Shown here piece by piece: positions 1 to 64,000 of a stretch of DNA of 64,000 bases. The position numbers and the translations under genes were made by a program. Origin of the DNA: Odiellus spinosus (Eukaryota > Arthropoda > Arachnida > Opiliones > Phalangiidae); assembly GCA_963920705.1 (NCBI GenBank), contig OY987237.1:14476601-14540600 (forward strand). Direction: 5' to 3'. Each line of letters begins with the position of its first letter. Position 1 is the first letter of the stretch. The notes under the pieces are model-generated. The model saw only the letters and a program-made list of their open reading frames with translations, was not told the origin of the DNA and searched no databases.

Positions 1-1070
1 TCTTTCGCAATAATTTGATAATAGTTTAGTTCATATTTTTTCTGGATCCTTCGGTTTCTATTTGCTCATCTAGAATGGTGTATTTTTCGCCAACAGGAAA
101 TAGTTATATACAGTTTTGGAAAAATAAGGAGTGCTGCTCAAACAATTTCAAAAACCAATTTTTATTTGAGCAGCCGACTTTTGTAATCTTTCGAAAGTCG
201 AAACCCTCCCCTCCGAGACCCGAGTTTTTGCCATGTATACGTTTTTTAAAGTAAAGACAGTTGCGTATGACGTCATATTATTGCCTTTCTACGTACGAAA
301 CAAACACCCTACCAACTTATACTCTATGGGGAATTAACGTAGTTAGGTGTTTTTGCAATAAATGTATACAGAATGAAACGACATATTTTTTGTTTGCAGA
401 GACGCTAGAATTTTTCTCGGAATATATTTATATGTAATATCATAAGATTATAATTCGCGTACCATAAGTGACGTAACGTTTAAGGCTGTTGTAATAGTTT
501 GGAGGTTAATCCGGAAATCATAGTGTTTTTATAAACTTGTAACGCAAAAATGAATAGTTTTCATTATTTAAAACTAGAAAAATTTATCTATTTAATGATT
601 TAGTTGTTTAATCGAAACTTTAAACTTAAATTAAAATACTAATGGTTAGAAGTACGACATCATTGTTCCGTCAGTGATTTCCATGACATAGTGTGAAGAT
701 CAGATATCATACTTATGGTGCACAAGTTATACACTTATAATAACAAGGTTTATGCGCTAATTTTGCTATACCTATTAAATTGCTCTGTTAAAAGCTCACT
801 CTAATGGCGTTGTCAACCTATTAGTCGAGGCATGGATGAATTAATATTTGTCCACATTTTTACCATTACATCGTCATATCTAGGTCGAATTTATATAATT
901 TTTCTTAGTTTTTAACATCTTTAAAGATTTTGGCTTGCCTTTCACTTAATTTTTCTACATCATAAAAGAGAGATTGTTAGAAAATATTTTTAGTTCAACT
1001 CTCTCTTTGATTGAGTAACAAAAATAGAGGAACTGAAAGAGAAGTATTAGTTCTAAATTAGTTCTACCAG
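1..1070. other. No gene seen
   Basis: AT-rich unique-looking DNA without splice-framed open reading frames or repeat ends that I can recognise. Confidence 0.6.
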
Positions 1071-1077
1071 AGGTATA

Positions 1078-1460
1078 CAATAACCCCCTTCGGGGGGAAG
1101 TATGAAAGCCCCTATACTACCAATGCTAAAAATCACGAACAACAAGAGCCCGCTGCTGACTATCTAGGCCACTAGCTCGCGCTGGACTTCTCAATGTCGC
1201 TACTCTAGTAAATGGTCTTTGTATAAACAAGACGGCTCGATTTGTGTTTAGAACTTCCTGTCTCGGGAGTCAGGCTGTCTATTAAAATGGAGTCGAAGGT
1301 TGACTTCAGCTCGCGAGTTCCGGAAGTGCGCGTAGGGAAAATTTAGTGAGGTTCAAAATGGTGTAACTATTTTTTGGGAGTAAAAATCGACGAACTTGTT
1401 GTTCGTCGATTTTGCCTACCTTTCATACTTCCCCCCGAAGTGGGCTATTATATACCTCTG
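1078..1460 (+). mobile_element. Family B MITE, copy B1 (383 bp, rearranged inside)
   Basis: Family B terminal repeats are about 41 bp, start CAGAGGTATATAATAACC, and contain CCCCCTTCGGGGGG. TSD GTTCTAC at 1071-1077 and 1461-1467. About 38 bp near the right end are replaced by an inverted copy of neighbouring bases, giving the hairpin AATCGACGAAC / GTTCGTCGATT. Confidence 0.93.
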
Positions 1461-1467
1461 GTTCTAC

Positions 1468-3643
1468 GAATTAGGAGAAGAAATTATCATTAAGCCTTGT
1501 TTCTAGTAAAACCTAAATCATTTCCACCTTTCAAGAAGAACGGCAGGTAAACCTGCCCAACAAATCATTTAATCTGCCTTGGTTCCCTACTTAGTTCGCT
1601 AATTAGTGTATTTCAAAATCGGTTACTTCAAAGCTTCAAAAATAATCTACCCTTTAGAACGCAAATTAGTAAAGACGCGAAAAAAACCTTTTGCATTTAT
1701 TTATTTATTTTTTAATATAAAATAAGTTACAAATATAATTTTTATGTAAAATTCCTCCAGGATTTCAAAAACGTTTCCTACAGGGACTAATCCAGGTTCT
1801 AGATAACACTACACTCTGTTCGTACCATTTTTCTCCTGTCTACTAGACACCTTCTAAGTGTACACCTAGGGATAAATTGCACGCGAGAGAAAAAGTTGTG
1901 TCGAGATGGGTATAGGCCAAGGTGGTGCCATTCTCGTCATATACGAATCTTCCTTATATTTACGCCCCCGCTACGATGTTCTAGAGAATTGTGGAGGGAA
2001 AACTATATAGATTAAGTATATCGACCACACGTTAGGTTGATAAATGAGGATAAAACGCGGGAGAGCGTATAAAGAACCCCCAGACAAGCGAGTTGGAACT
2101 TGGAGGCAAAAACTAAATTGTATACACCATCGTACTCGCGCGGGTACAGATGAAAAAATGTAAGGCTTTATTGTAGCCCTGAAATGACGCGTCTTTATTG
2201 ATCATGTTTCAAGGTTATTCCTAATGCGTCTTCACTCGTCTTTTCTTCGTTTTAACCCCTTTATTCAGTTCCTATACCAGTAGTAAAACTTACGGTACCA
2301 CGCCTTGCTGAAGATACTCCAAGGTACAAACCTAATCCTTAGACAAGGATCAATCGTGAAGCTAAAATCAAACTTTTCGTTTAACCCACGGACAGAGAAC
2401 CGGATATCTTCACATTTCGGGAAAAACCTCGAGACTATTAGGTCAGGGAATTTTGTTCAAAAGCTTGGTATTCTTATATAAAAAAAAAGGCTCCTATATT
2501 TTGGCACGATAGAAATGACCCGACCAAAACCAGACTTGGTTAATAGTAGTTCCCAGTTTCACCGTCGCGATATAGCTGAGATCCAAGGAATGGTTTCGTA
2601 TATTAGGTATAACAATTTTTTTTACTGTGAAAATGATTGATACTGGCCATATCTACCTTTTCCAAATTAAAAATAAGGGCCACTATATTTATTTTACGTA
2701 TCACATGTGGGCCAGGATCGCTGATGTCAGCAGGACTGCCACTCTGATATGTATGCCTCCCACTTGAAAATTAGTGTAGTAGTCTCTATCCCTGGTTTAA
2801 ATATATGACGCGTGTTTCTCTATCTATTATATAACATCAACCGGAACTGCTATCAGACTTGGATGCAATTGGAAAATGCCTAGACTTTAAGAGTTATCTA
2901 TTTTTATACCTATTTTTTATTTTCTCCGAATTCATGGTCCTTGTGATATAAAAAATGAAATAAAACGGGAAAACTAAGCAAAATGATGTATAGGTTGGTC
3001 TGAATTCCCATCCCTGCGAAGTTTTCTTTCCCTTTTTTATTCTCAAGAGGTGTAAAAGTGGCGCGTTTTCTAAAAAGAGTTTTTTTTTTTTTTATACTCG
3101 CTCCAAAAAGATCAGTTTTAATTTTCAATACGTGGAACCCTTGTGCCGTCTAAAGCGGTTGTTGCTAAAATAGGTACAACAGAAGAAATTATGAGAACGG
3201 CTCCATTAATGTAGAGTTCCAATACGCGCATGTCCGCGTTAGAAGCGCCGACCTATTAGCGTAAAAGATGAACATTAGGTTGATGTTTGGGAGATTATTT
3301 GTTCCTTGGGAACTTCAACGTGTGGTAGGAAACCGTTTTCGTGCTATAGATAATGCCATAATTTTGCCGTATCTTGTAGTAAGAACTCGTATACCAATCA
3401 AGATGCGAGCCAAGATATTATAAACCGGTACAAGCCTAAGTTTAGGGAATTAACACAAGAAATTTAAACGCCGGAGTGCATTCTCGCGTGAGAAGACAAG
3501 GTAGACAAAGTTTAGTTTCCATTTCCTCACAAAAAAAACATGATGTAAACCATTTGCAAAAAGAGAATCAGACATCACCCTCGATTTTTGGAAGTTTTCT
3601 ACCGAAATAGTAGGTTTCCCTCTATTGTATTGAAGGTCTAAGA
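1468..3643. other. No gene seen
   Basis: AT-rich, with short A and T tracts (for example about 3080-3092). One 72-codon minus-strand frame is within chance expectation. Confidence 0.55.
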
Positions 3644-3651
3644 GTGAAGAC

Positions 3652-3892
3652 CAGGGACGGAAATAAGAAATTTTTCTTATTGGACAAATGTCCAGTAACC
3701 CCCCCTTTAAAATTCAAAAGTTATCGGACATTTACCAAAATTACCGGACAATGCTACATTTCCTGTATTGAAAAGTACTTTTTATTTAACGGACATTTGT
3801 CCAGTGACCCCCTCTTAAAAATAAAAAGTTATCGGACATTTGGAAAATTTATCGGACAAATGACCAGTGACTTGTGCTTATTTCCGTCCCTG
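3652..3892. mobile_element. hAT-type MITE with 8-bp TSD (241 bp)
   Basis: Terminal repeats CAGGGACGGAAATAAG and CTTATTTCCGTCCCTG are perfect. The flanks are an 8-bp TSD, GTGAAGAC (3644-3651 and 3893-3900), which fits the hAT target form nTnnnnAn. Inside, GGACAWWTGTCCAGTRACCCCC-like modules and TATCGGACATTT occur twice as an imperfect direct repeat. The open frame that crosses the element from the left TSD is not a gene. Confidence 0.92.
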
Positions 3893-4682
3893 GTGAAGAC
3901 AATTCTTGAAGGCGAGTAAGTGATAAAATAAACATTCTAAATCACCTCCCAGTCATTATAGACGAGTCTTATTGGAAGACAATGTCGTGTACCTTTTTTT
4001 GGGACACGCAACCAAGTCGATGCTTCGTGTATTATATCTTCCTAACACATTCTCGCGTTTCGTAAATTAGTTCTTGTTCATTCTGAATGAACCTAACTTT
4101 CTATTCGGTGAAAATTGAAAATGATTCTAACTGTACGTTATCCGAATATGCGGGCAAACCTTCGGTGTTTGTTGAAGAGCCACGGCGCGTGACACTTGGG
4201 AGATTCTACTTCGTACATCATCTCGAATCCGAGGTGGATTTCAGCCCTATTATATAGTAACCTAGTCCTGGATATAACTATATAGGGTTTTATCGCTTAG
4301 AGGTATATAGTTTAAAGTATAACAATAACTGAAAACTTTGGGTGAGGATAAGGTTGCTTTGAAAAGCGCAAAGCAAATTTGGTTCTATACGATGTAGGTG
4401 ACGCTTCAGCGCCCCGCTTTATATCCTAACCGTGGTTCCATTATTTTACATATTACATACACTATATGGGAAAACTCTACTACCCTCTTGAGATTAATCA
4501 TGAGAAAACTGTTTTTATAGGGTTTTTGCTATGGTGGCTTGATATACATATACGATTTTGTTTTTCCTCAATTAATCACGACATCAAGTGGTCTACTTGA
4601 TACATTTTGCTTCGTATTTTTACTTTAGCTTCAGTTCTTTTCTGTTGCTCAAACTTAAACAGGGCTTAAGCCTCAAAATCAA

Positions 4683-4770
4683 TATATATATATATAATTT
4701 TCTATGCACGTATGTCTGTCTGTTTGTCTGTCAGTCGAGAACTCTTAAGTTTGCACGCGATTTTACTAAA
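4683..4770. mobile_element. Pearl/mini-me-like element with (TA)n and (TCTG)n
   Basis: A TA dinucleotide run is followed by TGTCTGTCTGTTTGTCTGTC and then an ACTCTTAAGTTTGCACGCGA block. An AT-rich start, a (GTCT)n core and a short conserved tail are features of pearl and mini-me/DINE-type elements. Ends were not resolved. The short open frame here is not a gene. Confidence 0.45.
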
Positions 4771-5837
4771 ATGAGCAAAGCCGAAGCGAACTGATTTGAA
4801 AAAAAGTAGTCCATGGAAACTCCTATGCCCATCATGCTCGAACTTTAAATTGCAACCAATTTTAATTAATAATCAAAACTTTCGTCATTCTATTATCTAT
4901 CAAGAGTTATAATTTAACAATAAATTTCTCAGGGCAATCAACACGTTGTCTATTCACCCCAAAGTTTTAAGTTAAGCCTTTTATTTTTCTTCCTTAACGT
5001 CCGTTTTTGTACAAGCTGTTCGCGGTATAGTCGCAGTTGGTTCAATCCTTTGGGTGATAAAGAAGAAATAAAGGATGATAGGGCGAGGCCAGACCCGCGT
5101 GCCACGGTTTAGCGACCTTTTTTTTTTTCAGAAGATGAAGAAGAAGCTATAGAAAATGGAGGGTTCTGAGATATATCCCCGGAGGTTATTATATCTTCAT
5201 TATATTAAGGGATCGGTCAAATCCCGACCGAAACGCGCCAATCGCGTGCCCCCCTTCCCCTTATCAGACTTAATAATGAATGATGTCCTCGTCTATCCAC
5301 AAGATATTGGGGGATCCAAGATGCGCCTTGATGTGTATAGTGGTAAAAGTTTGATTATTAGTGGGTTTTAATTTTTTTTAAAACTCAACTTATACGTTCT
5401 AAATTACGTGTAGATAATGTTGAATAGAATAGAAGTAGTTAAAAGAAAAGCTTTGAATTGTTGTCCTAAGAACAACGAATTCGCATCAGCAGTGTTTTAT
5501 TTCAATAATGATAAAGGCGCTGAGAAGCACTCGCCATGTCAGTTTTACAAAAAAAATAAAATAAAATTCAGTAGATAAAAATCACCATTCAATTCCTGTC
5601 TCGATGGAAAAACAGTAACTCTATAAATTTAACATATATTTTTAGTGTTTCTTCTTTTGCGAGACTAAAGAAATTCCCTAGTCAACATCCTGCCTTTAAG
5701 TTTTTTTATCTTCAGAATTCGAATACCCTATTTTCCCTTAGGAAAATCTATTCGTGCAATACTACAAAGCCACCCTTTAAGGGAGTTGAATGGAATGATT
5801 TACATTTTACCTAAGTTTTTTCGTTTTTTCTTATAAG

Positions 5838-6161
5838 CAGAAGCCGATGAAACCCTCCTTTGAAATCTACTACTCCAATGTTCCATATAGCGCTCCTCTC
5901 TGTATGGGTAAAATTCCCAATTTTACGAGTTAGAAGGGGTCCTACTTCATCCCCCCTGTCTACGGAAAATTGGAAATTCTCTCTCTCCACAAACGACGAC
6001 GTTTTTTGGACGAACTCCAAGGCTGCTAGAGATATTCACGCTCCGAAAACATCTACCGTTAGGAGGCGTACGAATCGCGCCTTTTGAGAATAACCCATAC
6101 AGAGAAGGGTAGACAAGACCCGGGAGTAATAAACTTCAAAGGAGGGTTTCATCGGCTTCTG
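5838..6161 (+). mobile_element. Family A MITE, copy A1 (324 bp)
   Basis: Both ends carry the family A terminal inverted repeat, which starts CAGAAGCCGATGAAACCC and runs about 32-39 bp. It is flanked by a 7-bp TSD, TTATAAG (5831-5837 and 6162-6168). This copy is shorter than the usual 337 bp because about 14 bp between GATATTC and GCTCCG are missing. It encodes no transposase, so it must have been moved in trans. Confidence 0.93.
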
Positions 6162-6168
6162 TTATAAG

Positions 6169-7478
6169 ATATACGAATGTCTATCAGCACCCCCAAGGAA
6201 TAAGGAATTCACCGTTGACAGAGTGAATACAGTTGTTTTATAAGAAGATAAGGGCTTAGTGACAACTTTTGTTTCATCTAATGTTTTTTAAGGATGGAAA
6301 CCACTCTTAATATATATGAACAACAAAACGTGGCGTTCATAAGCTTCCTTTAACGGCCAAAAAGGATTAAGAAACAAAACCACGTTCGCGTCTACAGCCA
6401 CTCAAGAGTTGAACTTTCCTACTTTTGCCGTTAGAGGAAGTACCGTTCACCTTTTTTAATGTTTTCCCGCCAAATTTCGGGATATAATGGTCCGATTGAG
6501 TTCAATTTTATTAAATTTTGTAGTTTATTCAACTTTATTTCGGGGAGATTTAAAAAAAAGGGCTCTAAACTTTCTCTGATCGAGTTATAGAGACCCTGAA
6601 GCGAAATTTCTAGATTAAGAAAGCTATCAATTTTGTAGGACATTTTATCAATTCAAGTTCCACGGAACTTGGAACTTTGTTCTTCAAGTTTTATTGAGCG
6701 TAATATTTTGAAAAATAATGACAGGGTTATCAATCAAAATTATTATGCACACTTTTTAAACTATTTGAATTCCAGCGTACCAAAATCCATTGTTAAAATT
6801 TTAATTGTTCGTTAATGGATTAGGGTTAGGATTACTTTCAATGATAAACAATGCGCGTCGTAAAGGGTTTGTGGAATTTATTTTTTTCGAGTTATTTTTA
6901 TTGGATTGTTATTAGCATAAGTAAATAAAACCTCTTTGAAGCGTGGGGAGAAAGGTCATTTTTAGATATTCTATTTTTGCTTGGAAATTGTGTATATGGA
7001 GACAGCTAACCAATTTATTCCAAGTTTGATTAAGACCAATTTCAATTTTAGCCGTAAGTGAAAGCTTGTTTTTGATTCTGAAGAACTTGTAAATATATAT
7101 AAATTTTTACTCGTGGAAAACGTACCTAATTATATTTCAGGAAGCAAAGTTCAAAGTTTGTTTAACGATTTGAATAGAAGAGGGTAATAAATAATTCAAA
7201 GTTTACTAAAAGTACAGACTACAGAGTTAAGATAAACAAAATTGCAAAAGCAATTACTTCGGATTTGATTGAACTGGGTGGTTTTCACGGGTAATTATGT
7301 AGTATATAAAATAAATATCATCCTTGCCTAAAAATAGCCGAAAGTCGTTCAATTTGAGCTTTTTAGTATTTAGTTACGCAAAAACTAAATTAAAATTATC
7401 CATTCTTTGCTCTATGGGAGCTGACATATTCATACGTTTTCTTTAAAAAATTCCTGCACCCTCAATCACTTTCAATTA
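6169..7478. other. No gene seen
   Basis: AT-rich DNA with frequent stops in all frames and no recognised repeat. Confidence 0.55.
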
Positions 7479-7485
7479 CTATAAG

Positions 7486-7824
7486 CAGAAGCCGATGAAA
7501 CCCTCCTTTGAAGTCTATTACTCCCGGGTCTTGTCTACCCCTCTCTGTATGGGTTATTCTCAAAAGGCGCGATTCGTACGCCTCCTAACGGTAGATGTTT
7601 TCGGAGCGGAAGCTCGTCGAGCGAATATCTCTAGCAGCCTCGGAGTTCGTCAAAAAAACGTCGTCGTTTGTGGAGAGAGAGAATTTCCAATTTTCCGTAG
7701 ACAGGGGGGGGATGAAGTAGGACCCCTTCTAACTCGTAAAATTGTGAATTTTACCCATACAGAGAGGAGCGCTATATGGAACATTGGAGTAGTAGACTTC
7801 AAAGGAGGGTTTCATCGGCTTCTG
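7486..7824 (-). mobile_element. Family A MITE, copy A2 (339 bp)
   Basis: Inverted relative to A1. TSD CTATAAG at 7479-7485 and 7825-7831. It has a lengthened G run near the centre and an extra A in the A6 run of the centre (both add 1 bp) and remains open in one frame, but that frame is a by-product of the repeat sequence. Confidence 0.93.
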
Positions 7825-8024
7825 CTATAAGGGAAGGGTACCAAGAATTCAAGATCCTAAAAATAGCCGAATTCTAAGTAAATACAGCTGTAAATCATAT
7901 CAGAAATAACAGGTTCAATTAGAAAGATCGGGGAAACCATTCAAGAACCATAAACCTTTTTCAACAATGGTACTTTTCCCCCCCTTTTCAGAAATGAATA
8001 AGCTTTTGTAAATTTTTTAAAAGC

Positions 8025-8235
8025 TTGGTACCGCGTACTGTAGACGAACAACCCCTATTCTATACCATCAGGTGGCGCCAGGGTGCGTTCTCTTTCAAAA
8101 GGACGGTTTGGAAACACGTCTTACCATTACTCCACCAAGCAAAGATGTTCAGTGGCTATACCACTTCCCATTCGGTTCTCGCCTGTTGGCGAGGTCACCC
8201 GGCTTTAGTTCGTTTCAAGATATAATTTCAGCGCG
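8025..8235. other. GC-rich unexplained patch
   Basis: About 200 bp of near-balanced base composition, open in two overlapping frames, between AT-rich flanks. It contains the second CTCF-like motif. No convincing acceptor and donor pair frames an exon. It could be an old exon, a regulatory element or the remnant of a GC-rich MITE. Confidence 0.3.
8065..8077 (+). promoter_or_regulatory. CTCF-like motif CCATCAGGTGGCG
   Basis: It has one mismatch to the CTCF core described at 12286 and continues into GCGCCAGGG. It lies in an unusually GC-rich patch (about 8030-8230) about 4.2 kb upstream of the other CTCF-like site, in the same orientation. Confidence 0.22.
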
Positions 8236-8799
8236 TACAAACTTAAAGAACCCTCTTGCCTCAAAGTATAAGTCTCAAGAAACGAGAAATTGAGAAACAT
8301 AGACTTTATTTAAGATTTAGTGTGAAAAGGTTAGCTCAATTAACTTGGAAGAATAATGAATATTTTATACCAAATATACACAGTTATCACTAAAGGGATT
8401 GAGGAAATTAAACCACGTGACTAGAAGTCACTAATTTCGTCCCCATCTAGGCGGAGTCTTGGACCTATAGGACTCAATATTAAAAACGCGCCCAGCAAAG
8501 GGTAAAAATTAAGGTGAGGGATTTAATAAAACCCCACCCATGCCCACCTAAACGCCACCGATTTGTCACATAGCGCAAATAGGTTTTTTGCACTACCAAT
8601 ACTATAGGAGAACTACAATATCACCCTTGTATGAAAACTATTTGAAAACCCAAACTGTGGTAGCAAAACAGGCATTTTCACATGTGGATTATTTAGGATA
8701 CGTCAATGTTTATATGTGCACCAATTTTCTGGAGAGATTTGCCCTTTAATTTTTGTAATTCGTTTAGTAAGATGGTTGCGTAGATTCTTAGGGGCGGAA

Positions 8800-9065
8800 A
8801 TCTCAGGCTGAAACGCGATTGCGAGCCTCCCTCTTTCACTTTACCTTCGTCTTATTCTGTCTTGGAAGTTGGAACCCGGGCCGGCAGCGGCATGCACCAC
8901 GTCTTGAGACTTATGTCCAGACCCTCCCCTTTATTTTCAAGAAATCGTCGGCTCCCCCCTACGCGTTTCCCCTCGTATTCCGTGTCAGTCGGTACCTGGC
9001 GAGGCCCCAGAACGAGCGTACTTTAAAACAAATTTTCCGATTTCAACAGTACGACGATCCACGTT
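8800..9065. other. GC-rich unexplained patch
   Basis: CpG-containing sequence (GGGCCGGCAGCGG, GCGAGGCCCC) with an open frame of 142 codons that starts at TTG, not ATG, in a plausible eukaryotic reading. It changes to AT-rich sequence after about 9065. Exon, promoter and repeat remnant are all possible. Confidence 0.25.
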
Positions 9066-10034
9066 GCGATCAGCGAAAGAAATTTTTTATTTATTTAAAA
9101 AAATTTAATTTAGAGAGAAAAATAACTTTTTTAGGGAATACGCAATTGTTGATAATGTTTAAAGTGTTAGTATCTGATTATTTTTACAAAAGGTGGCAAA
9201 TAACCTCCCCCCTCAATGTTGCCTATTTCATTATGAGACGAACTTGAAACAAAGAGAAAAGGTAGCAATTCAGTTCAGTTTGTCTGGTTTAGTTCAATTC
9301 TGGCTCATCACTTGCAATGAAGATGAAACAGGTGAAATTTTATCCAACCCTTGAGTGGAAATTATTTATAGCTTCGTTGATTTTAAGTTTGGTTTCATTG
9401 CATTGTTGACAGAACCTCTGTGAGTCGAGTTCTGTTCGGATCAGTTCCAATTGGACGCTCCAGTCTTGACCCACAAATGTAATGGGAACATTCCTATCCA
9501 CTTTAGTGGAAACTATGTATAAATGTTACGGTATCTTCGTTATAAATTTAAATTTGGTGACGTAACATCATTGTTATCGTGTCTTCTTCAATGTTCCTTA
9601 TTTCTGAGTAAAGCAAATTAATGAGGTTCAGTTAAGCCTAATTGGGTAATTGTTTTTTCCCCAATTTAATTTTCAGAAACTTGTGTCTTTAACCCTTTAA
9701 GTTTGTGATGAGTTTACAGACTATCGAAAGCTTAGGCGGATTAATACATTATATTGAAGCTCATAGGGATATAAGTAGTTTTATCTACGTACACTTGAAT
9801 ACGAGTTATAGGCTTGTTCGTAAACTCATCGTATTTAGTAACCGGTATTTTACCCAAAAAATTCATAGCCTGTTTTTGGTTAAATTATCTTTTATTGAAA
9901 TTTTGGTTTTCGTTACTCTCCCGTATCTCGCTTAGTTATGGCCTCTAATCGTGATACTCCAAGGATTAGTATATTTAATCTCATTATAATATAATCCCTC
10001 ATTTTTGTTCAATTCTTGAATTTAGATGTCTTAT
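9066..10034. other. No gene seen; dispersed-repeat traces
   Basis: It holds a possible relative of the mariner-like MITE end (9480-9519) and one GGCGGATTAATACATTAT motif at about 9735 that recurs elsewhere in the window. Confidence 0.45.
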
Positions 10035-10140
10035 GAAAACTTAAAGTGGGGCTGTCAGGGATTTTTCATGACTTCCAAATTGAAAATGACTAGCATTTTC
10101 GGAAAGATCGTTAAAAAAACGATTCAAAATGGTAGAGAAA
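10035..10140 (+). repeat. Dispersed repeat family F, longest + copy
   Basis: It starts TTAAAGTGGGGCTGTCA and continues through GACTTCCAAATTGAAAATG, TAGCATTTTCGGAAAGATCG and a TTAAAAAAACGATT block. It aligns along about 100 bp with the reverse complement of 47345-47465. Confidence 0.6.
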
Positions 10141-12214
10141 AAGTATTAAAATTCATATTTTTTCACGAAATGATAATTTAATTGAGATATAACTTAATTA
10201 CTATACTTAATTATTGTCAAAACGAATTGCAATCAATCATGCGTATCCAACATACCCTTTATCTAATCCATGTTTAGTCCGAAACAAAACGATATATGCA
10301 TAGGGAATAACTATTATCACATCTCAGATCGATTTGGCAGCGCGTACACAGACTCAGGGTCCATTTATCTCCAAGCAAATAAAGCTTAGAGATACGGGAA
10401 TCTTAGCTTTGTAACTGCTACCAATCCAAAATGAAATTATTCGTAAGAACCATTACTCTGCTCTCTCTGTGTCTAAAAGCTTCTATGATATCTCTAAACA
10501 AACAGAATAGGGAAAATTCGTAGATTAGCTTATTCAAGCTAAACATCAAGTTAAGTACAAAGAGTAGCTATAAAGCTAGGCGGATTGATACGCGGTGTTA
10601 AACCTCGTAATATAAAACAGTAATTGTTAACTTATCTTGTATTGGTTTATATATTATAAAGATATTTTTTCTCGTAAAACATCGTCATATTATGCAATTC
10701 TATATATATTTCGGACAATTCCCAGAGTTGGCTGGACCCGTATCATTATCTTATAACCACTTACAATCCAAAACCACTATCGAAGTATAAAAGACCCTTA
10801 GATATCCTTTCTTTTACTCTCAAGTTGCGTTGAAACTTTGAAAGCGAATTTAGGTCCAGAAAAACTAAAGTATACGCGAATGGTTTGACCCTAGAGGTTA
10901 CAGTTAGAAACACCCAGAATTTTCAGAAAACTCAAAACCGTGGACCCCCTTTTTACTAAGCTTTGATATTGTTAAAAAACAATTCTAGCTTTATATTCGC
11001 TGATATTTGAAAATGATTTAGACTAAAAAAAAATTTGCCCCAATGAAAAATATTTACAAAACTCTTCTATCTACTTCACAAAAAATAGTAGGCTTAGCTG
11101 GGATCAAATGTAAGTTGAAGAGCCGAGAATTTGAGACAACCAATTGAGTTTTCTTACGGTATTCGTTGAGAACTCGCGACTAATTTAAATTCTGAAACAA
11201 ATATCACATCATTTTTCATATTTGACGGTTAATATCTAGTGATATTATAATAATTATTAGTAGGTAAAATCTTTGCTACAATAAATATGAAATTAGATTA
11301 ACATTTTGATATAAAACTCTGCGTATAAAACCATTTTAATAGCTTACGTACGTGTGTAAAGAAATATTGGCGCAAAGTTCGCGCGCTTTTTTCCCACCAA
11401 TTTAGTCTTTCAGTAGCGAAATTATGCAAATACTATCGTGTTATATTCAGGTAGGGGTCTTTATGTGAAAATTCGTTAAAATTTCTACCCCCCTTTCTAA
11501 ATTTCATTACCTCTCCCATTGTAAAGATTAAAGTAAATGTTCCCTTGCTAATCCCCTCCCCCTACGTCTCAAATTCTCTTGTTCAGTTCTAATTTTTTTT
11601 TGAAAGAATTTCCTTCCTTGTGAAGGTAGTCAAACTCGAAATGCAATACATATTGTGGGTTTTATCCTTATAAGGGCATATCTCACAGAATATTTCGAAA
11701 GTTATTTTGAATTTAGTAAAACCATAAATAAATTTAATTCATTTTTTAGGATTTGTTCAAATTTAATTCGTGTTAGATTATTAAAAATCCAGTTTTGCCA
11801 AGGGATTTAAGAGATGATGACGTCATTGTATACTAGTTCCTGAGAAAATTCAACACATTAACATTGTCTAAGTTTAGCCGAAATGATACACAACACTTGA
11901 CTGAACCTCATAGATAAAAATGTAGTTTGGATAATTTCGAAATCTAGCCTTTATTTTTATATTAGAAATTGTTCACAGCGCCTTCTAAAGCTTTAATGGT
12001 CCAAAAATGTTCCGAAATTTCAGTATGAGACAGATTACGTGTCGAATTAAAATTAAAATAGAAATGCTAACAATTTTTAAAGAACAATGAAAGTAAGAGT
12101 CCCATTGTGAGTTGCTTTGGCTCATCCCAAGAATATTTATTATAACATTTGAAGTAGAATGAGTAACGCTGTCGTATTATAGTATTATATATCTTTTAAA
12201 CAACGCTGGTTCCA
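10141..12214. other. No gene seen upstream of the promoter-like region
   Basis: AT-rich. It contains a GGCGGATTGATACGCGG motif at about 10577, related to the one at 9735. No exon is supported. Confidence 0.5.
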
Positions 12215-12656
12215 GGGCCTCTATAGTTGCGCCGAACAGGTGCGCCGCGGACGGTGTGTTTGTGCTCGTTAGTTAGGCCTAAAAACCGCTAGGTGGCATC
12301 TAGAGGGTTCTCGTCGTTTCAGGCGCTGGAAATTTCCCGCGACTAAACTTGGTATATTTCGTAAAGCGCCGCCACTGATAACCGGCGTCCCTATTCTCTC
12401 TCCTATACATGACACGGCGTCAGTTTCAAAAACCTGTTTTTCTCATCTCTTCCAAAGTCTAAAACAATCCCCTATCATTCGGATAGTTTCGGGCCGCGAA
12501 TTCGCGAACGCAAAACTTGCGAAGAAAACTATTTTTGAGGATTTGATTCTAATTTACGCGTTCGTATTTTGCGTTTAAAATAGGTAAACTCGGGAAAAAT
12601 CATGTCGTCGTAAAGGCCAACGATACCCGAAATTTCAAACTGAGAAAACAACTACC
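12215..12656 (+). promoter_or_regulatory. GC/CpG-rich promoter-like region and putative 5' UTR upstream of the signal-peptide exon
   Basis: This stretch is clearly richer in GC and CpG (GCGCCG, CGCCGCGG, GGGCCGCGAATTCGCG) than the AT-rich DNA on either side, and it ends directly before the only convincing start codon in the window. Position and composition suggest a promoter plus 5' UTR. It contains a CTCF-like 13-mer (12286-12298) and, near its 3' end, a three-codon upstream ORF (ATG at 12602, stop TAA at 12611-12613) that is out of frame with the main start. I see no convincing TATA box and cannot place the transcription start. Confidence 0.5.
12286..12298 (+). promoter_or_regulatory. CTCF-like motif CCGCTAGGTGGCA
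   Basis: The 13-mer fits the CTCF core written as CC(A/G)(C/G)(C/T)AG(A/G)(G/T)GGC(A/G) at every position. CTCF is conserved in bilaterians, and its sites often sit near promoters. Here it is about 360 bp upstream of the start codon. A motif this short can occur by chance, so binding is inference. Confidence 0.3.
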
Positions 12657-12777
12657 ATGGTTCGTTTAAGATGGATTAATTCTTCGAGTTCGGTGGTGAC
12701 GCGATTAATTTGCCTAATAATTGTGCTGGTGACCTTTGCACGAGAAACTACGGCCAATAAAACAACGGCGGAAGTTG
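12657..12777 (+). CDS. First coding exon of an unidentified secreted or membrane protein (signal peptide; 40 codons plus 1 nt)
   Basis: The ATG at 12657 has A at -3 and G at +4 (ACTACCATGG). The frame is closed upstream by TAA at 12585-12587 with no in-frame ATG between, which fixes the start. The translation is basic at the N-terminus (MVRLRW), then Ser-rich, then a hydrophobic core at residues 17-28 (RLICLIIVLVTFA runs from Arg16), then a polar segment with an N-K-T glycosylation sequon at residues 34-36. This is a typical signal peptide, with cleavage likely somewhere in residues 28-33. The exon ends at 12777 in a consensus donor, G|GTGAGT, leaving phase 1. Reading through, the frame stops three codons later (GGT GAG TTG TAA), so splicing is needed. 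Too little mature protein is encoded to name the family. A type II membrane anchor is the alternative. The next exon was not found in the window. Confidence 0.7.
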
Positions 12778-12783
12778 GTGAGT
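12778..12783 (+). other. 5' splice site GTGAGT (start of a long intron)
   Basis: The donor hexamer matches the metazoan U1 consensus and follows a G. No acceptor and exon pair downstream was convincing, so intron 1 may extend for tens of kilobases and could contain most of the repeats listed below. Confidence 0.6.
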
Positions 12784-15700
12784 TGTAAAAAATTTCATTA
12801 TTCTTGGGCAATTTTTCTGGGGACTTAAAGATTGCGTGGGGCTGAATTTGAAGCCTCTACTTGAATCGATGTTTCATTCAACAGACTTAAATTGACATCA
12901 AAATCAGTGTCAATTTTAATTACGGAGTTAAATTTGATTTAATTTTAATCGTCATTTCAAGGACCATACGTTGGTTTGATCCGGGTAGTCTTTTAGATAC
13001 GTAATTGAATCAAATCAATGGTGTTTTTTCCCCTTTTTTGAATACTTAAGCCTTGGCTAAAGTTTTCCCCGACATCTTAAACCGCTAAGCCTAAATACTA
13101 GCGGAAAACTTTACGAAAAGTTACCTAAATCGGTTTTTCAACTAACTAATTTTAAGTAAGCCTAAAAATATTGAATCGTGTGTTTTTTTTTTATGAAAAT
13201 CAGGTTTGTTAATTGTCAATTTTAATTTTTTTCTCTGTCAGTTGGGAAATGGTGATACATTTTCCTTAGTGTAAAACCTTTAACGCCATGATTTTTTTTT
13301 CTGGGCGCGTATAAGTTCATCGACCTTATTTTTTAATACCCCCATTGAATAACGTGTTACGGAGTCCTTTAAGATTCAGAATAGTGAGAATACTTGGGTA
13401 TTTTAAGGATTTTAAATTACTTCTACCTGGAATTGCGTAATTCAAACGATTAATACAATTGAATAGTATTTATGTTGGGCAAACCGAACCGGGAAGGGAT
13501 ATAATTTTACTTTAAATATTTTAAAGTTCTTTGAACAGTTAATAACTCGGTAACTAATCAAAATTGGAACCGTTTACGTTAATACGAGTGAAATTTATTG
13601 GCGAAATTTAGCTTCTTGAAAAATGAATGGTTCCAAGTTTACTACGGACCCGTTCGGTATTTTCGGCAACTCCCATGTTTTGTATGGAGTATATCTCGTT
13701 TCTTGGAATTTTTTCTTAAGGAAAAAAAAACCACCTCCCTTTCTTGACCTTCCCTACAGCTTGCCTGGTGCAGTATATATTAGTTTGGTTACTTTGGCAA
13801 GTGCCAGTGAAATGGTGGGGTTCTTTGGTTAAGGTAACGTTCGCACTTCAAAAAAGTTTCCAACCATGTTTTTGGGTATATCGGTGGTCAACATTTGCTA
13901 AGATTAGTGTAGTGTATTCTTCGAATAGTTTTATTTGATCAGCTGGAACATTTGCTGTTGATATTGTTTGAGAAAGTACCGCAAAAATATGTTTTCAATC
14001 CTTCGAAGTATTATAATTGCCAGGTATTTTTCAGAACATTCTTGGTTAGGGGAGGGGGGGTGGTCTACTTTACATTTTGCCGGTATTTAGTCAGAATCTA
14101 AGTTTAGTGATAAAATATTTTTTGTACGATCAATGGAAACCTTGAAGATTTTTTTAGATAAACCATCTGTTTCCAAATGACACTCTAGAGAGTATTAATA
14201 TTTTAGACATAATTTATAAACCAATTTTGATAAAAAAAACATTTAATCATTTGATCAAAGATTGAATTTGCATATTTGATTTAGTATGAAGAATCAATAT
14301 CAAGAATATATTTTCTAGACACTTTAAACCAAAAATTAATTTATAACAGCTTTTTTATCCGTAGATTCAGTTATTACAATTTGTACTAAGCCTAAATGTG
14401 TCGAATAGAGTAATATCGGTGTGACGTGACGCCACGTCACCCACGCTATTTCCTATAAGAAAAACGTTGCCGCCAAAATGACCGCCATGGTTAATGCTAT
14501 GGAGCGACACTACTCTATTATAACTTCATTAGTTAGGGGGTTTAAAAAAGACTTTTCGACCTCGTGTAAAACCTGTAGAAGCATTTGTAGGTTTTTTGGT
14601 GAAAGCAGGAGTTTGTTTGGGAGGGGGCGGGGCAAGTACGAAATATTTCATTACAAGCAACGTTAAAACTCAGTAACGACAAGGTTATACCCTGATATGT
14701 CTATGACACTAACTTGATCTACTATAATTTGTTGTCCGAATCCTAGTAAAAAGGCCTAACCTCTCGCTGTCAGTCGCGACTCAGAATAGGTATACCCAGA
14801 AAATAGTTCACGCTAGTAAAGACGCGTGTTAATCCGCCCAGTTTCATGGCGTAATTTTGCTGTTACGCCTTGTAATATAGATCAAATACAGTAATTATCT
14901 AAGATAGTACAGCCATAAGTTGAAAATTAAAATTACTCTTGATAATAAAAATTATTTAATTTGAAATTAAGTTGCAATTGATGTATTTCAAAACTTTAAT
15001 ATTAATCCGAACAAGACTTGTGGGTTTGGTTATAGTATAAAAGCGGGTCTAATCGTGGATAGAAAAGACGCAGGGAGGGGTGGAAGAGGGGTGATAAGAA
15101 AATTCAGGGTCAGGTGATACGTTATTTTTCCTTATCCCGTCCAAGTGAGCCCCGAGATATTGTGGAAACGGAAAATAAGTGCCGAAGCTACTATGGCAAA
15201 TTATCGTTACTTAAATAGGACAGAAAAAAAAAAAAAACTACGTCCACGAAAGGCTTCTTTTCTAAATGGGGTACCTCTAGCTAACCTGTTAGAATATACC
15301 CGTCCGAACTGACCATCTATCCCGCCTTTAAACTACGCTTTAATCGTAACCTGTCGCGATCTAACTAGCCGATTGTGTTATTTTCAACACGTTCTTTTCG
15401 AGGGATTTTCTTAGTTCGATGATGTAATACTGGATGGATTTAGTGGAAAATTAGTCTCATATTTTTACCGAACCCAAAGCCGCGTTATTTTTCAAGGGAT
15501 TATGAAATATAATTTATTTTATTCCAACCGAAATTAAGATAAAGTGCCTTAATTATTTCAAAACTAATTGAAATTAACAATTCTTAAAAAAGGCTTAACA
15601 GATCCATTTATGAAATAGGCAAAGAAAGGTTAGCATATCCTTCTCAGTTCTCGGTTAAATCTGATTAAAACTTTCTAATTAATCTGGTCTGATATGGACA

Positions 15701-16249
15701 TAAGTAGTTTCCCATCTTGAGGTCATCTGGAGACGTGTTCGATGAAAATCGGTTGAAAAAACTCATGTTTTTTAATTTACAAATTAATTATTTTTCATAT
15801 CGATCGGTTACACTTCATTATCCCTTTTAAGGTGTCCCATCTCGAACTAAATCGTGTTCTGTAAAATAAGAATGATTTGAGGCATTGTTTCGCGATTAAC
15901 GACCTGGTTTGTCGTGCAGATGTTTAAAGATTGCCGATATTGACAGCGGCTAAAATAATTTTAAAATTTATTCAATCTAAATTTAATTGTCTAAGATGAT
16001 ACTGTTTAATAGCACTAGCTTCGCTAATATTATAAATAAAAATTCTATTCTATATAGGTCGTAAATAGTTGTTTGTTTATCGGCAATTTTAATTAACTAA
16101 AAACTAATTAAATAATTATATACTGTATGCGTGAAATTAGACCTTAGGAACTTATTTAAAAATTTATAATTTCACGAAATTAATTTTAATTAGGGTAAGA
16201 AATAGATAGAGAAAATTTAATTTTTTCTAAAACATAATCTGCCTATAGA
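12784..16249. other. Probable intron 1 sequence; no exon found
   Basis: It lies directly downstream of the donor at 12778. Several 60-70 codon frames exist (13623-13938, 14478-14666), but none has convincing splice sites on both sides. Confidence 0.45.
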
Positions 16250-16525
16250 CCTGGTCGATTTCCAAAACCGGAAGTCTAGAGAACCTCGCGAAAATTTTGG
16301 CGGGGAAAACTTTTTGTCACGTGATCGTCCGCCATCTTTTTGTAGTGTGAAAATAGCTACAGACTAACCAACGCCTCCTATACTTTATCATATAGGAAGC
16401 GTTGGACTAACAACTTGAATTTGGTTTGTGGGAAATAAAATTAGAAATAGTCTGGCAGCCTGTTACTACAAAAAGATGGCGGCGCGGCTACGAGACAAGG
16501 GCCCATTTCCGGCAAATCGACCAGG
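16250..16525. mobile_element. Foldback element with inverted YY1-like motifs (276 bp)
   Basis: Outer inverted repeat CCTGGTCGATTT / AAATCGACCAGG. A perfect 18-bp inner pair lies at 16329-16346 and 16465-16482 (ACTACAAAAAGATGGCGG on the right). A central hairpin lies at 16368-16405 (CCAACGC ... GCGTTGG). The flanks share CTATA at slightly shifted positions, so the exact ends and TSD are unclear. Confidence 0.65.
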
Positions 16526-17074
16526 ACTATATTTGGAAGGTTAAATTAATATATATTTTCTTCGATACTTATTAGATAAAAATTTGATTTTTAAAATCAA
16601 GTTTTGAGGTTAATTTGGTTGAAACTATCTTTCCAATCAGATTTAAAATTAAACTAATGAAATTTAATATTAATTGGATTCTAAGTTCTATGATAAATAT
16701 TTCTGGGGTTATAATTCCTATTGAAATTTTCGTTCAAATAATTTTTTTTTATGTTAAGATAACTTCTACCATTACCCTTAAAATTCTAAAACTGTCCAAA
16801 TAAACCATTGTTACAGCATTGACGTTGGCAAAAAAAAATGGTTTTGTTTGTGCTTTAGGAAACTTATCTGGAATGAAACCTGATCAAATATAGTACGTGG
16901 TCCGTAAGCTTTATTTCTCCAATTACGAGGCTAATTTCTATTCGATTCAAGGCTTCTTATATAAAATCTTCTATAATTATTAAAGGGAAGATGAAACCTT
17001 AAAAAATAATTTCTCGAGAAACTAAAATAAAAATTAAAATTGTTTTAGTTCTTTTCACAATAAATAAAATAATC

Positions 17075-17170
17075 TAGGATTGTATAGGACCTTTTCTATG
17101 AAATTATAGGATTGTATAGGACGTTTTCAATGAAATTATAGGATTGTATAGGACGTTTTCTATAAAATTT
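17075..17170. repeat. Three tandem copies of a 32-bp unit (TAGGATTGTATAGGACGTTT...)
   Basis: Units begin at 17075, 17107 and 17139 with only a few differences. They lie inside the TTAA-bounded element. Confidence 0.9.
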
Positions 17171-17248
17171 TAGACTTATGTCAGGACTCTTATTATAATT
17201 CATTAGTTTTAGACTTAATAAAAGGAAAAATGGTATTGATAATTTTTG

Positions 17249-17460
17249 GACTAAAGCTCAATTTGTATCTAGTGGCGAGGCATCCTTTTCGAGTGGCGAG
17301 GCAGATTTTTATTGTTCGAAATTAATGAAATAGATGTCTACTTTCTAACGATGCAATCAGTTTTGGTCTAGGAGATCGTAGTGAAAAGTTACGGCCATTT
17401 AAAGATGGGGTCATTTTAGGATTTTCGCTCAATTTGTATCTAGTGGCGAGGCATAATTTT
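17249..17460. repeat. Direct repeat with GTGGCGAGGCA
   Basis: CTCAATTTGTATCTAGTGG followed by CGAGGCAT occurs at about 17256 and again at about 17429. A third, partial GAGTGGCGAGGCA lies at about 17290. Each full copy is followed by an ATTnTTCGAAAT-like block. Confidence 0.8.
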
Positions 17461-18194
17461 ATTATTCGAAATAAATTAACGGAACGTTTATTCCTCTAAC
17501 TCGGCATCCATGAAATATCCGTTACAGCCTCACTTTATAATATTGGTTTAATATAGATAAAAATAATTTCATTATACTATTAGTTTCATTATCCCTTTAA
17601 ATTTATAAAATATTAAATATATAGTATTTTGCATAAACTCCAAAAAAAAAAAAAAATGTGATCCAATATGATATTAAACCCAAATTCTAGGGAGTTATAT
17701 AAATCTAAATATAACCAAAAATAATTAGGTATTGAGCATGCGTACAGCCAGGCTCTGCAAGAATTATTCTCTCAAAGTTGTTCGACTGGTTTCCGCCTTT
17801 TTAAACAATTTTTTTATTAGAAAATAAACTTCTTTTTGGAGGGCCTCCCCCCCCTTATCCTTTTACCTCTCTGTTTCAGTTGTCTTCGGCTTCCTAAAGA
17901 TAAAAGGTGCCTAGGTTTATACGCGCTACTAACTAAAACTGACAGAAACTCTACGTTGGCGGATCACAAATAAGAAATTCGTGAAATAAACGGTTGCGAA
18001 AGAGTTTTTTTTTTATTTTTTTGGTTTCTTATACCTCTCTCGTTACTGTGAAATTCAAATTTCCTGCCTCTATTATACCTTGGATTTTTTTTTTTAGTTT
18101 TTAAAGGTCTAATGGAAAGCCAAATAAACTCCCGTTACTTTTGTCTCAATCGTGCAAACTTTAATTAAGTAGCTTAATTATCATCAGAATACAT

Positions 18195-18265
18195 AATTAT
18201 TTAGGTGTTTCTGTCTCTGACCGTGGGGAAAAATTTACACGCAAACCTAGTTACAATATGTTAAA
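18195..18265. mobile_element. Pearl/mini-me-like element, decayed copy
   Basis: TTTCTGTCTCTGACCGTGGGG followed by TTTACACGCAAACCTAG, TACAATATG parallels 21990-22050 (TGTGGGGAACACT, ACACGCAAAGCTAG, GCAATATG). Confidence 0.45.
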
Positions 18266-18296
18266 CTTTACTTCCAAACACATGAGGAGTTAGACT

Positions 18297-18335
18297 TAAG
18301 TACTTTTACGAGAAAGACCGCGCGAAAGAAACCGC
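18297..18335 (-). repeat. Family K fragment, inverted
   Basis: AAGTACTTTTACGAGAAAG followed by ACCGCGCGAAAG is the reverse complement of the family K module. No terminal repeat is visible. Confidence 0.45.
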
Positions 18336-18407
18336 ATCGAAAATGGGGATTATTAGAATTTTACTGTTGCGGTAATATTTTACACGACATATGTATATAT
18401 AATTTGA

Positions 18408-18471
18408 ACCGTTTTTTGCCAATCTTTCTGAAAATGCTACTCAATGTCAATTTGTAGTTCCCTATTCGTGG
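18408..18471 (-). repeat. Family F fragment, interrupted by C1
   Basis: TCTTTCTGAAAATGCTACTC and CAATTTGTAGTTCCC are the reverse complement of the family F core. The fragment ends where C1 and its TSD begin. Confidence 0.55.
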
Positions 18472-18478
18472 ATATTAG

Positions 18479-18759
18479 CAAGGAGGATCAGAGAACGAGA
18501 GGAAATGTGGGGACGGCGCGGTTCCTACTGCGTCGGCCTAAACTCCCACTCTGGGAGAACGGGGGTAGAGACGTTTCGTGGTAAAATGTTGTCGCGTGGG
18601 TAAAACGAATCCTTTATGAGACGCGCTAGCTAGCGACCACGTGACAACAGTTTACCTCGAGAATTTCCTATCCCCCCTTTCCACCCGAGTGGGAGGTTGG
18701 CTCTTCTCTCTCTAACTCAACGAAGCCCCACATTTCCTCTCCTTCTCTGATCCTCCTTG
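18479..18759 (+). mobile_element. Family C MITE, copy C1 (281 bp)
   Basis: Terminal repeats of about 34 bp start CAAGGAGGATCAGA. TSD ATATTAG at 18472-18478 and 18760-18766. Inside, a second inverted pair (around TGTTGTCGCGTGG and CCACGTGACAACA) makes almost the whole element a foldback. The centre is the short GACGCGCTAGCTAGCG type. It sits inside a family F fragment. Confidence 0.93.
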
Positions 18760-19385
18760 ATATTAGTGATAGTAGACTTAATTATTTCTCTACAAGCATT
18801 CAATATTAGGCTTAGTAGCTTTTGCAATCATTAAATTAAAACGTTTAGCGTACTATCATTATCCCTTTGCCATCTACGTCTTATAAATTTTCTCTTAGTT
18901 TTATAAAGACAGATAGTTGAAGGTGAGTTTTTCTTGAATGTCATTTTTGTCCTCAAAATTAAGGTACAGGGAAAGTGTAATAATATTCAAATTATGACGT
19001 TGACACGGCGAATATTAAGATTCGCTACTACACAGACTAAAAAAAAAAAAAAAAATGACAAGGATTTTAAATTAACAACTTTGTATTTTTCTCACCAGGC
19101 GAACTTGATTTCGAGTTTAATCTTTACGCCTACCTTACTTGATTTAAAATTTGTTACTTCGATCTGCGAACCGTATAAGAACACACAAATATAAGAGGTT
19201 TATATGGGAATATTTTAATTTTTACGTAAAAAACCCAGTGTTAAGGATTGAAAGTTTCCATAGAATTTAAAGAGATACGTCACCAAATTCTAACGAAATT
19301 AAAATAGTAACGTTTTCGGAAAGATAACCTTTTCAGACGAGGCGTAATTAACTGGTTTAATCAGATTTAACTAAGGTTTACGAAG

Positions 19386-19700
19386 CAAGTTATTTTTTAT
19401 CGATTCCTTATCGTTTAAATAAGCCTAATCCACCAATAAAAAGTTTACAAAACAAATATTAAACTAGAAATAAATTTAAAACTTACCTGGAAAATAGGCT
19501 TAGCTGGATTCATGGAGATTCTGATTTCCTCGCGTATAAGGTCTAGCGACCAATCGAACGCGATTGTAAGTCTCGTGGAGGTCTCTCCTGAACGATTAGC
19601 CTATGCTCATTGGTCGCTAGACTTTACACGGAGGCAATTCAGGTGATCTCCGTGAATCCCGCTAAGCCTATTTTCCAGGTGAGTTTTAAATTTATTTTGC
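19386..19700. mobile_element. Family D (TTAA foldback) copy D1, ends lost
   Basis: It matches D2 (32253-32667) from the CAAGTnATTTTTTATCGATTC-like block to the right-arm TTTTAAATTTATTT, including the paired AATAGGCTTAGCTGGATTC and GAATCCCGCTAAGCCTATT arms and the central GACCAAT / ATTGGTC repeats. Both terminal TTAAAGGG segments are missing. Almost the whole element is an imperfect palindrome. Confidence 0.8.
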
Positions 19701-20365
19701 AAACGGTTTGAAAACTAGCAATGTTTGATACCTCCATTTTGTAAACTGTATAGTTTATAGCCGTAATATCCCAATTTAATTTAAAAGAACCCTATCTGCA
19801 AAAAAAAAAAAAAAAAAAAAAAATTTTTTTTCAAATGGAAAATCTCTTTGGGAAAAATATGACATTTTTGACAGAAAAACGATAACTCGTAAGTGAACTT
19901 AATAAAGTACGTTTTATTTTTCAAAATCAAATTTTACCGCGTTTATAGGCTAAGTAGTGTTAAAAGAAGCTTACCTTAAAATAACATAGTCCATACCTTT
20001 AGACAAAAGTCTAAACTTACATTGAAAATAAAAAAAATTTAAAAATTCAGGTTATTTTTCTTAGGTTACATAAAGTATTTTTTCACTGTCCATGTCCCCT
20101 GGATTTTCTGTTTCAATGATTGAAGCAATTCTTACAAAGTTATAAGGGGGTATATTGAGCTACCTACTTACTGTTAGAAGCAGTTTTTTAAATTATTGGT
20201 TGGTTTCTAAATATAGTATATTCAGGGTAGTTTTCGAAAAGGTTTCTGAGAACCAAGTGTCTATCTAGTCAGGTTCCAGAGATACGAGATCATTAGTTCA
20301 TCAAATATTATGTTTACCGCCGAGGCATGTTTTTAGTTAGTCCAAAACTGGTTTTTAAGTCAATA

Positions 20366-20702
20366 CAGAAGTAGATGAAACCCTCCTTTGAAGTCTACTA
20401 CTCTAATGTGCGATATAGCGCTCCTCTCTGTATGGGTAAAATTCCCAATTTTACGAGATCGGAGGGGTCCTACTTCATACCCCCTGTCTACGGAAAATTG
20501 GAAATTCTCTCTCTCCACAAACGACGACGTTTTTTGAACGAATTCCGAGGCTGCTAGAGATATTCGCTCGACGAACTCCCGCTCCGAAAATATCTACCGT
20601 TAGGAGGCGTACGAATCGCGCCTTTTGAAACTAACCCATACAGAGAGGGGTAGACAAGACCCGGGAGTAATAGACTTCAAAGGAGGGTTTCATCGGCTTC
20701 TG
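20366..20702 (+). mobile_element. Family A MITE, copy A3 (337 bp)
   Basis: TSD GTCAATA at 20359-20365 and 20703-20709. It belongs to the variant group with ACGAGATCGGAGGGG in the left arm. The left end reads CAGAAGTAGATG while the right end keeps the common CATCGGCTTCTG, so its two terminal repeats differ at two bases. Confidence 0.93.
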
Positions 20703-21472
20703 GTCAATATTATAATTGCTTTCTTCATTCTGCCGAGTCATTTCGGTTCAAATCGCTTTGAAAAGAACGAGCCTATAAGACAGAATTGCTGACAAATCTG
20801 AAATAAAATTCTAATTTTGGTCCAAAAATAGTATTCATGGAAAATTAAAACCCGCTTGTTAGCTTAAAGAATTACGTATGACCGTAGCTAAATTTAATTT
20901 CTCACGAATACGGAATATCACTTAAAAAAAAATTTACCACAATCAAGACGTAACCAGAGACTGAAAAAGTATTAGACTTAGGTGACAAGGTCAACAGATT
21001 CTTTCCTAGAAGCTTAGGGAACTTTTGGTGTATTCTTATCGGACCTTACACCTCGGTGAAAATTTCGGCCAGTGGTCAGTAAATATTTGCTCTATAGCTT
21101 ATACTCCCTTGAGCGTCTCAACTGACTTCTATCTCGACCTCGATTAATTTTACTTGTAAACCAGAGTCAGCCGAGGCTGTCTCTTGGAAACTTTATATAG
21201 AGACACCCTTATAGAGATAAGGTTCAGTTTGGGTTATAGCTGGGATTTATTAATGACCACCTTAGAGTCGACTTCTTTCCTTGCACGGATAAGACCACTT
21301 AATAACCTCGCGGTTAGAATTTATTAGTTTGAGTAAAGACTTATTTTGCGGGGAAAATATTACAACTTTAAGGTTCAAGGGTCATCCTTTTAAGTCTTAA
21401 TATTAAACCTATAATATTTAGACGCTCTATCCCGACTATTGATTTAGACTTTGGAAGTAATATGGTGTAACG

Positions 21473-21891
21473 CAGAGGTATATAATAACCCCCTTCGGGG
21501 GGAAGTATGAAAGGTAGGCAAAATCGACGAACAACGAGTGCCCGGCGTAAATCGCGGCGGATCGACACACTGCTTTACTCCCAAAAAATAGTTACACCAT
21601 TTGGAACCTCACTAAATTTTCCCTACGCGCACTTCCGGAACTCGCGAGCTGAAGTCAACCTTCGACTCCATTTTAACAGACAGCCTGACTCCCGAGACAG
21701 GAAGTTCTAAACACAAATCGAGCCGTCTTGTTTATACAAAGACCATTTACTAGAGTAGCGACATTGAGAAGTCCAGCGCGAGCTAGTGGCCTAGATAGTC
21801 AGCAGCGGGCTCTTGTTGTTCGTGATTTTTAGCATTGGTAGTATAGGGGGCTTTCATACTTCCCCCCGAAGGGGGTTATTATATACCTCTG
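21473..21891 (-). mobile_element. Family B MITE, copy B2 (419 bp), no TSD
   Basis: Both terminal repeats are present and the body is complete, in the opposite orientation to B1. The flanking 7-mers differ (TGTAACG on the left, GTCATTG on the right), the only such case among the 24 insertions of the three 7-bp families. Confidence 0.92.
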
Positions 21892-21954
21892 GTCATTGTT
21901 TTATTTCTTCACTCTTATTGCTCAAAGTTTCTAGGCCCAGGGCTCAAAATATAA

Positions 21955-22060
21955 ATCATATATGAAAATATAATGATCTAGTACTATTTTCTGTCTGTCT
22001 GTCTGTCTGTGGGGAACACTAAAAAGTACACGCAAAGCTAGATGCAATATGATATATTTT
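21955..22060. mobile_element. Pearl/mini-me-like element with (TCTG)n
   Basis: An AT-rich lead is followed by four to five TCTG units and GTGGGGAACACTAAAAAG, TACACGCAAAGCTAG. Same order of blocks as the copies at 4683 and 18195. Confidence 0.5.
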
Positions 22061-22136
22061 TAGCAAACGCCGGTTGAATACGGCCCAAACACGCGGGTAG
22101 TTTGAATTTTATTTAATGTGTTTGTAATTTTTTTTT

Positions 22137-22190
22137 ACTGGTGGACTAGGCCCATTTAAACGATAAGGAATCAATAAAAAAAATTTGTTG
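22137..22190. mobile_element. Family D right-arm fragment
   Basis: ACTGGTGGACTAGGCCCATT followed by TAAACGATAAGGAATC matches the right arm of family D. It directly follows the pearl-like element at 21955-22060. Confidence 0.6.
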
Positions 22191-22924
22191 CTAATCCTCA
22201 GAGTTTATGTTAAACGATCTTTGGAGTGGCTTCAATGTCAAATTCCTTCCTCCGTTGGAATGTGTTTTAAGAAATATCCGAGGAAACCATCGATGCATTA
22301 GACTAGCGACTAGGGATCTATAAAGAAGGGGAAAAAACTCCACCTTATTAAACCCACGTTGTTTAAAAGTAAGAAAAAACACCCAGCTGTAACAGGAGAT
22401 TGATACAGTATTTATATATATGAAACCACGTGACCTGTCATTGACACCAAATGGGCAGGAAGTGACTTATGTACCAACCGCGACATGGGGTGAGAAAAAA
22501 CAATATTGGCCCCCATCATTCTCTCTTGCCATCCTACTCCGAAGTTCTGAACAGCTTTACAGTTTGAACTCTTTTAAAGGGATAATGAAAACGTATAACG
22601 TGTTTTAAATATATTAAAGGGACTGTAAATTGCCCGTCGGAGTCCCCTACATTTTTTAAAAAAATATCATTTCATTACCTACACCCTAATGAGGAAAGCA
22701 AATAACATCGTCGTCAGATACATTTGTTAACCCCCCGAGATGGTGACGTCATTGACAATGTTACCTGATTATTTCCGAAAAAAAGGTACGGAGGCTTAAC
22801 GGGGAATTAACAGCGTTAAAAACTATTCAAGAAAAATTAATTTTAGTACTTTTAATTCGTTAAATGGCTCGATTTAAAAGTTTTAAACCAATACCAATTT
22901 CGTGTGAAATTTATTAAGTTAAAT

Positions 22925-23261
22925 CAGAAGCCGATGAAACCCTCCTTTGAAGTCTACTACTCCAATGTTCCATATAGCGCTCCTCTCTGTATGGGTAAAA
23001 TTCCCAATTTTACGAGTTAGAAAGGGTCCTACTTCATCCCCCCTGTCTACGGAAAATTAGAAATTCTCTCTCTCCACAAACTACGCCGTTTTTTGGACGA
23101 ACTCCGAGGCTGCTAGAGATATTCGCTCGACGAACTCCCGCTCCGAAAACATCTACCGTTAGGAGGCGTACGAATCGCGCCTTTTGAGAATAACCCATAC
23201 AGAGAGGGGTAGACAAGACCCGGGAGTAATAGACTTCAAAGGAGGGTTTCATCGGCTTCTG
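22925..23261 (+). mobile_element. Family A MITE, copy A4 (337 bp)
   Basis: TSD GTTAAAT at 22918-22924 and 23262-23268. Common group (ACGAGTTAGAA in the left arm). Both terminal repeats are intact. Confidence 0.93.
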
Positions 23262-24089
23262 GTTAAATCTCAAAACTAAGATCCTCTCCCAAACAATTTA
23301 GACTGGCATTCTTTGATATTTGCCTAGCGTTTTCGTAAAAATTTTAAATTAATAAACAAAATTAGACTCTCTTTTCGAGTTAAGCCCCGTTTATTTCTAC
23401 GCATTTTCTGAAAATTGAAATGTTTGTCTAAACAGTCGCCGGGATTCAAAACGCGAGTTGAAATTTCGGTTTTTTAAAATATCAACGTTAAATCTCTCCA
23501 TCTATGACCGTCTTTAGTTCTACGATGGGTTCCTAAAAACGACCGTCTTTGCAACCTGGTTTATTCAATCGTGACCGTAATAGAGGGGGGAAACAATGGA
23601 CAACTCTTCCTCCTTTTCGTTCCCGAGATAAGAAGGCCATGAGACTATCTCGACGCCATTACGGAATGTTTTTGGGAACTTTTAATGGCGCTGCTAAACG
23701 TTTTTTTTTTTTTTTTTCAAAGTTTTTTTTACGACACCTCGGGAATTTGCTAATGAATACTTAACTTAATGGGTTATTTAATAATTCGTGAAATTATAAC
23801 GACGTGTTTAGGTGTAGGAGTTTTCTTATCTAAAAATCTTTAGTACACCCTTGTGGTTTTAAATTTTAAGAGATAAAATATTTAACACCAATATATTAAT
23901 TAATAAATAAATGGAACTCTTAGTGTATATAAATCCTGTCAAAATTGATAGAATTATAGGAATATTTAAGTCTTTTAGAGAGGGTGAAAAGGAAAATGGA
24001 TTTTTTTATCGAGTTTACTGTAAAAAAAAAAAGACTTGTTCGTGAATTAAAACATTCAGGAGACTCCCATGAATTATGGCAGTGTTAAT

Positions 24090-24190
24090 ACGAACCTGGA
24101 AATCTCAGGGAAATAAATTAAAGGCTAAAAGTTCAGGGAAATATCAGGGAAATGGAAAAATATTTGAAAATCAGGGAAAATTGAGGTTTG
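24090..24190. repeat. Degenerate CAGGGAAAT-rich repeat patch
   Basis: Five or so copies of TCAGGGAAAWWW at irregular spacing, resembling units of the 37.2-kb minisatellite in a less ordered form. Confidence 0.6.
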
Positions 24191-24254
24191 GGTTGTTTTA
24201 CCAAATAGACTAAAAACCACTCCATTGTGTCCCAATGTTATTACTACATTTTAT

Positions 24255-24591
24255 CAGAAGCCGATGAAACCCTCCTTTGAAGTCTACTACTCTAATGTTC
24301 GATATAGCGCTCCTCTCTGTATGGGTAAAATTCCCAATTTTACGAGTTAGAAGGGTCCTACTTCATCCCCCCTGTCTACGGAAAATTGGAAATTCTCTCT
24401 CTCCACAAACGACGACGTTTTTTTTGACGAACTCCGAGGCTGCTAGAGATATTCGCTCGACGAACTCCCGCTCCGAAAATATCTACCGTTAGGAGGCGTA
24501 CGAATCGCGCTTTTTGAATCTAACCCATACAGAGAGGGGTAGACAAGACCAGGGAGTAATAGACTTCAAAGGAGGGTTTCATCGGCTTCTG
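24255..24591 (+). mobile_element. Family A MITE, copy A5 (337 bp)
   Basis: TSD ATTTTAT at 24248-24254 and 24592-24598. It is a mosaic: it has the common-group ACGAGTTAGAA in the left arm but the variant-group GCTTTTTGAA in the right arm. Confidence 0.93.
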
Positions 24592-24689
24592 ATTTTATTG
24601 ACAGCATTGGGTATAGTTTTGTCTTGGACCTGAAAATTACAGCAAAATATTTATGGGAAAACCTAGAAATTTCATGCCAAAAATCAGCG

Positions 24690-24925
24690 TAAAGATTCAA
24701 ATTAAATGGAAAGAACCTCCTACTAATCAAAAGCATCTATACCTTTGGCTACATAAAGTATCCTGGACACGTGTCGTTGTACGCACGATTGTGCGCGTGA
24801 AAATAATCAAGAACGATATTTAGCTCGATTCAAAGAGTTTGTCGCCGGGATTTTATTAAACCAAAGGTAGAACGTCTTTTGATTAGTCGGAGGTTCTCAT
24901 TTTAATTGAATATCAAAATCTCCGT
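24690..24925. mobile_element. Foldback / inverted-repeat element
   Basis: GAACCTCCTACTAATCAAAAG near 24714 pairs with CTTTTGATTAGTCGGAGGTTC near 24897, and the pairing continues inwards (CCTTTGG / CCAAAGG) and outwards (TTCAAATTAAATG / CATTTTAATTGAA). No TSD can be defined. It is probably an old MITE. Confidence 0.55.
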
Positions 24926-26771
24926 TTCCCATTTTTTTGTCAATTTAAAGACACTTAGGTTTTTCTAGGAAGCGAAATCAGTAAAATGTCACTTGATTTT
25001 TTCTACATCCTCTCTTTAAAGTACATTTAAATTAATTTAAATTTGAGCTACTGACAAACCTTTAGGAAATTTATTATAAAATAAGAAATAAAATCTTATT
25101 ATCATTATTATAATTATTTCCTTTTATCTCCGTGTCTAAAATTGAACGGATATACGATATCTCTTTCACTGCAAATAATTAGATGTAAATTGTCCATTGA
25201 TATCCTGTCCCCTTTGGGTTATCACGAATTCGTATAAATAATAATAATAATAGATAATGATCGATATTTTTTGATTCCGATAATTTCAAGTAATCTTTAA
25301 ATAGATTCACGAATTACGGACTTCCTTCCCGCGTGTATCACGCGTAAAATCCTTGAAAGAAATTATATTTGTAAAGGAATAGTAACACTAATATTTAAAA
25401 TACAGGAATACATTTTAATATAATTAATTTTATTCCAACTTTACGCTCAATCTTTTAACTTCAAACAAAATAATACAAACCTTGAAAAAGACACGAAACA
25501 AAGAAAACTTGGAATATCGTCCGAGAAAAAAATAAAAATAAATGACAGGAAAAAAACATTTCGCCAAGGAACTGAATGTCCATTGTCTTTACTTTTTTTT
25601 TTTTTTTACTTCGATCAGAAAAACGAATGGTATGAATGAGAGGGTTTTGTGAAAGACTTGTACACTATACACAGTACTAAATATAATACGGCGGATTGGT
25701 TCATAATGTTAAACTCCAAAGAGAAAAATAGTACATTAAGATTTCGAGTTGAGATGGTGTTTACAATTTATGTTTACGAGGTCCAAGATCCTTTCCATTA
25801 TTGCGTTCATTTTCGGACAGACCTTTTCTCTATAGAAGCTGTCCTAGATAGAATGGCCAGCAAATTGTTCTTTTTTCACCCATCCGAGGCCCCCTTTTGT
25901 TGGTTTTTGGAATCAAAGGGCTAGGTGCATAATTTTTACGTTATCTCAAAAAATGATGTTGATATAAATGATACTAAATTCTATTTCAACTCGTGTTGGT
26001 TCTTGAAACTAATTTTAACAGGACTAATATTATCAAGTAGTTTAAGCCCACGCTAGACGTTAGTTTAAGGTACATATCGAGCTACAAAAGTGACCCAGAA
26101 TAGTTTAGAAACCAACTAACCCTTAAAACTCGTAAGTTCTTAGCCACCCTGGCTCTAATACCCCCATTGACTGAAAGAAGATAAAGTTGATTGTTTAGTT
26201 TTAAAATTTGTTCGAGTTGAGACAGTGGATAGTGTTGATTCCGTGTTGAAGGCTTAACAGGGTGTGTGGTTTAGGGTTGAAATTAGGTCTTCTGGTTTAA
26301 CTTTCATGGTTGGTCCAGTAACGAATGGACAGTTTATAATCATTCAAGAGGGAGGGAGAACTCTCCTAAGAAAAAGAAAGAAAAAAAAAATCATTTTTGT
26401 TTTCTCTGGAGACTTCTTATATACGTATAACGTCTTTTCTGACCTAATGACCGATATAATCTCCTTAAATTCCTCTCAACCATCTTTCTGCGTGTGTTTT
26501 ATCAGTACTTGGTGATATGCTCCTACAGAAAAAAAAAGTTTATAAATTACTTTAACTTGTATGACTTGTTGACTTGGAAATCACCTAAACAATGAGCCAG
26601 TTTAAGTGTTTTAAGAGTTTCAAACGTTAGAATAATTATCAAATCGTAAACTTTATATAACATTAGATATATTAGACATGCGCTGTGAATAATCTATGGC
26701 CAAGTTTGATAACACATTAATTTTAAAAGTGTAAATTCTTCAATTCGACTATAGGACCAGAAGCCTTCTTA
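24926..26771. other. No gene seen
   Basis: The longest frame (25649-25924, 91 codons) would begin at GTG and lacks clear splice sites. A GGCGGATTGGTTCAT motif at about 25690 is related to those at 9735 and 10577. Confidence 0.45.
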
Positions 26772-26778
26772 TTTTGAG

Positions 26779-27115
26779 CAGAAGCCGATGAAACAGAGCC
26801 TTTGAAGTCTATTACTCCCGGGTCTTGTCTACCCCTCTCTGTATGGGTTATTCTCAAAAGGCGCGATTCGTACGCCTCCTAACGGTAGATGTTTTCGGAG
26901 CGGGAGCTCGTCGAGCGAATATCTCTAGCAGCCTCGGAGTTCGTCCAAAAAACGTCGTCGTTTGTGGAGAGAGAGAATTTCCAATTTTCCGTAGACAGGG
27001 GGGATGAAGTAGGACCCCTTCTAACTCGTAAAATTGGGAATTTTACCCATACAGAGAGGAGCGCTATATGGAACAATGGAGTAGTAGACTTCAAAGGAGG
27101 GTTTCATCGGCTTCT
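26779..27115 (-). mobile_element. Family A MITE, copy A6, with an altered end
   Basis: The left terminal repeat has AAACAGAGCC where other copies have AAACCCTCC, and the right end lacks the terminal G. TTTTGAG precedes the element (26772-26778) and recurs after it. The downstream junction shares a longer run, CTTCTTATTTTGAG, with the upstream flank. The element is otherwise full length. Confidence 0.88.
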
Positions 27116-27775
27116 TATTTTGAGATATAAAGTTTAATTCAGATAGTATCACATAGTGAAACTTTATTATTACGTGCTGACGTGTAGGAATATCTTAAAA
27201 ATCATTTAGATACACATGCCCTGATTTCAAGAAATCTTAAAAAGTAATTCTAACTCTTGTATGTTGCACGGATCATACCTCTCTCTTTATTGCATACTTC
27301 GTTCGCAATCTCGATTCATTTCTCTCCCTGTTTTAGGGTTAATAGAGAAGGGTACCGATAAAAAGAACAATGGAAATAAAAGCACGTGACAAACGACCTT
27401 ATATTGGGCTATCATCTATTTTTAGCGTCATTCCATTTGCCCCCTTTTACTATATGTCTGTCCATTGTTGCTTTCCTCTGTATATCCTCCTTTACTATAC
27501 CAAATAATAGTTTCACCCCTCTCTCTCTCTTAACTGTCTTCCCACGATTTTCGCTAAGCCTATTAATTACGCGTAGCTTTTCTTTCCTGGTCAAGATACG
27601 TCCAACCGTCCGTATTCCTTAAAACTAGTACAACCCTAAATACCAGAACAGATTACTTATTTCTGAGGCCTGTTCGGTTTCAAGAGTATAGCTTTGCAAA
27701 AATATTAATTTTTATTCCAGATATTAAAGGGAAAGTCTCGTATATATTGAATTTTTGTTTCTCGATCAGTGAGAC

Positions 27776-28193
27776 CAGAGGTATATAAAAAACCCCTTCG
27801 GGGGGGAAGTATGAAAGCCCCTGTACTACCAATGCTAAAAATCACGAACAACAAGAGCCCGCTGCTGACTATCTAGGCCACTAGCTCGCGCTGGACTTCT
27901 CAATGTCGCTACTCTAGTAAATGGTCTTTGTATAAACAAGACGGCTCGATTTGTGTTTAGAACTTCCCGTCTCAGGAGTCAGGCTGTCTGTTAAAATGGA
28001 GTCGAAGGTTGACTTCGGCTCGCGAGTTCCGGAAGTGCGCGTAGGGAAAATTTAGCGAGGTTCAAAATGGTGTAACTATTTTTTGGGAGTAAAGCGGTGT
28101 GTCGATCCGCCGCGATTTACGCCGGGCACTCGTTGTTCGTCGATTTTGCCTACCTTTCATACTTCCCCCGAAGGGGGTTATTATATACCTCTG
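27776..28193 (+). mobile_element. Family B MITE, copy B3 (418 bp)
   Basis: TSD GTGAGAC at 27769-27775 and 28194-28200. Full length, with small indels in the CCCCTTCGGGG hairpins of both ends. Confidence 0.94.
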
Positions 28194-28200
28194 GTGAGAC

Positions 28201-29438
28201 ACGTGTATTAATTAAATCACCTAAACCTATCCAGTCTTAATCGCGTGTGGTTGTTCTAAAGAATATTTGAGAAGATTTAAAAAAAAAAAAAAAAAAAAAT
28301 ACCTTAAGCTTCCACAACATTCGGTTCAACTCTGTGGATAGACAATTTATATCTATATAATAAGCCGCGTGTGATAGCTCCAATGATTGATGCTCTATTT
28401 TTGGTGGCCGACACACCCGATCCAACTATAGTGAAGGAGAGCGTTGTGTTCTGAAGAGTATTAGTTTTTGGGGACTATGGGGGGCCATTTTTCCTTCAGA
28501 AAACAATTTATAAAACTTAGCAGCGTTATACCCAGGGACTTCGGCTATTAGCACCAATTCACTTCGATCAAAAAAAAAATTAATGACTCTCCTGGAATTT
28601 GATGAAGGGTCTATAACTTCGAAGTAAGAATTTGTACTCGATTGAACAATCTTAATAGATGACGAAAAGTTTTAACTTTTATTTCTACAGGATCAATATT
28701 TAGTTAATAGCTTTTGTTAGGGAAGCTATTTGTGGCCCGATTTAGGCGTAATTCCGAAAACAACTTTCAAATGTTTTTGGTAAAATGAAACGTATTTCAA
28801 TGGATAGGTTTGACATCCAACGACAGCACGTTGGCTACAGTTTCTAGGGGAAGTATAGACAAAAATTTAACTGTGAGAAATAGCTTCTGTCTGATCAGTG
28901 CCGCGGATGTTACAAAGTTATTAGATAGGAAAACAAAAATTATTAAAAATATGGGGCAAAAATGTTTTTACCAAAATCAACCTAAAATAAAATCTTAACT
29001 CCGATGTCTTAGACTTCATTCCCCCTATTTAAACTATTCAACGAGTTTCAAATGTAAGACAGAACCATTAAAATCGTTCCGTAACAGTTTATTACTCGAG
29101 CTTGCAATATTTTTCGCGTAAAACCAGGTGAATCGTAACCTTGAATTAAATTTTTCCTAATACTTAATCTCAACACGTTCTTATATCTTTACAATACCAC
29201 TATACCTCTTTTAACTCTTTAAGATTATGTAAAAATTCCCTTCTAAATCCATTTCTACGTTTTTGAGTTACGCAATTTGGAAAAACCCAAGGTCGGTTTG
29301 ATGATATTCAAATACCGGCTTGATTCGCCCAATTCCATTAAATATTATTCATTGACTGTTTTTATCCTCGTTGAGGTTAGCCAATAAATGATAATTAATA
29401 CGCCAGTATATTTTATTGCCATCGACAGAACGATTAGC
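28201..29438. other. No gene seen
   Basis: AT-rich, with a poly(A) run near 28279-28299. No repeat family was recognised. Confidence 0.5.
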
Positions 29439-29445
29439 GTAAGAT

Positions 29446-29770
29446 CAGAAGCCGATGAAACCCTCCTTTGAAGTCTATCACTCCCGGGTCTTGTCTACCC
29501 CTCTCTGTATGGGTTATTCTCAAAAGGCGCGATTCGTACGCCTCCTAACGGTAGATGTTTTCGGAGCGGGAATATCTCTAGCAGCCTTGGAGTTCGTCCA
29601 AAAAACGACGTCGTTTGTGGAGAGAGAGAATTTCAAATTTTCCGTAGACAGGGGGGGATGAAGTAGGACCCCTTCTAACTCGTAAAATTGTGAATTTTAC
29701 CCATACAGAGAGGAGCGCTATATGGAACATTGGAGTAGTAGACTTCAAAGGAGGGTTTCATCGGCTTCTG
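29446..29770 (-). mobile_element. Family A MITE, copy A7 (325 bp)
   Basis: TSD GTAAGAT on the left (29439-29445) and GTTAGAT on the right (29771-29777), one mismatch. About 13 bp of the centre are missing, at almost the same place as in A1 but with different breakpoints, next to an 11-bp direct repeat (CGACGAACTCC) that occurs twice in full-length copies. Confidence 0.92.
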
Positions 29771-30424
29771 GTTAGATCAATTTTTTTTTTTCTATAATTA
29801 CCCCAAAATATTTCGCTAAATCTTTACATTTTATGTGATCTAAGATAAGGCTTAACATCAGAATTATTCGTACCTAAACAATTTTATTACCGCTTCTATC
29901 AAAATCAAATTAAACTGAATTTCACGAGCAAAAAAATAAGTGAGTCATAGATACTTTGAAGAAAGCTTTTTGCGTAATTAGTTCTAGGTTAAAAATGTAT
30001 TTCTTCCTGACGTCTATGTGTCTCAATGCGCGGCGCCAATTCTGGGTTTCGCGAATATTTTTACTCTCGTATATCCCTTTCGAACAAAAGTCTTCTCGGT
30101 TGTTATCATCAATTCTGATGGGAGATGGCCTGAATTGGAAGGAAAAAGCGAACGGGAATTAGGCTTATTACCGTGCGAATCTTTTGAGGAAAACGAAACA
30201 AATACTTGAAAAGACTCCCTCCTATTAACAAGGGCGCACCCTTTTAGTTCCAAAATTACGAAAAAAAAAAAATCTTAAAGGGGTAGTGAATTATTTTCGT
30301 ACTAGCTATTACCCTTTTTAAAATTAAAACATTCCCCGCAAAATTCTACGTCATCCATAGAAACTGGAATTGTGACTTATCTACTTGTAAGAGCCTAATA
30401 ACCAAAACTGATATTATATATCAC

Positions 30425-30842
30425 CAGAGGTATATAATAAACCCCTTTGGGGGGAAGTATGAAAGCCCCTATACTACCAATGCTAAAAATCACGAACAAC
30501 GAGAGCCCGCTGCTGACTATCTAGGCCACTAGCTCGCGCTGGACTTCTCAACGTCGCTACTGTAGTAAATGGTCTTTGTATAAACAAGACGGCTCGATTT
30601 GTGTTTAGAACTTCCTGTCTCGGGAGTCAGGCTGTCTGTTAAAATGGAGTCGAAGGTTGACTTCAGCTCGCGAGTTCCGGAAGTGCGCGTAGGGAAAGTT
30701 TAATGAGGTTCAAAATGGTGTAACTATTTTTTGGGAGTAAAGCGGTGTGTCGATCCGTCGCGATTTACGCCGGGCACTCGTTGTTCGTCGATTTTGCCTA
30801 CCTTTCATACTTCCCCCCGAAGGGGGTTATTATATACCTCTG
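30425..30842 (+). mobile_element. Family B MITE, copy B4 (418 bp)
   Basis: TSD ATATCAC at 30418-30424 and 30843-30849. Full length. The left hairpin is weakened (CCCCTTTGGGGGG). Confidence 0.94.
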
Positions 30843-30849
30843 ATATCAC

Positions 30850-31555
30850 TTAATCATTTTATTATTTAGCCATATAAGATTTTGAAAATAATTTACATTT
30901 TTGTTACAGTAAAGTAATATCATCTAATTAATTTATCATCCCTTTGAAACGCGCTAGTTTCACTAAATAGTCCTAAAAACAATTTTTTATCGGCTTCTTT
31001 GTTAAATTAATCTTAATATAAGTTGGAACATTAATTGTATTACAAACTTGAACTAGTTTTAAAACTTAACTTCTACTCCCCCACCCCCGAAAAAAATTTA
31101 AAACCTGTAATGTTAGTAAACTCTCGAGTTGGGTACCTGTATTCGTAAGAGGTAAATAACTGCGAGGTGTGCTTTAGTGAACCACGCAACCGAGACCAAA
31201 CCAGGAAACTTGGTTCGTCACTTTTTCTAGAAACTCGCTCGCTCGCTTTTTTTTTTATTTCTGAATATTTTAATTTTTTTGTATGACCAGTCAAGCCTGT
31301 TTTTGGAATACGGAAAAAAAATGAAGTCTTTTGTTGGGGAGTCTTTACCAGACTGGTTACTTTGCCGGTATTCTTGTAAACACTGTCTGTGACATCCGAA
31401 AAAAATGCATTTTTGTAATCCTTTTCTAGACAAAATGAGCATTTTTATTGGGGGAAAATATTGCCTGTTATACCGTTTCAGGGTTAATAATTTCATTTTT
31501 ACACAAATATATTTCACCTTGAAATTAAATTAATTTCAAATCTAATTTTAATACT
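30850..31555. other. No gene seen
   Basis: A 96-codon minus-strand frame (31227-31517) has no supported splice sites and a low-complexity Lys/Phe-rich translation. Confidence 0.5.
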
Positions 31556-31800
31556 AAAGCCTTTGATTTTAAATTGATTTAAAAAATTAAATTTAAGGAA
31601 AAAGTCTTTAAAAATATTAAAATTAAATTTTAGAGGAATGTCTTAGATTTAAATTAACTTGAAATCCTTTGATTTAAATCAATTTTAAATTAAATTTAAG
31701 TGAAATGTCTTGGAATTCGATTTAAAATCAAATTTAAGTAAAATATCTTTGATTTAACCTGATTAAAATCAATTTTAATATAAAATTGAAATTTGTATCC
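31556..31800. repeat. Degenerate AT-rich repeat of GATTTAAA / AAATTTAAG blocks
   Basis: Four loosely repeated segments of about 50-65 bp, each with TTGATTTAAA, AAATTAAATTT and then a short GTCTT or ATCTT block. It is a decayed tandem repeat. Confidence 0.6.
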
Positions 31801-32252
31801 TCCCAAATATTTTTATTCAAACATAATTTCATCGTTTGAAAAACTTTCAAACCTCTAATATAATATAAAGATTCCTTAGAAAGCTTTCGCGTGCTTTTGC
31901 TTAAGATTAATAAAAATTCAAACCCCTATTCGCGTGACAAAAGGGGTTCTCTTCTCAATGCGGCTGATCTCTTAAAATTCCTCGCCTTAAAGATTTTAAA
32001 GATTCCTCTGGCGATATATTTGAAATAAAAATAAAAAATAAAATTCTCCGCTCTCGAACTACTTATACGTACAAACTTCAGAAATATTCGGGAATTCAAT
32101 AATGACTTTGGAAAAGTTTGAAACCAGCGCCTTGTAGAGTTTACTTAAACCTAGTAGAGGAGGAAATTACTTTTAGAAACTGTATGTATCAAAGGAAGAA
32201 CCCAAACGTCCCATTGGAATTTGCAAAAGATATGTTAAAAAAACATAGTTCA

Positions 32253-32667
32253 TTAAATGGAGAATGCGACCTAATAACAAGCCTTTTTTTTTTATGGATT
32301 CATTATCGTTTAAATAGGCCTAATCCACCAATAAAAAGTTTACAAAACAAATATTAAACTAGAAATAAATTTAAAACTTGCACGGAAAATAGTCTTCGAG
32401 GGATTCATGGAGATCAGCTGAATTGCCTCCGTGTAAGGTCTAGCGACCAATGAGACTTACAATCGCGTTCGATTGGTCAATAGGCCTTACACACTCGAGG
32501 AAATCAGGATCTCCATGAATCCCGCTAAGCCTATTTTCAGGGTAAGTTTTAAATTTATTTCTAGTTTTATATTTGTTTTGTAAACTTTTAATTGGTGGAT
32601 TAGGGTTATTTAAACGATAAGGAGTCGATAAAAAATCACTTGGTATTAGGTTGCATTCTCCCTTTAA
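32253..32667. mobile_element. Family D (TTAA foldback) copy D2, full length (415 bp)
   Basis: Ends TTAAATGGAGAATGCGACC and GGTTGCATTCTCCCTTTAA are inverted matches bounded by TTAA. The two arms are complementary through most of their length, with GCTAAGCCTATT near the right centre. This is the best reference copy of the family. A short open frame crossing its left end is not a gene. Confidence 0.85.
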
Positions 32668-33265
32668 AATAAGCCTTAGAAACGATTAGTTTGAAGTGTT
32701 ATCTATAATTTAGGCCGGTTAAATTTAAATGGTATTTAAACCTATCAAGCCTTCCAAATTTAAAATATTTTTTGATCGAACGAAAAATTATTAAAATTTA
32801 TTGGTAAATTTTATGGTACGTTTGGGTTCATCTTTCTATGGCTTAATATTATATCTCAAAATTCTCGAATATATTTCGAGATTAAATTGTGACTCGTGTA
32901 GGAACACATTTCGTCATGATTGCGAATCCATAGCGGAGAATATCTTGAGTGGTAAATTAGTAGCGTAATGTAAAGGGTACTAAATAAAATTTTTATAAGG
33001 TTTTAAGTATAGAAGTAGTGTAAATTCGCGTTGGAAAAGAGGGGTTTTAGACGGAATTTTATGTACCTTTTAAGGTTGTAACTACGTAGAGGCAAACAGC
33101 CTTTAACCGTATTAACGACGTCTGAACCAAAATGCACTTTTCGTGTTAAAGCGACCAAACCTTTTTACACTTAACTTTCACCATAGAATCACCTATCTAA
33201 CCTTTCTAAAGCTTTTATCGGACGAAGAGATACTTAAATACTTTTACTATTTTTATATCGCGTCC

Positions 33266-33300
33266 ATTTTTAAAGTGAGGCTGTCACTGATTTTTTACAA
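33266..33300 (+). repeat. Family F left-end fragment
   Basis: TTTTTAAAGTGAGGCTGTCA followed by CTGATTTTTTAC matches the left end of the copy at 10035. Related left ends occur at about 44437 (AAAGTGTAGCTGTCACGG) and about 49358 (TTGAGGCTATCACC). Confidence 0.45.
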
Positions 33301-33362
33301 ACTGCAAATATAATTTGAAAGATCATATAAAAAATTAACAGTACAGTAAAAATTAATATTAT

Positions 33363-33781
33363 CAGAGGTATATAATAACCTCCTTCGGGGGGAAGTATGA
33401 AAGGTAGGCAAAATCGACGAACAACGAGTGCCCGGCGTAAATCGCGGCGGATCGACACACCGCTTTACTCCCAAAAAATAGTTACACCATTTTGAACCTC
33501 GCTAAATTTTCCCTACGCGCACTTCCGGAACTCACGAGCCGAAGTCAACCTTCGACTCCATTTTAACAGACAGCCTGACTCCCGAGACAGGAAGTTCTAA
33601 ACACTAATCGAGCCGTCTTGTTTATACAAAGACCATTTACTAGAGTAGCGACATTGAGAAGTCCAGCGCGAGCTAGTGGCCTAGATAGTCAGCAGCGGGC
33701 TCTTGTTGTTCGTGATTTTTAGCATTGGTAGTATAGGGGCTTTCATACTTCCCCCCCGAAGGGGTTTATTATATACCTCTG
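33363..33781 (-). mobile_element. Family B MITE, copy B5 (419 bp)
   Basis: TSD ATATTAT at 33356-33362 and 33782-33788. Same orientation as B2, full length. Confidence 0.94.
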
Positions 33782-33788
33782 ATATTAT

Positions 33789-34849
33789 ATAATCATCATC
33801 TTCGAATTTTTGGAAAACTAGAATTTCCAGGAAGAGGTGCCCTCTATTACTTCATGTAGCCAAGCTTTACTTTTCACCTTATAGGCTCTCTCTTTATGAT
33901 ATTAAAGCTAGAGTACGAACTTTAGCTCTTGAGTCATTCTCGATAAGTCACTCCAAAGACATTCTACTGCTTATGGCTTAGATGTATAATCACGGCATTG
34001 GAATTTAAAATCTTGCGCGGCAAGTTTGGCGCGAATTTAATCTCCTTCCCGAGAGTATATCCTACGTGATTATAATATTACTGACTTAAAGTGTGGGTGA
34101 AAAAGATACTTAACTTTCAAACCTGATTCATTTCGACATCATTTTCACTTTGAACCAACAACAAACATTCATAGTGAGGCCTTAGTTGAGTTAGAATTTA
34201 AAATAAAATTGCCATTTTGGTTGGTCCCAGGTTCTTATATAGGGTATGAAGATCCGAGTGATCGATTTACAAATGATCGACTAGGAGTTTTGTCCAATTG
34301 ATCGATTTTCCAATATGCGGGACGAAACGGTGATAGGCTTAATTAAAGATCAGATGTTCGGGTAATTTAATTCCTTTTCATTCGCACTTTAAGTGAAAGT
34401 TTGGAACTGTATCTTCAGTATACAATATTTAATATCTTCAGTATTATTTAATAGATGGATGATAGTTAGTGGAATTAACATATTTGCGGTGTTCCGAATA
34501 CAGGCTTAAGAACTTGTGAAACTTAAAAATCTAATAATCTATGTAAAACCTATTTTGAACCTGACGTTGCGGCCGAAAATCTCTTAAATATTATTGGTTT
34601 CATCTGAGAGATGGCGTTTGATTTACCGTGGAGGTTAAATTTAATTTTTGGCGCCTTTATTATGTCGTCTGCATTGTATCTGAACCATACTATAACAGCG
34701 ACTCGACCGAATCGCTCAATATTTTCATGATTGTATTCTATAATCGCTTTAAGGCTTACTGTGTGTAGATTAAATAGCTAATCCTAATACCCTTTAAATA
34801 AAACAAATAACCCTATCCCGACAAGTTTTTGTTATAGTAAAACGGCAAT
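33789..34849. other. No gene seen
   Basis: Unique-looking DNA. It contains three loosely similar GATCGATTT/GATCGACT blocks at about 34259-34310 and no exon evidence. Confidence 0.5.
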
Positions 34850-34856
34850 ATATTTC

Positions 34857-35194
34857 CAGAAGCCGATGAAACCCTCCTTTGAAGTCTACTACTCCAATGT
34901 TCCATATAGCGCTCATCTCTGTATGGGTAAAATTCCCAATTTTACGAGATCGGAGGGGTCCTACTTCATCCCCCCTGTCTACGGAAAATTGGAAATTCTC
35001 TCTCTCCACAAACGACGACGTTTTTTTGACGAACTCCGAGGCTGCTAGAGATATTAGCTCGACGAACTCCCGCTCCGAAAATATTTACCGTTAGGAGGCG
35101 TACGAATCGCGCTTTTTGAAACTAACCCATACAGAGAGGGGTAGACAAGACCCGGGAGTAATAGACTTCAAAGGGAGGGTTTCATCGGCTTCTG
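34857..35194 (+). mobile_element. Family A MITE, copy A8 (338 bp)
   Basis: TSD ATATTTC at 34850-34856 and 35195-35201. Variant group (ACGAGATCGG). One extra G in the right terminal repeat. Confidence 0.93.
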
Positions 35195-35201
35195 ATATTT
35201 C

Positions 35202-37184
35202 TTATATCATCCCCACTTTCTCAGTTTTCTGCGAAGACGCAATTTCACACAACAACAAAGAAATCTACCACCCTTTTCTGAAGGCATTTTTGGGGGCTAA
35301 ACCAAGGGCATAATACTAAGTTTTCATCTGGTGCATGCACATGGCGCGTTAAGAATTCGTCTAGCGTATTAAAGCTCTTTCTTTTACTTTGTTTTCTCTA
35401 ACTGTCGAAGTCTCCATCTGATATTTAGTATACTTCATCTTTGTTCGTCCCAACGTACAAAGGCAGGCTTCCCGAAGGTTTTACCTTTTTGTTTACCTAG
35501 GTATAAAGGTACCCTAACTTTATACACATTGCCTAAGCAAGTTGAAAATTTCTATCGAGAGAAAAGTTGCATCAGCTGCGAACGATCAGCCCCAAATGTC
35601 TTCCTATCATCTCCCATGCCAGCAAAAATGAATTTTTCAAGTTCAGACGCTACTGGATATTACGTTATTTTAACGCAATCGGTATTGTTTATATACAGTT
35701 TGAATTGTAGTATAATCTAACTATGGAAAAATACTGTAACACCCGCGCAATATATTTCATGATAAATTGGCAATGAAACTGAAGGCATAGACTGTATATT
35801 TCGAATGTGATAGATTATTGCTTAAACTTAGATGTTACTGATAGTCTAATCTAACGTTTGAAAAGATTATAGTATTGGCGTAAAAATCTTACCAAGTTAT
35901 TTCAACGAAAGTTTGCACTAGTTACGAAGGATAGTATCATGCATTTTTAATGCAATTTCTCTTGGTTTGTATGCCTAGGAGTTTCACTATGAATTGCTGT
36001 TGAAAAATGCATAACACATCGACACTTCTATCTTCAATGCAGTAAAATTTCCCCGTAACATAACTTCTTCCCTGCATTGTCGATGTGATTTTGATGTTGC
36101 TTTTTGCCTTAGATATCCTTTGCCTTTTTTATTCAATCTATCTTGACAGCGTGGCGGTAGGCAGTCCTGCTTTTTAACGTACTACCAAGATTAAATGATA
36201 CTACAAAGCATTTTTGATATGGTTTTCAAGTTAAGTCTCATTATCAATGGATAGGCGTTCATCCCAAACTAAATGAGCATTGAGAAGATAGGGAAAGATG
36301 GCCAGGGCTTAGCATCGTGTGCAATACGTAGAAATTTGCTATATTTATATATCTGGGAAAAGTTTTAGGCCTCTCCAGGGGATAAAGTAGATACTGTTGT
36401 ATTGCTACGCATCTAAAATGACCAGAAAGTTACTTTTTTCTCCTTCACGATTTGTTTGAGGGCAACTTTTAACTTGAATTTTTTTTCCAAAATAAGTTTA
36501 GAGCGTGTGCGATCTTAGCCTCGCATCTATCTGTATGATTTTGATTCTCAGAGAAAGAAGGGAACCTGTAGGTTTGTACCCGGTAGAAACTTAAAGCTGA
36601 TTTCGTTTATGTTGACTATGCATAAATCGTTTGCAGTTTACTGTTGATTTGTTTCACGCTTCACAGATATCTGAATATTTTTGGATTGTTCCAATACATT
36701 TATACGCCATATCGAAAAGCATTCTTTCAAAAACGTTTATCTCTGTGTTAAATAATATTGTGTATTATTCAGCCTCAGCTTTACGCGCGCTCTTTATCTT
36801 TCAAGAATCGTTGAATAGAGATTAGGGAACACGCATCTTTCGGAGATGAGAATTACGATATAGATTTTGTATGTACGTTTACAATTTATTACAGAAAACC
36901 AATATAGGAATTGAATTTTAAAGGGGAGATGAAATAAGTCTCTTATTAAGCCTAAATTATTAAGAATGAATGTTGTTATAAATCAAGTTAATTGATTAAA
37001 AACTTAAATAACACTAAGTTAGTACGATTTTTAATCAGCTAAATACTTAGTTTTTATTTGGGTTGTTCAAACGTTAGTGCACCTTTATATATCAGAGAAA
37101 AAAACCTGGAAAAATCAGTAAATTAGTTAAAATATTCTTTGAACTGTAAAAAACTATTTCAGATGACATAAGTGTTCGTATATG
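35202..37184. other. No confirmed gene; weak exon-like frame at about 35530-35680
   Basis: The frame includes the translation ENFYREKSCISCERSAPN and follows CCTAAG as a possible acceptor. The only donors available are poor (TCG|GTATTG), so I do not call an exon. The rest is AT-rich without recognised repeats. Confidence 0.35.
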
Positions 37185-37545
37185 ACCTGGAGAAGTCAGG
37201 GAAATTATCCCAAAAGGTCTGGGAAAAGTAAGGGAATTTGAAAATTGGCTCAGAAGGTCAGGGGAAAGTCAGGGGATTTGGAAATTGGCCCAAAAGGACA
37301 GAGAAACGTCAGGGGATTTGTAAATTGGCTCAGAAGGTCAGGGAAAAGTCCGGGGATTTGGAAATTGGCCCAAAAGGTCAGGGAAAACTCAAGGAATTTG
37401 GAAATTGGTCCAAAAGGTCAGGGAAAACTCAAGGAATTTGGAAATTGGCCCAAAAGGTCAGGGAAAACAGGGCATTTGGAAATTGGCTCAAAAGTCAGGG
37501 ATATGTTAGGAAATTTGAATATGAGCCTAAATGGTCAGAGGTACG
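37185..37545. repeat. 39-bp minisatellite, about eight units
   Basis: The unit contains AGGTCAGGGAAAA, CTCAAGGAATTTGG and AAATTGGCCCAAA. Two adjacent central units are almost identical and the flanking ones are more diverged. Because 39 is divisible by three, two frames stay open for about 110 codons. The encoded Gly/Lys-rich peptides are an artefact of the period. A related TCAGGGAAAT-rich patch lies at 24090-24190. Confidence 0.9.
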
Positions 37546-38526
37546 TGTCAAGGAACTGTTTATGATTGGTTGACCAATCAATTATAACATAATTATTTTA
37601 AAGTCAAGATATTTGCCTTAAGATTCAAAATTTTCTCATATTCTGAATAAATTATCGACACTGATTGATAAAATATGTCAAATGAAAGTGGGAATTGCCT
37701 TGCTCTCATGTAACAATATTAAAATTGGTCAGGGAAATTATTTAGTTAAGGAAAATCTGAAAAAGTCTGAGAAATTATCTTACAAAATTTTCCACGAAAC
37801 CTGACATAGGTTTCAAAGTTTATTAACAAAAACGAGTATTCAAAACAATTAATTTTATCATATTATATTCGAGATAATTTCTAAATTTTAGGTCGTATAT
37901 TTTCGTTTAAAATAAAACTAGGATAATGGATTCGTAACAATTGTTATTTTAGAGAAATTAAAATACTTTAGACGACGTTGAATTATTTATCTCATAAATC
38001 CGAGAAAAACGTAGCTTGGGGATATTATAAATTAAAGTAAATTTAATGTCGAGAACCCAGGAGAGATCATTTTATTTTAGTTCAAGAAAAATAAAAGAAA
38101 GGATACGAATTTTTATGCCAGGTCCGTCCCGTCATTTATTTAATTTTAATTGCTTTATTGGAGTCCCGGATGAGGAGAGAGGGAGAGCGCTAGGAAACAA
38201 AACTTTACGAACAATTAAGTTCGACAAAAAAATAAAAAAAAATAAAATAACCCTAGTAACGCGAAACTACTAAAACTTCTTTGAAACGCGTTTTAATTAG
38301 AACGAGTACTATATGGAATTACTCGTTTCTTGCTGCATATATTTGTTCTAAAGGGAAAGTGTAATGTCAGTAATGATAATTAAATGATGATAATTAAAGT
38401 TGTTAGTAGAAAATCGCAAATAGGTTGTTATTATAAGTTAGTCTGGAAAATTACTTTGATAATTTTAATTTTATGGTATTAAGTTTAATTTTTAAACAAA
38501 TTTGCGTTAATTTTTATATATTTGAG

Positions 38527-38863
38527 CAGAAGTAGATGAAACCCTCCTTTGAAGTCTACTACTCTAATGTTCGATATAGCGCTCCTCTCTGTATGGGTAA
38601 AATTCCCAATTTTACGAGATCGGAGGGGTCCTACTTCATACCCCCTGTCTACGGAAAATTGGAAATTCTCTCTCTCCACAAACGACGATGTTTTTTTGAC
38701 GAACTCCAAGGCTGCTAGAGATATTCGCTCGACGAACTCCCGATCCGAAAATATCTACCGTTAGGAGGCGTACGAATCGCGCTTTTTGAAACTAACCCAT
38801 ACAGAGAGGGGTAGACAAGACCAGGGAGTAATAGACTTCAAAGGAGGGTTTCATCGGCTTCTG
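38527..38863 (+). mobile_element. Family A MITE, copy A9 (337 bp)
   Basis: TSD ATTTGAG at 38520-38526 and 38864-38870. Variant group. The left end reads CAGAAGTAGATG and the right end CATCGGCTTCTG, as in A3. Confidence 0.93.
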
Positions 38864-38954
38864 ATTTGAGGAATTCGGCCAATTAAATCCAGTCTTTCAG
38901 AGTGTTATAGATAATGTTTATTCAAAATGTCTTTCTACACGATAAACAACACGA

Positions 38955-39020
38955 CTTTTTAAAGAACTCAAAATGGAAATTGAGTAGCATTTTCTAAAAG
39001 ATCGTTGAAAAATTATTATA
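38955..39020 (+). repeat. Family F fragment next to the mariner-like MITE
   Basis: GAACTCAAAATGGAAATTG, AGTAGCATTTTC and AAAGATCGTTGAAAAA follow the order seen in other F copies. The TA-flanked MITE begins about 15 bp downstream. Confidence 0.5.
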
Positions 39021-39034
39021 AATATATATATATA

Positions 39035-39233
39035 CATAGTTTTCATTAAAGGGGCAAAAGAAAATTCCACCCCTCTTACCCAGCTTTGCTTTCATTGCCA
39101 GGTTGCCAGGAGCTTGTGAGTGTAGTTCAAAACAGATCAGTTTAAAAACTGAACTGCTAGCCTTTCCCTCTGCACTCACGAGTGGTTGGCAACACGGGGG
39201 GAACGGCACTTACCCCCTTTAGTGAAAACTATG
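39035..39233. mobile_element. TA-flanked mariner/Tc1-like MITE (199 bp)
   Basis: Inverted ends CATAGTTTTCATTAAAGGGG and CCCCCTTTAGTGAAAACTATG are each bordered by TA (39033-39034 and 39234-39235), as expected for Tc1/mariner. An internal small hairpin CAGTTTAAAAACTG is present. It abuts a family F fragment. The sequence around 9480-9519 (TTTAGTGGAAACTATG) looks like a decayed relative of its right end. Confidence 0.7.
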
Positions 39234-39307
39234 TATACATAATAATACGTCACCACTATGGTCGCGTGTTCTACAGTTTATTCTCGAGCCTTTTCGCAAG
39301 TAATAAG

Positions 39308-39370
39308 GTCGCTTTCGCGCTTTCTTTTTTGTAAAAGTACTTATCTAGAAAGTCCCGCTTTTCATATAAA
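39308..39370 (+). repeat. Family K fragment
   Basis: It has GTCGCTTTCGCGCTTTC, then GTAAAAGTACTTATC, then AAAGTCCC, in the same order as the right end of the element at 54005-54180. Confidence 0.45.
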
Positions 39371-40338
39371 AATTATCGTTCCAGAAATTAATATTTTCTC
39401 TTTACGCTTATATTTCCTCTGAGACTTTTAATTAAATATTTATGCAAGCCCTTTGAATCTTTGATACATTACACGATTTTTATAATGGATAGTTTTTATT
39501 TCTTTATTTCGTAATTAGTGGTTTTTATTATTTTTATTATTATTTTTTCTTAATTCTTAACTATGTAAGAATGGTCGGCAAGGGAGTTAAAACAATGTCT
39601 TAACCTTTTTAATACAAATATTCCGAACAAAGGACCTTAATGTTCGCCTAACCTATTTTCGGAGGTCTTCTTTTATTGTTAGAAAGATAACGAAGAGATT
39701 ATATCTAGACCTGTAGTGTCTGAAGTTACGATTCAATGATTTCTATTTCTTCATCCCTTCATTCCTTCTTAATTAAAGTCACTCATTTATGGATTTATTA
39801 TCATTAAATATGACTAATTATCTGGTAACTTCGTTTACAATAAATATTTAATTACCATGATTTCTTCGTTTAACTTAATTAGACTTAATTCACCCTTTAA
39901 AAAATGCTTCTACTTCGTTAAAGATGTTAAATGAGTCAAACTAATTAAATTAATTAATAATTTTATTCATATTCTAAATTTTATTTAAACAAGATGATTT
40001 TTTTAATATCAATAACCGTGCGATTTCGTTGAAATGCAAATTTAAGTCAAACTTACAAAATTTAGTTTGAAATTAAAGGGTTTCTGGAATGCAATTCGTT
40101 TTATTGGCTTAAAAAATATTGCAAAAATAAAAATGCCGTACTAAACAATATTTATTTAGTTTTTAAACTGTTCTTGAAGATGATCCACTTTAAATAACTC
40201 TGACGTGTCTTTTGAAAAGTACTTTGTGGAAGATTAACTATTAGTTCGTTGTAGAAATCTTGTTCAGAGAACCGATTGACATCTCTAGCGGTTTACCAAT
40301 TCCGAAGAGGCATAAAAACTTCCTACATAAATGTTTTA

Positions 40339-40341
<3 letters not shown>

Positions 40342-40378
<37 letters not shown>
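40342..40378. repeat. Poly(T) run of 37
   Basis: Uninterrupted T run, the longest homopolymer in the window. It is not preceded by recognisable retroelement sequence. Confidence 0.95.
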
Positions 40379-40379
<1 letters not shown>

Positions 40380-40809
40380 TGGTTTTCAACCCAAGCCTTT
40401 CACTTAATATCCAAAAGCATGTATCTCCAAATATCTCTCGACTAAATTAACTTCGTTTTCGCGCTGAAAGTTGTAAAATTCCTTGGAAGTAAGGGGGTGA
40501 GAGATCATAGAACCCCTGATCCTTTTCTACAGATCATCCCATAGGTAGTTTACAGTAAATGAAAAATTAAACGAGGTTATGACGATATACTGGCGTTAAA
40601 GATCAGTTTACTAAGCCTACTTTTATCCCAATAAGGTTTAACATAATGTATTAAACCGCTAACGGTTTTCCCTAGTTTGCAAAGTGGTATTGAATAAGAT
40701 TATTGAAGTTATATAATATGAGATTAAAGGTAGGATGGAAAAGGAAATATTCAATCCAGGTTAATCATCAACAATGAGATACCAATATTTCGCAATATAA
40801 ACTATGTAT

Positions 40810-40932
40810 AATCCGAAATTAGGCTTAGCAAAATTTGGATTTTTGATATAATCTAAACTAGGCTTAACAAGATTTTAATTTTAGGCTTAACAACTTTTTA
40901 ATTTTAGGCTTAACAATATTTTAATTTTAGGC
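40810..40932 (-). repeat. Inverted lead-in of the TAAGCCTA satellite (four units)
   Basis: Four units of TTTTAATTTTAGGCTTAACA type read in the opposite orientation to the array that follows, so the two form a large potential hairpin. Confidence 0.8.
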
Positions 40933-40946
40933 CATGTTTTGTAATA

Positions 40947-41327
40947 AAATCTTGCTAAGCCTAGTTTCTTAAATATTCAAATCTTGCTAAGCCTAGTTTC
41001 TTAAATATTCAAATCTTGCTAAGCCTAGTTTCTTAAATATTCCAATCTTGCTAAGCCTAGTTTCTTAAATATTCAAATCTTGCTAAGCCTAGTTTCTTAA
41101 ATATTCAAATCTTGCTAAGCCTAGTTTCTTAAATATTCAAATCTTGCTAAGCCTAGTTTCTTAAATATTCAAATCTTGCTAAGCCTAGTTTCTTAAATAT
41201 TCAAATCTTGCTAAGCCTAGTTTCTTAAATATTCAAATCTTGCTAAGCCTAGTTTCTTAAATATTCAAATCTTGCTAAGCCTAGTTTGTATTATTAAATA
41301 TTCAAATCTTGCTAAGCCAAGTTTGAT
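40947..41327 (+). repeat. 32-bp tandem satellite, 12 units
   Basis: The unit contains AATCTTGCTAAGCCTAG then TTTCTTAAATATTCA. Units 1-10 are almost identical, with one base change in the fourth. Units 11 and 12 are diverged, which marks the array edge. Confidence 0.95.
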
Positions 41328-41759
41328 TAAATTTCAGTCTAGAAAAATAGCTTTAATAAGTCTAATAATTAGTAAATAAAAATAACGATCAGTTGATTCG
41401 AGCCTCCCTTTAACGTGTTTTCGTTGTACTGTCGGCTTGAAACGAAGTAATCTGGAAAAATATAAGTACGAGCAGAAGTTTTTCTAGCGTGAAAATCATG
41501 CTCTAACGATTCTACCAAATAGTCTATATTCCTCGGGTCTTGCTTTGAAAGAGCCCAGCGGTTTCCCATTCAACTCGGGTACAGAAGGAGGGGGGAGCGA
41601 GTTCAGGGTTCATGAAACGTCGAATAGAAAAAAGGGAGAGGGCGTCTATAATAATCTAGGAAAAAATATCACACACGGCTGGATCTCTTTTCAATAGGGA
41701 TCTCTAATCTTATTAAGAGTCTTTGCCTCAGAGAAATTTCAATATTATTTGCTTTTAGT

Positions 41760-41773
41760 CCCCCCCCCCCCCC
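41760..41773. repeat. Poly(C) run of 14
   Basis: Uninterrupted C run in otherwise AT-rich DNA. Such runs are prone to slippage and sequencing error. Confidence 0.9.
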
Positions 41774-41886
41774 TCAAAATAATAACTTTATGCCCAAAAT
41801 TTTACGAATAATTTTTAATATGCGCATTTATTATTATCGCCGCGCATTATAATATACTAAAGACGTCAACGATCTGTCTAAACTAT

Positions 41887-42070
41887 ATCTACGTTCACAC
41901 TACATACTTAGAAAACACATTAACCCGTTTTGAAAATATCAAATTGTAAAATTTTGAGGTTAATTGTAAATATCTAGGGTTAGAAATTAAAATTACTTAA
42001 CCTGAAAAGTTGATTTGAATATTCGAAATGGTTTGAAAAGGGTTATAAAGTCTCTAGTGTGAACGCGGCT
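41887..42070. mobile_element. Family M inverted-repeat element, copy 1
   Basis: Bounded by ACGTTCACACT and AGTGTGAACGCGGC in inverse orientation. The interior ATTCGAAATGGTTTGAAAA matches copy 2 (57848-58200). No TSD was seen. Confidence 0.5.
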
Positions 42071-42273
42071 TTGATTATACAGGCTGATCTATGCCTAAAT
42101 CAATTTGCAAGTCTAATAAGTGATGGTAAACATGTAGATTAAAGTTAAGTTCATATACAGAGTTTAATTATTTCTGAGATATAGTTTAAATGGAGATATA
42201 TCGGAATCAATTGAATTAATAAATTGAATTAAACCATCATTTAAACTTATCAGAACATTTTTTATTATATATA

Positions 42274-42470
42274 TTAAAGGGAGAATGCAACCTAACAACA
42301 AGTAATTTTTTAATCGTGATTCCTTATTGTTTAAATAGGCCTAATCCACTAGTGAAATAATTTACGAACAAATATTAAACTTGAAATACATTTAAAACTT
42401 TATTAAACAAATTAAATATTTCCATATTTTTTTTATCAAAGATTTATTAAATATGTCATCATCCCTTTAA
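42274..42470. mobile_element. Family D copy with internal deletion (197 bp)
   Basis: The left arm TTAAAGGGAGAATGCAACC continues like D2 for about 130 bp. The right boundary is GTCATCATCCCTTTAA, a diverged inverted end. The central palindrome is missing. Confidence 0.6.
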
Positions 42471-42880
42471 CATTGAAAATAATATTGATTATTATCGGTC
42501 ATTGATATTGCCTGACAGTCTAATAAAATATATATATTAGCTTAAGTGTGGGCTTTAAATTTGCCACGTTTTTCAGTACACTCGGTTGACGAGTCCTTCT
42601 TGTATACTGGATAACCCACGCGTTGCTTTTTAATATATTCCAAGGCGTGACAATAGGGAAATCCTACAACAAGAAGAGATAAACGCCTTAAAGAAATGAA
42701 ATAAAAACGCCCAATATTTCCGGAATGAATTTTGATTTGGTTTTAATATTTATTCTCTTATTGGGCCTTGCAATGAATTTATACAAAACAATTTTTGATG
42801 AATGGTTTTGACATTTAATTGGAAAGCTTTCTCTTAGACGTATGAGTTTCTAAAAAAAACTATTTTGCACTCGAAATCAT

Positions 42881-43250
42881 TTAAAGGGAGAATGAAACCT
42901 AATTGCAAGAGATTTTTATCGGCTCCTCATCTTTTAAATAAACCTAATCCACCAATAAATATTTTTACCAACAAGAAATAAATTTAAAAACTACTTTAAA
43001 AATAGGCTTAGCTGGATTTATGGAGATCCTGAATTTCTTCAAATTGATGGGTCAGCGACCAATGAGAAAATCGCCCGTGTTAAGGCGAGATCTCCGTGAG
43101 ATTTCCAATAACCTTCGATTGGTCGTTGACCCTTCATTGCGAAGAAAATCAGGATCTCCATGAATCCCACTAAGCCTATTTTATGGGGTAAGTTTTTAAT
43201 TTATTTCTAGTTTAATATTTGTTTGTAAACCTTTTTACTGGTGGACTATG
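42881..43250. mobile_element. Family D copy D3, right end truncated
   Basis: It starts TTAAAGGGAGAATGAAACC, has both AATAGGCTTAGCTGG and CACTAAGCCTATT arms and the GACCAATGAG centre, then stops matching just after CTGGTGGACTATG. The missing right terminus may correspond to the fragment at 43654-43726. Confidence 0.8.
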
Positions 43251-43383
43251 CATATCTTTAAAGAAAGATATAAAGAGAAGTCGACTAAACTCCTCGTAAT
43301 TTACGGGAGCGTCAAATTCAGGGGTGTATAACTGCGTTGGCGCGCGTCATTTCTATAAAAACGTATCTACAGGTACCCCCAAA

Positions 43384-43522
43384 CAGGGGCGTCGGAAGTT
43401 ATTACTAAGTGGGTGGGCTGAACAAGTTGGCTAAGGTCAAATTATATGGGGCTCGGTTACCCCAGGTCCGACGGTCGAGGGGGCTTGAGCCCACCTTGCC
43501 CCCCCCGCTTCCGACGCCCCTG
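43384..43522. mobile_element. hAT-type MITE with 8-bp TSD (139 bp)
   Basis: Perfect ends CAGGGGCGTCGGAAG and CTTCCGACGCCCCTG, flanked by the 8-bp TSD CCCCCAAA (43376-43383 and 43523-43530). GC-rich compared with its surroundings. The CAGGG end and 8-bp TSD are diagnostic of hAT. It lies between two family D fragments. Confidence 0.92.
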
Positions 43523-43653
43523 CCCCCAAACACTCTAGCTCACCAACAAAAGTCTGATTTTAAACGCTAGAAATTCTGGCAAACAAGTTGAGTCTTTGGT
43601 ACAAGTTGCTTCTCAGTAAATTCACAGCAAAGAAATGCTGTGAAGTTTTTTCA

Positions 43654-43726
43654 ATTTCTAGTTTAATATTTGTTTGTAAATATTTTTACTGTTGGATTCA
43701 ATTTATAGCTCTTAGTTTCCCTTTAA
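43654..43726. mobile_element. Family D-type right arm fragment
   Basis: It repeats the right arm (TTTCTAGTTTAATATTTG) already present at about 43200-43250, and ends CTTAGTTTCCCTTTAA. It is therefore a second fragment and not simply the other half of D3, unless the arm was duplicated during the change. Confidence 0.6.
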
Positions 43727-44509
43727 ATATACATTACTTAATTGAAAATGTAACTACAACTGGGTTTGTATCAATTTTATTTTGAAAATGAGCAGTCAAT
43801 AACGTGGATGGATCTAAAAAATAGTTTGTTTTTCATCCAAAAAAAAAATACCATAGGGCTGCAAATCGTTTTTACTGAAGGAAAAAAAAGTCTACAGAGA
43901 TAGAAGAACACCTCTTTACGATGGAAGCAAATTCTGCAAAAAAAAACACAGAATAGAATAGAATATAAATAAAAAATTGAAATTCTATTTCAAGAACACA
44001 TTCGTTTCGAATATGTGACACTTTCCACAGATATATATATTTCATTTTAGACGATATTGCAAGGGTAAAAAAGAAACCTACCGACAATTTCAATCTTTGA
44101 GATTCTAGAAACAAGCGATGGAAAGTTATGGCGAAAATTTAAAATATACAATAATATTAAATTTTAAAAATAATATCAAACAGGTTTGTAAAATATGAAA
44201 TTTCTCGTACGAATTTTTAATTCGAGTTATAGTCTTGAAAAGGATTTATATATCCCTAGAAAAACCGGTTTTCCAATTGAAAATTTATTATTCTTACAAA
44301 GAGACAATTTATACAATTTCCTGAGCTGGCTTTTTTTTTTGTATTAAACCTAGATGTTGAAATCGTAATTTTTTAATTTTGGTTTAGAATGAGTTGTAAA
44401 AATAATGTAACTGGAACGAATAGTAATTTGATATTTTAAAGTGTAGCTGTCACGGAGAAAAGTCTCTTTCATATTCGAAGTTAGCAGTAAAAAATTAACT
44501 CGAAGTAAA

Positions 44510-44858
44510 ACTTAGCTGGATTCATGAAAAATGAACTCGATATAAATAAATAGGCTTAGCTGGATTCATGTAGATATCCTTTAACTCCCCGTATAAGGAC
44601 TAGCGACCAATGACATTGATCATGGAGATCCGGCATTCCTCATATAAGAGCCATCGATGAATGTCATTGGTCGTTAGTCCTTAGACAGGAAGTTCAGGAT
44701 ATCTCCATGAATCCAGCTAAGCCTATTTTGATGGTAAGTTTTAAGTTTATTTATAGTTAAATATTTATTTGTTATTTTTTTACTGTTGGATTAGGGTTAT
44801 TTAAACTATAAGGAATCGATAAAAAATAACTATTTGTTAGGTTGCATTCTCCCTTTAA
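44510..44858. mobile_element. Family D copy D4, left end rearranged
   Basis: The segment CTTAGCTGGATTCATG occurs twice (about 44511 and 44554), so the left arm is partly duplicated. The left TTAAAGGG end is absent. The right arm is complete and ends GGTTGCATTCTCCCTTTAA at 44858. Confidence 0.75.
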
Positions 44859-45581
44859 CCAGATTACAGTATCATTTCAATAAGTTTAATGCGTAAATTT
44901 AATCATTTGAGTTTTCATTAGACTCTAGAAGATTATTGGAAATAGAGGCAATGATTAGATTTATACGCGCTGAAAACTAGAACTATTAACACACTTCTTC
45001 AACAAGCAAGCGAGCAAGCAAGCACTCGCGTGTAGGAAACGAACCAACGATCGATTTAAACATAGCGAGGTTAAGCATCAAGTTTACATTTTTCTAAGCC
45101 ATCAAAAAGTGTTCATCACGCGAAAGGGCTACCCGAAATTTATAAGTATTTTTTAAAAATAAGGGAAGGTTTACGGTGAAAACGTTTTACAGAAAAGGAA
45201 AAGCTCAGCTTGCAACGTTAATTTCACCCTCAGATTGCGCTAGACCATAGTCAACAATCCTTTTTAACGTATGAATGAGTATCGTGACGTAACCATAAAT
45301 TTAAGTGATTTTTTTTCGAGTGAAATCGACCTTCAACTGTACTGAAAAGGTTTGCAGCAAATACAAGGATAAGCTCGTTGTTATTAAGGTAGATTCTTAA
45401 TACTTGAAACACGAATTATAATTGCGAATTCGTGACTATTTCTATTCCTATGAGGCTTAATATTGTGTATTTATCCGCCGTAGTTTACGTTAACTTGCTT
45501 CTTCAAATCCATGAAACTATATAATTAATATATTCTGGTTTTGAAAGACTTCGCAAATTAAGCTAAATTGATACATTATAT

Positions 45582-45998
45582 CTGAGGTATATAATAACCC
45601 CCTTCGGGGGGAAGTATGAAGCCCCTATACTATCAATGCTAAAAATCACGAACAACAAGAGCCCGCTGCTGACTATCTAGGCCACTAGCTCGCGCTGGAC
45701 TTCTCAATGTCGCTACTCTAGTAAATGGTCTTTTTATAAACAAGACGGCTCGATTTGTGTTTAGAACTTCCTGTCTCGGGAGTCAGGCTGTCTGTTAAAA
45801 TGGAGTCGAAGGTTGACTTCGGCTCGCGAGTTCCGGAAGCGCGCGTAGGGAAAATTTAGTGAGGTTCAAAATGGTGTAACTATTTTTTGGGAGTAAAGCG
45901 GTGTGTCGATCCGCCGCAATTTACGCCGGGCACTCGTTGTTCGTCGATTTTGCCTACCTTTCATACTTCCCCCCGAAGGGGGTTATTATATACCTCTG
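45582..45998 (+). mobile_element. Family B MITE, copy B6 (417 bp)
   Basis: TSD ATTATAT at 45575-45581 and 45999-46005. The left end begins CTGAGG instead of CAGAGG, a substitution at the second terminal base; the right end is normal (CCTCTG). Confidence 0.93.
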
Positions 45999-46005
45999 AT
46001 TATAT

Positions 46006-47344
46006 TAAAAATTACGATGTCCGAGCAGTGGTAATGGAAGCAGAAATCTAATTGTCACTTAAACGACTTGATTTTTGTGTGATTTTCTTCCCCTTTAATT
46101 TAGTTAAATTATAATTTATCCATTTTTTTCCCCGCGCTGGAGCTAAGTTTAAGTTCAATGCATCTTTTACCTGAAATTCTAGATTAGAAGGTATTCACTG
46201 TTGGAAACTTTGAAAAAAAAAATGTATTGGGTACAATTCAACAATTGATTCTTAAAACCTGTTTCGTAATAAGGAATTTGCATTTTTCTAAGCTTGTAAA
46301 CTTTGCTGGTATCTTCTCGTTTTTCTTGATCTATATTTGATGACGATATAAGAGCCGTCTGAAATCAAAAGCGAACTAACCGGGAGTTATTTTTTTTTTT
46401 TTTTCCTTCTTTTTCTGTGCATGCGAGAGCCGAGAAAATATTGCCAGTGAAGAGTTTTTTTATCCATATTGAATCTTTCCCCTCGAAAGGCGACTTCGCC
46501 TCAAACCCCGCTGAGATACGAGAGGGAGATGCTATGAGTAAAAAAAAAATTTCGCAGCCTTAAATTAAAATAAGGTACTTTTTCACTGGTGGTGGACGGT
46601 AAATTTGCTCGCGCCTCATTTACTTTTTGATTTACTAAATTATGAAGTGTCTGTACAGGCGGAAAAGTGTTACGTTTCATGGCTCCCCTATTTTCAAGAG
46701 GTTCTTTGTACGGAAATTACCCCTGAAGCCCTTAAAAAAAACTATATATATATTTTTTATTATTATTAGAAACTAGAACCATCTGACTCAATTTGATGAA
46801 ATTTGAAACTTAAATTTTATTTTAATAAATCTCTTTTAATGAGCAATGATTAATATTTGGCCTAAATTTGAATTCATTTTAAATATTACAAATGTTGGAA
46901 TTTCTTTAAAGAAATTTAAACTTCAAAATTTAAATTAAACACTAAAATGTTTCGTAAATAATTTTGTCATGAACTTAAATTAAAAAGGTGTTAAGTTTTT
47001 AGCTGGTAGTTTCCCTTTTAACTTGCAAAAAAATGAACTCTTAAATACTTACGCGAAAAAAGCCACCGGAAAGCAGACCTATCACGTGACAGAATGAGTC
47101 GTAGAATGTTTCTAAAGTATCCAAAAATTACGAATATGCAGATATAATTTTCTCGGTTTAAATTACTCCTATTTGAGAGCTTTCCCCGGAACAAGGATGC
47201 GTTGCTAGTAGAACACTTTTACAGGCGCCCATCAGAAAATACATTGAAATGATGGAATGATTCGAACGTTTCGTTGAAGATATATTTATCTCGCGTTGCT
47301 TTAAAAATTTCGAAAATGGATATTATAAAATATGAATTTTTACT
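46006..47344. other. No gene seen
   Basis: AT-rich, with one TTAA-family right end (GCTGGTAGTTTCCCTTTTAA at about 46995-47020) that has no partner I can identify. Confidence 0.5.
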
Positions 47345-47465
47345 ATTATTTTCTAAGACACGTATTTAAAATCGTTTTTCAACGATTTTTCCGAAAATGC
47401 TACTCATAATCCATTTGGAGTTCACGAAAAATTCGTGGCAGCCTCGCTATATGAGTATTAAACCA
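47345..47465 (-). repeat. Family F, inverted copy
   Basis: It contains TCGTTTTTCAACGATTTTTC, GAAAATGCTACTCAT, TTTGGAGTTCACGAA and GCAGCCTCGC in that order, the reverse complement of the F consensus. Confidence 0.55.
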
Positions 47466-48139
47466 AAAAAAAAACTATCTTGTGTCAAGTCTGGGTGTAG
47501 GATTATAATATAGTTGTGAACAACCCTTTTTAATCAAATGTCAAAGCATAATTAAAGGTTTCGATCATCAAGATCGGAAGTTAGGGTTGATAGGAAGAGG
47601 ATGCATTAGCATTTATATTGCATTTCCACTTTACATCGGTATAAGCGTAAGTAACCCCCATTCTTCTTCTTCATCATTCAAAGTCCTCCGTATTTCGATT
47701 CGTCTTCTAAATTACCTTTTTTTTTTTCTCCCCCAAATTTACTGCGCTAGGCGACGATTGTTTTTCGACTTTCATCTCTAAAAGTCAATATTAATCAAAG
47801 ATAAGGTCGATTCTTTCTCTATCGTTTCGTTTCTAAGATTTATAAGGTGGTATACCTTTGTATTTATTGAATACTCGAGTTGATAAACGAGGAGATATTT
47901 TCGTAAACGTACCTCCACTTAATGCAAAAGCAGAAAAGAAGGTATTTCTAAATTGGAAACTCTAGTCAAGGGTCTGGCAACGAAACACTTGATTTTCTGA
48001 AGCTATGCTTATCTTCCCACATCGCTGGTTCAAAAAGGGGTCGGAGTAAAAATAAATAGTGAATAGATTTTCAGGAAAAATCTTATTGGATAAGAAATAT
48101 GAAGTGAAACTATTTTGCTGGAAATAAATCAGGTTAGGT

Positions 48140-48435
48140 CAAGAAGGATCAGACAAGGAGAGGAAAAGTGGGGCTGCGTTGAGTTAGAGAGAGAAGAGCC
48201 AACCTCCCACTCGGGTGGAAAAGGGGGATAGGAAATTCTCGAGGTAAACTGTTGTCACGTGGTCACTAGCGTCGTCGACTACTACGAAGCTGATAAAGGA
48301 TCCGTTAAAATTACCCACGTGACAAAAATTTACCATGAAACATCTCTACCCCCGTTCTCCCAGAGTGGGAGTTTAGGCCGACGCAGTAGGAACCGCGCCG
48401 TCCCCACTTTTCCTCTCCTTGTCTGATCCTTCTTG
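48140..48435 (-). mobile_element. Family C MITE, copy C2 (296 bp)
   Basis: Ends CAAGAAGGATCAGA. TSD GTTAGGT on the left (48133-48139) and GTTAAGT on the right (48436-48442), one mismatch. It has the longer centre with CGAAGCTGATAAAGGATCC. Inverted relative to C1. Confidence 0.91.
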
Positions 48436-49509
48436 GTTAAGTTAAGTCATGTTGAGGTTTTACTTAAACCTTACATTTCTGGTGAACAAAGATTGCGTCA
48501 ATATTTTTCTTATCTCATGAGATATCAAGAAAAATATAAAAAAAAAAAAACAACCCAAGATCGGGGTGCATTTCCGAGGTTTCTTAAAAAATCATTTCAA
48601 CCCAGAAGTGTAAAACTTCTAATATTTCATAAGCTTTCGACTTGATCACTACCCCACCTTGATAGTATGTTTACGTGACGTAATTTATAGACGCTCCCCC
48701 CAGTAAAATTCGCAAATCCGATAAACAGTCGTGTAAATTAGCATAAAAAGGAATTTTGGGAGGTTTCTGCGAAGACGCGATATAGATTTAAGTATTATCT
48801 TTTCAAATATACAAATCACCGATAAATCAAGCTTTATTTCAAGGTATAATGTATATAGGAAGTGGAAAAAGTAGAGCAAGAACGCTTTGCAAAATACAAA
48901 AAGCTATAAGACGCGCTTATCTATACGTAATGTTAAATCACGAGAGTTAAAAAATAATTTTTAGCAAAACTGGTTGAATTCTTAACCAGTTCTCTTTATG
49001 GAAGTCGATCTTGAAAGATGAAATTTTTAAATTTTTCTTACTTCTCCCAGAAGAGACATCCGAAAGACCGTCTTTCGTTTGACGTTTTTTAATCCCCCAA
49101 AGCTCTAAAATATATCGTGGGAGGAGATGAAAAAAACCACGCGGAAAGGGAAGGCAAATTTCTTACGAATAGAAAAAAAAATATATATATATGGCCATAA
49201 AAGAATATAAAGAGCACTTTTGGGATCGGAGATATGTTCGCAAAAATGCATTTTCGAAAAATTTAAACTCGAGAGCTATGGGAAAACGATTCATATAAAA
49301 TTCAACTGAGTTTTCATTCCTTGGGTTATTGTTGTAAGAAAATTCATGTTTTCTAAATTGAGGCTATCACCATCTTTTTAAAAAGCCCGTGGATTATATT
49401 TACAGTTTTTTCATATTCTTATAAAGTCATATTCAAAAGTTTAAACCTCTGGGATGATTCATTTTTAAGAAACTTAAAAATTAAAATTCCCAAAAAAATA
49501 TAGTATTTT

Positions 49510-49847
49510 CAGAAGTAGATGAAACCCTCCTTTGAAGTCTATTACTCCCGGGTCTTGTCTACCCCTCTCTGTATGGGTTATTCTCAAAAGGCGCGATTCG
49601 TACGCCTCCTAACGGTAGATATTTTAGGAGCGGGAGTTCGTCGAGCGAATATCTCTAGCAGCCTTGAAGTTCGTCCAAAAAACGTCGTCGTTTGTGGAGA
49701 GAGAGAATTTCCAATTTTCCGTAGACAGGGGGGATGAAGTAGGACCCCTTCTAACTCGTAAAATTGGGAATTTTTACCCATACAGAGAGGAGCGCTATAT
49801 CGAACATTAGAGTAGTAGACTTCAAAGGAGGGTTTCATCTACTTCTG
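49510..49847 (-). mobile_element. Family A MITE, copy A10 (338 bp), variant bases at both ends
   Basis: TSD GTATTTT at 49503-49509 and 49848-49854. Both ends carry the TAGATG variant (CAGAAGTAGATG and CATCTACTTCTG), unlike A3 and A9, where only one end does. Confidence 0.93.
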
Positions 49848-50489
49848 GTATTTTGGATATGATTTTTTAATATTATTATTAAACTTAAAATATAATCCCT
49901 TATCATTCGAAAAAAAAAAAAGATGATGAATAACTATTCAACTTCCATTTATTTTAAGATTAATTATCATCAACGGATGAACTGAAGCATTAACTGCAAA
50001 ATATAATCATAATCGGCACGTCTTTAAGTTTTGTTTGATATAAATATTCACGCTGATATTCAACCGCTGTAACTTAATTTCAATGTCAAAGATATCTATT
50101 GTCTATGATTGTTTTTCTATCACGATTGAACCTTTTAGAATTAAGGGGATATGAAGGTTGGAGCTACGAAATTAAAGCTTCTTTGTTGAATTAATCTGAT
50201 AGATGAAATTGGAACACTGACTCTATTGTTACAAACAACGATCACAAATAGATTGTGAAAAGAATACTATTCCAGAATTACCTTCCTTAGAGTAAACATT
50301 TCCATATCGAACCCCAGCCGGTTATTCTTTTGTTAAAAACTTTAAGCGAGATTGTAGATCACCATAGTTATTTAAATTTTAATTTTTAAAGGGATAATAA
50401 AGCTACCCAAAAATAATTTAGAATTTTAAAATTATTCAAGAAAAAATAGTAATTCGAATTTAACTCTTCATTCAGTCAGTGTCTTTGAC

Positions 50490-50787
50490 CAAGAAGGATC
50501 AGATAAGGAGAGGAAAAGTGGGGACGGCGCAGTTCCTACTGCGTCGGCCTAAACTCCCACTCTGGGAGAACGGGGGTATAGATGTTTCGTGGTAAAATGT
50601 TGTCACGTGGGTAAAACGGATCCTTTATCAGCTTCGTAGTAGCCACTAGCCAACGACGCTAGTGACCACGTGACAACAGTTTACCTCGAGAATTTCCTAT
50701 CCTCCTTTCCACCCGAGTGGGAGGTTGGCTCTTCTCTCTCTAACCCAACGCAGCCCTACTTTTCCTCTCCTTGTCTGATCCTTCTTG
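50490..50787 (+). mobile_element. Family C MITE, copy C3 (298 bp)
   Basis: TSD CTTTGAC at 50483-50489 and 50788-50794. Same AAGAAGG-end, long-centre type as C2, in the opposite orientation. Confidence 0.93.
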
Positions 50788-51353
50788 CTTTGACAACGTC
50801 ATGATAAGACTGTTGATTGGCTGGAAGGCAATCCAGTGGTCCTTCTTCAAAAGTAAGTTAGGCTTAGATACTTGAAGACTGAAAAAATTCAAAATTAATT
50901 GGAAAAACTTTAAACGTACAGAAATGATAAAATTGAGGATTAGCTATAGGGCGTTACAAATAATATTCAAATATCAAATAGAGTCGAACCTTTGGAAGAC
51001 ACCGCCGCGTCTTCATTATGAAACGAATCGTAATCGTCGAGACGCGATGGCATAAAAATGAATCTCCTCCTGTTCTTAATCCCCCTTTTCCCCCACCTAT
51101 AAGTCGTTATTAAGGCGAGCAGCCGAGCGAATCGGATCACATACTCCCATGAACTTGACCGTCAATGACTTTTATTAATTCATTTTTTTTTTATCCGTCG
51201 TCGCCGTGAAATCCGAGAACCCTCAATTCTTCTGGTTCTGATCAGAGTATATGAGGTCCTTGAATAATGTATTAATGGAATTATACGCGAATTTGATAGT
51301 TGGTATATAGTTTGTGGCTGGATAGAATTTAATATCACGCGACTCTTACTCGT

Positions 51354-51691
51354 TTAAAGGGAAGGTGAAATACTTACAGTGGTTATAATGGTTTATAAGC
51401 GGACGAAAGTTATACAGCTTACGATTGATTAATCCTTTAGAGATCAATTTCCAAGTTTTAAATTAAAAGCGATTGGTTAATGAATTAGTTTTTTAACCGA
51501 AATTAATTTAAACGTAAATTAAACCTTACCAAAACTCATCAAACGTAATTATCAAAGTCGCTAAGCCTAAATTTATTTCTAAGAACATTTAGACTGTAAA
51601 ATCTTCGCTGATGGCAATGAAACTAAAATAATAAATTACCTCACTAAATAATAATAAAAAAAATATTAAAATAAATTCACCTGCCCTTTAA
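51354..51691. mobile_element. TTAA-bounded MITE (338 bp)
   Basis: Ends TTAAAGGGAAGGTGAAA and TTCACCTGCCCTTTAA are inverted and bounded by TTAA. The interior is AT-rich and contains CGCTAAGCCTAAAT. It shares terminal style with family D but has a different body. Confidence 0.6.
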
Positions 51692-52269
51692 GAGCAAATT
51701 TTGTAGGAAAATACATACTTTCGATAAGCAACCTAAATTGTAAATTATTTCAATGTTACATCCCTGTAACCCAGATTCATAGATAAGAAAAAAAAAAAAA
51801 AAAAAAAAACTTTAAAAGCTTTCTGCCCATGAAATTTTTAAATGAGGTTTAATAATTCTTGTTTAATTTATTTTAACCAAGTTTGGGATGCATTTTTACC
51901 AAGCGGTAACGCGTTAATTTTTATTCTCTATTATGACTAAGTTTTACTGCTCAAAAGGTGGAGTTCATTTTCTTACAAGTTTTGCAATTTAAGTGTAATC
52001 TATAATTATAATTATTACCATATATTATACAATTAAAATTTTATCCGTTGTACTAAAAATATCTAGAAGTTAATTTAGCTTCGATTTTACTAATAATATA
52101 GGTGATACCAAAAGTAAATAACGAATAAAATAAATCTTTACGCAAGGATCCAATAAGTGAGAAGGGCGAGAAAGGACTGCTTCGATTCGCTTGAATCACG
52201 CGCGGTAGTTTCGATTTTGTAAAGGTCAAAGGTCTCCTACACGCCAGTTTAAACAAAGATTAACTCAAT

Positions 52270-52550
52270 CAAGGAGGATTAGACAAGGAGAAGAAATGTG
52301 GGGACGGCGCGGTTCCTACTGCGTCGGCCTAAACTCCCACTCTGGGAGAACGGGGGTAGAGACGTTTCGTGGTAAAATGTTGTCGCGTGAGTAAAACGAA
52401 TCCTTTATGAGACGCGCTAGCTAGCGACCACGTGACAACAGTTTACCTCGAGAATTTCCTATCCCCCCTTTCCACCCGAGTGGGAGGTTGGCTCTTCTCT
52501 CTCTAACTCAACGCAGCCCCACATTTCCTCTCCTTGTCTAATCCTCCTTG
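52270..52550 (+). mobile_element. Family C MITE, copy C4 (281 bp)
   Basis: TSD ACTCAAT at 52263-52269 and 52551-52557. Nearly identical to C1, with the same short centre, so these two are recent relatives. Confidence 0.93.
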
Positions 52551-52557
52551 ACTCAAT

Positions 52558-54004
52558 TCGGGCCTCGTCAAATTGAGCTCGCGCCAAACACGTGAATTAA
52601 ATTTTCAAGAACTTAACTAAGCCTTGGCCATTTTAAAATACAGAATTTGTCCTTCGGGAAACCGAAACGTCAGCGTCTTCAGAGGTTCTGAATTACTAGC
52701 GTTTGATGGAAAAGCTACCTCTTCGGATCCCAACTTATATGATCCTTGCTTCACGCGCGCTGTCAAATCAAGATGAAATTATGTAGTTCAAATAGAATTC
52801 AAGAAGATAATTATAGGAAGAGGACTTTGAATTTATATATTCCAAGTACGACAGAGTCACCCTTTTACAGCCATTTGGTTAAATATGATTAGCACCGCCT
52901 TGAAGTTTCCTAAATAGGTTGAAAACTTGAAACTAGCTTCATCCCGTTGGGTAACATCTTAGGCTCATATTCTAAATTAGGACCAGTAGCTTGTTTAAGA
53001 TCCCTTAAAGGAAAACTTGGAGCTTAAAATGGAATAGATTTTGAATTTATTTTTGGAATTTTCACAATTTTTAGACACTTTTTTGCGTCTTTAAATTAAT
53101 TTCTAGAGTTTGGTAAAATTTCAAATTCAATTTATTTCAGTTATTAGCATTTGTTTGAGCGGGAAGGGACCAAGTCATCTAGCGACTTATTGCCCTTCTA
53201 TAAAATTCTCAGAATACTTTCCAAGTTTCCCTTTCAATTTAACCATGGATAGGTAATACTATTGGGCAACGTGTATAGTACGTACGAAATATTTATTAAG
53301 CCTTTGCAAAAACAATTGATGCTAAAAAATAAATTGGGTTACGATTTAATTATAATTTCACGCTATTATCATAAAATTAAAAATTGAAACTGGTATAGCA
53401 TTTTTGTATTTCTAAATAGTTTTAAAAAACTAACTAAATTTTTTTTATTAAATTCAACTATCGTGGAGGCATATTTTACTATTTATTATACCCACTACTG
53501 TTGAAGGGGAAGTCTACGTATTGTTTCTAAGGCGTATTAATATATAATATTAAATCATATAGAAAAGAAAGTAGACTCTGTCAACTCCCGTTGTATAAAT
53601 AAATTTTTATATTAGTATGTTTTATGCACTCTTATATCAACGAAAACGTTATTTATGAGACAAGTTTTCCTTTCAAGAAATATAAGAGTAAAATATTTAA
53701 GGCATAAAAGCACTATTTTGGCGCGAATTTCCCGCCTTTTCCGTTTTGAGAAGGGGAGCTGGAAATAAGCTTATTGAACAACATTAATTTTCATTTTATG
53801 TAAGCGTTTTACACGCGCTAGAGTTCTACCAGGCAGCTTTAAACATCATTTATTTTGTACGACAAAGCAGTTTGAAGGGATACCATACTATATTCGACTT
53901 GACCCGATTAATAGAGTTTAACGCTATAAAGAGTTATTTTTTTAACATCGCCCATTATATTCCCCCGTTATTTTTACATTCCATGGAATATACGAAATGA
54001 AACT
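52558..54004. other. No gene seen
   Basis: Unique-looking DNA without splice-framed coding sequence or recognised repeats. Confidence 0.5.
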
Positions 54005-54180
54005 AAAAGGGAAAGCCTTAGACTCACGTGAAAAGTTTTAATATGTCATATAAAAAAATCTACAAAATATCGACGAAATAAACCAGATGTTAATTCACGC
54101 ACTTTTGACACGTGATACGGTTGCTTTCGCGCGATCTTTTTCGTGAAAGTACTTAATGCGTACGTAAGACTTTCCCTTTT
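54005..54180. mobile_element. Family K element (ends AAAAGGGAAAG / CTTTCCCTTTT)
   Basis: Short inverted ends enclose about 175 bp. Near the right end is the module GCTTTCGCGCGATC then TTTTTCGTGAAAGTACTT (54123-54154), which recurs at 39311-39342 and, inverted, at 18297-18328. Confidence 0.45.
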
Positions 54181-54675
54181 TTTAGTTGAATCAACATCAA
54201 TAATGATAGGAATAATGAAATTCCTTCCCCGAAATGATTTGTAAGTTCTTTTAAAACCATGATTTGCTTATACGTTACTCGGTATATCTAACATTAGTTA
54301 CATAATAGTTTTTAATGGCGCCTAGCTTTTCTCGTGCTGTAAAATCAGGGTGAAATAACTACATTCTCCGACAATGGTAACATACCAAAAAAAAAATACA
54401 TAAAATACTTTGGGGGGTCAAATGTCGCTCTTTAATTTTTAAAGCCGGAAGGAAAAAAATAAAAAAAATTATGTCTTTGCGCGAATAAAATTCAGCCTCA
54501 GGGATTTTTTTTTTTTGAAGTTAGGAAATGGTTCATTCGTAATATTCTAAGTTGAAATTGGTAGAAGAAGTGTATACGCAAGTTCTAAATATGATGCATT
54601 TTTCGGTCGACCTAAGAAGGTTTGAAATTTAAAGGAAATTTCACGACCACAGCGAAATTAGTTCTTAAATTTAAA

Positions 54676-54960
54676 AGGTTATGAAAGGTCAAATCTATAC
54701 TATTTGTCATATTTTTCCTGATGTTTTGATTATGGGAGTATATCGAATTTAAAGAATAATTCATTTTGAAGGGTCATAAGAGGTCAAACTCTTGGAATGA
54801 ATGTTTCGTAATATTGAGATAATTTGTATCCGTTTTTATTTATTTATTTTTTTTTTTTTCTTGCGTAAGGATTTTGTGCGCGTTAAGATTTAACCATCCT
54901 TAATAAATTATCATTGATGTATCAAGGCCCCTGAATTTAAAAAAGGGTCATAAGGGGTCA
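54676..54960 (+). promoter_or_regulatory. Three DR4-type nuclear-receptor-like half-site pairs
   Basis: AGGTTA-TGAA-AGGTCA at 54676-54691, GGGTCA-TAAG-AGGTCA at 54771-54786 and GGGTCA-TAAG-GGGTCA at 54945-54960. All are direct repeats with a 4-bp spacer on the + strand. They also share a preceding AATTTAAA block, so they may be decayed copies of one small repeat. Confidence 0.35.
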
Positions 54961-55194
54961 ATAGAAATGGTAAACTTATTAATCGGATTAACAACCTCGC
55001 ACATCGATTTTAAAATTAACCCTTGGGTCGTATCTTGTTGTATTTTCTTGTCAGAAGCTCAGTTTTGTACAACTTTCTTTTAAGCTTGGACGCATATCAT
55101 AATATATAAAGATAAATAACAAAAAGTTGGCTTTCATAAGCGTCCTCTAACGGCAAAACAGTTTGGTCAAAGAACTGACAAAACCACGTTCTAT

Positions 55195-55530
55195 CAGAAG
55201 CCGAAGAACCCTCCTTTGAAGTCTACTACTCCAATGTTCCATATAGCGCTCCTCTCTGTATGGGTAAAATTCCCAATTTTACGAATTAGAAGGGGTCCTA
55301 CTTCATCCCCCATGTCTACGGAAAATTGGAAATTCTCTCTCTCCACAAACGACGACGTTTTTTGGACGAATTCCAAGGCTGCTAGAGATATTCGCTCGAC
55401 GAGCTCCCGCTCCGAAAACATCTACCGTTAGGAGGCGTACGAATCGCGCCTTTTGAGAATAACCCATACAGAGAGGGGTAGACAAGACCAGGGAGTAATA
55501 GACTTCAAAGGAGGGTTTCATCGGCTTCTG
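55195..55530 (+). mobile_element. Family A MITE, copy A11 (336 bp)
   Basis: TSD GTTCTAT at 55188-55194 and 55531-55537. The left repeat has a small change (CAGAAGCCGAAGAACCC). Confidence 0.93.
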
Positions 55531-56073
55531 GTTCTATTGATAAAGAATAGGCAAATTAGAAATAGTTGCCTGTTGAAATTTTTATTCTTACTCAATTTAT
55601 GAATCTGTCTACACCAATCATAACAGACCGATATTTTTAGGGAGGGATTTCAAATACTCTTGAAATAAAATTAACTTAAAACGTTTGACAGAAAACCTCG
55701 CTTTTTTGTTATTATTTGGCCCGCAATGCTCTAGAAACAAAATATTTATGAAGGAAGATAACATTGTAGAATTTAAATTTTTAAAAATTCTTGAGTTTAT
55801 TTCCTAGACCGGATGTTTGCGCGTAGTATATGTGTTTTGTTCCTTCTCTTATAGATACACTTTCCCGAATTTGTATATAGATGCCTACTTTGTAGTCAAA
55901 AGAGAATCAACCCCTGCGCAAGTATATTTCGTTGAGCGTTGAGCGTAGTAAACTAGGATGTTCCACCAAATTCCGCAAAGTTTAGGTTTTGCTCTTCTTT
56001 AGACTGTATACTATATATCCCGTCAAAACATAAATATCCCTCCTTTAAAACTTTAACCTATTCTAGCCGTTGT

Positions 56074-56412
56074 CAGAAGCCGATGAAACCCTCCTTTGAA
56101 GTCTACTACTCCAATGTTCCATATAGCGCTCCTCTCTGTATGGGTAAAATTCCCAATTTTACGAGTTAGAAGGGGTCCTACTTCATACCCCCCTGTCTAC
56201 GGAAAATTGGAAATTCTCTCTCTCCATAAACGACGACGTTTTTTTGGACAAACTCCGAGGCTGCTAGAGATATTCGCTCGACGAACTCCCGCTCCGAAAA
56301 TATCTACCGTTAGGAGGCGTACGAATCGCTCCTTTTGAGAATAACCCATATAGAGAGGGGTAGACAAGACCCGGGAGTAGTAGACTTCAAAGGAGGGTTT
56401 CATCGGCTTCTG
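56074..56412 (+). mobile_element. Family A MITE, copy A12 (339 bp)
   Basis: TSD CCGTTGT at 56067-56073 and 56413-56419. This is one of only two insertions among the 7-bp families without T at TSD position 2. It lies 536 bp downstream of copy A11. Confidence 0.93.
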
Positions 56413-56419
56413 CCGTTGT

Positions 56420-57847
56420 CCATAGCTAAATTGCATGGCGAGTCTTTACCAAATTTGAAGCCATACCAAGGTTGTATCCGAAAATTTGCAGTAAACGAAT
56501 TTACGGTTTAGAGATGTTCTCTTTCGATATTGTTTTTATTTTTATTTTATTTTTTTATTGTTTGGACCAACAAGCTCCTCGTGGTACAGTTTTAGGGGTT
56601 TCAAATGTAGGAAACTAGTTGGCGGTGACACGTCCTTGGACGTGAGTCGACTTAATTTCGTTGCATTAATCCGTGGATTCATTCCCCTGAAGAGTTTCGT
56701 TCCCATTCTGATGGAGAATATTTTTGCTACTAGTTAATTCGATAAACCCTTGTTTAGAGATGCACTGATTTTATATATTTATGTCCAAACCAATTTGCAG
56801 AGAGAAATTCTTCACGAACAGCTACATAAATTCCACCTTAATTTGGCAGTACATTCAAAGCTTATAGATAACCCTTATTACTATGATTTGTTTAATTGAG
56901 ATAGAGGAAGCCTAGCTTTGCGCGTACTGACAAGTCAATGCTTTAGGTTCAGTTTGATATTTTGGATCGAAATAAAATATATGAGCACTACTTTTTAATA
57001 CATAAGGTATCACTTCGCTATAGCGTTGAAAGATATTGCAATCTTAGATTGCGTAAAAAGGTTCAGTGAATTTTGAAACTTTTAGACGTTTTTCAGACTA
57101 ACAACTCCTATATCTATATAAATTCTGAATAGTCGAATCAAGGGATTTTGTTAGCTTCTTCGTGAAACCTTACCAATTTGGCCCTAAATTTATTTGTAAA
57201 ATTAAATTACTATACGTACTTCTATATATTTTATGAAAGAAAGCTAATGATGATGACTTCTATATTTTTATCAGTGATGGAACCAGCTTTTTTTTCTCTT
57301 CTCAAGCCTATAGGGTGTGATATAATTATAGTGTGAACTCACATTTTTTAATACGTTCAAAGGTATTAATTCATTTTTAGACTTCACGCGCAGTGTCAAC
57401 TGAGACACGTTCATTCGCACGAACGGAGTTATCTTGTCAGCTTATTGTTATTGTTAGCTTATACTTAATAGACTCAAACGATTGAATGCAGTCACTAATT
57501 ATATCTGTAACCGTTTTCACACTAGAATAATCATAGGCGCAATATTACACGATGTTAAACTTCAAAAGGATTGAAAGTAGTTTGTGTAAACTGCCTTTGA
57601 AGACCCAATTGCGCGCATTAATGCAATTGCGAGTCCAGCAAAAAAAGATTTATTTGATTCTGTATACTTTACGCTTTTAGCTACGATGAAAAAAGGTACG
57701 TGGTTTTAACCAAATAGGTTCATTATCTATAACAGACACTCGAGTAATTAGCCGGGCCTAAACGACTACCCGCCACTTCTATCAACGTTAATTTATAGCT
57801 CCCACTACTCTATTATCTATTTTTTGCTTGCATTGTCGGTCATTTAA
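56420..57847. other. No gene seen
   Basis: Mixed composition. Two similar TTTTTAATAC segments (about 56990 and 57348) hint at old repeats. No exon evidence. Confidence 0.45.
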
Positions 57848-58200
57848 GCCGCGTTCACACTTTGAAACCGTTTTGAACCGTATTGGAAAGGTCAAATTAA
57901 AAGATTTTGGGGTCATCCAATTAATATCTCGTATAGAGTCGATTTGAAGATTCGAAACGATTTGAAAACGGTTTCAAAGAAGCTGCGTTTATATTAGGCC
58001 TCAGGATCGATTTAAACAATTTCAAAAAGATTTCGCTAGAGTCGTGGGAACGGTAAACCGTCTTTTCTCGAAACTGCTTCGGGAACTAGTTTCAAACCGA
58101 TTCATTTTCAACAACCGGTAAATGAAGCTACGATAAATCGATTTATAAAGAACGCGAGACGCTTAAGTCGGTTTCATTTTACTGCTAGTGTGACCGTAGC
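57848..58200. mobile_element. Family M inverted-repeat element, copy 2 (353 bp)
   Basis: Starts GCCGCGTTCACACTTTG and ends GCTAGTGTGACCGTAGC. The body is a degenerate series of AAACCGTTTTGAA / TTCAAACCG-type segments on both strands. It shares GATTCGAAACGATTTGAAAA with copy 1. Confidence 0.5.
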
Positions 58201-58785
58201 TGTATATAGAGTCAAGGGTGGACGCAGTTATTGGTAAGGCTTTCGCGTGGCAGCTAGAAAAGAGATCTCGTAAGAGAGACCGTGCTAGCTCAAAAATTGT
58301 CAGTGTAATTATTATAGATAGATACATTGTATGTACGTATTCGTCTGGTTTAACAGAAGGTAGGGAATCTGGCGATTATAATTGGGTCGGTGTTTTGATA
58401 AGCAAACATCGCGAAACAGTCAACTGTATACGATTATTAATTGCGAAATATTTGGTGGAGGGGTAAGGGGAATTGGTGGTTGGATCTAAAGGCCAACGGA
58501 AGTGATTTCTGGTCTAGTCGCCCCTTGCACACGCGCGACGTGGCCGAGCTGGCAACCCAACACCCCCGTGTATATCTGTATCAGACTAAATTCCCAGACA
58601 GTTACGTGATATAGAGCCTTGTACAGATCACGCGATGGAACGGCTGGCCGATGCTTAGGAATTATATTTACACCACTATAGTAAGGTTCCTCTCCCTCTC
58701 TGTAAACGGTATACATTTTGAGTATTGACACGACGAAAGGGGAGTTATGTTTTGCGAAAACGAAACCAACCAATGCCGCCGCAAT
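58201..58785. other. GC-rich region with possible exon-like frames
   Basis: Between family M copy 2 and the TTAA element, about 58480-58640 is noticeably GC-rich. One + frame after AG at about 58516 reads a protein-like 33 codons (contains DVAELATQHPRVYLYQTKF) before a stop, and a 95-codon frame lies on the opposite strand. There are no strong splice sites and no family was recognised. Confidence 0.25.
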
Positions 58786-59370
58786 TTAAAGGGAAACTAG
58801 AAAGATTTTATTGCAAATTTAACAGATTTTTTATAGATTCCTTAACTAGAAATAAATTTAAAACTTACCCAGAAAATAGGCTTAGCGGGATTCATATAGA
58901 ACCTGATTTCCTCGCGTATAAGCAGAAGCCGATGAAACCCTCCTTTGAAGTCTACTACTCTAATGTTCCATATAGCGCTCCTCTCTGTATGGGTAAAATT
59001 CCCAATATTACGAGATCGGAGGGGTCCTACTTCATACCCCCCTGCCTACGGAAAATTGAATATTCTCTCTCTCCACAAACGACGACGTTTTTTTTTGACG
59101 AACTCTAAGGCCGCTAGAGATATTCGCTCGACGAACTCTCGCTCCGAAAATATCTACCGTTAGGAGGCGTACGAATCGCGCTTTTTTTAAACTAACCCAT
59201 ACAGAGAGGGGTAGACAAGACCCGGGAGTAATAGACTTCAAAGGAGGGTTTCATCGGCTTCTGGTATAAGGTATAGCGACGTAAACTTTAAACGTTTTCA
59301 AGGGTAATTGGCTAATTAAGTAATCGAATTTTAAACATTATTTAAATTTCAGCTGTTAGTTTCCCTTTAA
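58786..59370. mobile_element. TTAA element D6, split by family A copy A13
   Basis: Left end TTAAAGGGAAACTAG, right end CTGTTAGTTTCCCTTTAA, both bounded by TTAA. The left interior matches family D (ACTAGAAATAAATTTAAAAC, AATAGGCTTAGCGGGATTC). A13 and its 7-bp TSD (58916-59270) interrupt it. Without A13 it would be about 240 bp. Confidence 0.75.
58923..59263 (+). mobile_element. Family A MITE, copy A13 (341 bp), inserted into a TTAA element
   Basis: TSD GTATAAG at 58916-58922 and 59264-59270. The flanks are continuous with family D sequence (CTCGCGTATAAGG, as in copy D1 at about 19530-19545), so family A was moving after this D copy had inserted. Confidence 0.94.
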
Positions 59371-60891
59371 ATATATCATCTGCAAATTTATACCGTCTGG
59401 TTTGTTTTTGTCTGAAATTTGAAAGTCCTCCATATAATTAGATTTCATTATGCTATTGAATATACCTATATCTTTACATTTCTTCTACGAGACTTCGGCC
59501 TTAAAAGGACTAGATATTTGCCCGAAAATGCTTAAATTTGAATGGAGCTTTGGTATGGTATCCCGCTTAGAAACTCTTGTTAAATATGTAAAATTATAAA
59601 TACCTTTCAAGAATAAGATAAAAGGATTCTTTAACGAATATATTTGTGAGATAACTTAACCTCATTTAAATTGTTAATACATTTTAAAATATAAGTTGGT
59701 TTGACGTCAAGAAACGACACTAATTGAATTCTTTTAGAGACGACAGATCTTGGAATTTTGTTTAAATATTTTGTATAATGGGAATGCGACCACTACTTAA
59801 GGGTTTGGTTTAAACTTGTGTGGTCCAAACTTGGAGGATGGTTCAAATAATTTTACCTCGACCGTGGAGTTTGTTAGTTCGTTCGAATAAATTCCATAAG
59901 ATTGCGCTAGGAATGCTCCTTTTTCTTGAAACTTGTTGGATTCCCTAGTGATGTTTATATATATCTAAACTTTCCGATAAGGTCTCGACAAAAATACTTT
60001 CATGACCTTTACACTTTTATCAGCGAATACGAACGAACCTTAAACAATATTATGACAATGCCTGTCTTACATCCAGTAGACCTACAATACCGCTGCAATT
60101 GACAGGTCGTTATAGCTAATGTATAGAGATATTCAAAGGAATGCCTCTAACATCAAAACTCTATATTCAATGCCTCAAAAAAGTTTATTTTCCAAAAAAG
60201 GGGGTGAGTGGCCTGGAAGATTTTTATCTAAATTGTTTCGTAAATTCAATGACCTTAAAATAGAAAAGGATTAACCAACTTTTTTCATTGGTTGAAATTA
60301 AAAACTGTAACTCTCTTCGAATATAATCTGTCGAACATTTAGAAAGGTTTTAAGTGGCTTATTTGTAAGCTCGTAATAAGAACGCAACCTCAATTCTACT
60401 TTCGCTTGGGTTTTCAGCCTCTCGCTCTTTTCACGTCAAATTGAACTGATGAATGAAACATTCTATCCCATTTCACTCTCGCTTCATTTTCAGTTCGAGC
60501 ATTTTAAAGCAATATATATCATAACATACTCTACTTAAAACGTGAAGCTTTTAGTTTCTTTAAGCCACCTTTAAACGATATTGTTTTCAATTTATTGAAT
60601 AGTTTGATGGAAAGTTTCCCACGAAGGTCGTGGTGAAAGCCAAGCAGTTCGATAATGTACACGCAATGTTGTCCAAGGCTTAACTGTGTCACTATTTAAC
60701 GTTTAAGCATCGTAGCTATTTCTAATCCCAACTTTACGTAATAATAGTTCCAATTCCATAAATGCAATGGATGCATTGTTGGGATACTGTTGTAGAGAAT
60801 GTTAGCCCCGCAGTCAGTGAAACGTTGGCCTCGAATTTTGAAATTTCTCCCTCAGAGGTTCATTTCAAAAGAGTTGTCTGTAGAGTTATAA
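59371..60891. other. No gene seen
   Basis: AT-rich DNA with no recognised repeats. No frame has both splice signals. Confidence 0.5.
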
Positions 60892-60898
60892 GTACGTT

Positions 60899-61235
60899 CA
60901 GAAGCCGATGAAACCCTCCTTTGAAGTCTATTACTCCCGGGTCTTGTCTACCCCTCTCTGTATGAGTTATTCTGAAAAGGCGCGATTCGTACGCCTCCTA
61001 ACGGTAAATGTTTTCGGAGCGAGAGCTCGTCGAGCGAATATCTCTAGCAGCCTCGGAGTTCGTCCAAAAATCGTCGTCGTTTGTGGAGAGAGAGAATTTC
61101 CAATTTTCTGTAGACAGGGGGGATGAAGTAGGACCCCTTCTAACTCGTAAAATTGGGAATTTTACCCATACAGAGAGGAGCGCTATATGGAACATTGGAG
61201 TAGTAGACTTCAAAGGAGGGTTTCATCGGCTTCTG
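60899..61235 (-). mobile_element. Family A MITE, copy A14 (337 bp)
   Basis: TSD GTACGTT at 60892-60898 and 61236-61242. Common group, full length, both ends intact. Confidence 0.93.
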
Positions 61236-61242
61236 GTACGTT

Positions 61243-63034
61243 ATAGTCTCATCTTCGTGCTAGGATTCTTACACCACTCTCTGTTATATTCGAACTGAAA
61301 ACGCGTTGCAACTGATTTCGAAAGCGTAGTTCTTCGAATTCCTCAAGGTCCGATTTTTTTCCTGGTTGAAAAAAGTTCAATATTTCAGCAAGAATAGGTT
61401 TCTAACTAAGTACTCGTTGAATCTTAGAAGTGGTACGGTAAGGAAACTCCCCTGTCCAAAATTTCAAACCCTATAGTCTCGAGACAAAAGGTATTACCTT
61501 AAAGTTACCTAACGTCAAGCGATTCAGAATTTGAAAGCATCGTGCATAGCGTAGCTTTCCCTGGCCAAGAGTGAAAGCCGATTATTCCACGCAAGAAACT
61601 TTTCTCTTTGGAGTATTTCTCTCATTTTTAAAAGTATTTTTCCTGCTTTTTGCTTCGTTTTTTTTTTTTTTTTTTTTTTGGGGGGGTCCCTTTTTTCTCC
61701 GGTGTTCTTATACGCTTTGAATGATCTCAGGCATTTCTTGAACTTTTATTTCCATCAAGAAGAAACCCACGCGACAGTGAGTGTATATAGTTTGGTAGGA
61801 ATGAGTGAGACGCCAGTAAAAATATTCAGGCTACGTACATTAAACTTGTAAGAAAACCAAAAGATATTGAGAGATATCTCGCTTTGTACTTATTGTTATC
61901 TTTGACTGTTGTTGAAGGTATATTTTATACAAGAATAGTTTGCAAAATGGCATAAACTGTAGCGGATTAATACATCGTGTTAAATCTCATATTAAAAAAA
62001 ATAGTTTTTGTTAACCGTGTTTGTAAGATAAAGCTTATTTTAGCTTTTAAGCATAACGCCAGAGTGATTTCTAGTTCCGCCCCTACAATTTGTAAATTTT
62101 ACGAATTCCACCCTATTTCATGTTTAGATTACAATAAAAGGGAAGCGTTTTCATTGAAAAACTTTAAAAATTTTATAATTTTAGTAGATATTAAATTTGT
62201 CATTGTATAAACCAGTTTTTAGCCACCCTCCATTGTGGGGGGAACTCTTACATTCGTTTTATCGGCGTCCACGTAAATTTGTATGAATTTGAATGGACAA
62301 TAAGGGTCAACTTAGGTCTAGGTGGTAAATTATCCGTAAGAAAAAAAGGTCGTTTGTCTTAATGGTATGTAACAGAAAGATTTTGGGGAAAGTTCCCTAA
62401 TCGGCGACTTAGAAAATCATTTTCTAACTCGAAGAAAGGGTACTTTTAGTTTTTTTTTTTCTTAACCGGCCACAAATGGATAAACGGTAGGAATTTATCG
62501 CTAAGCCTTTGTTACGTACATTTATCATTTTCATCGTAAGAATGTACCATATACAACTACGCGGACGCTGCTATTCAGAGGCGATTTAAAAACTATTACA
62601 ACCCTGTTAGGCTTAGGAAAAATTTGGAGTTGAAAAGAAAAATAAATCTTATAGACTCGAGTTTCCTAAAGTAAATGACGAAAGTAAGACTTTCACTGGG
62701 GTTGGCGGCTGGCAAATTGCGTAGTTAATGATGTCGAACACCCTTCGATTTGTTCAAGAGACGAATTTAATTAGTTTCGGATGCCCCAAGAACCTTGATT
62801 TGAACGAGCTCTTGCTCATTAAGGCGGTTTGTTATAAACTGGATAATTGATTGGTTAAATAATATATACTTAATGATGATTGCTTACGCATGGTGGCCAC
62901 ATTATAAAATTTCCTGTTTTTTCAATGCCTTCCTAGAAGTTCCTATAAGATCATTTTAATATTTCCTTTTTTCAAGATTTAGTTATTAAGCCAAAGTATT
63001 TTGTAAAAACATATTTCAAACCTAAATATTCCAA
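61243..63034. other. No gene seen
   Basis: It contains a T-run followed by a G-run at about 61660-61687 and an AGCGGATTAATACATCGTG motif at about 61962, related to those at 9735, 10577 and 25690. Confidence 0.5.
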
Positions 63035-63390
63035 TAAGTAGTAATTCTCCTATATTTTCCTCTAATTTCAGTAGTAATTCTTCTATATTTCCCTCTAATT
63101 TCAGTAATTCTCCTATATTTTCCTCTAATTTCAGTAGTAATTCTCCTATATTTTCCTCTAATTTCAGTAGTAATTCTCCTATATTTTCCTCTAATTTCAG
63201 TAGTAATTCTCCTATATTTCCCTCTAATTTCAGTAGTAATTCTCCTATATTTCCCTCTAATTTCCGTAGTAATTCTATATTTTCCTCTAATTTCAGTAGT
63301 AATTCTCCTATATTTCCCTCTAATTTCCGTAATAATTCTCCTATATTTTCCTCTAATTTTATTAGTAATTCTCCTATATTTCCTATATTA
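63035..63390. repeat. 33-bp tandem array, 11 units
   Basis: The unit contains AGTAGTAATTCTCC, TATATTTTCCTCTAATTTC. Copies differ mainly as TTTTCC/TTTCCC and TTTCAG/TTTCCG, with short indels. About seven units contain pyrimidine tract-CTAATTTCAG on the + strand, which resembles a 3' splice site. Confidence 0.95.
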
Positions 63391-64000
63391 CAAATTTTTT
63401 ATTTAAATCGCTGAAGCATTTCCTGTTGACCTATTGGCTTTTTGTGTCACTTTGAGCAAGTAGTATTTAATTTGATTAGTTTAAATTTCTTATTTGAAGT
63501 TAAAAGATATTTTACAAAATTTAATTGAACAATTAAGAAGATGATTTGATGCTATACTGACGCAACCATTCTTAAATAAAAATAACCTTAAATAAACAGG
63601 GTAATTTTAGCCTAATTAGTACATTACGACGCTAGAAAGTTTTTAAACAAGAAATTCCATCATTATCTCAATTTTGAAAAACCAAAAAAAAAAAAAAAAG
63701 AAAAAAATTAAGGCTTAGGAGGAAAAAAATTAAATTGGATTCCATTAAGCATTCAAAAGCTTAAACTCTATCCAATCTTGAGGGTGTACTAATGGCATTT
63801 TAAACTCGAATAGAATTTCCTTTTTTTTTTTTTAACTCCTAGACATTTTAGCAAAGATTACTGTAGTAAGAATCCAATCTAAGAGGTTCGGAACGATTTT
63901 TACAGAAAATTCCAACGTAGTTAGGGAATTAAAAAAAAAGAAACCAAAAATGCTATAGTTATCGAAGTTTAATCCCCAAAGTGATTTCGTCGCGAGCATC

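Follow-up and report, generated by a model that had tools for sequence, protein, structure and literature searches.

Three MITE families of Odiellus spinosus with 7-bp TSDs most likely belong to the P superfamily

Within a window of 64,000 nt of the Odiellus spinosus genome (GCA_963920705.1, OY987237.1:14,476,601-14,540,600, forward strand), three MITE families, A, B and C, share a 7-bp TSD and a symmetric target. The explanation we favor, with a probability of roughly 0.7, is that all three are non-autonomous MITEs moved in trans by Galileo-like, 7-bp-cutting transposases of the P superfamily, either one lineage or several related ones. Filing in the P superfamily is most likely, and A, B and C are best read as Galileo-like MITEs. 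The preliminary description of this DNA had proposed one, possibly hAT-related, kind of transposase; its 7-bp cut, symmetric target and single kind of transposase held up, while hAT did not.

MITE copies in the window

All 24 copies (14 of family A, six of B and four of C) were confirmed. They are listed by window position, strand and type; a TSD given in letters alone is a perfect 7-bp repeat.

1068..1460, +, family B, 393-bp variant; TSD GTTCTAC
5838..6161, +, family A; TSD TTATAAG
7486..7824, -, family A; TSD CTATAAG
18479..18759, +, family C, 281 bp; TSD ATATTAG
20366..20702, +, family A; TSD GTCAATA
21473..21891, -, family B; no TSD; contains the sequence of the empty site of L077, a nested C copy
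22925..23261, +, family A, 337 bp, query copy, TIR 39 bp; TSD GTTAAAT
24255..24591, +, family A; TSD ATTTTAT
26779..27116, -, family A, last base altered; 8-bp repeat ATTTTGAG
27776..28193, +, family B, 418 bp; TSD GTGAGAC
29446..29770, -, family A; TSD matches at 6/7
30425..30842, +, family B, 418 bp, query copy; TSD ATATCAC
33363..33781, -, family B; TSD ATATTAT; also contains the L077 empty-site sequence
34857..35194, +, family A; TSD ATATTTC
38527..38863, +, family A; TSD ATTTGAG
45582..45998, +, family B; TSD ATTATAT
48140..48435, -, family C, subtype CAAGAAGG, 296 bp; TSD matches at 6/7
49510..49847, -, family A; TSD GTATTTT
50490..50787, +, family C, subtype CAAGAAGG, 298 bp; TSD CTTTGAC
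52270..52550, +, family C, 281 bp, query copy, TIR 34 bp; TSD ACTCAAT
55195..55530, +, family A; TSD GTTCTAT
56074..56412, +, family A; TSD CCGTTGT
58923..59263, +, family A; TSD GTATAAG
60899..61235, -, family A; TSD GTACGTT

The three families are typical MITEs, being short, non-coding, TIR-bounded and present in many near-identical copies. Window copies measure 281-419 bp, and their TIRs, which differ in sequence between A, B and C, span 30-42 bp (16 bp in one indel-bearing B copy). Genome copies are 97-100% identical to the query (40 scored per family). No ORF of at least 120 aa lies wholly inside any window copy; a 127-aa ORF at 58725-59108 extends into the A copy at 58923.

Length and symmetry of the target site

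Perfect 7-bp TSDs flank 20 of the 24 window copies (A 12/14, B 5/6, C 3/4). Two further copies match at six of seven positions (29446, 48140), one has an 8-bp repeat (26779) and one has no TSD (21473), so that the earlier figure of 23 out of 24 with 7-bp repeats is reached by counting the three imperfect cases. To these we added 78 copies from the genome (A 29, B 29, C 20), which are best matches to the window copies rather than a census and are biased toward intact young copies. Among the resulting 102 insertions, all with distinct flank pairs, 85 have a perfect 7-bp and four a perfect 8-bp TSD, ten match at 6/7, one at 7/8 and two have none; TSD length in the sample thus peaks at 7 bp, in line with the preliminary description, and not at 8 bp. 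Pairing the flanks of different copies gave a chance expectation of 0.1 perfect 7-bp matches for 102 insertions. The four perfect 8-bp TSDs, GTAGGAAC, GTAGTAAT, GTTTCAAC and ATTTTGAG (the last from window copy 26779), each carry T at position 2 and A at position 7. Finally, the family C copy L077 is nested in a B copy, and its exact empty site is present in the window B copies at 21473 and 33363.

The 85 perfect 7-bp TSDs have T at position 2 in 71 cases and A at position 6 in 61, with a purine at position 1 in 65 and a pyrimidine at position 7 in 59. Their flanks carry T at -3 in 66 and A at +3 in 61 (binomial p < 1e-12 for each of T2, A6, T(-3) and A(+3), background 0.33). The resulting symmetric target, T..[RTnnnAY]..A, is a 13-bp palindrome common to A, B and C, with a palindromic, GTANTAC-like TSD; in family B, majority bases were GTATTAC in one tally and near GTATTAC in another. 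The T2/A6 bias reported earlier (21/23 and 17/23) was recovered among the 20 perfect window TSDs (18 and 15, respectively), and the 102-insertion sample upheld the claim of a symmetric target with a strict 7-bp cut. Support likewise exists for a single kind of transposase acting on three families unrelated in sequence, all the more so as they have T(-3)/A(+3) in common.

Mechanistically, a P transposase would bind the 30-42-bp TIRs and excise the element, its two ends would join the target strands at points separated by 7 bp (8 bp in a few per cent of events), and gap repair would leave the 7-bp repeat. A transposase assembly with two-fold symmetry that recognizes each half of the site would produce a symmetric target, which may be why families with unrelated interiors nevertheless have the same one.

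P-superfamily elements and the search for a partner

P transposases are plentiful in this genome: all 150 scored of 386 candidates matched PF21787, many of them in open frames of 600-900 aa, and they are very diverse, with 22-53% identity among the pairs listed. At locus L063, the encoded protein contains THAP, RNaseH_N and GTP-binding domains; its match to the P transposase structure 6p5a reaches 3.2e-21. A second, convergent gene is present in four P lineages. We read 11 long P loci, in six of which the full element was not resolved; the ends were resolved in neither of two L062 copies.

Resolved P-superfamily insertions have 7-bp TSDs in nine of ten cases and an 8-bp TSD in one, with 8 bp at family L064. 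The nine comprise L063 and three further copies, L085, L062 with L100, L091 with L102, and two TIR-to-TIR mini-elements (31 bp) in L061 that have TSDs overlapping each other; without the mini-elements, seven insertions remain. Accordingly, 7-bp TSDs occur in four P families here, plus mini-elements bearing the ends of a fifth. In these nine insertions T2 is found in eight, A6 in six, T(-3) in three and A(+3) in six. That most resolved P insertions have 7-bp TSDs, and the hAT insertions read have 8-bp TSDs, speaks for the P superfamily. Counting against it are the 8-bp TSDs at L064 and at P elements of other animals.

In limited searches, no autonomous element bearing the ends of A, B or C turned up, and filing in the P superfamily therefore rests on footprint and target. 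None of these ends formed an element boundary in the 11 long P loci or in 11 left-end windows of further P loci. When the outermost 110 bp of A, B and two C subtypes were locally aligned with six P and two hAT elements, no similarity was significant (best z 3.2 among 120 comparisons, with some hAT comparisons scoring almost as high as the P ones). In full-length blastn against the P and hAT loci read, A, B and C matched at E < 1e-3 only neighboring MITE pieces (L085, L107), and the transposase ORFs had no tblastn match in the window at 1e-3. Exclusion patterns, consisting of the TIR followed by a base absent from the MITE and meant to reveal long elements, returned 34 and then 215 matches for B and 168 for A, with no partner among the matches listed, and 4, 68 and, for the centre, 2 matches for C, again without a partner. 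Among the matches listed, just one pair faced each other at a distance plausible for an element, C5:20991715-20996143 (4.4 kb, B pattern). No P, hAT or MULE match lay near it among those listed (for P and hAT, the best 150 each), so local MITE density may explain the pair. Partners from unrelated superfamilies, which would have spoken against a shared transposase, were absent from the sample, as were partners of any kind.

Known relatives and alternative sources

Among known P-superfamily elements, 1360 (Hoppel) has 7-bp TSDs, and Drosophila and zebrafish P elements have 8-bp TSDs. Excerpts of one study discuss the target motif of 1360 alongside that of Galileo, and describe Galileo, a P-superfamily element of Drosophila, as having mostly 7-bp TSDs with the consensus GTATTAC or GTANTAC, the former in D. 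willistoni, where three copies have 8 bp (PMC4168063). The preliminary survey of superfamily TSDs had overlooked this branch. Galileo resembles A, B and C in its mostly 7-bp TSDs with rare 8-bp cases, its GTATTAC-type core, a palindromic target wider than the TSD and its many non-autonomous copies, as far as the same excerpts go (PMC4168063). In contrast, its flanks there are AAN/NTT (PMC4168063), opposite to the T..A of A, B and C (T(-3) 66/85, A(+3) 61/85), which by this feature are not Galileo itself; its TIRs, in the excerpted part of PMC3573991, are long and internally repetitive rather than 30-42 bp. The P-MITEs of Anopheles gambiae likewise form P-derived MITE families, with masters bearing 27-31-bp TIRs; however, according to excerpts of PMC1562414, TSDs at the P elements and P-MITEs of Anopheles are 8 bp long and masters whose ends match were identified, whereas TSDs of A, B and C are 7 bp and the searches here yielded no master.

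One variant of the favored explanation, for which the odds are somewhat better than even, assigns each MITE family to its own P-superfamily lineage, the three being related and the shared target a property of their clade. It accords with the differing TIRs of A, B and C, with the diversity of P transposases here, and with the presence of 7-bp insertions in each of the P elements with the unrelated TIRs CGGTGCC, CGTTGCC, CATAG and CARAG. However, A, B and C all share T(-3)/A(+3), whereas T(-3) is weak among the nine P insertions, a hint that the machinery they have in common is narrower. That weakness, together with the opposite flanks of Galileo, also counts against the favored explanation. 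More tentatively, and with the odds clearly against it, A, B and C may be moved by a P branch distinct from both Drosophila P and Galileo, defined by a 7-bp cut, the T..[RTnnnAY]..A palindrome and a transposase split into two convergent genes (THAP, RNase H and GTP-binding in one, the C-terminal domain in the other).

An atypical, 7-bp-cutting transposase related to hAT is an improbable source. CAGAGG and CAGAAG termini look like hAT ends, hAT TSDs follow nTnnnnAn, and hAT MITEs share with A, B and C both CAGAG-type ends and T and A placed symmetrically within the TSD. hAT transposases are also abundant here (150/150 scored of 220 candidates match), and the hAT ends read begin CAGT. However, two hAT families of this genome have 8-bp TSDs in 6/6 insertions, whereas A, B and C have 8 bp in 4/102 and 7 bp in 85, and hAT is accordingly not supported. 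Although CA(A/G) termini fit hAT, as noted previously, CA(A/G)AG ends also occur on the P-superfamily locus L091 (TSD CTCCAAT). In excerpts of the literature on hAT and MITE TSD lengths, '7-bp TSD' was found only for Galileo; PMC1852546, found under MITE and '7-bp TSD', has 7 bp only at a truncated RTE copy in its excerpted part. End sequences alone would probably misfile A, B and C; CAGAG-type ends combined with 7-bp TSDs here point to the P superfamily, not hAT.

We give still less credence to a source among other superfamilies whose TSDs span 6-9 bp (Mutator-like, Dada, KDZ). MULE transposases do occur here (72 of 114 candidates matched), and Dada TSDs are reported at 6-7 bp; however, MULE TSDs run to about 8-11 bp, Dada prefers multicopy RNA genes, and a strictly 7-bp TSD with occasional 8-bp cases and a GTATTAC-like core are a better fit to P and Galileo. 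The possibility that boundary choice created the repeats, or that they belong to the repeat unit, can be rejected with near certainty, given 102 different flank pairs, the chance expectation and the exact empty site of the nested C copy.

Together, these findings suggest that the 7-bp habit known from Drosophila Galileo is widespread among diverse P elements, at least in this genome. Since 7-bp P families and an 8-bp P family occur here side by side, along with 8-bp hAT families, the structural basis of 7- versus 8-bp spacing in P transposases becomes testable.

Target-site duplications and a shared palindromic target

Repeat finding combined with boundary fitting recovered all 24 copies in the window (G000:C15:14476601-14540600; genome, 443 Mb), comprising 14 of MITE family A, six of B and four of C. 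With 20 of them flanked by a perfect 7-bp target-site duplication (TSD), the preliminary description of three families with a common 7-bp TSD was correct in substance. The A copy at 29446 and the C copy at 48140 match at six of seven positions, and the B copy at 21473 is without a TSD. The A copy at 26779-27116 has an altered last base and an 8-bp flank agreement (ATTTTGAG); a longer stretch, CTTCTTATTTTGAG, is also present on both sides of it, and these flank repeats may stem from microhomology repair at the end.

From the whole genome, 40 copies per family were scored, giving 30 loci for A (549 candidates), 30 for B (1486 first-look candidates) and 20 for C (645 candidates). After removal of one A and one B locus that were window copies, the sample, including the window's 24, held 102 distinct insertions; it consists of the best genome copies and is skewed to intact young copies, rather than being a census. 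Perfect TSDs of 7 bp flank 85 insertions and perfect TSDs of 8 bp flank four, while ten match at 6/7, one at 7/8 and two have none; when left flanks are paired with right flanks from other copies, 0.1 perfect 7-bp matches are expected by chance. Removing the C copy nested in a B copy at locus L077, together with one ATGAAAG, leaves a 34-base stretch that matches exactly at window positions 21494 and 33384, within B copies. Because the empty-site sequence is thus restored exactly, the 7-bp repeat is a genuine duplication.

Among the 85 perfect 7-bp sites, TSD position 2 is T in 71 (T2) and position 6 is A in 61 (A6). Outside the TSD, T(-3) occurs in 66 and A(+3) in 61, and together with T2 and A6 these bases make up a single 13-bp palindrome, T..[RTnnnAY]..A. 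T(-3) is found in 23/33, 24/29 and 19/23 sites of A, B and C, respectively, and A(+3) in 27/33, 22/29 and 12/23, being weaker in C than in A and B. This palindrome, common to all three families, is a further argument that they used integrases of one kind. In the four 8-bp TSDs the T stays at position 2 and the A lies at position 7, as though the same machine had spaced its cuts one base further apart.

All 40 scored copies of family C round to 100% identity, for which reason this family probably moved recently. It comprises two subtypes with different centres: CAAGAAGG, 296-298 bp (window 48140 and 50490), and CAAGGAGG, 281 bp (window 18479 and 52270), the latter of which looks very young.

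hAT and P transposons of the same genome

Transposase searches matched the P domain (PF21787) in all of the best 150 scored of 386 candidates, the hAT domain (PF05699) in all of the best 150 scored of 220, and the MULE domain (PF10551) in 72 of 114. Of hAT, the families L092 (TIR CAGTGCCGGATTA) and L093 (TIR CAGTAGCGCCGCCAG) were read, and their TSD is 8 bp in all six insertions (both loci plus two more copies each). Eleven long P loci (L061-L064, L085-L091) were also read; ends and TSD were resolved in five, and the full element was not resolved at L061, L086, L087, L088, L089 and L090.

P elements with resolved ends and TSD
L063, 3777 bp, 7-bp TSD
L085, 4581 bp, 7-bp TSD
L062+L100, 6141 bp, 7-bp TSD
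L091+L102, 5443 bp, 7-bp TSD
L064, 5207 bp, 8-bp TSD

Three further copies of L063 have the TSDs ATTATAC, GTTTTAC and ATACAGA. The ends of two L062 copies were not resolved, and L103 and L106, which have the flank of L091, were excluded from the count of new insertions. At L061:4904-4974, two adjoining 31-bp palindromes consist of two L061 TIRs only (CATAGACTAAGAAC...) and show overlapping 7-bp repeats, CTTCTTA and TTCTTAC. Possibly they are mobile units of minimal size, or else a local duplication produced them; since they lie side by side with overlapping TSDs, the two may be non-independent. The resolved P insertions have 7 bp in 9/10 cases and 8 bp in 1/10, or 7/8 and 1/8 without these mini-elements. 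The nine 7-bp insertions carry T2 in eight, A6 in six, A(+3) in six and T(-3) in three. Separately, TAACC (TTAGG-type) tracts lie within the retrieved locus L110 (665-740), which hints weakly that the host is an arthropod.

Probable assignment to the P superfamily

Among the matches listed in limited searches, there was no autonomous element bounded by the ends of A, B or C, and comparison of these ends with six P elements showed no significant similarity. We therefore filed the three families as probable members of the P superfamily because of the length of the footprint, the core of the target and the difference from hAT elements of this genome, and not because of any ends in common. That several related P lineages moved them seems slightly more likely than that one did; both fall within the P superfamily explanation.

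The superfamilies initially listed by TSD length lacked Galileo, a P-superfamily member whose TSD, according to PMC4168063, is mostly 7 bp (three copies at 8 bp); its consensus is GTATTAC for D. willistoni and GTANTAC when six genomes are taken together, flanked by AAN and NTT. Compared with these, the flanking target bases of A, B and C differ, indicating that they are not Galileo itself. Two further papers give 8-bp TSDs for Anopheles P elements and P-MITEs (PMC1562414) and for the P element of Drosophila and P-like elements of zebrafish (PMC7776569). Among titles and abstract beginnings we recognised no 7-bp P-MITEs outside Drosophila, which may nevertheless be in print.

A facing gene in four P lineages, and genomic placement

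Four P loci, from divergent lineages, carry a transposase gene and, on the opposite strand, a facing ORF of 222 to 554 aa.

Transposase gene and facing ORF in four P loci
L061: 1853-4420, + strand, transposase gene; 5202-5867, - strand, facing ORF
L062+L100: 2080-4095, + strand, transposase gene; 5362-6813, - strand, facing ORF
L090: 1089-2966, + strand, transposase gene; 4024-4881, - strand, facing ORF
L091+L102: 1199-3145, + strand, transposase gene; 3779-5440, - strand, facing ORF

The genome search placed RNaseH_N on one strand in all four transposase genes, as did Pfam for L061 and L062, and a motif search showed that each gene also has an exon containing an RNaseH_C-like motif. Pfam matched the GTP-binding domain in L061 and L062, with which L090 and L091 align over about 600 aa, pointing to the same domain there. 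THAP has a Pfam match in L061 only, and L091 has a THAP-like upstream ORF, recognised by eye. The four facing ORFs are similar to one another (blastp E from 3e-36 to 0.025), and a profile built from them aligns with the C-terminal part of further P transposases from this genome (hhalign probability 91.5, E 8.6e-7). Pfam gave no match for the two facing ORFs scanned, nor did the Protein Data Bank with E < 0.05 for the one searched. A single pair of TIRs with 7-bp TSDs encloses both genes in L062+L100, and likewise in L091+L102. The arrangement appears old, given that the main proteins of the four loci are 32-48% identical. A bold but possible reading is that these loci encode a two-gene, split P transposase; the titles and abstract beginnings of the papers listed held nothing like this arrangement.

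Among the matches listed, many of the top-scoring A and B copies seem to fall in particular chromosome regions (for example C11 20-23 Mb and C5 21-23 Mb), and copies of P transposases seem to be concentrated in others (C1 3-8 Mb, C2 24-32 Mb and unplaced contigs). Repeat finding also revealed three tandem arrays in the window:

40878-41357, tandem array, unit of about 32 bases
63004-63393, tandem array, unit of about 33 bases
37202-37481, tandem array, unit of about 40 bases
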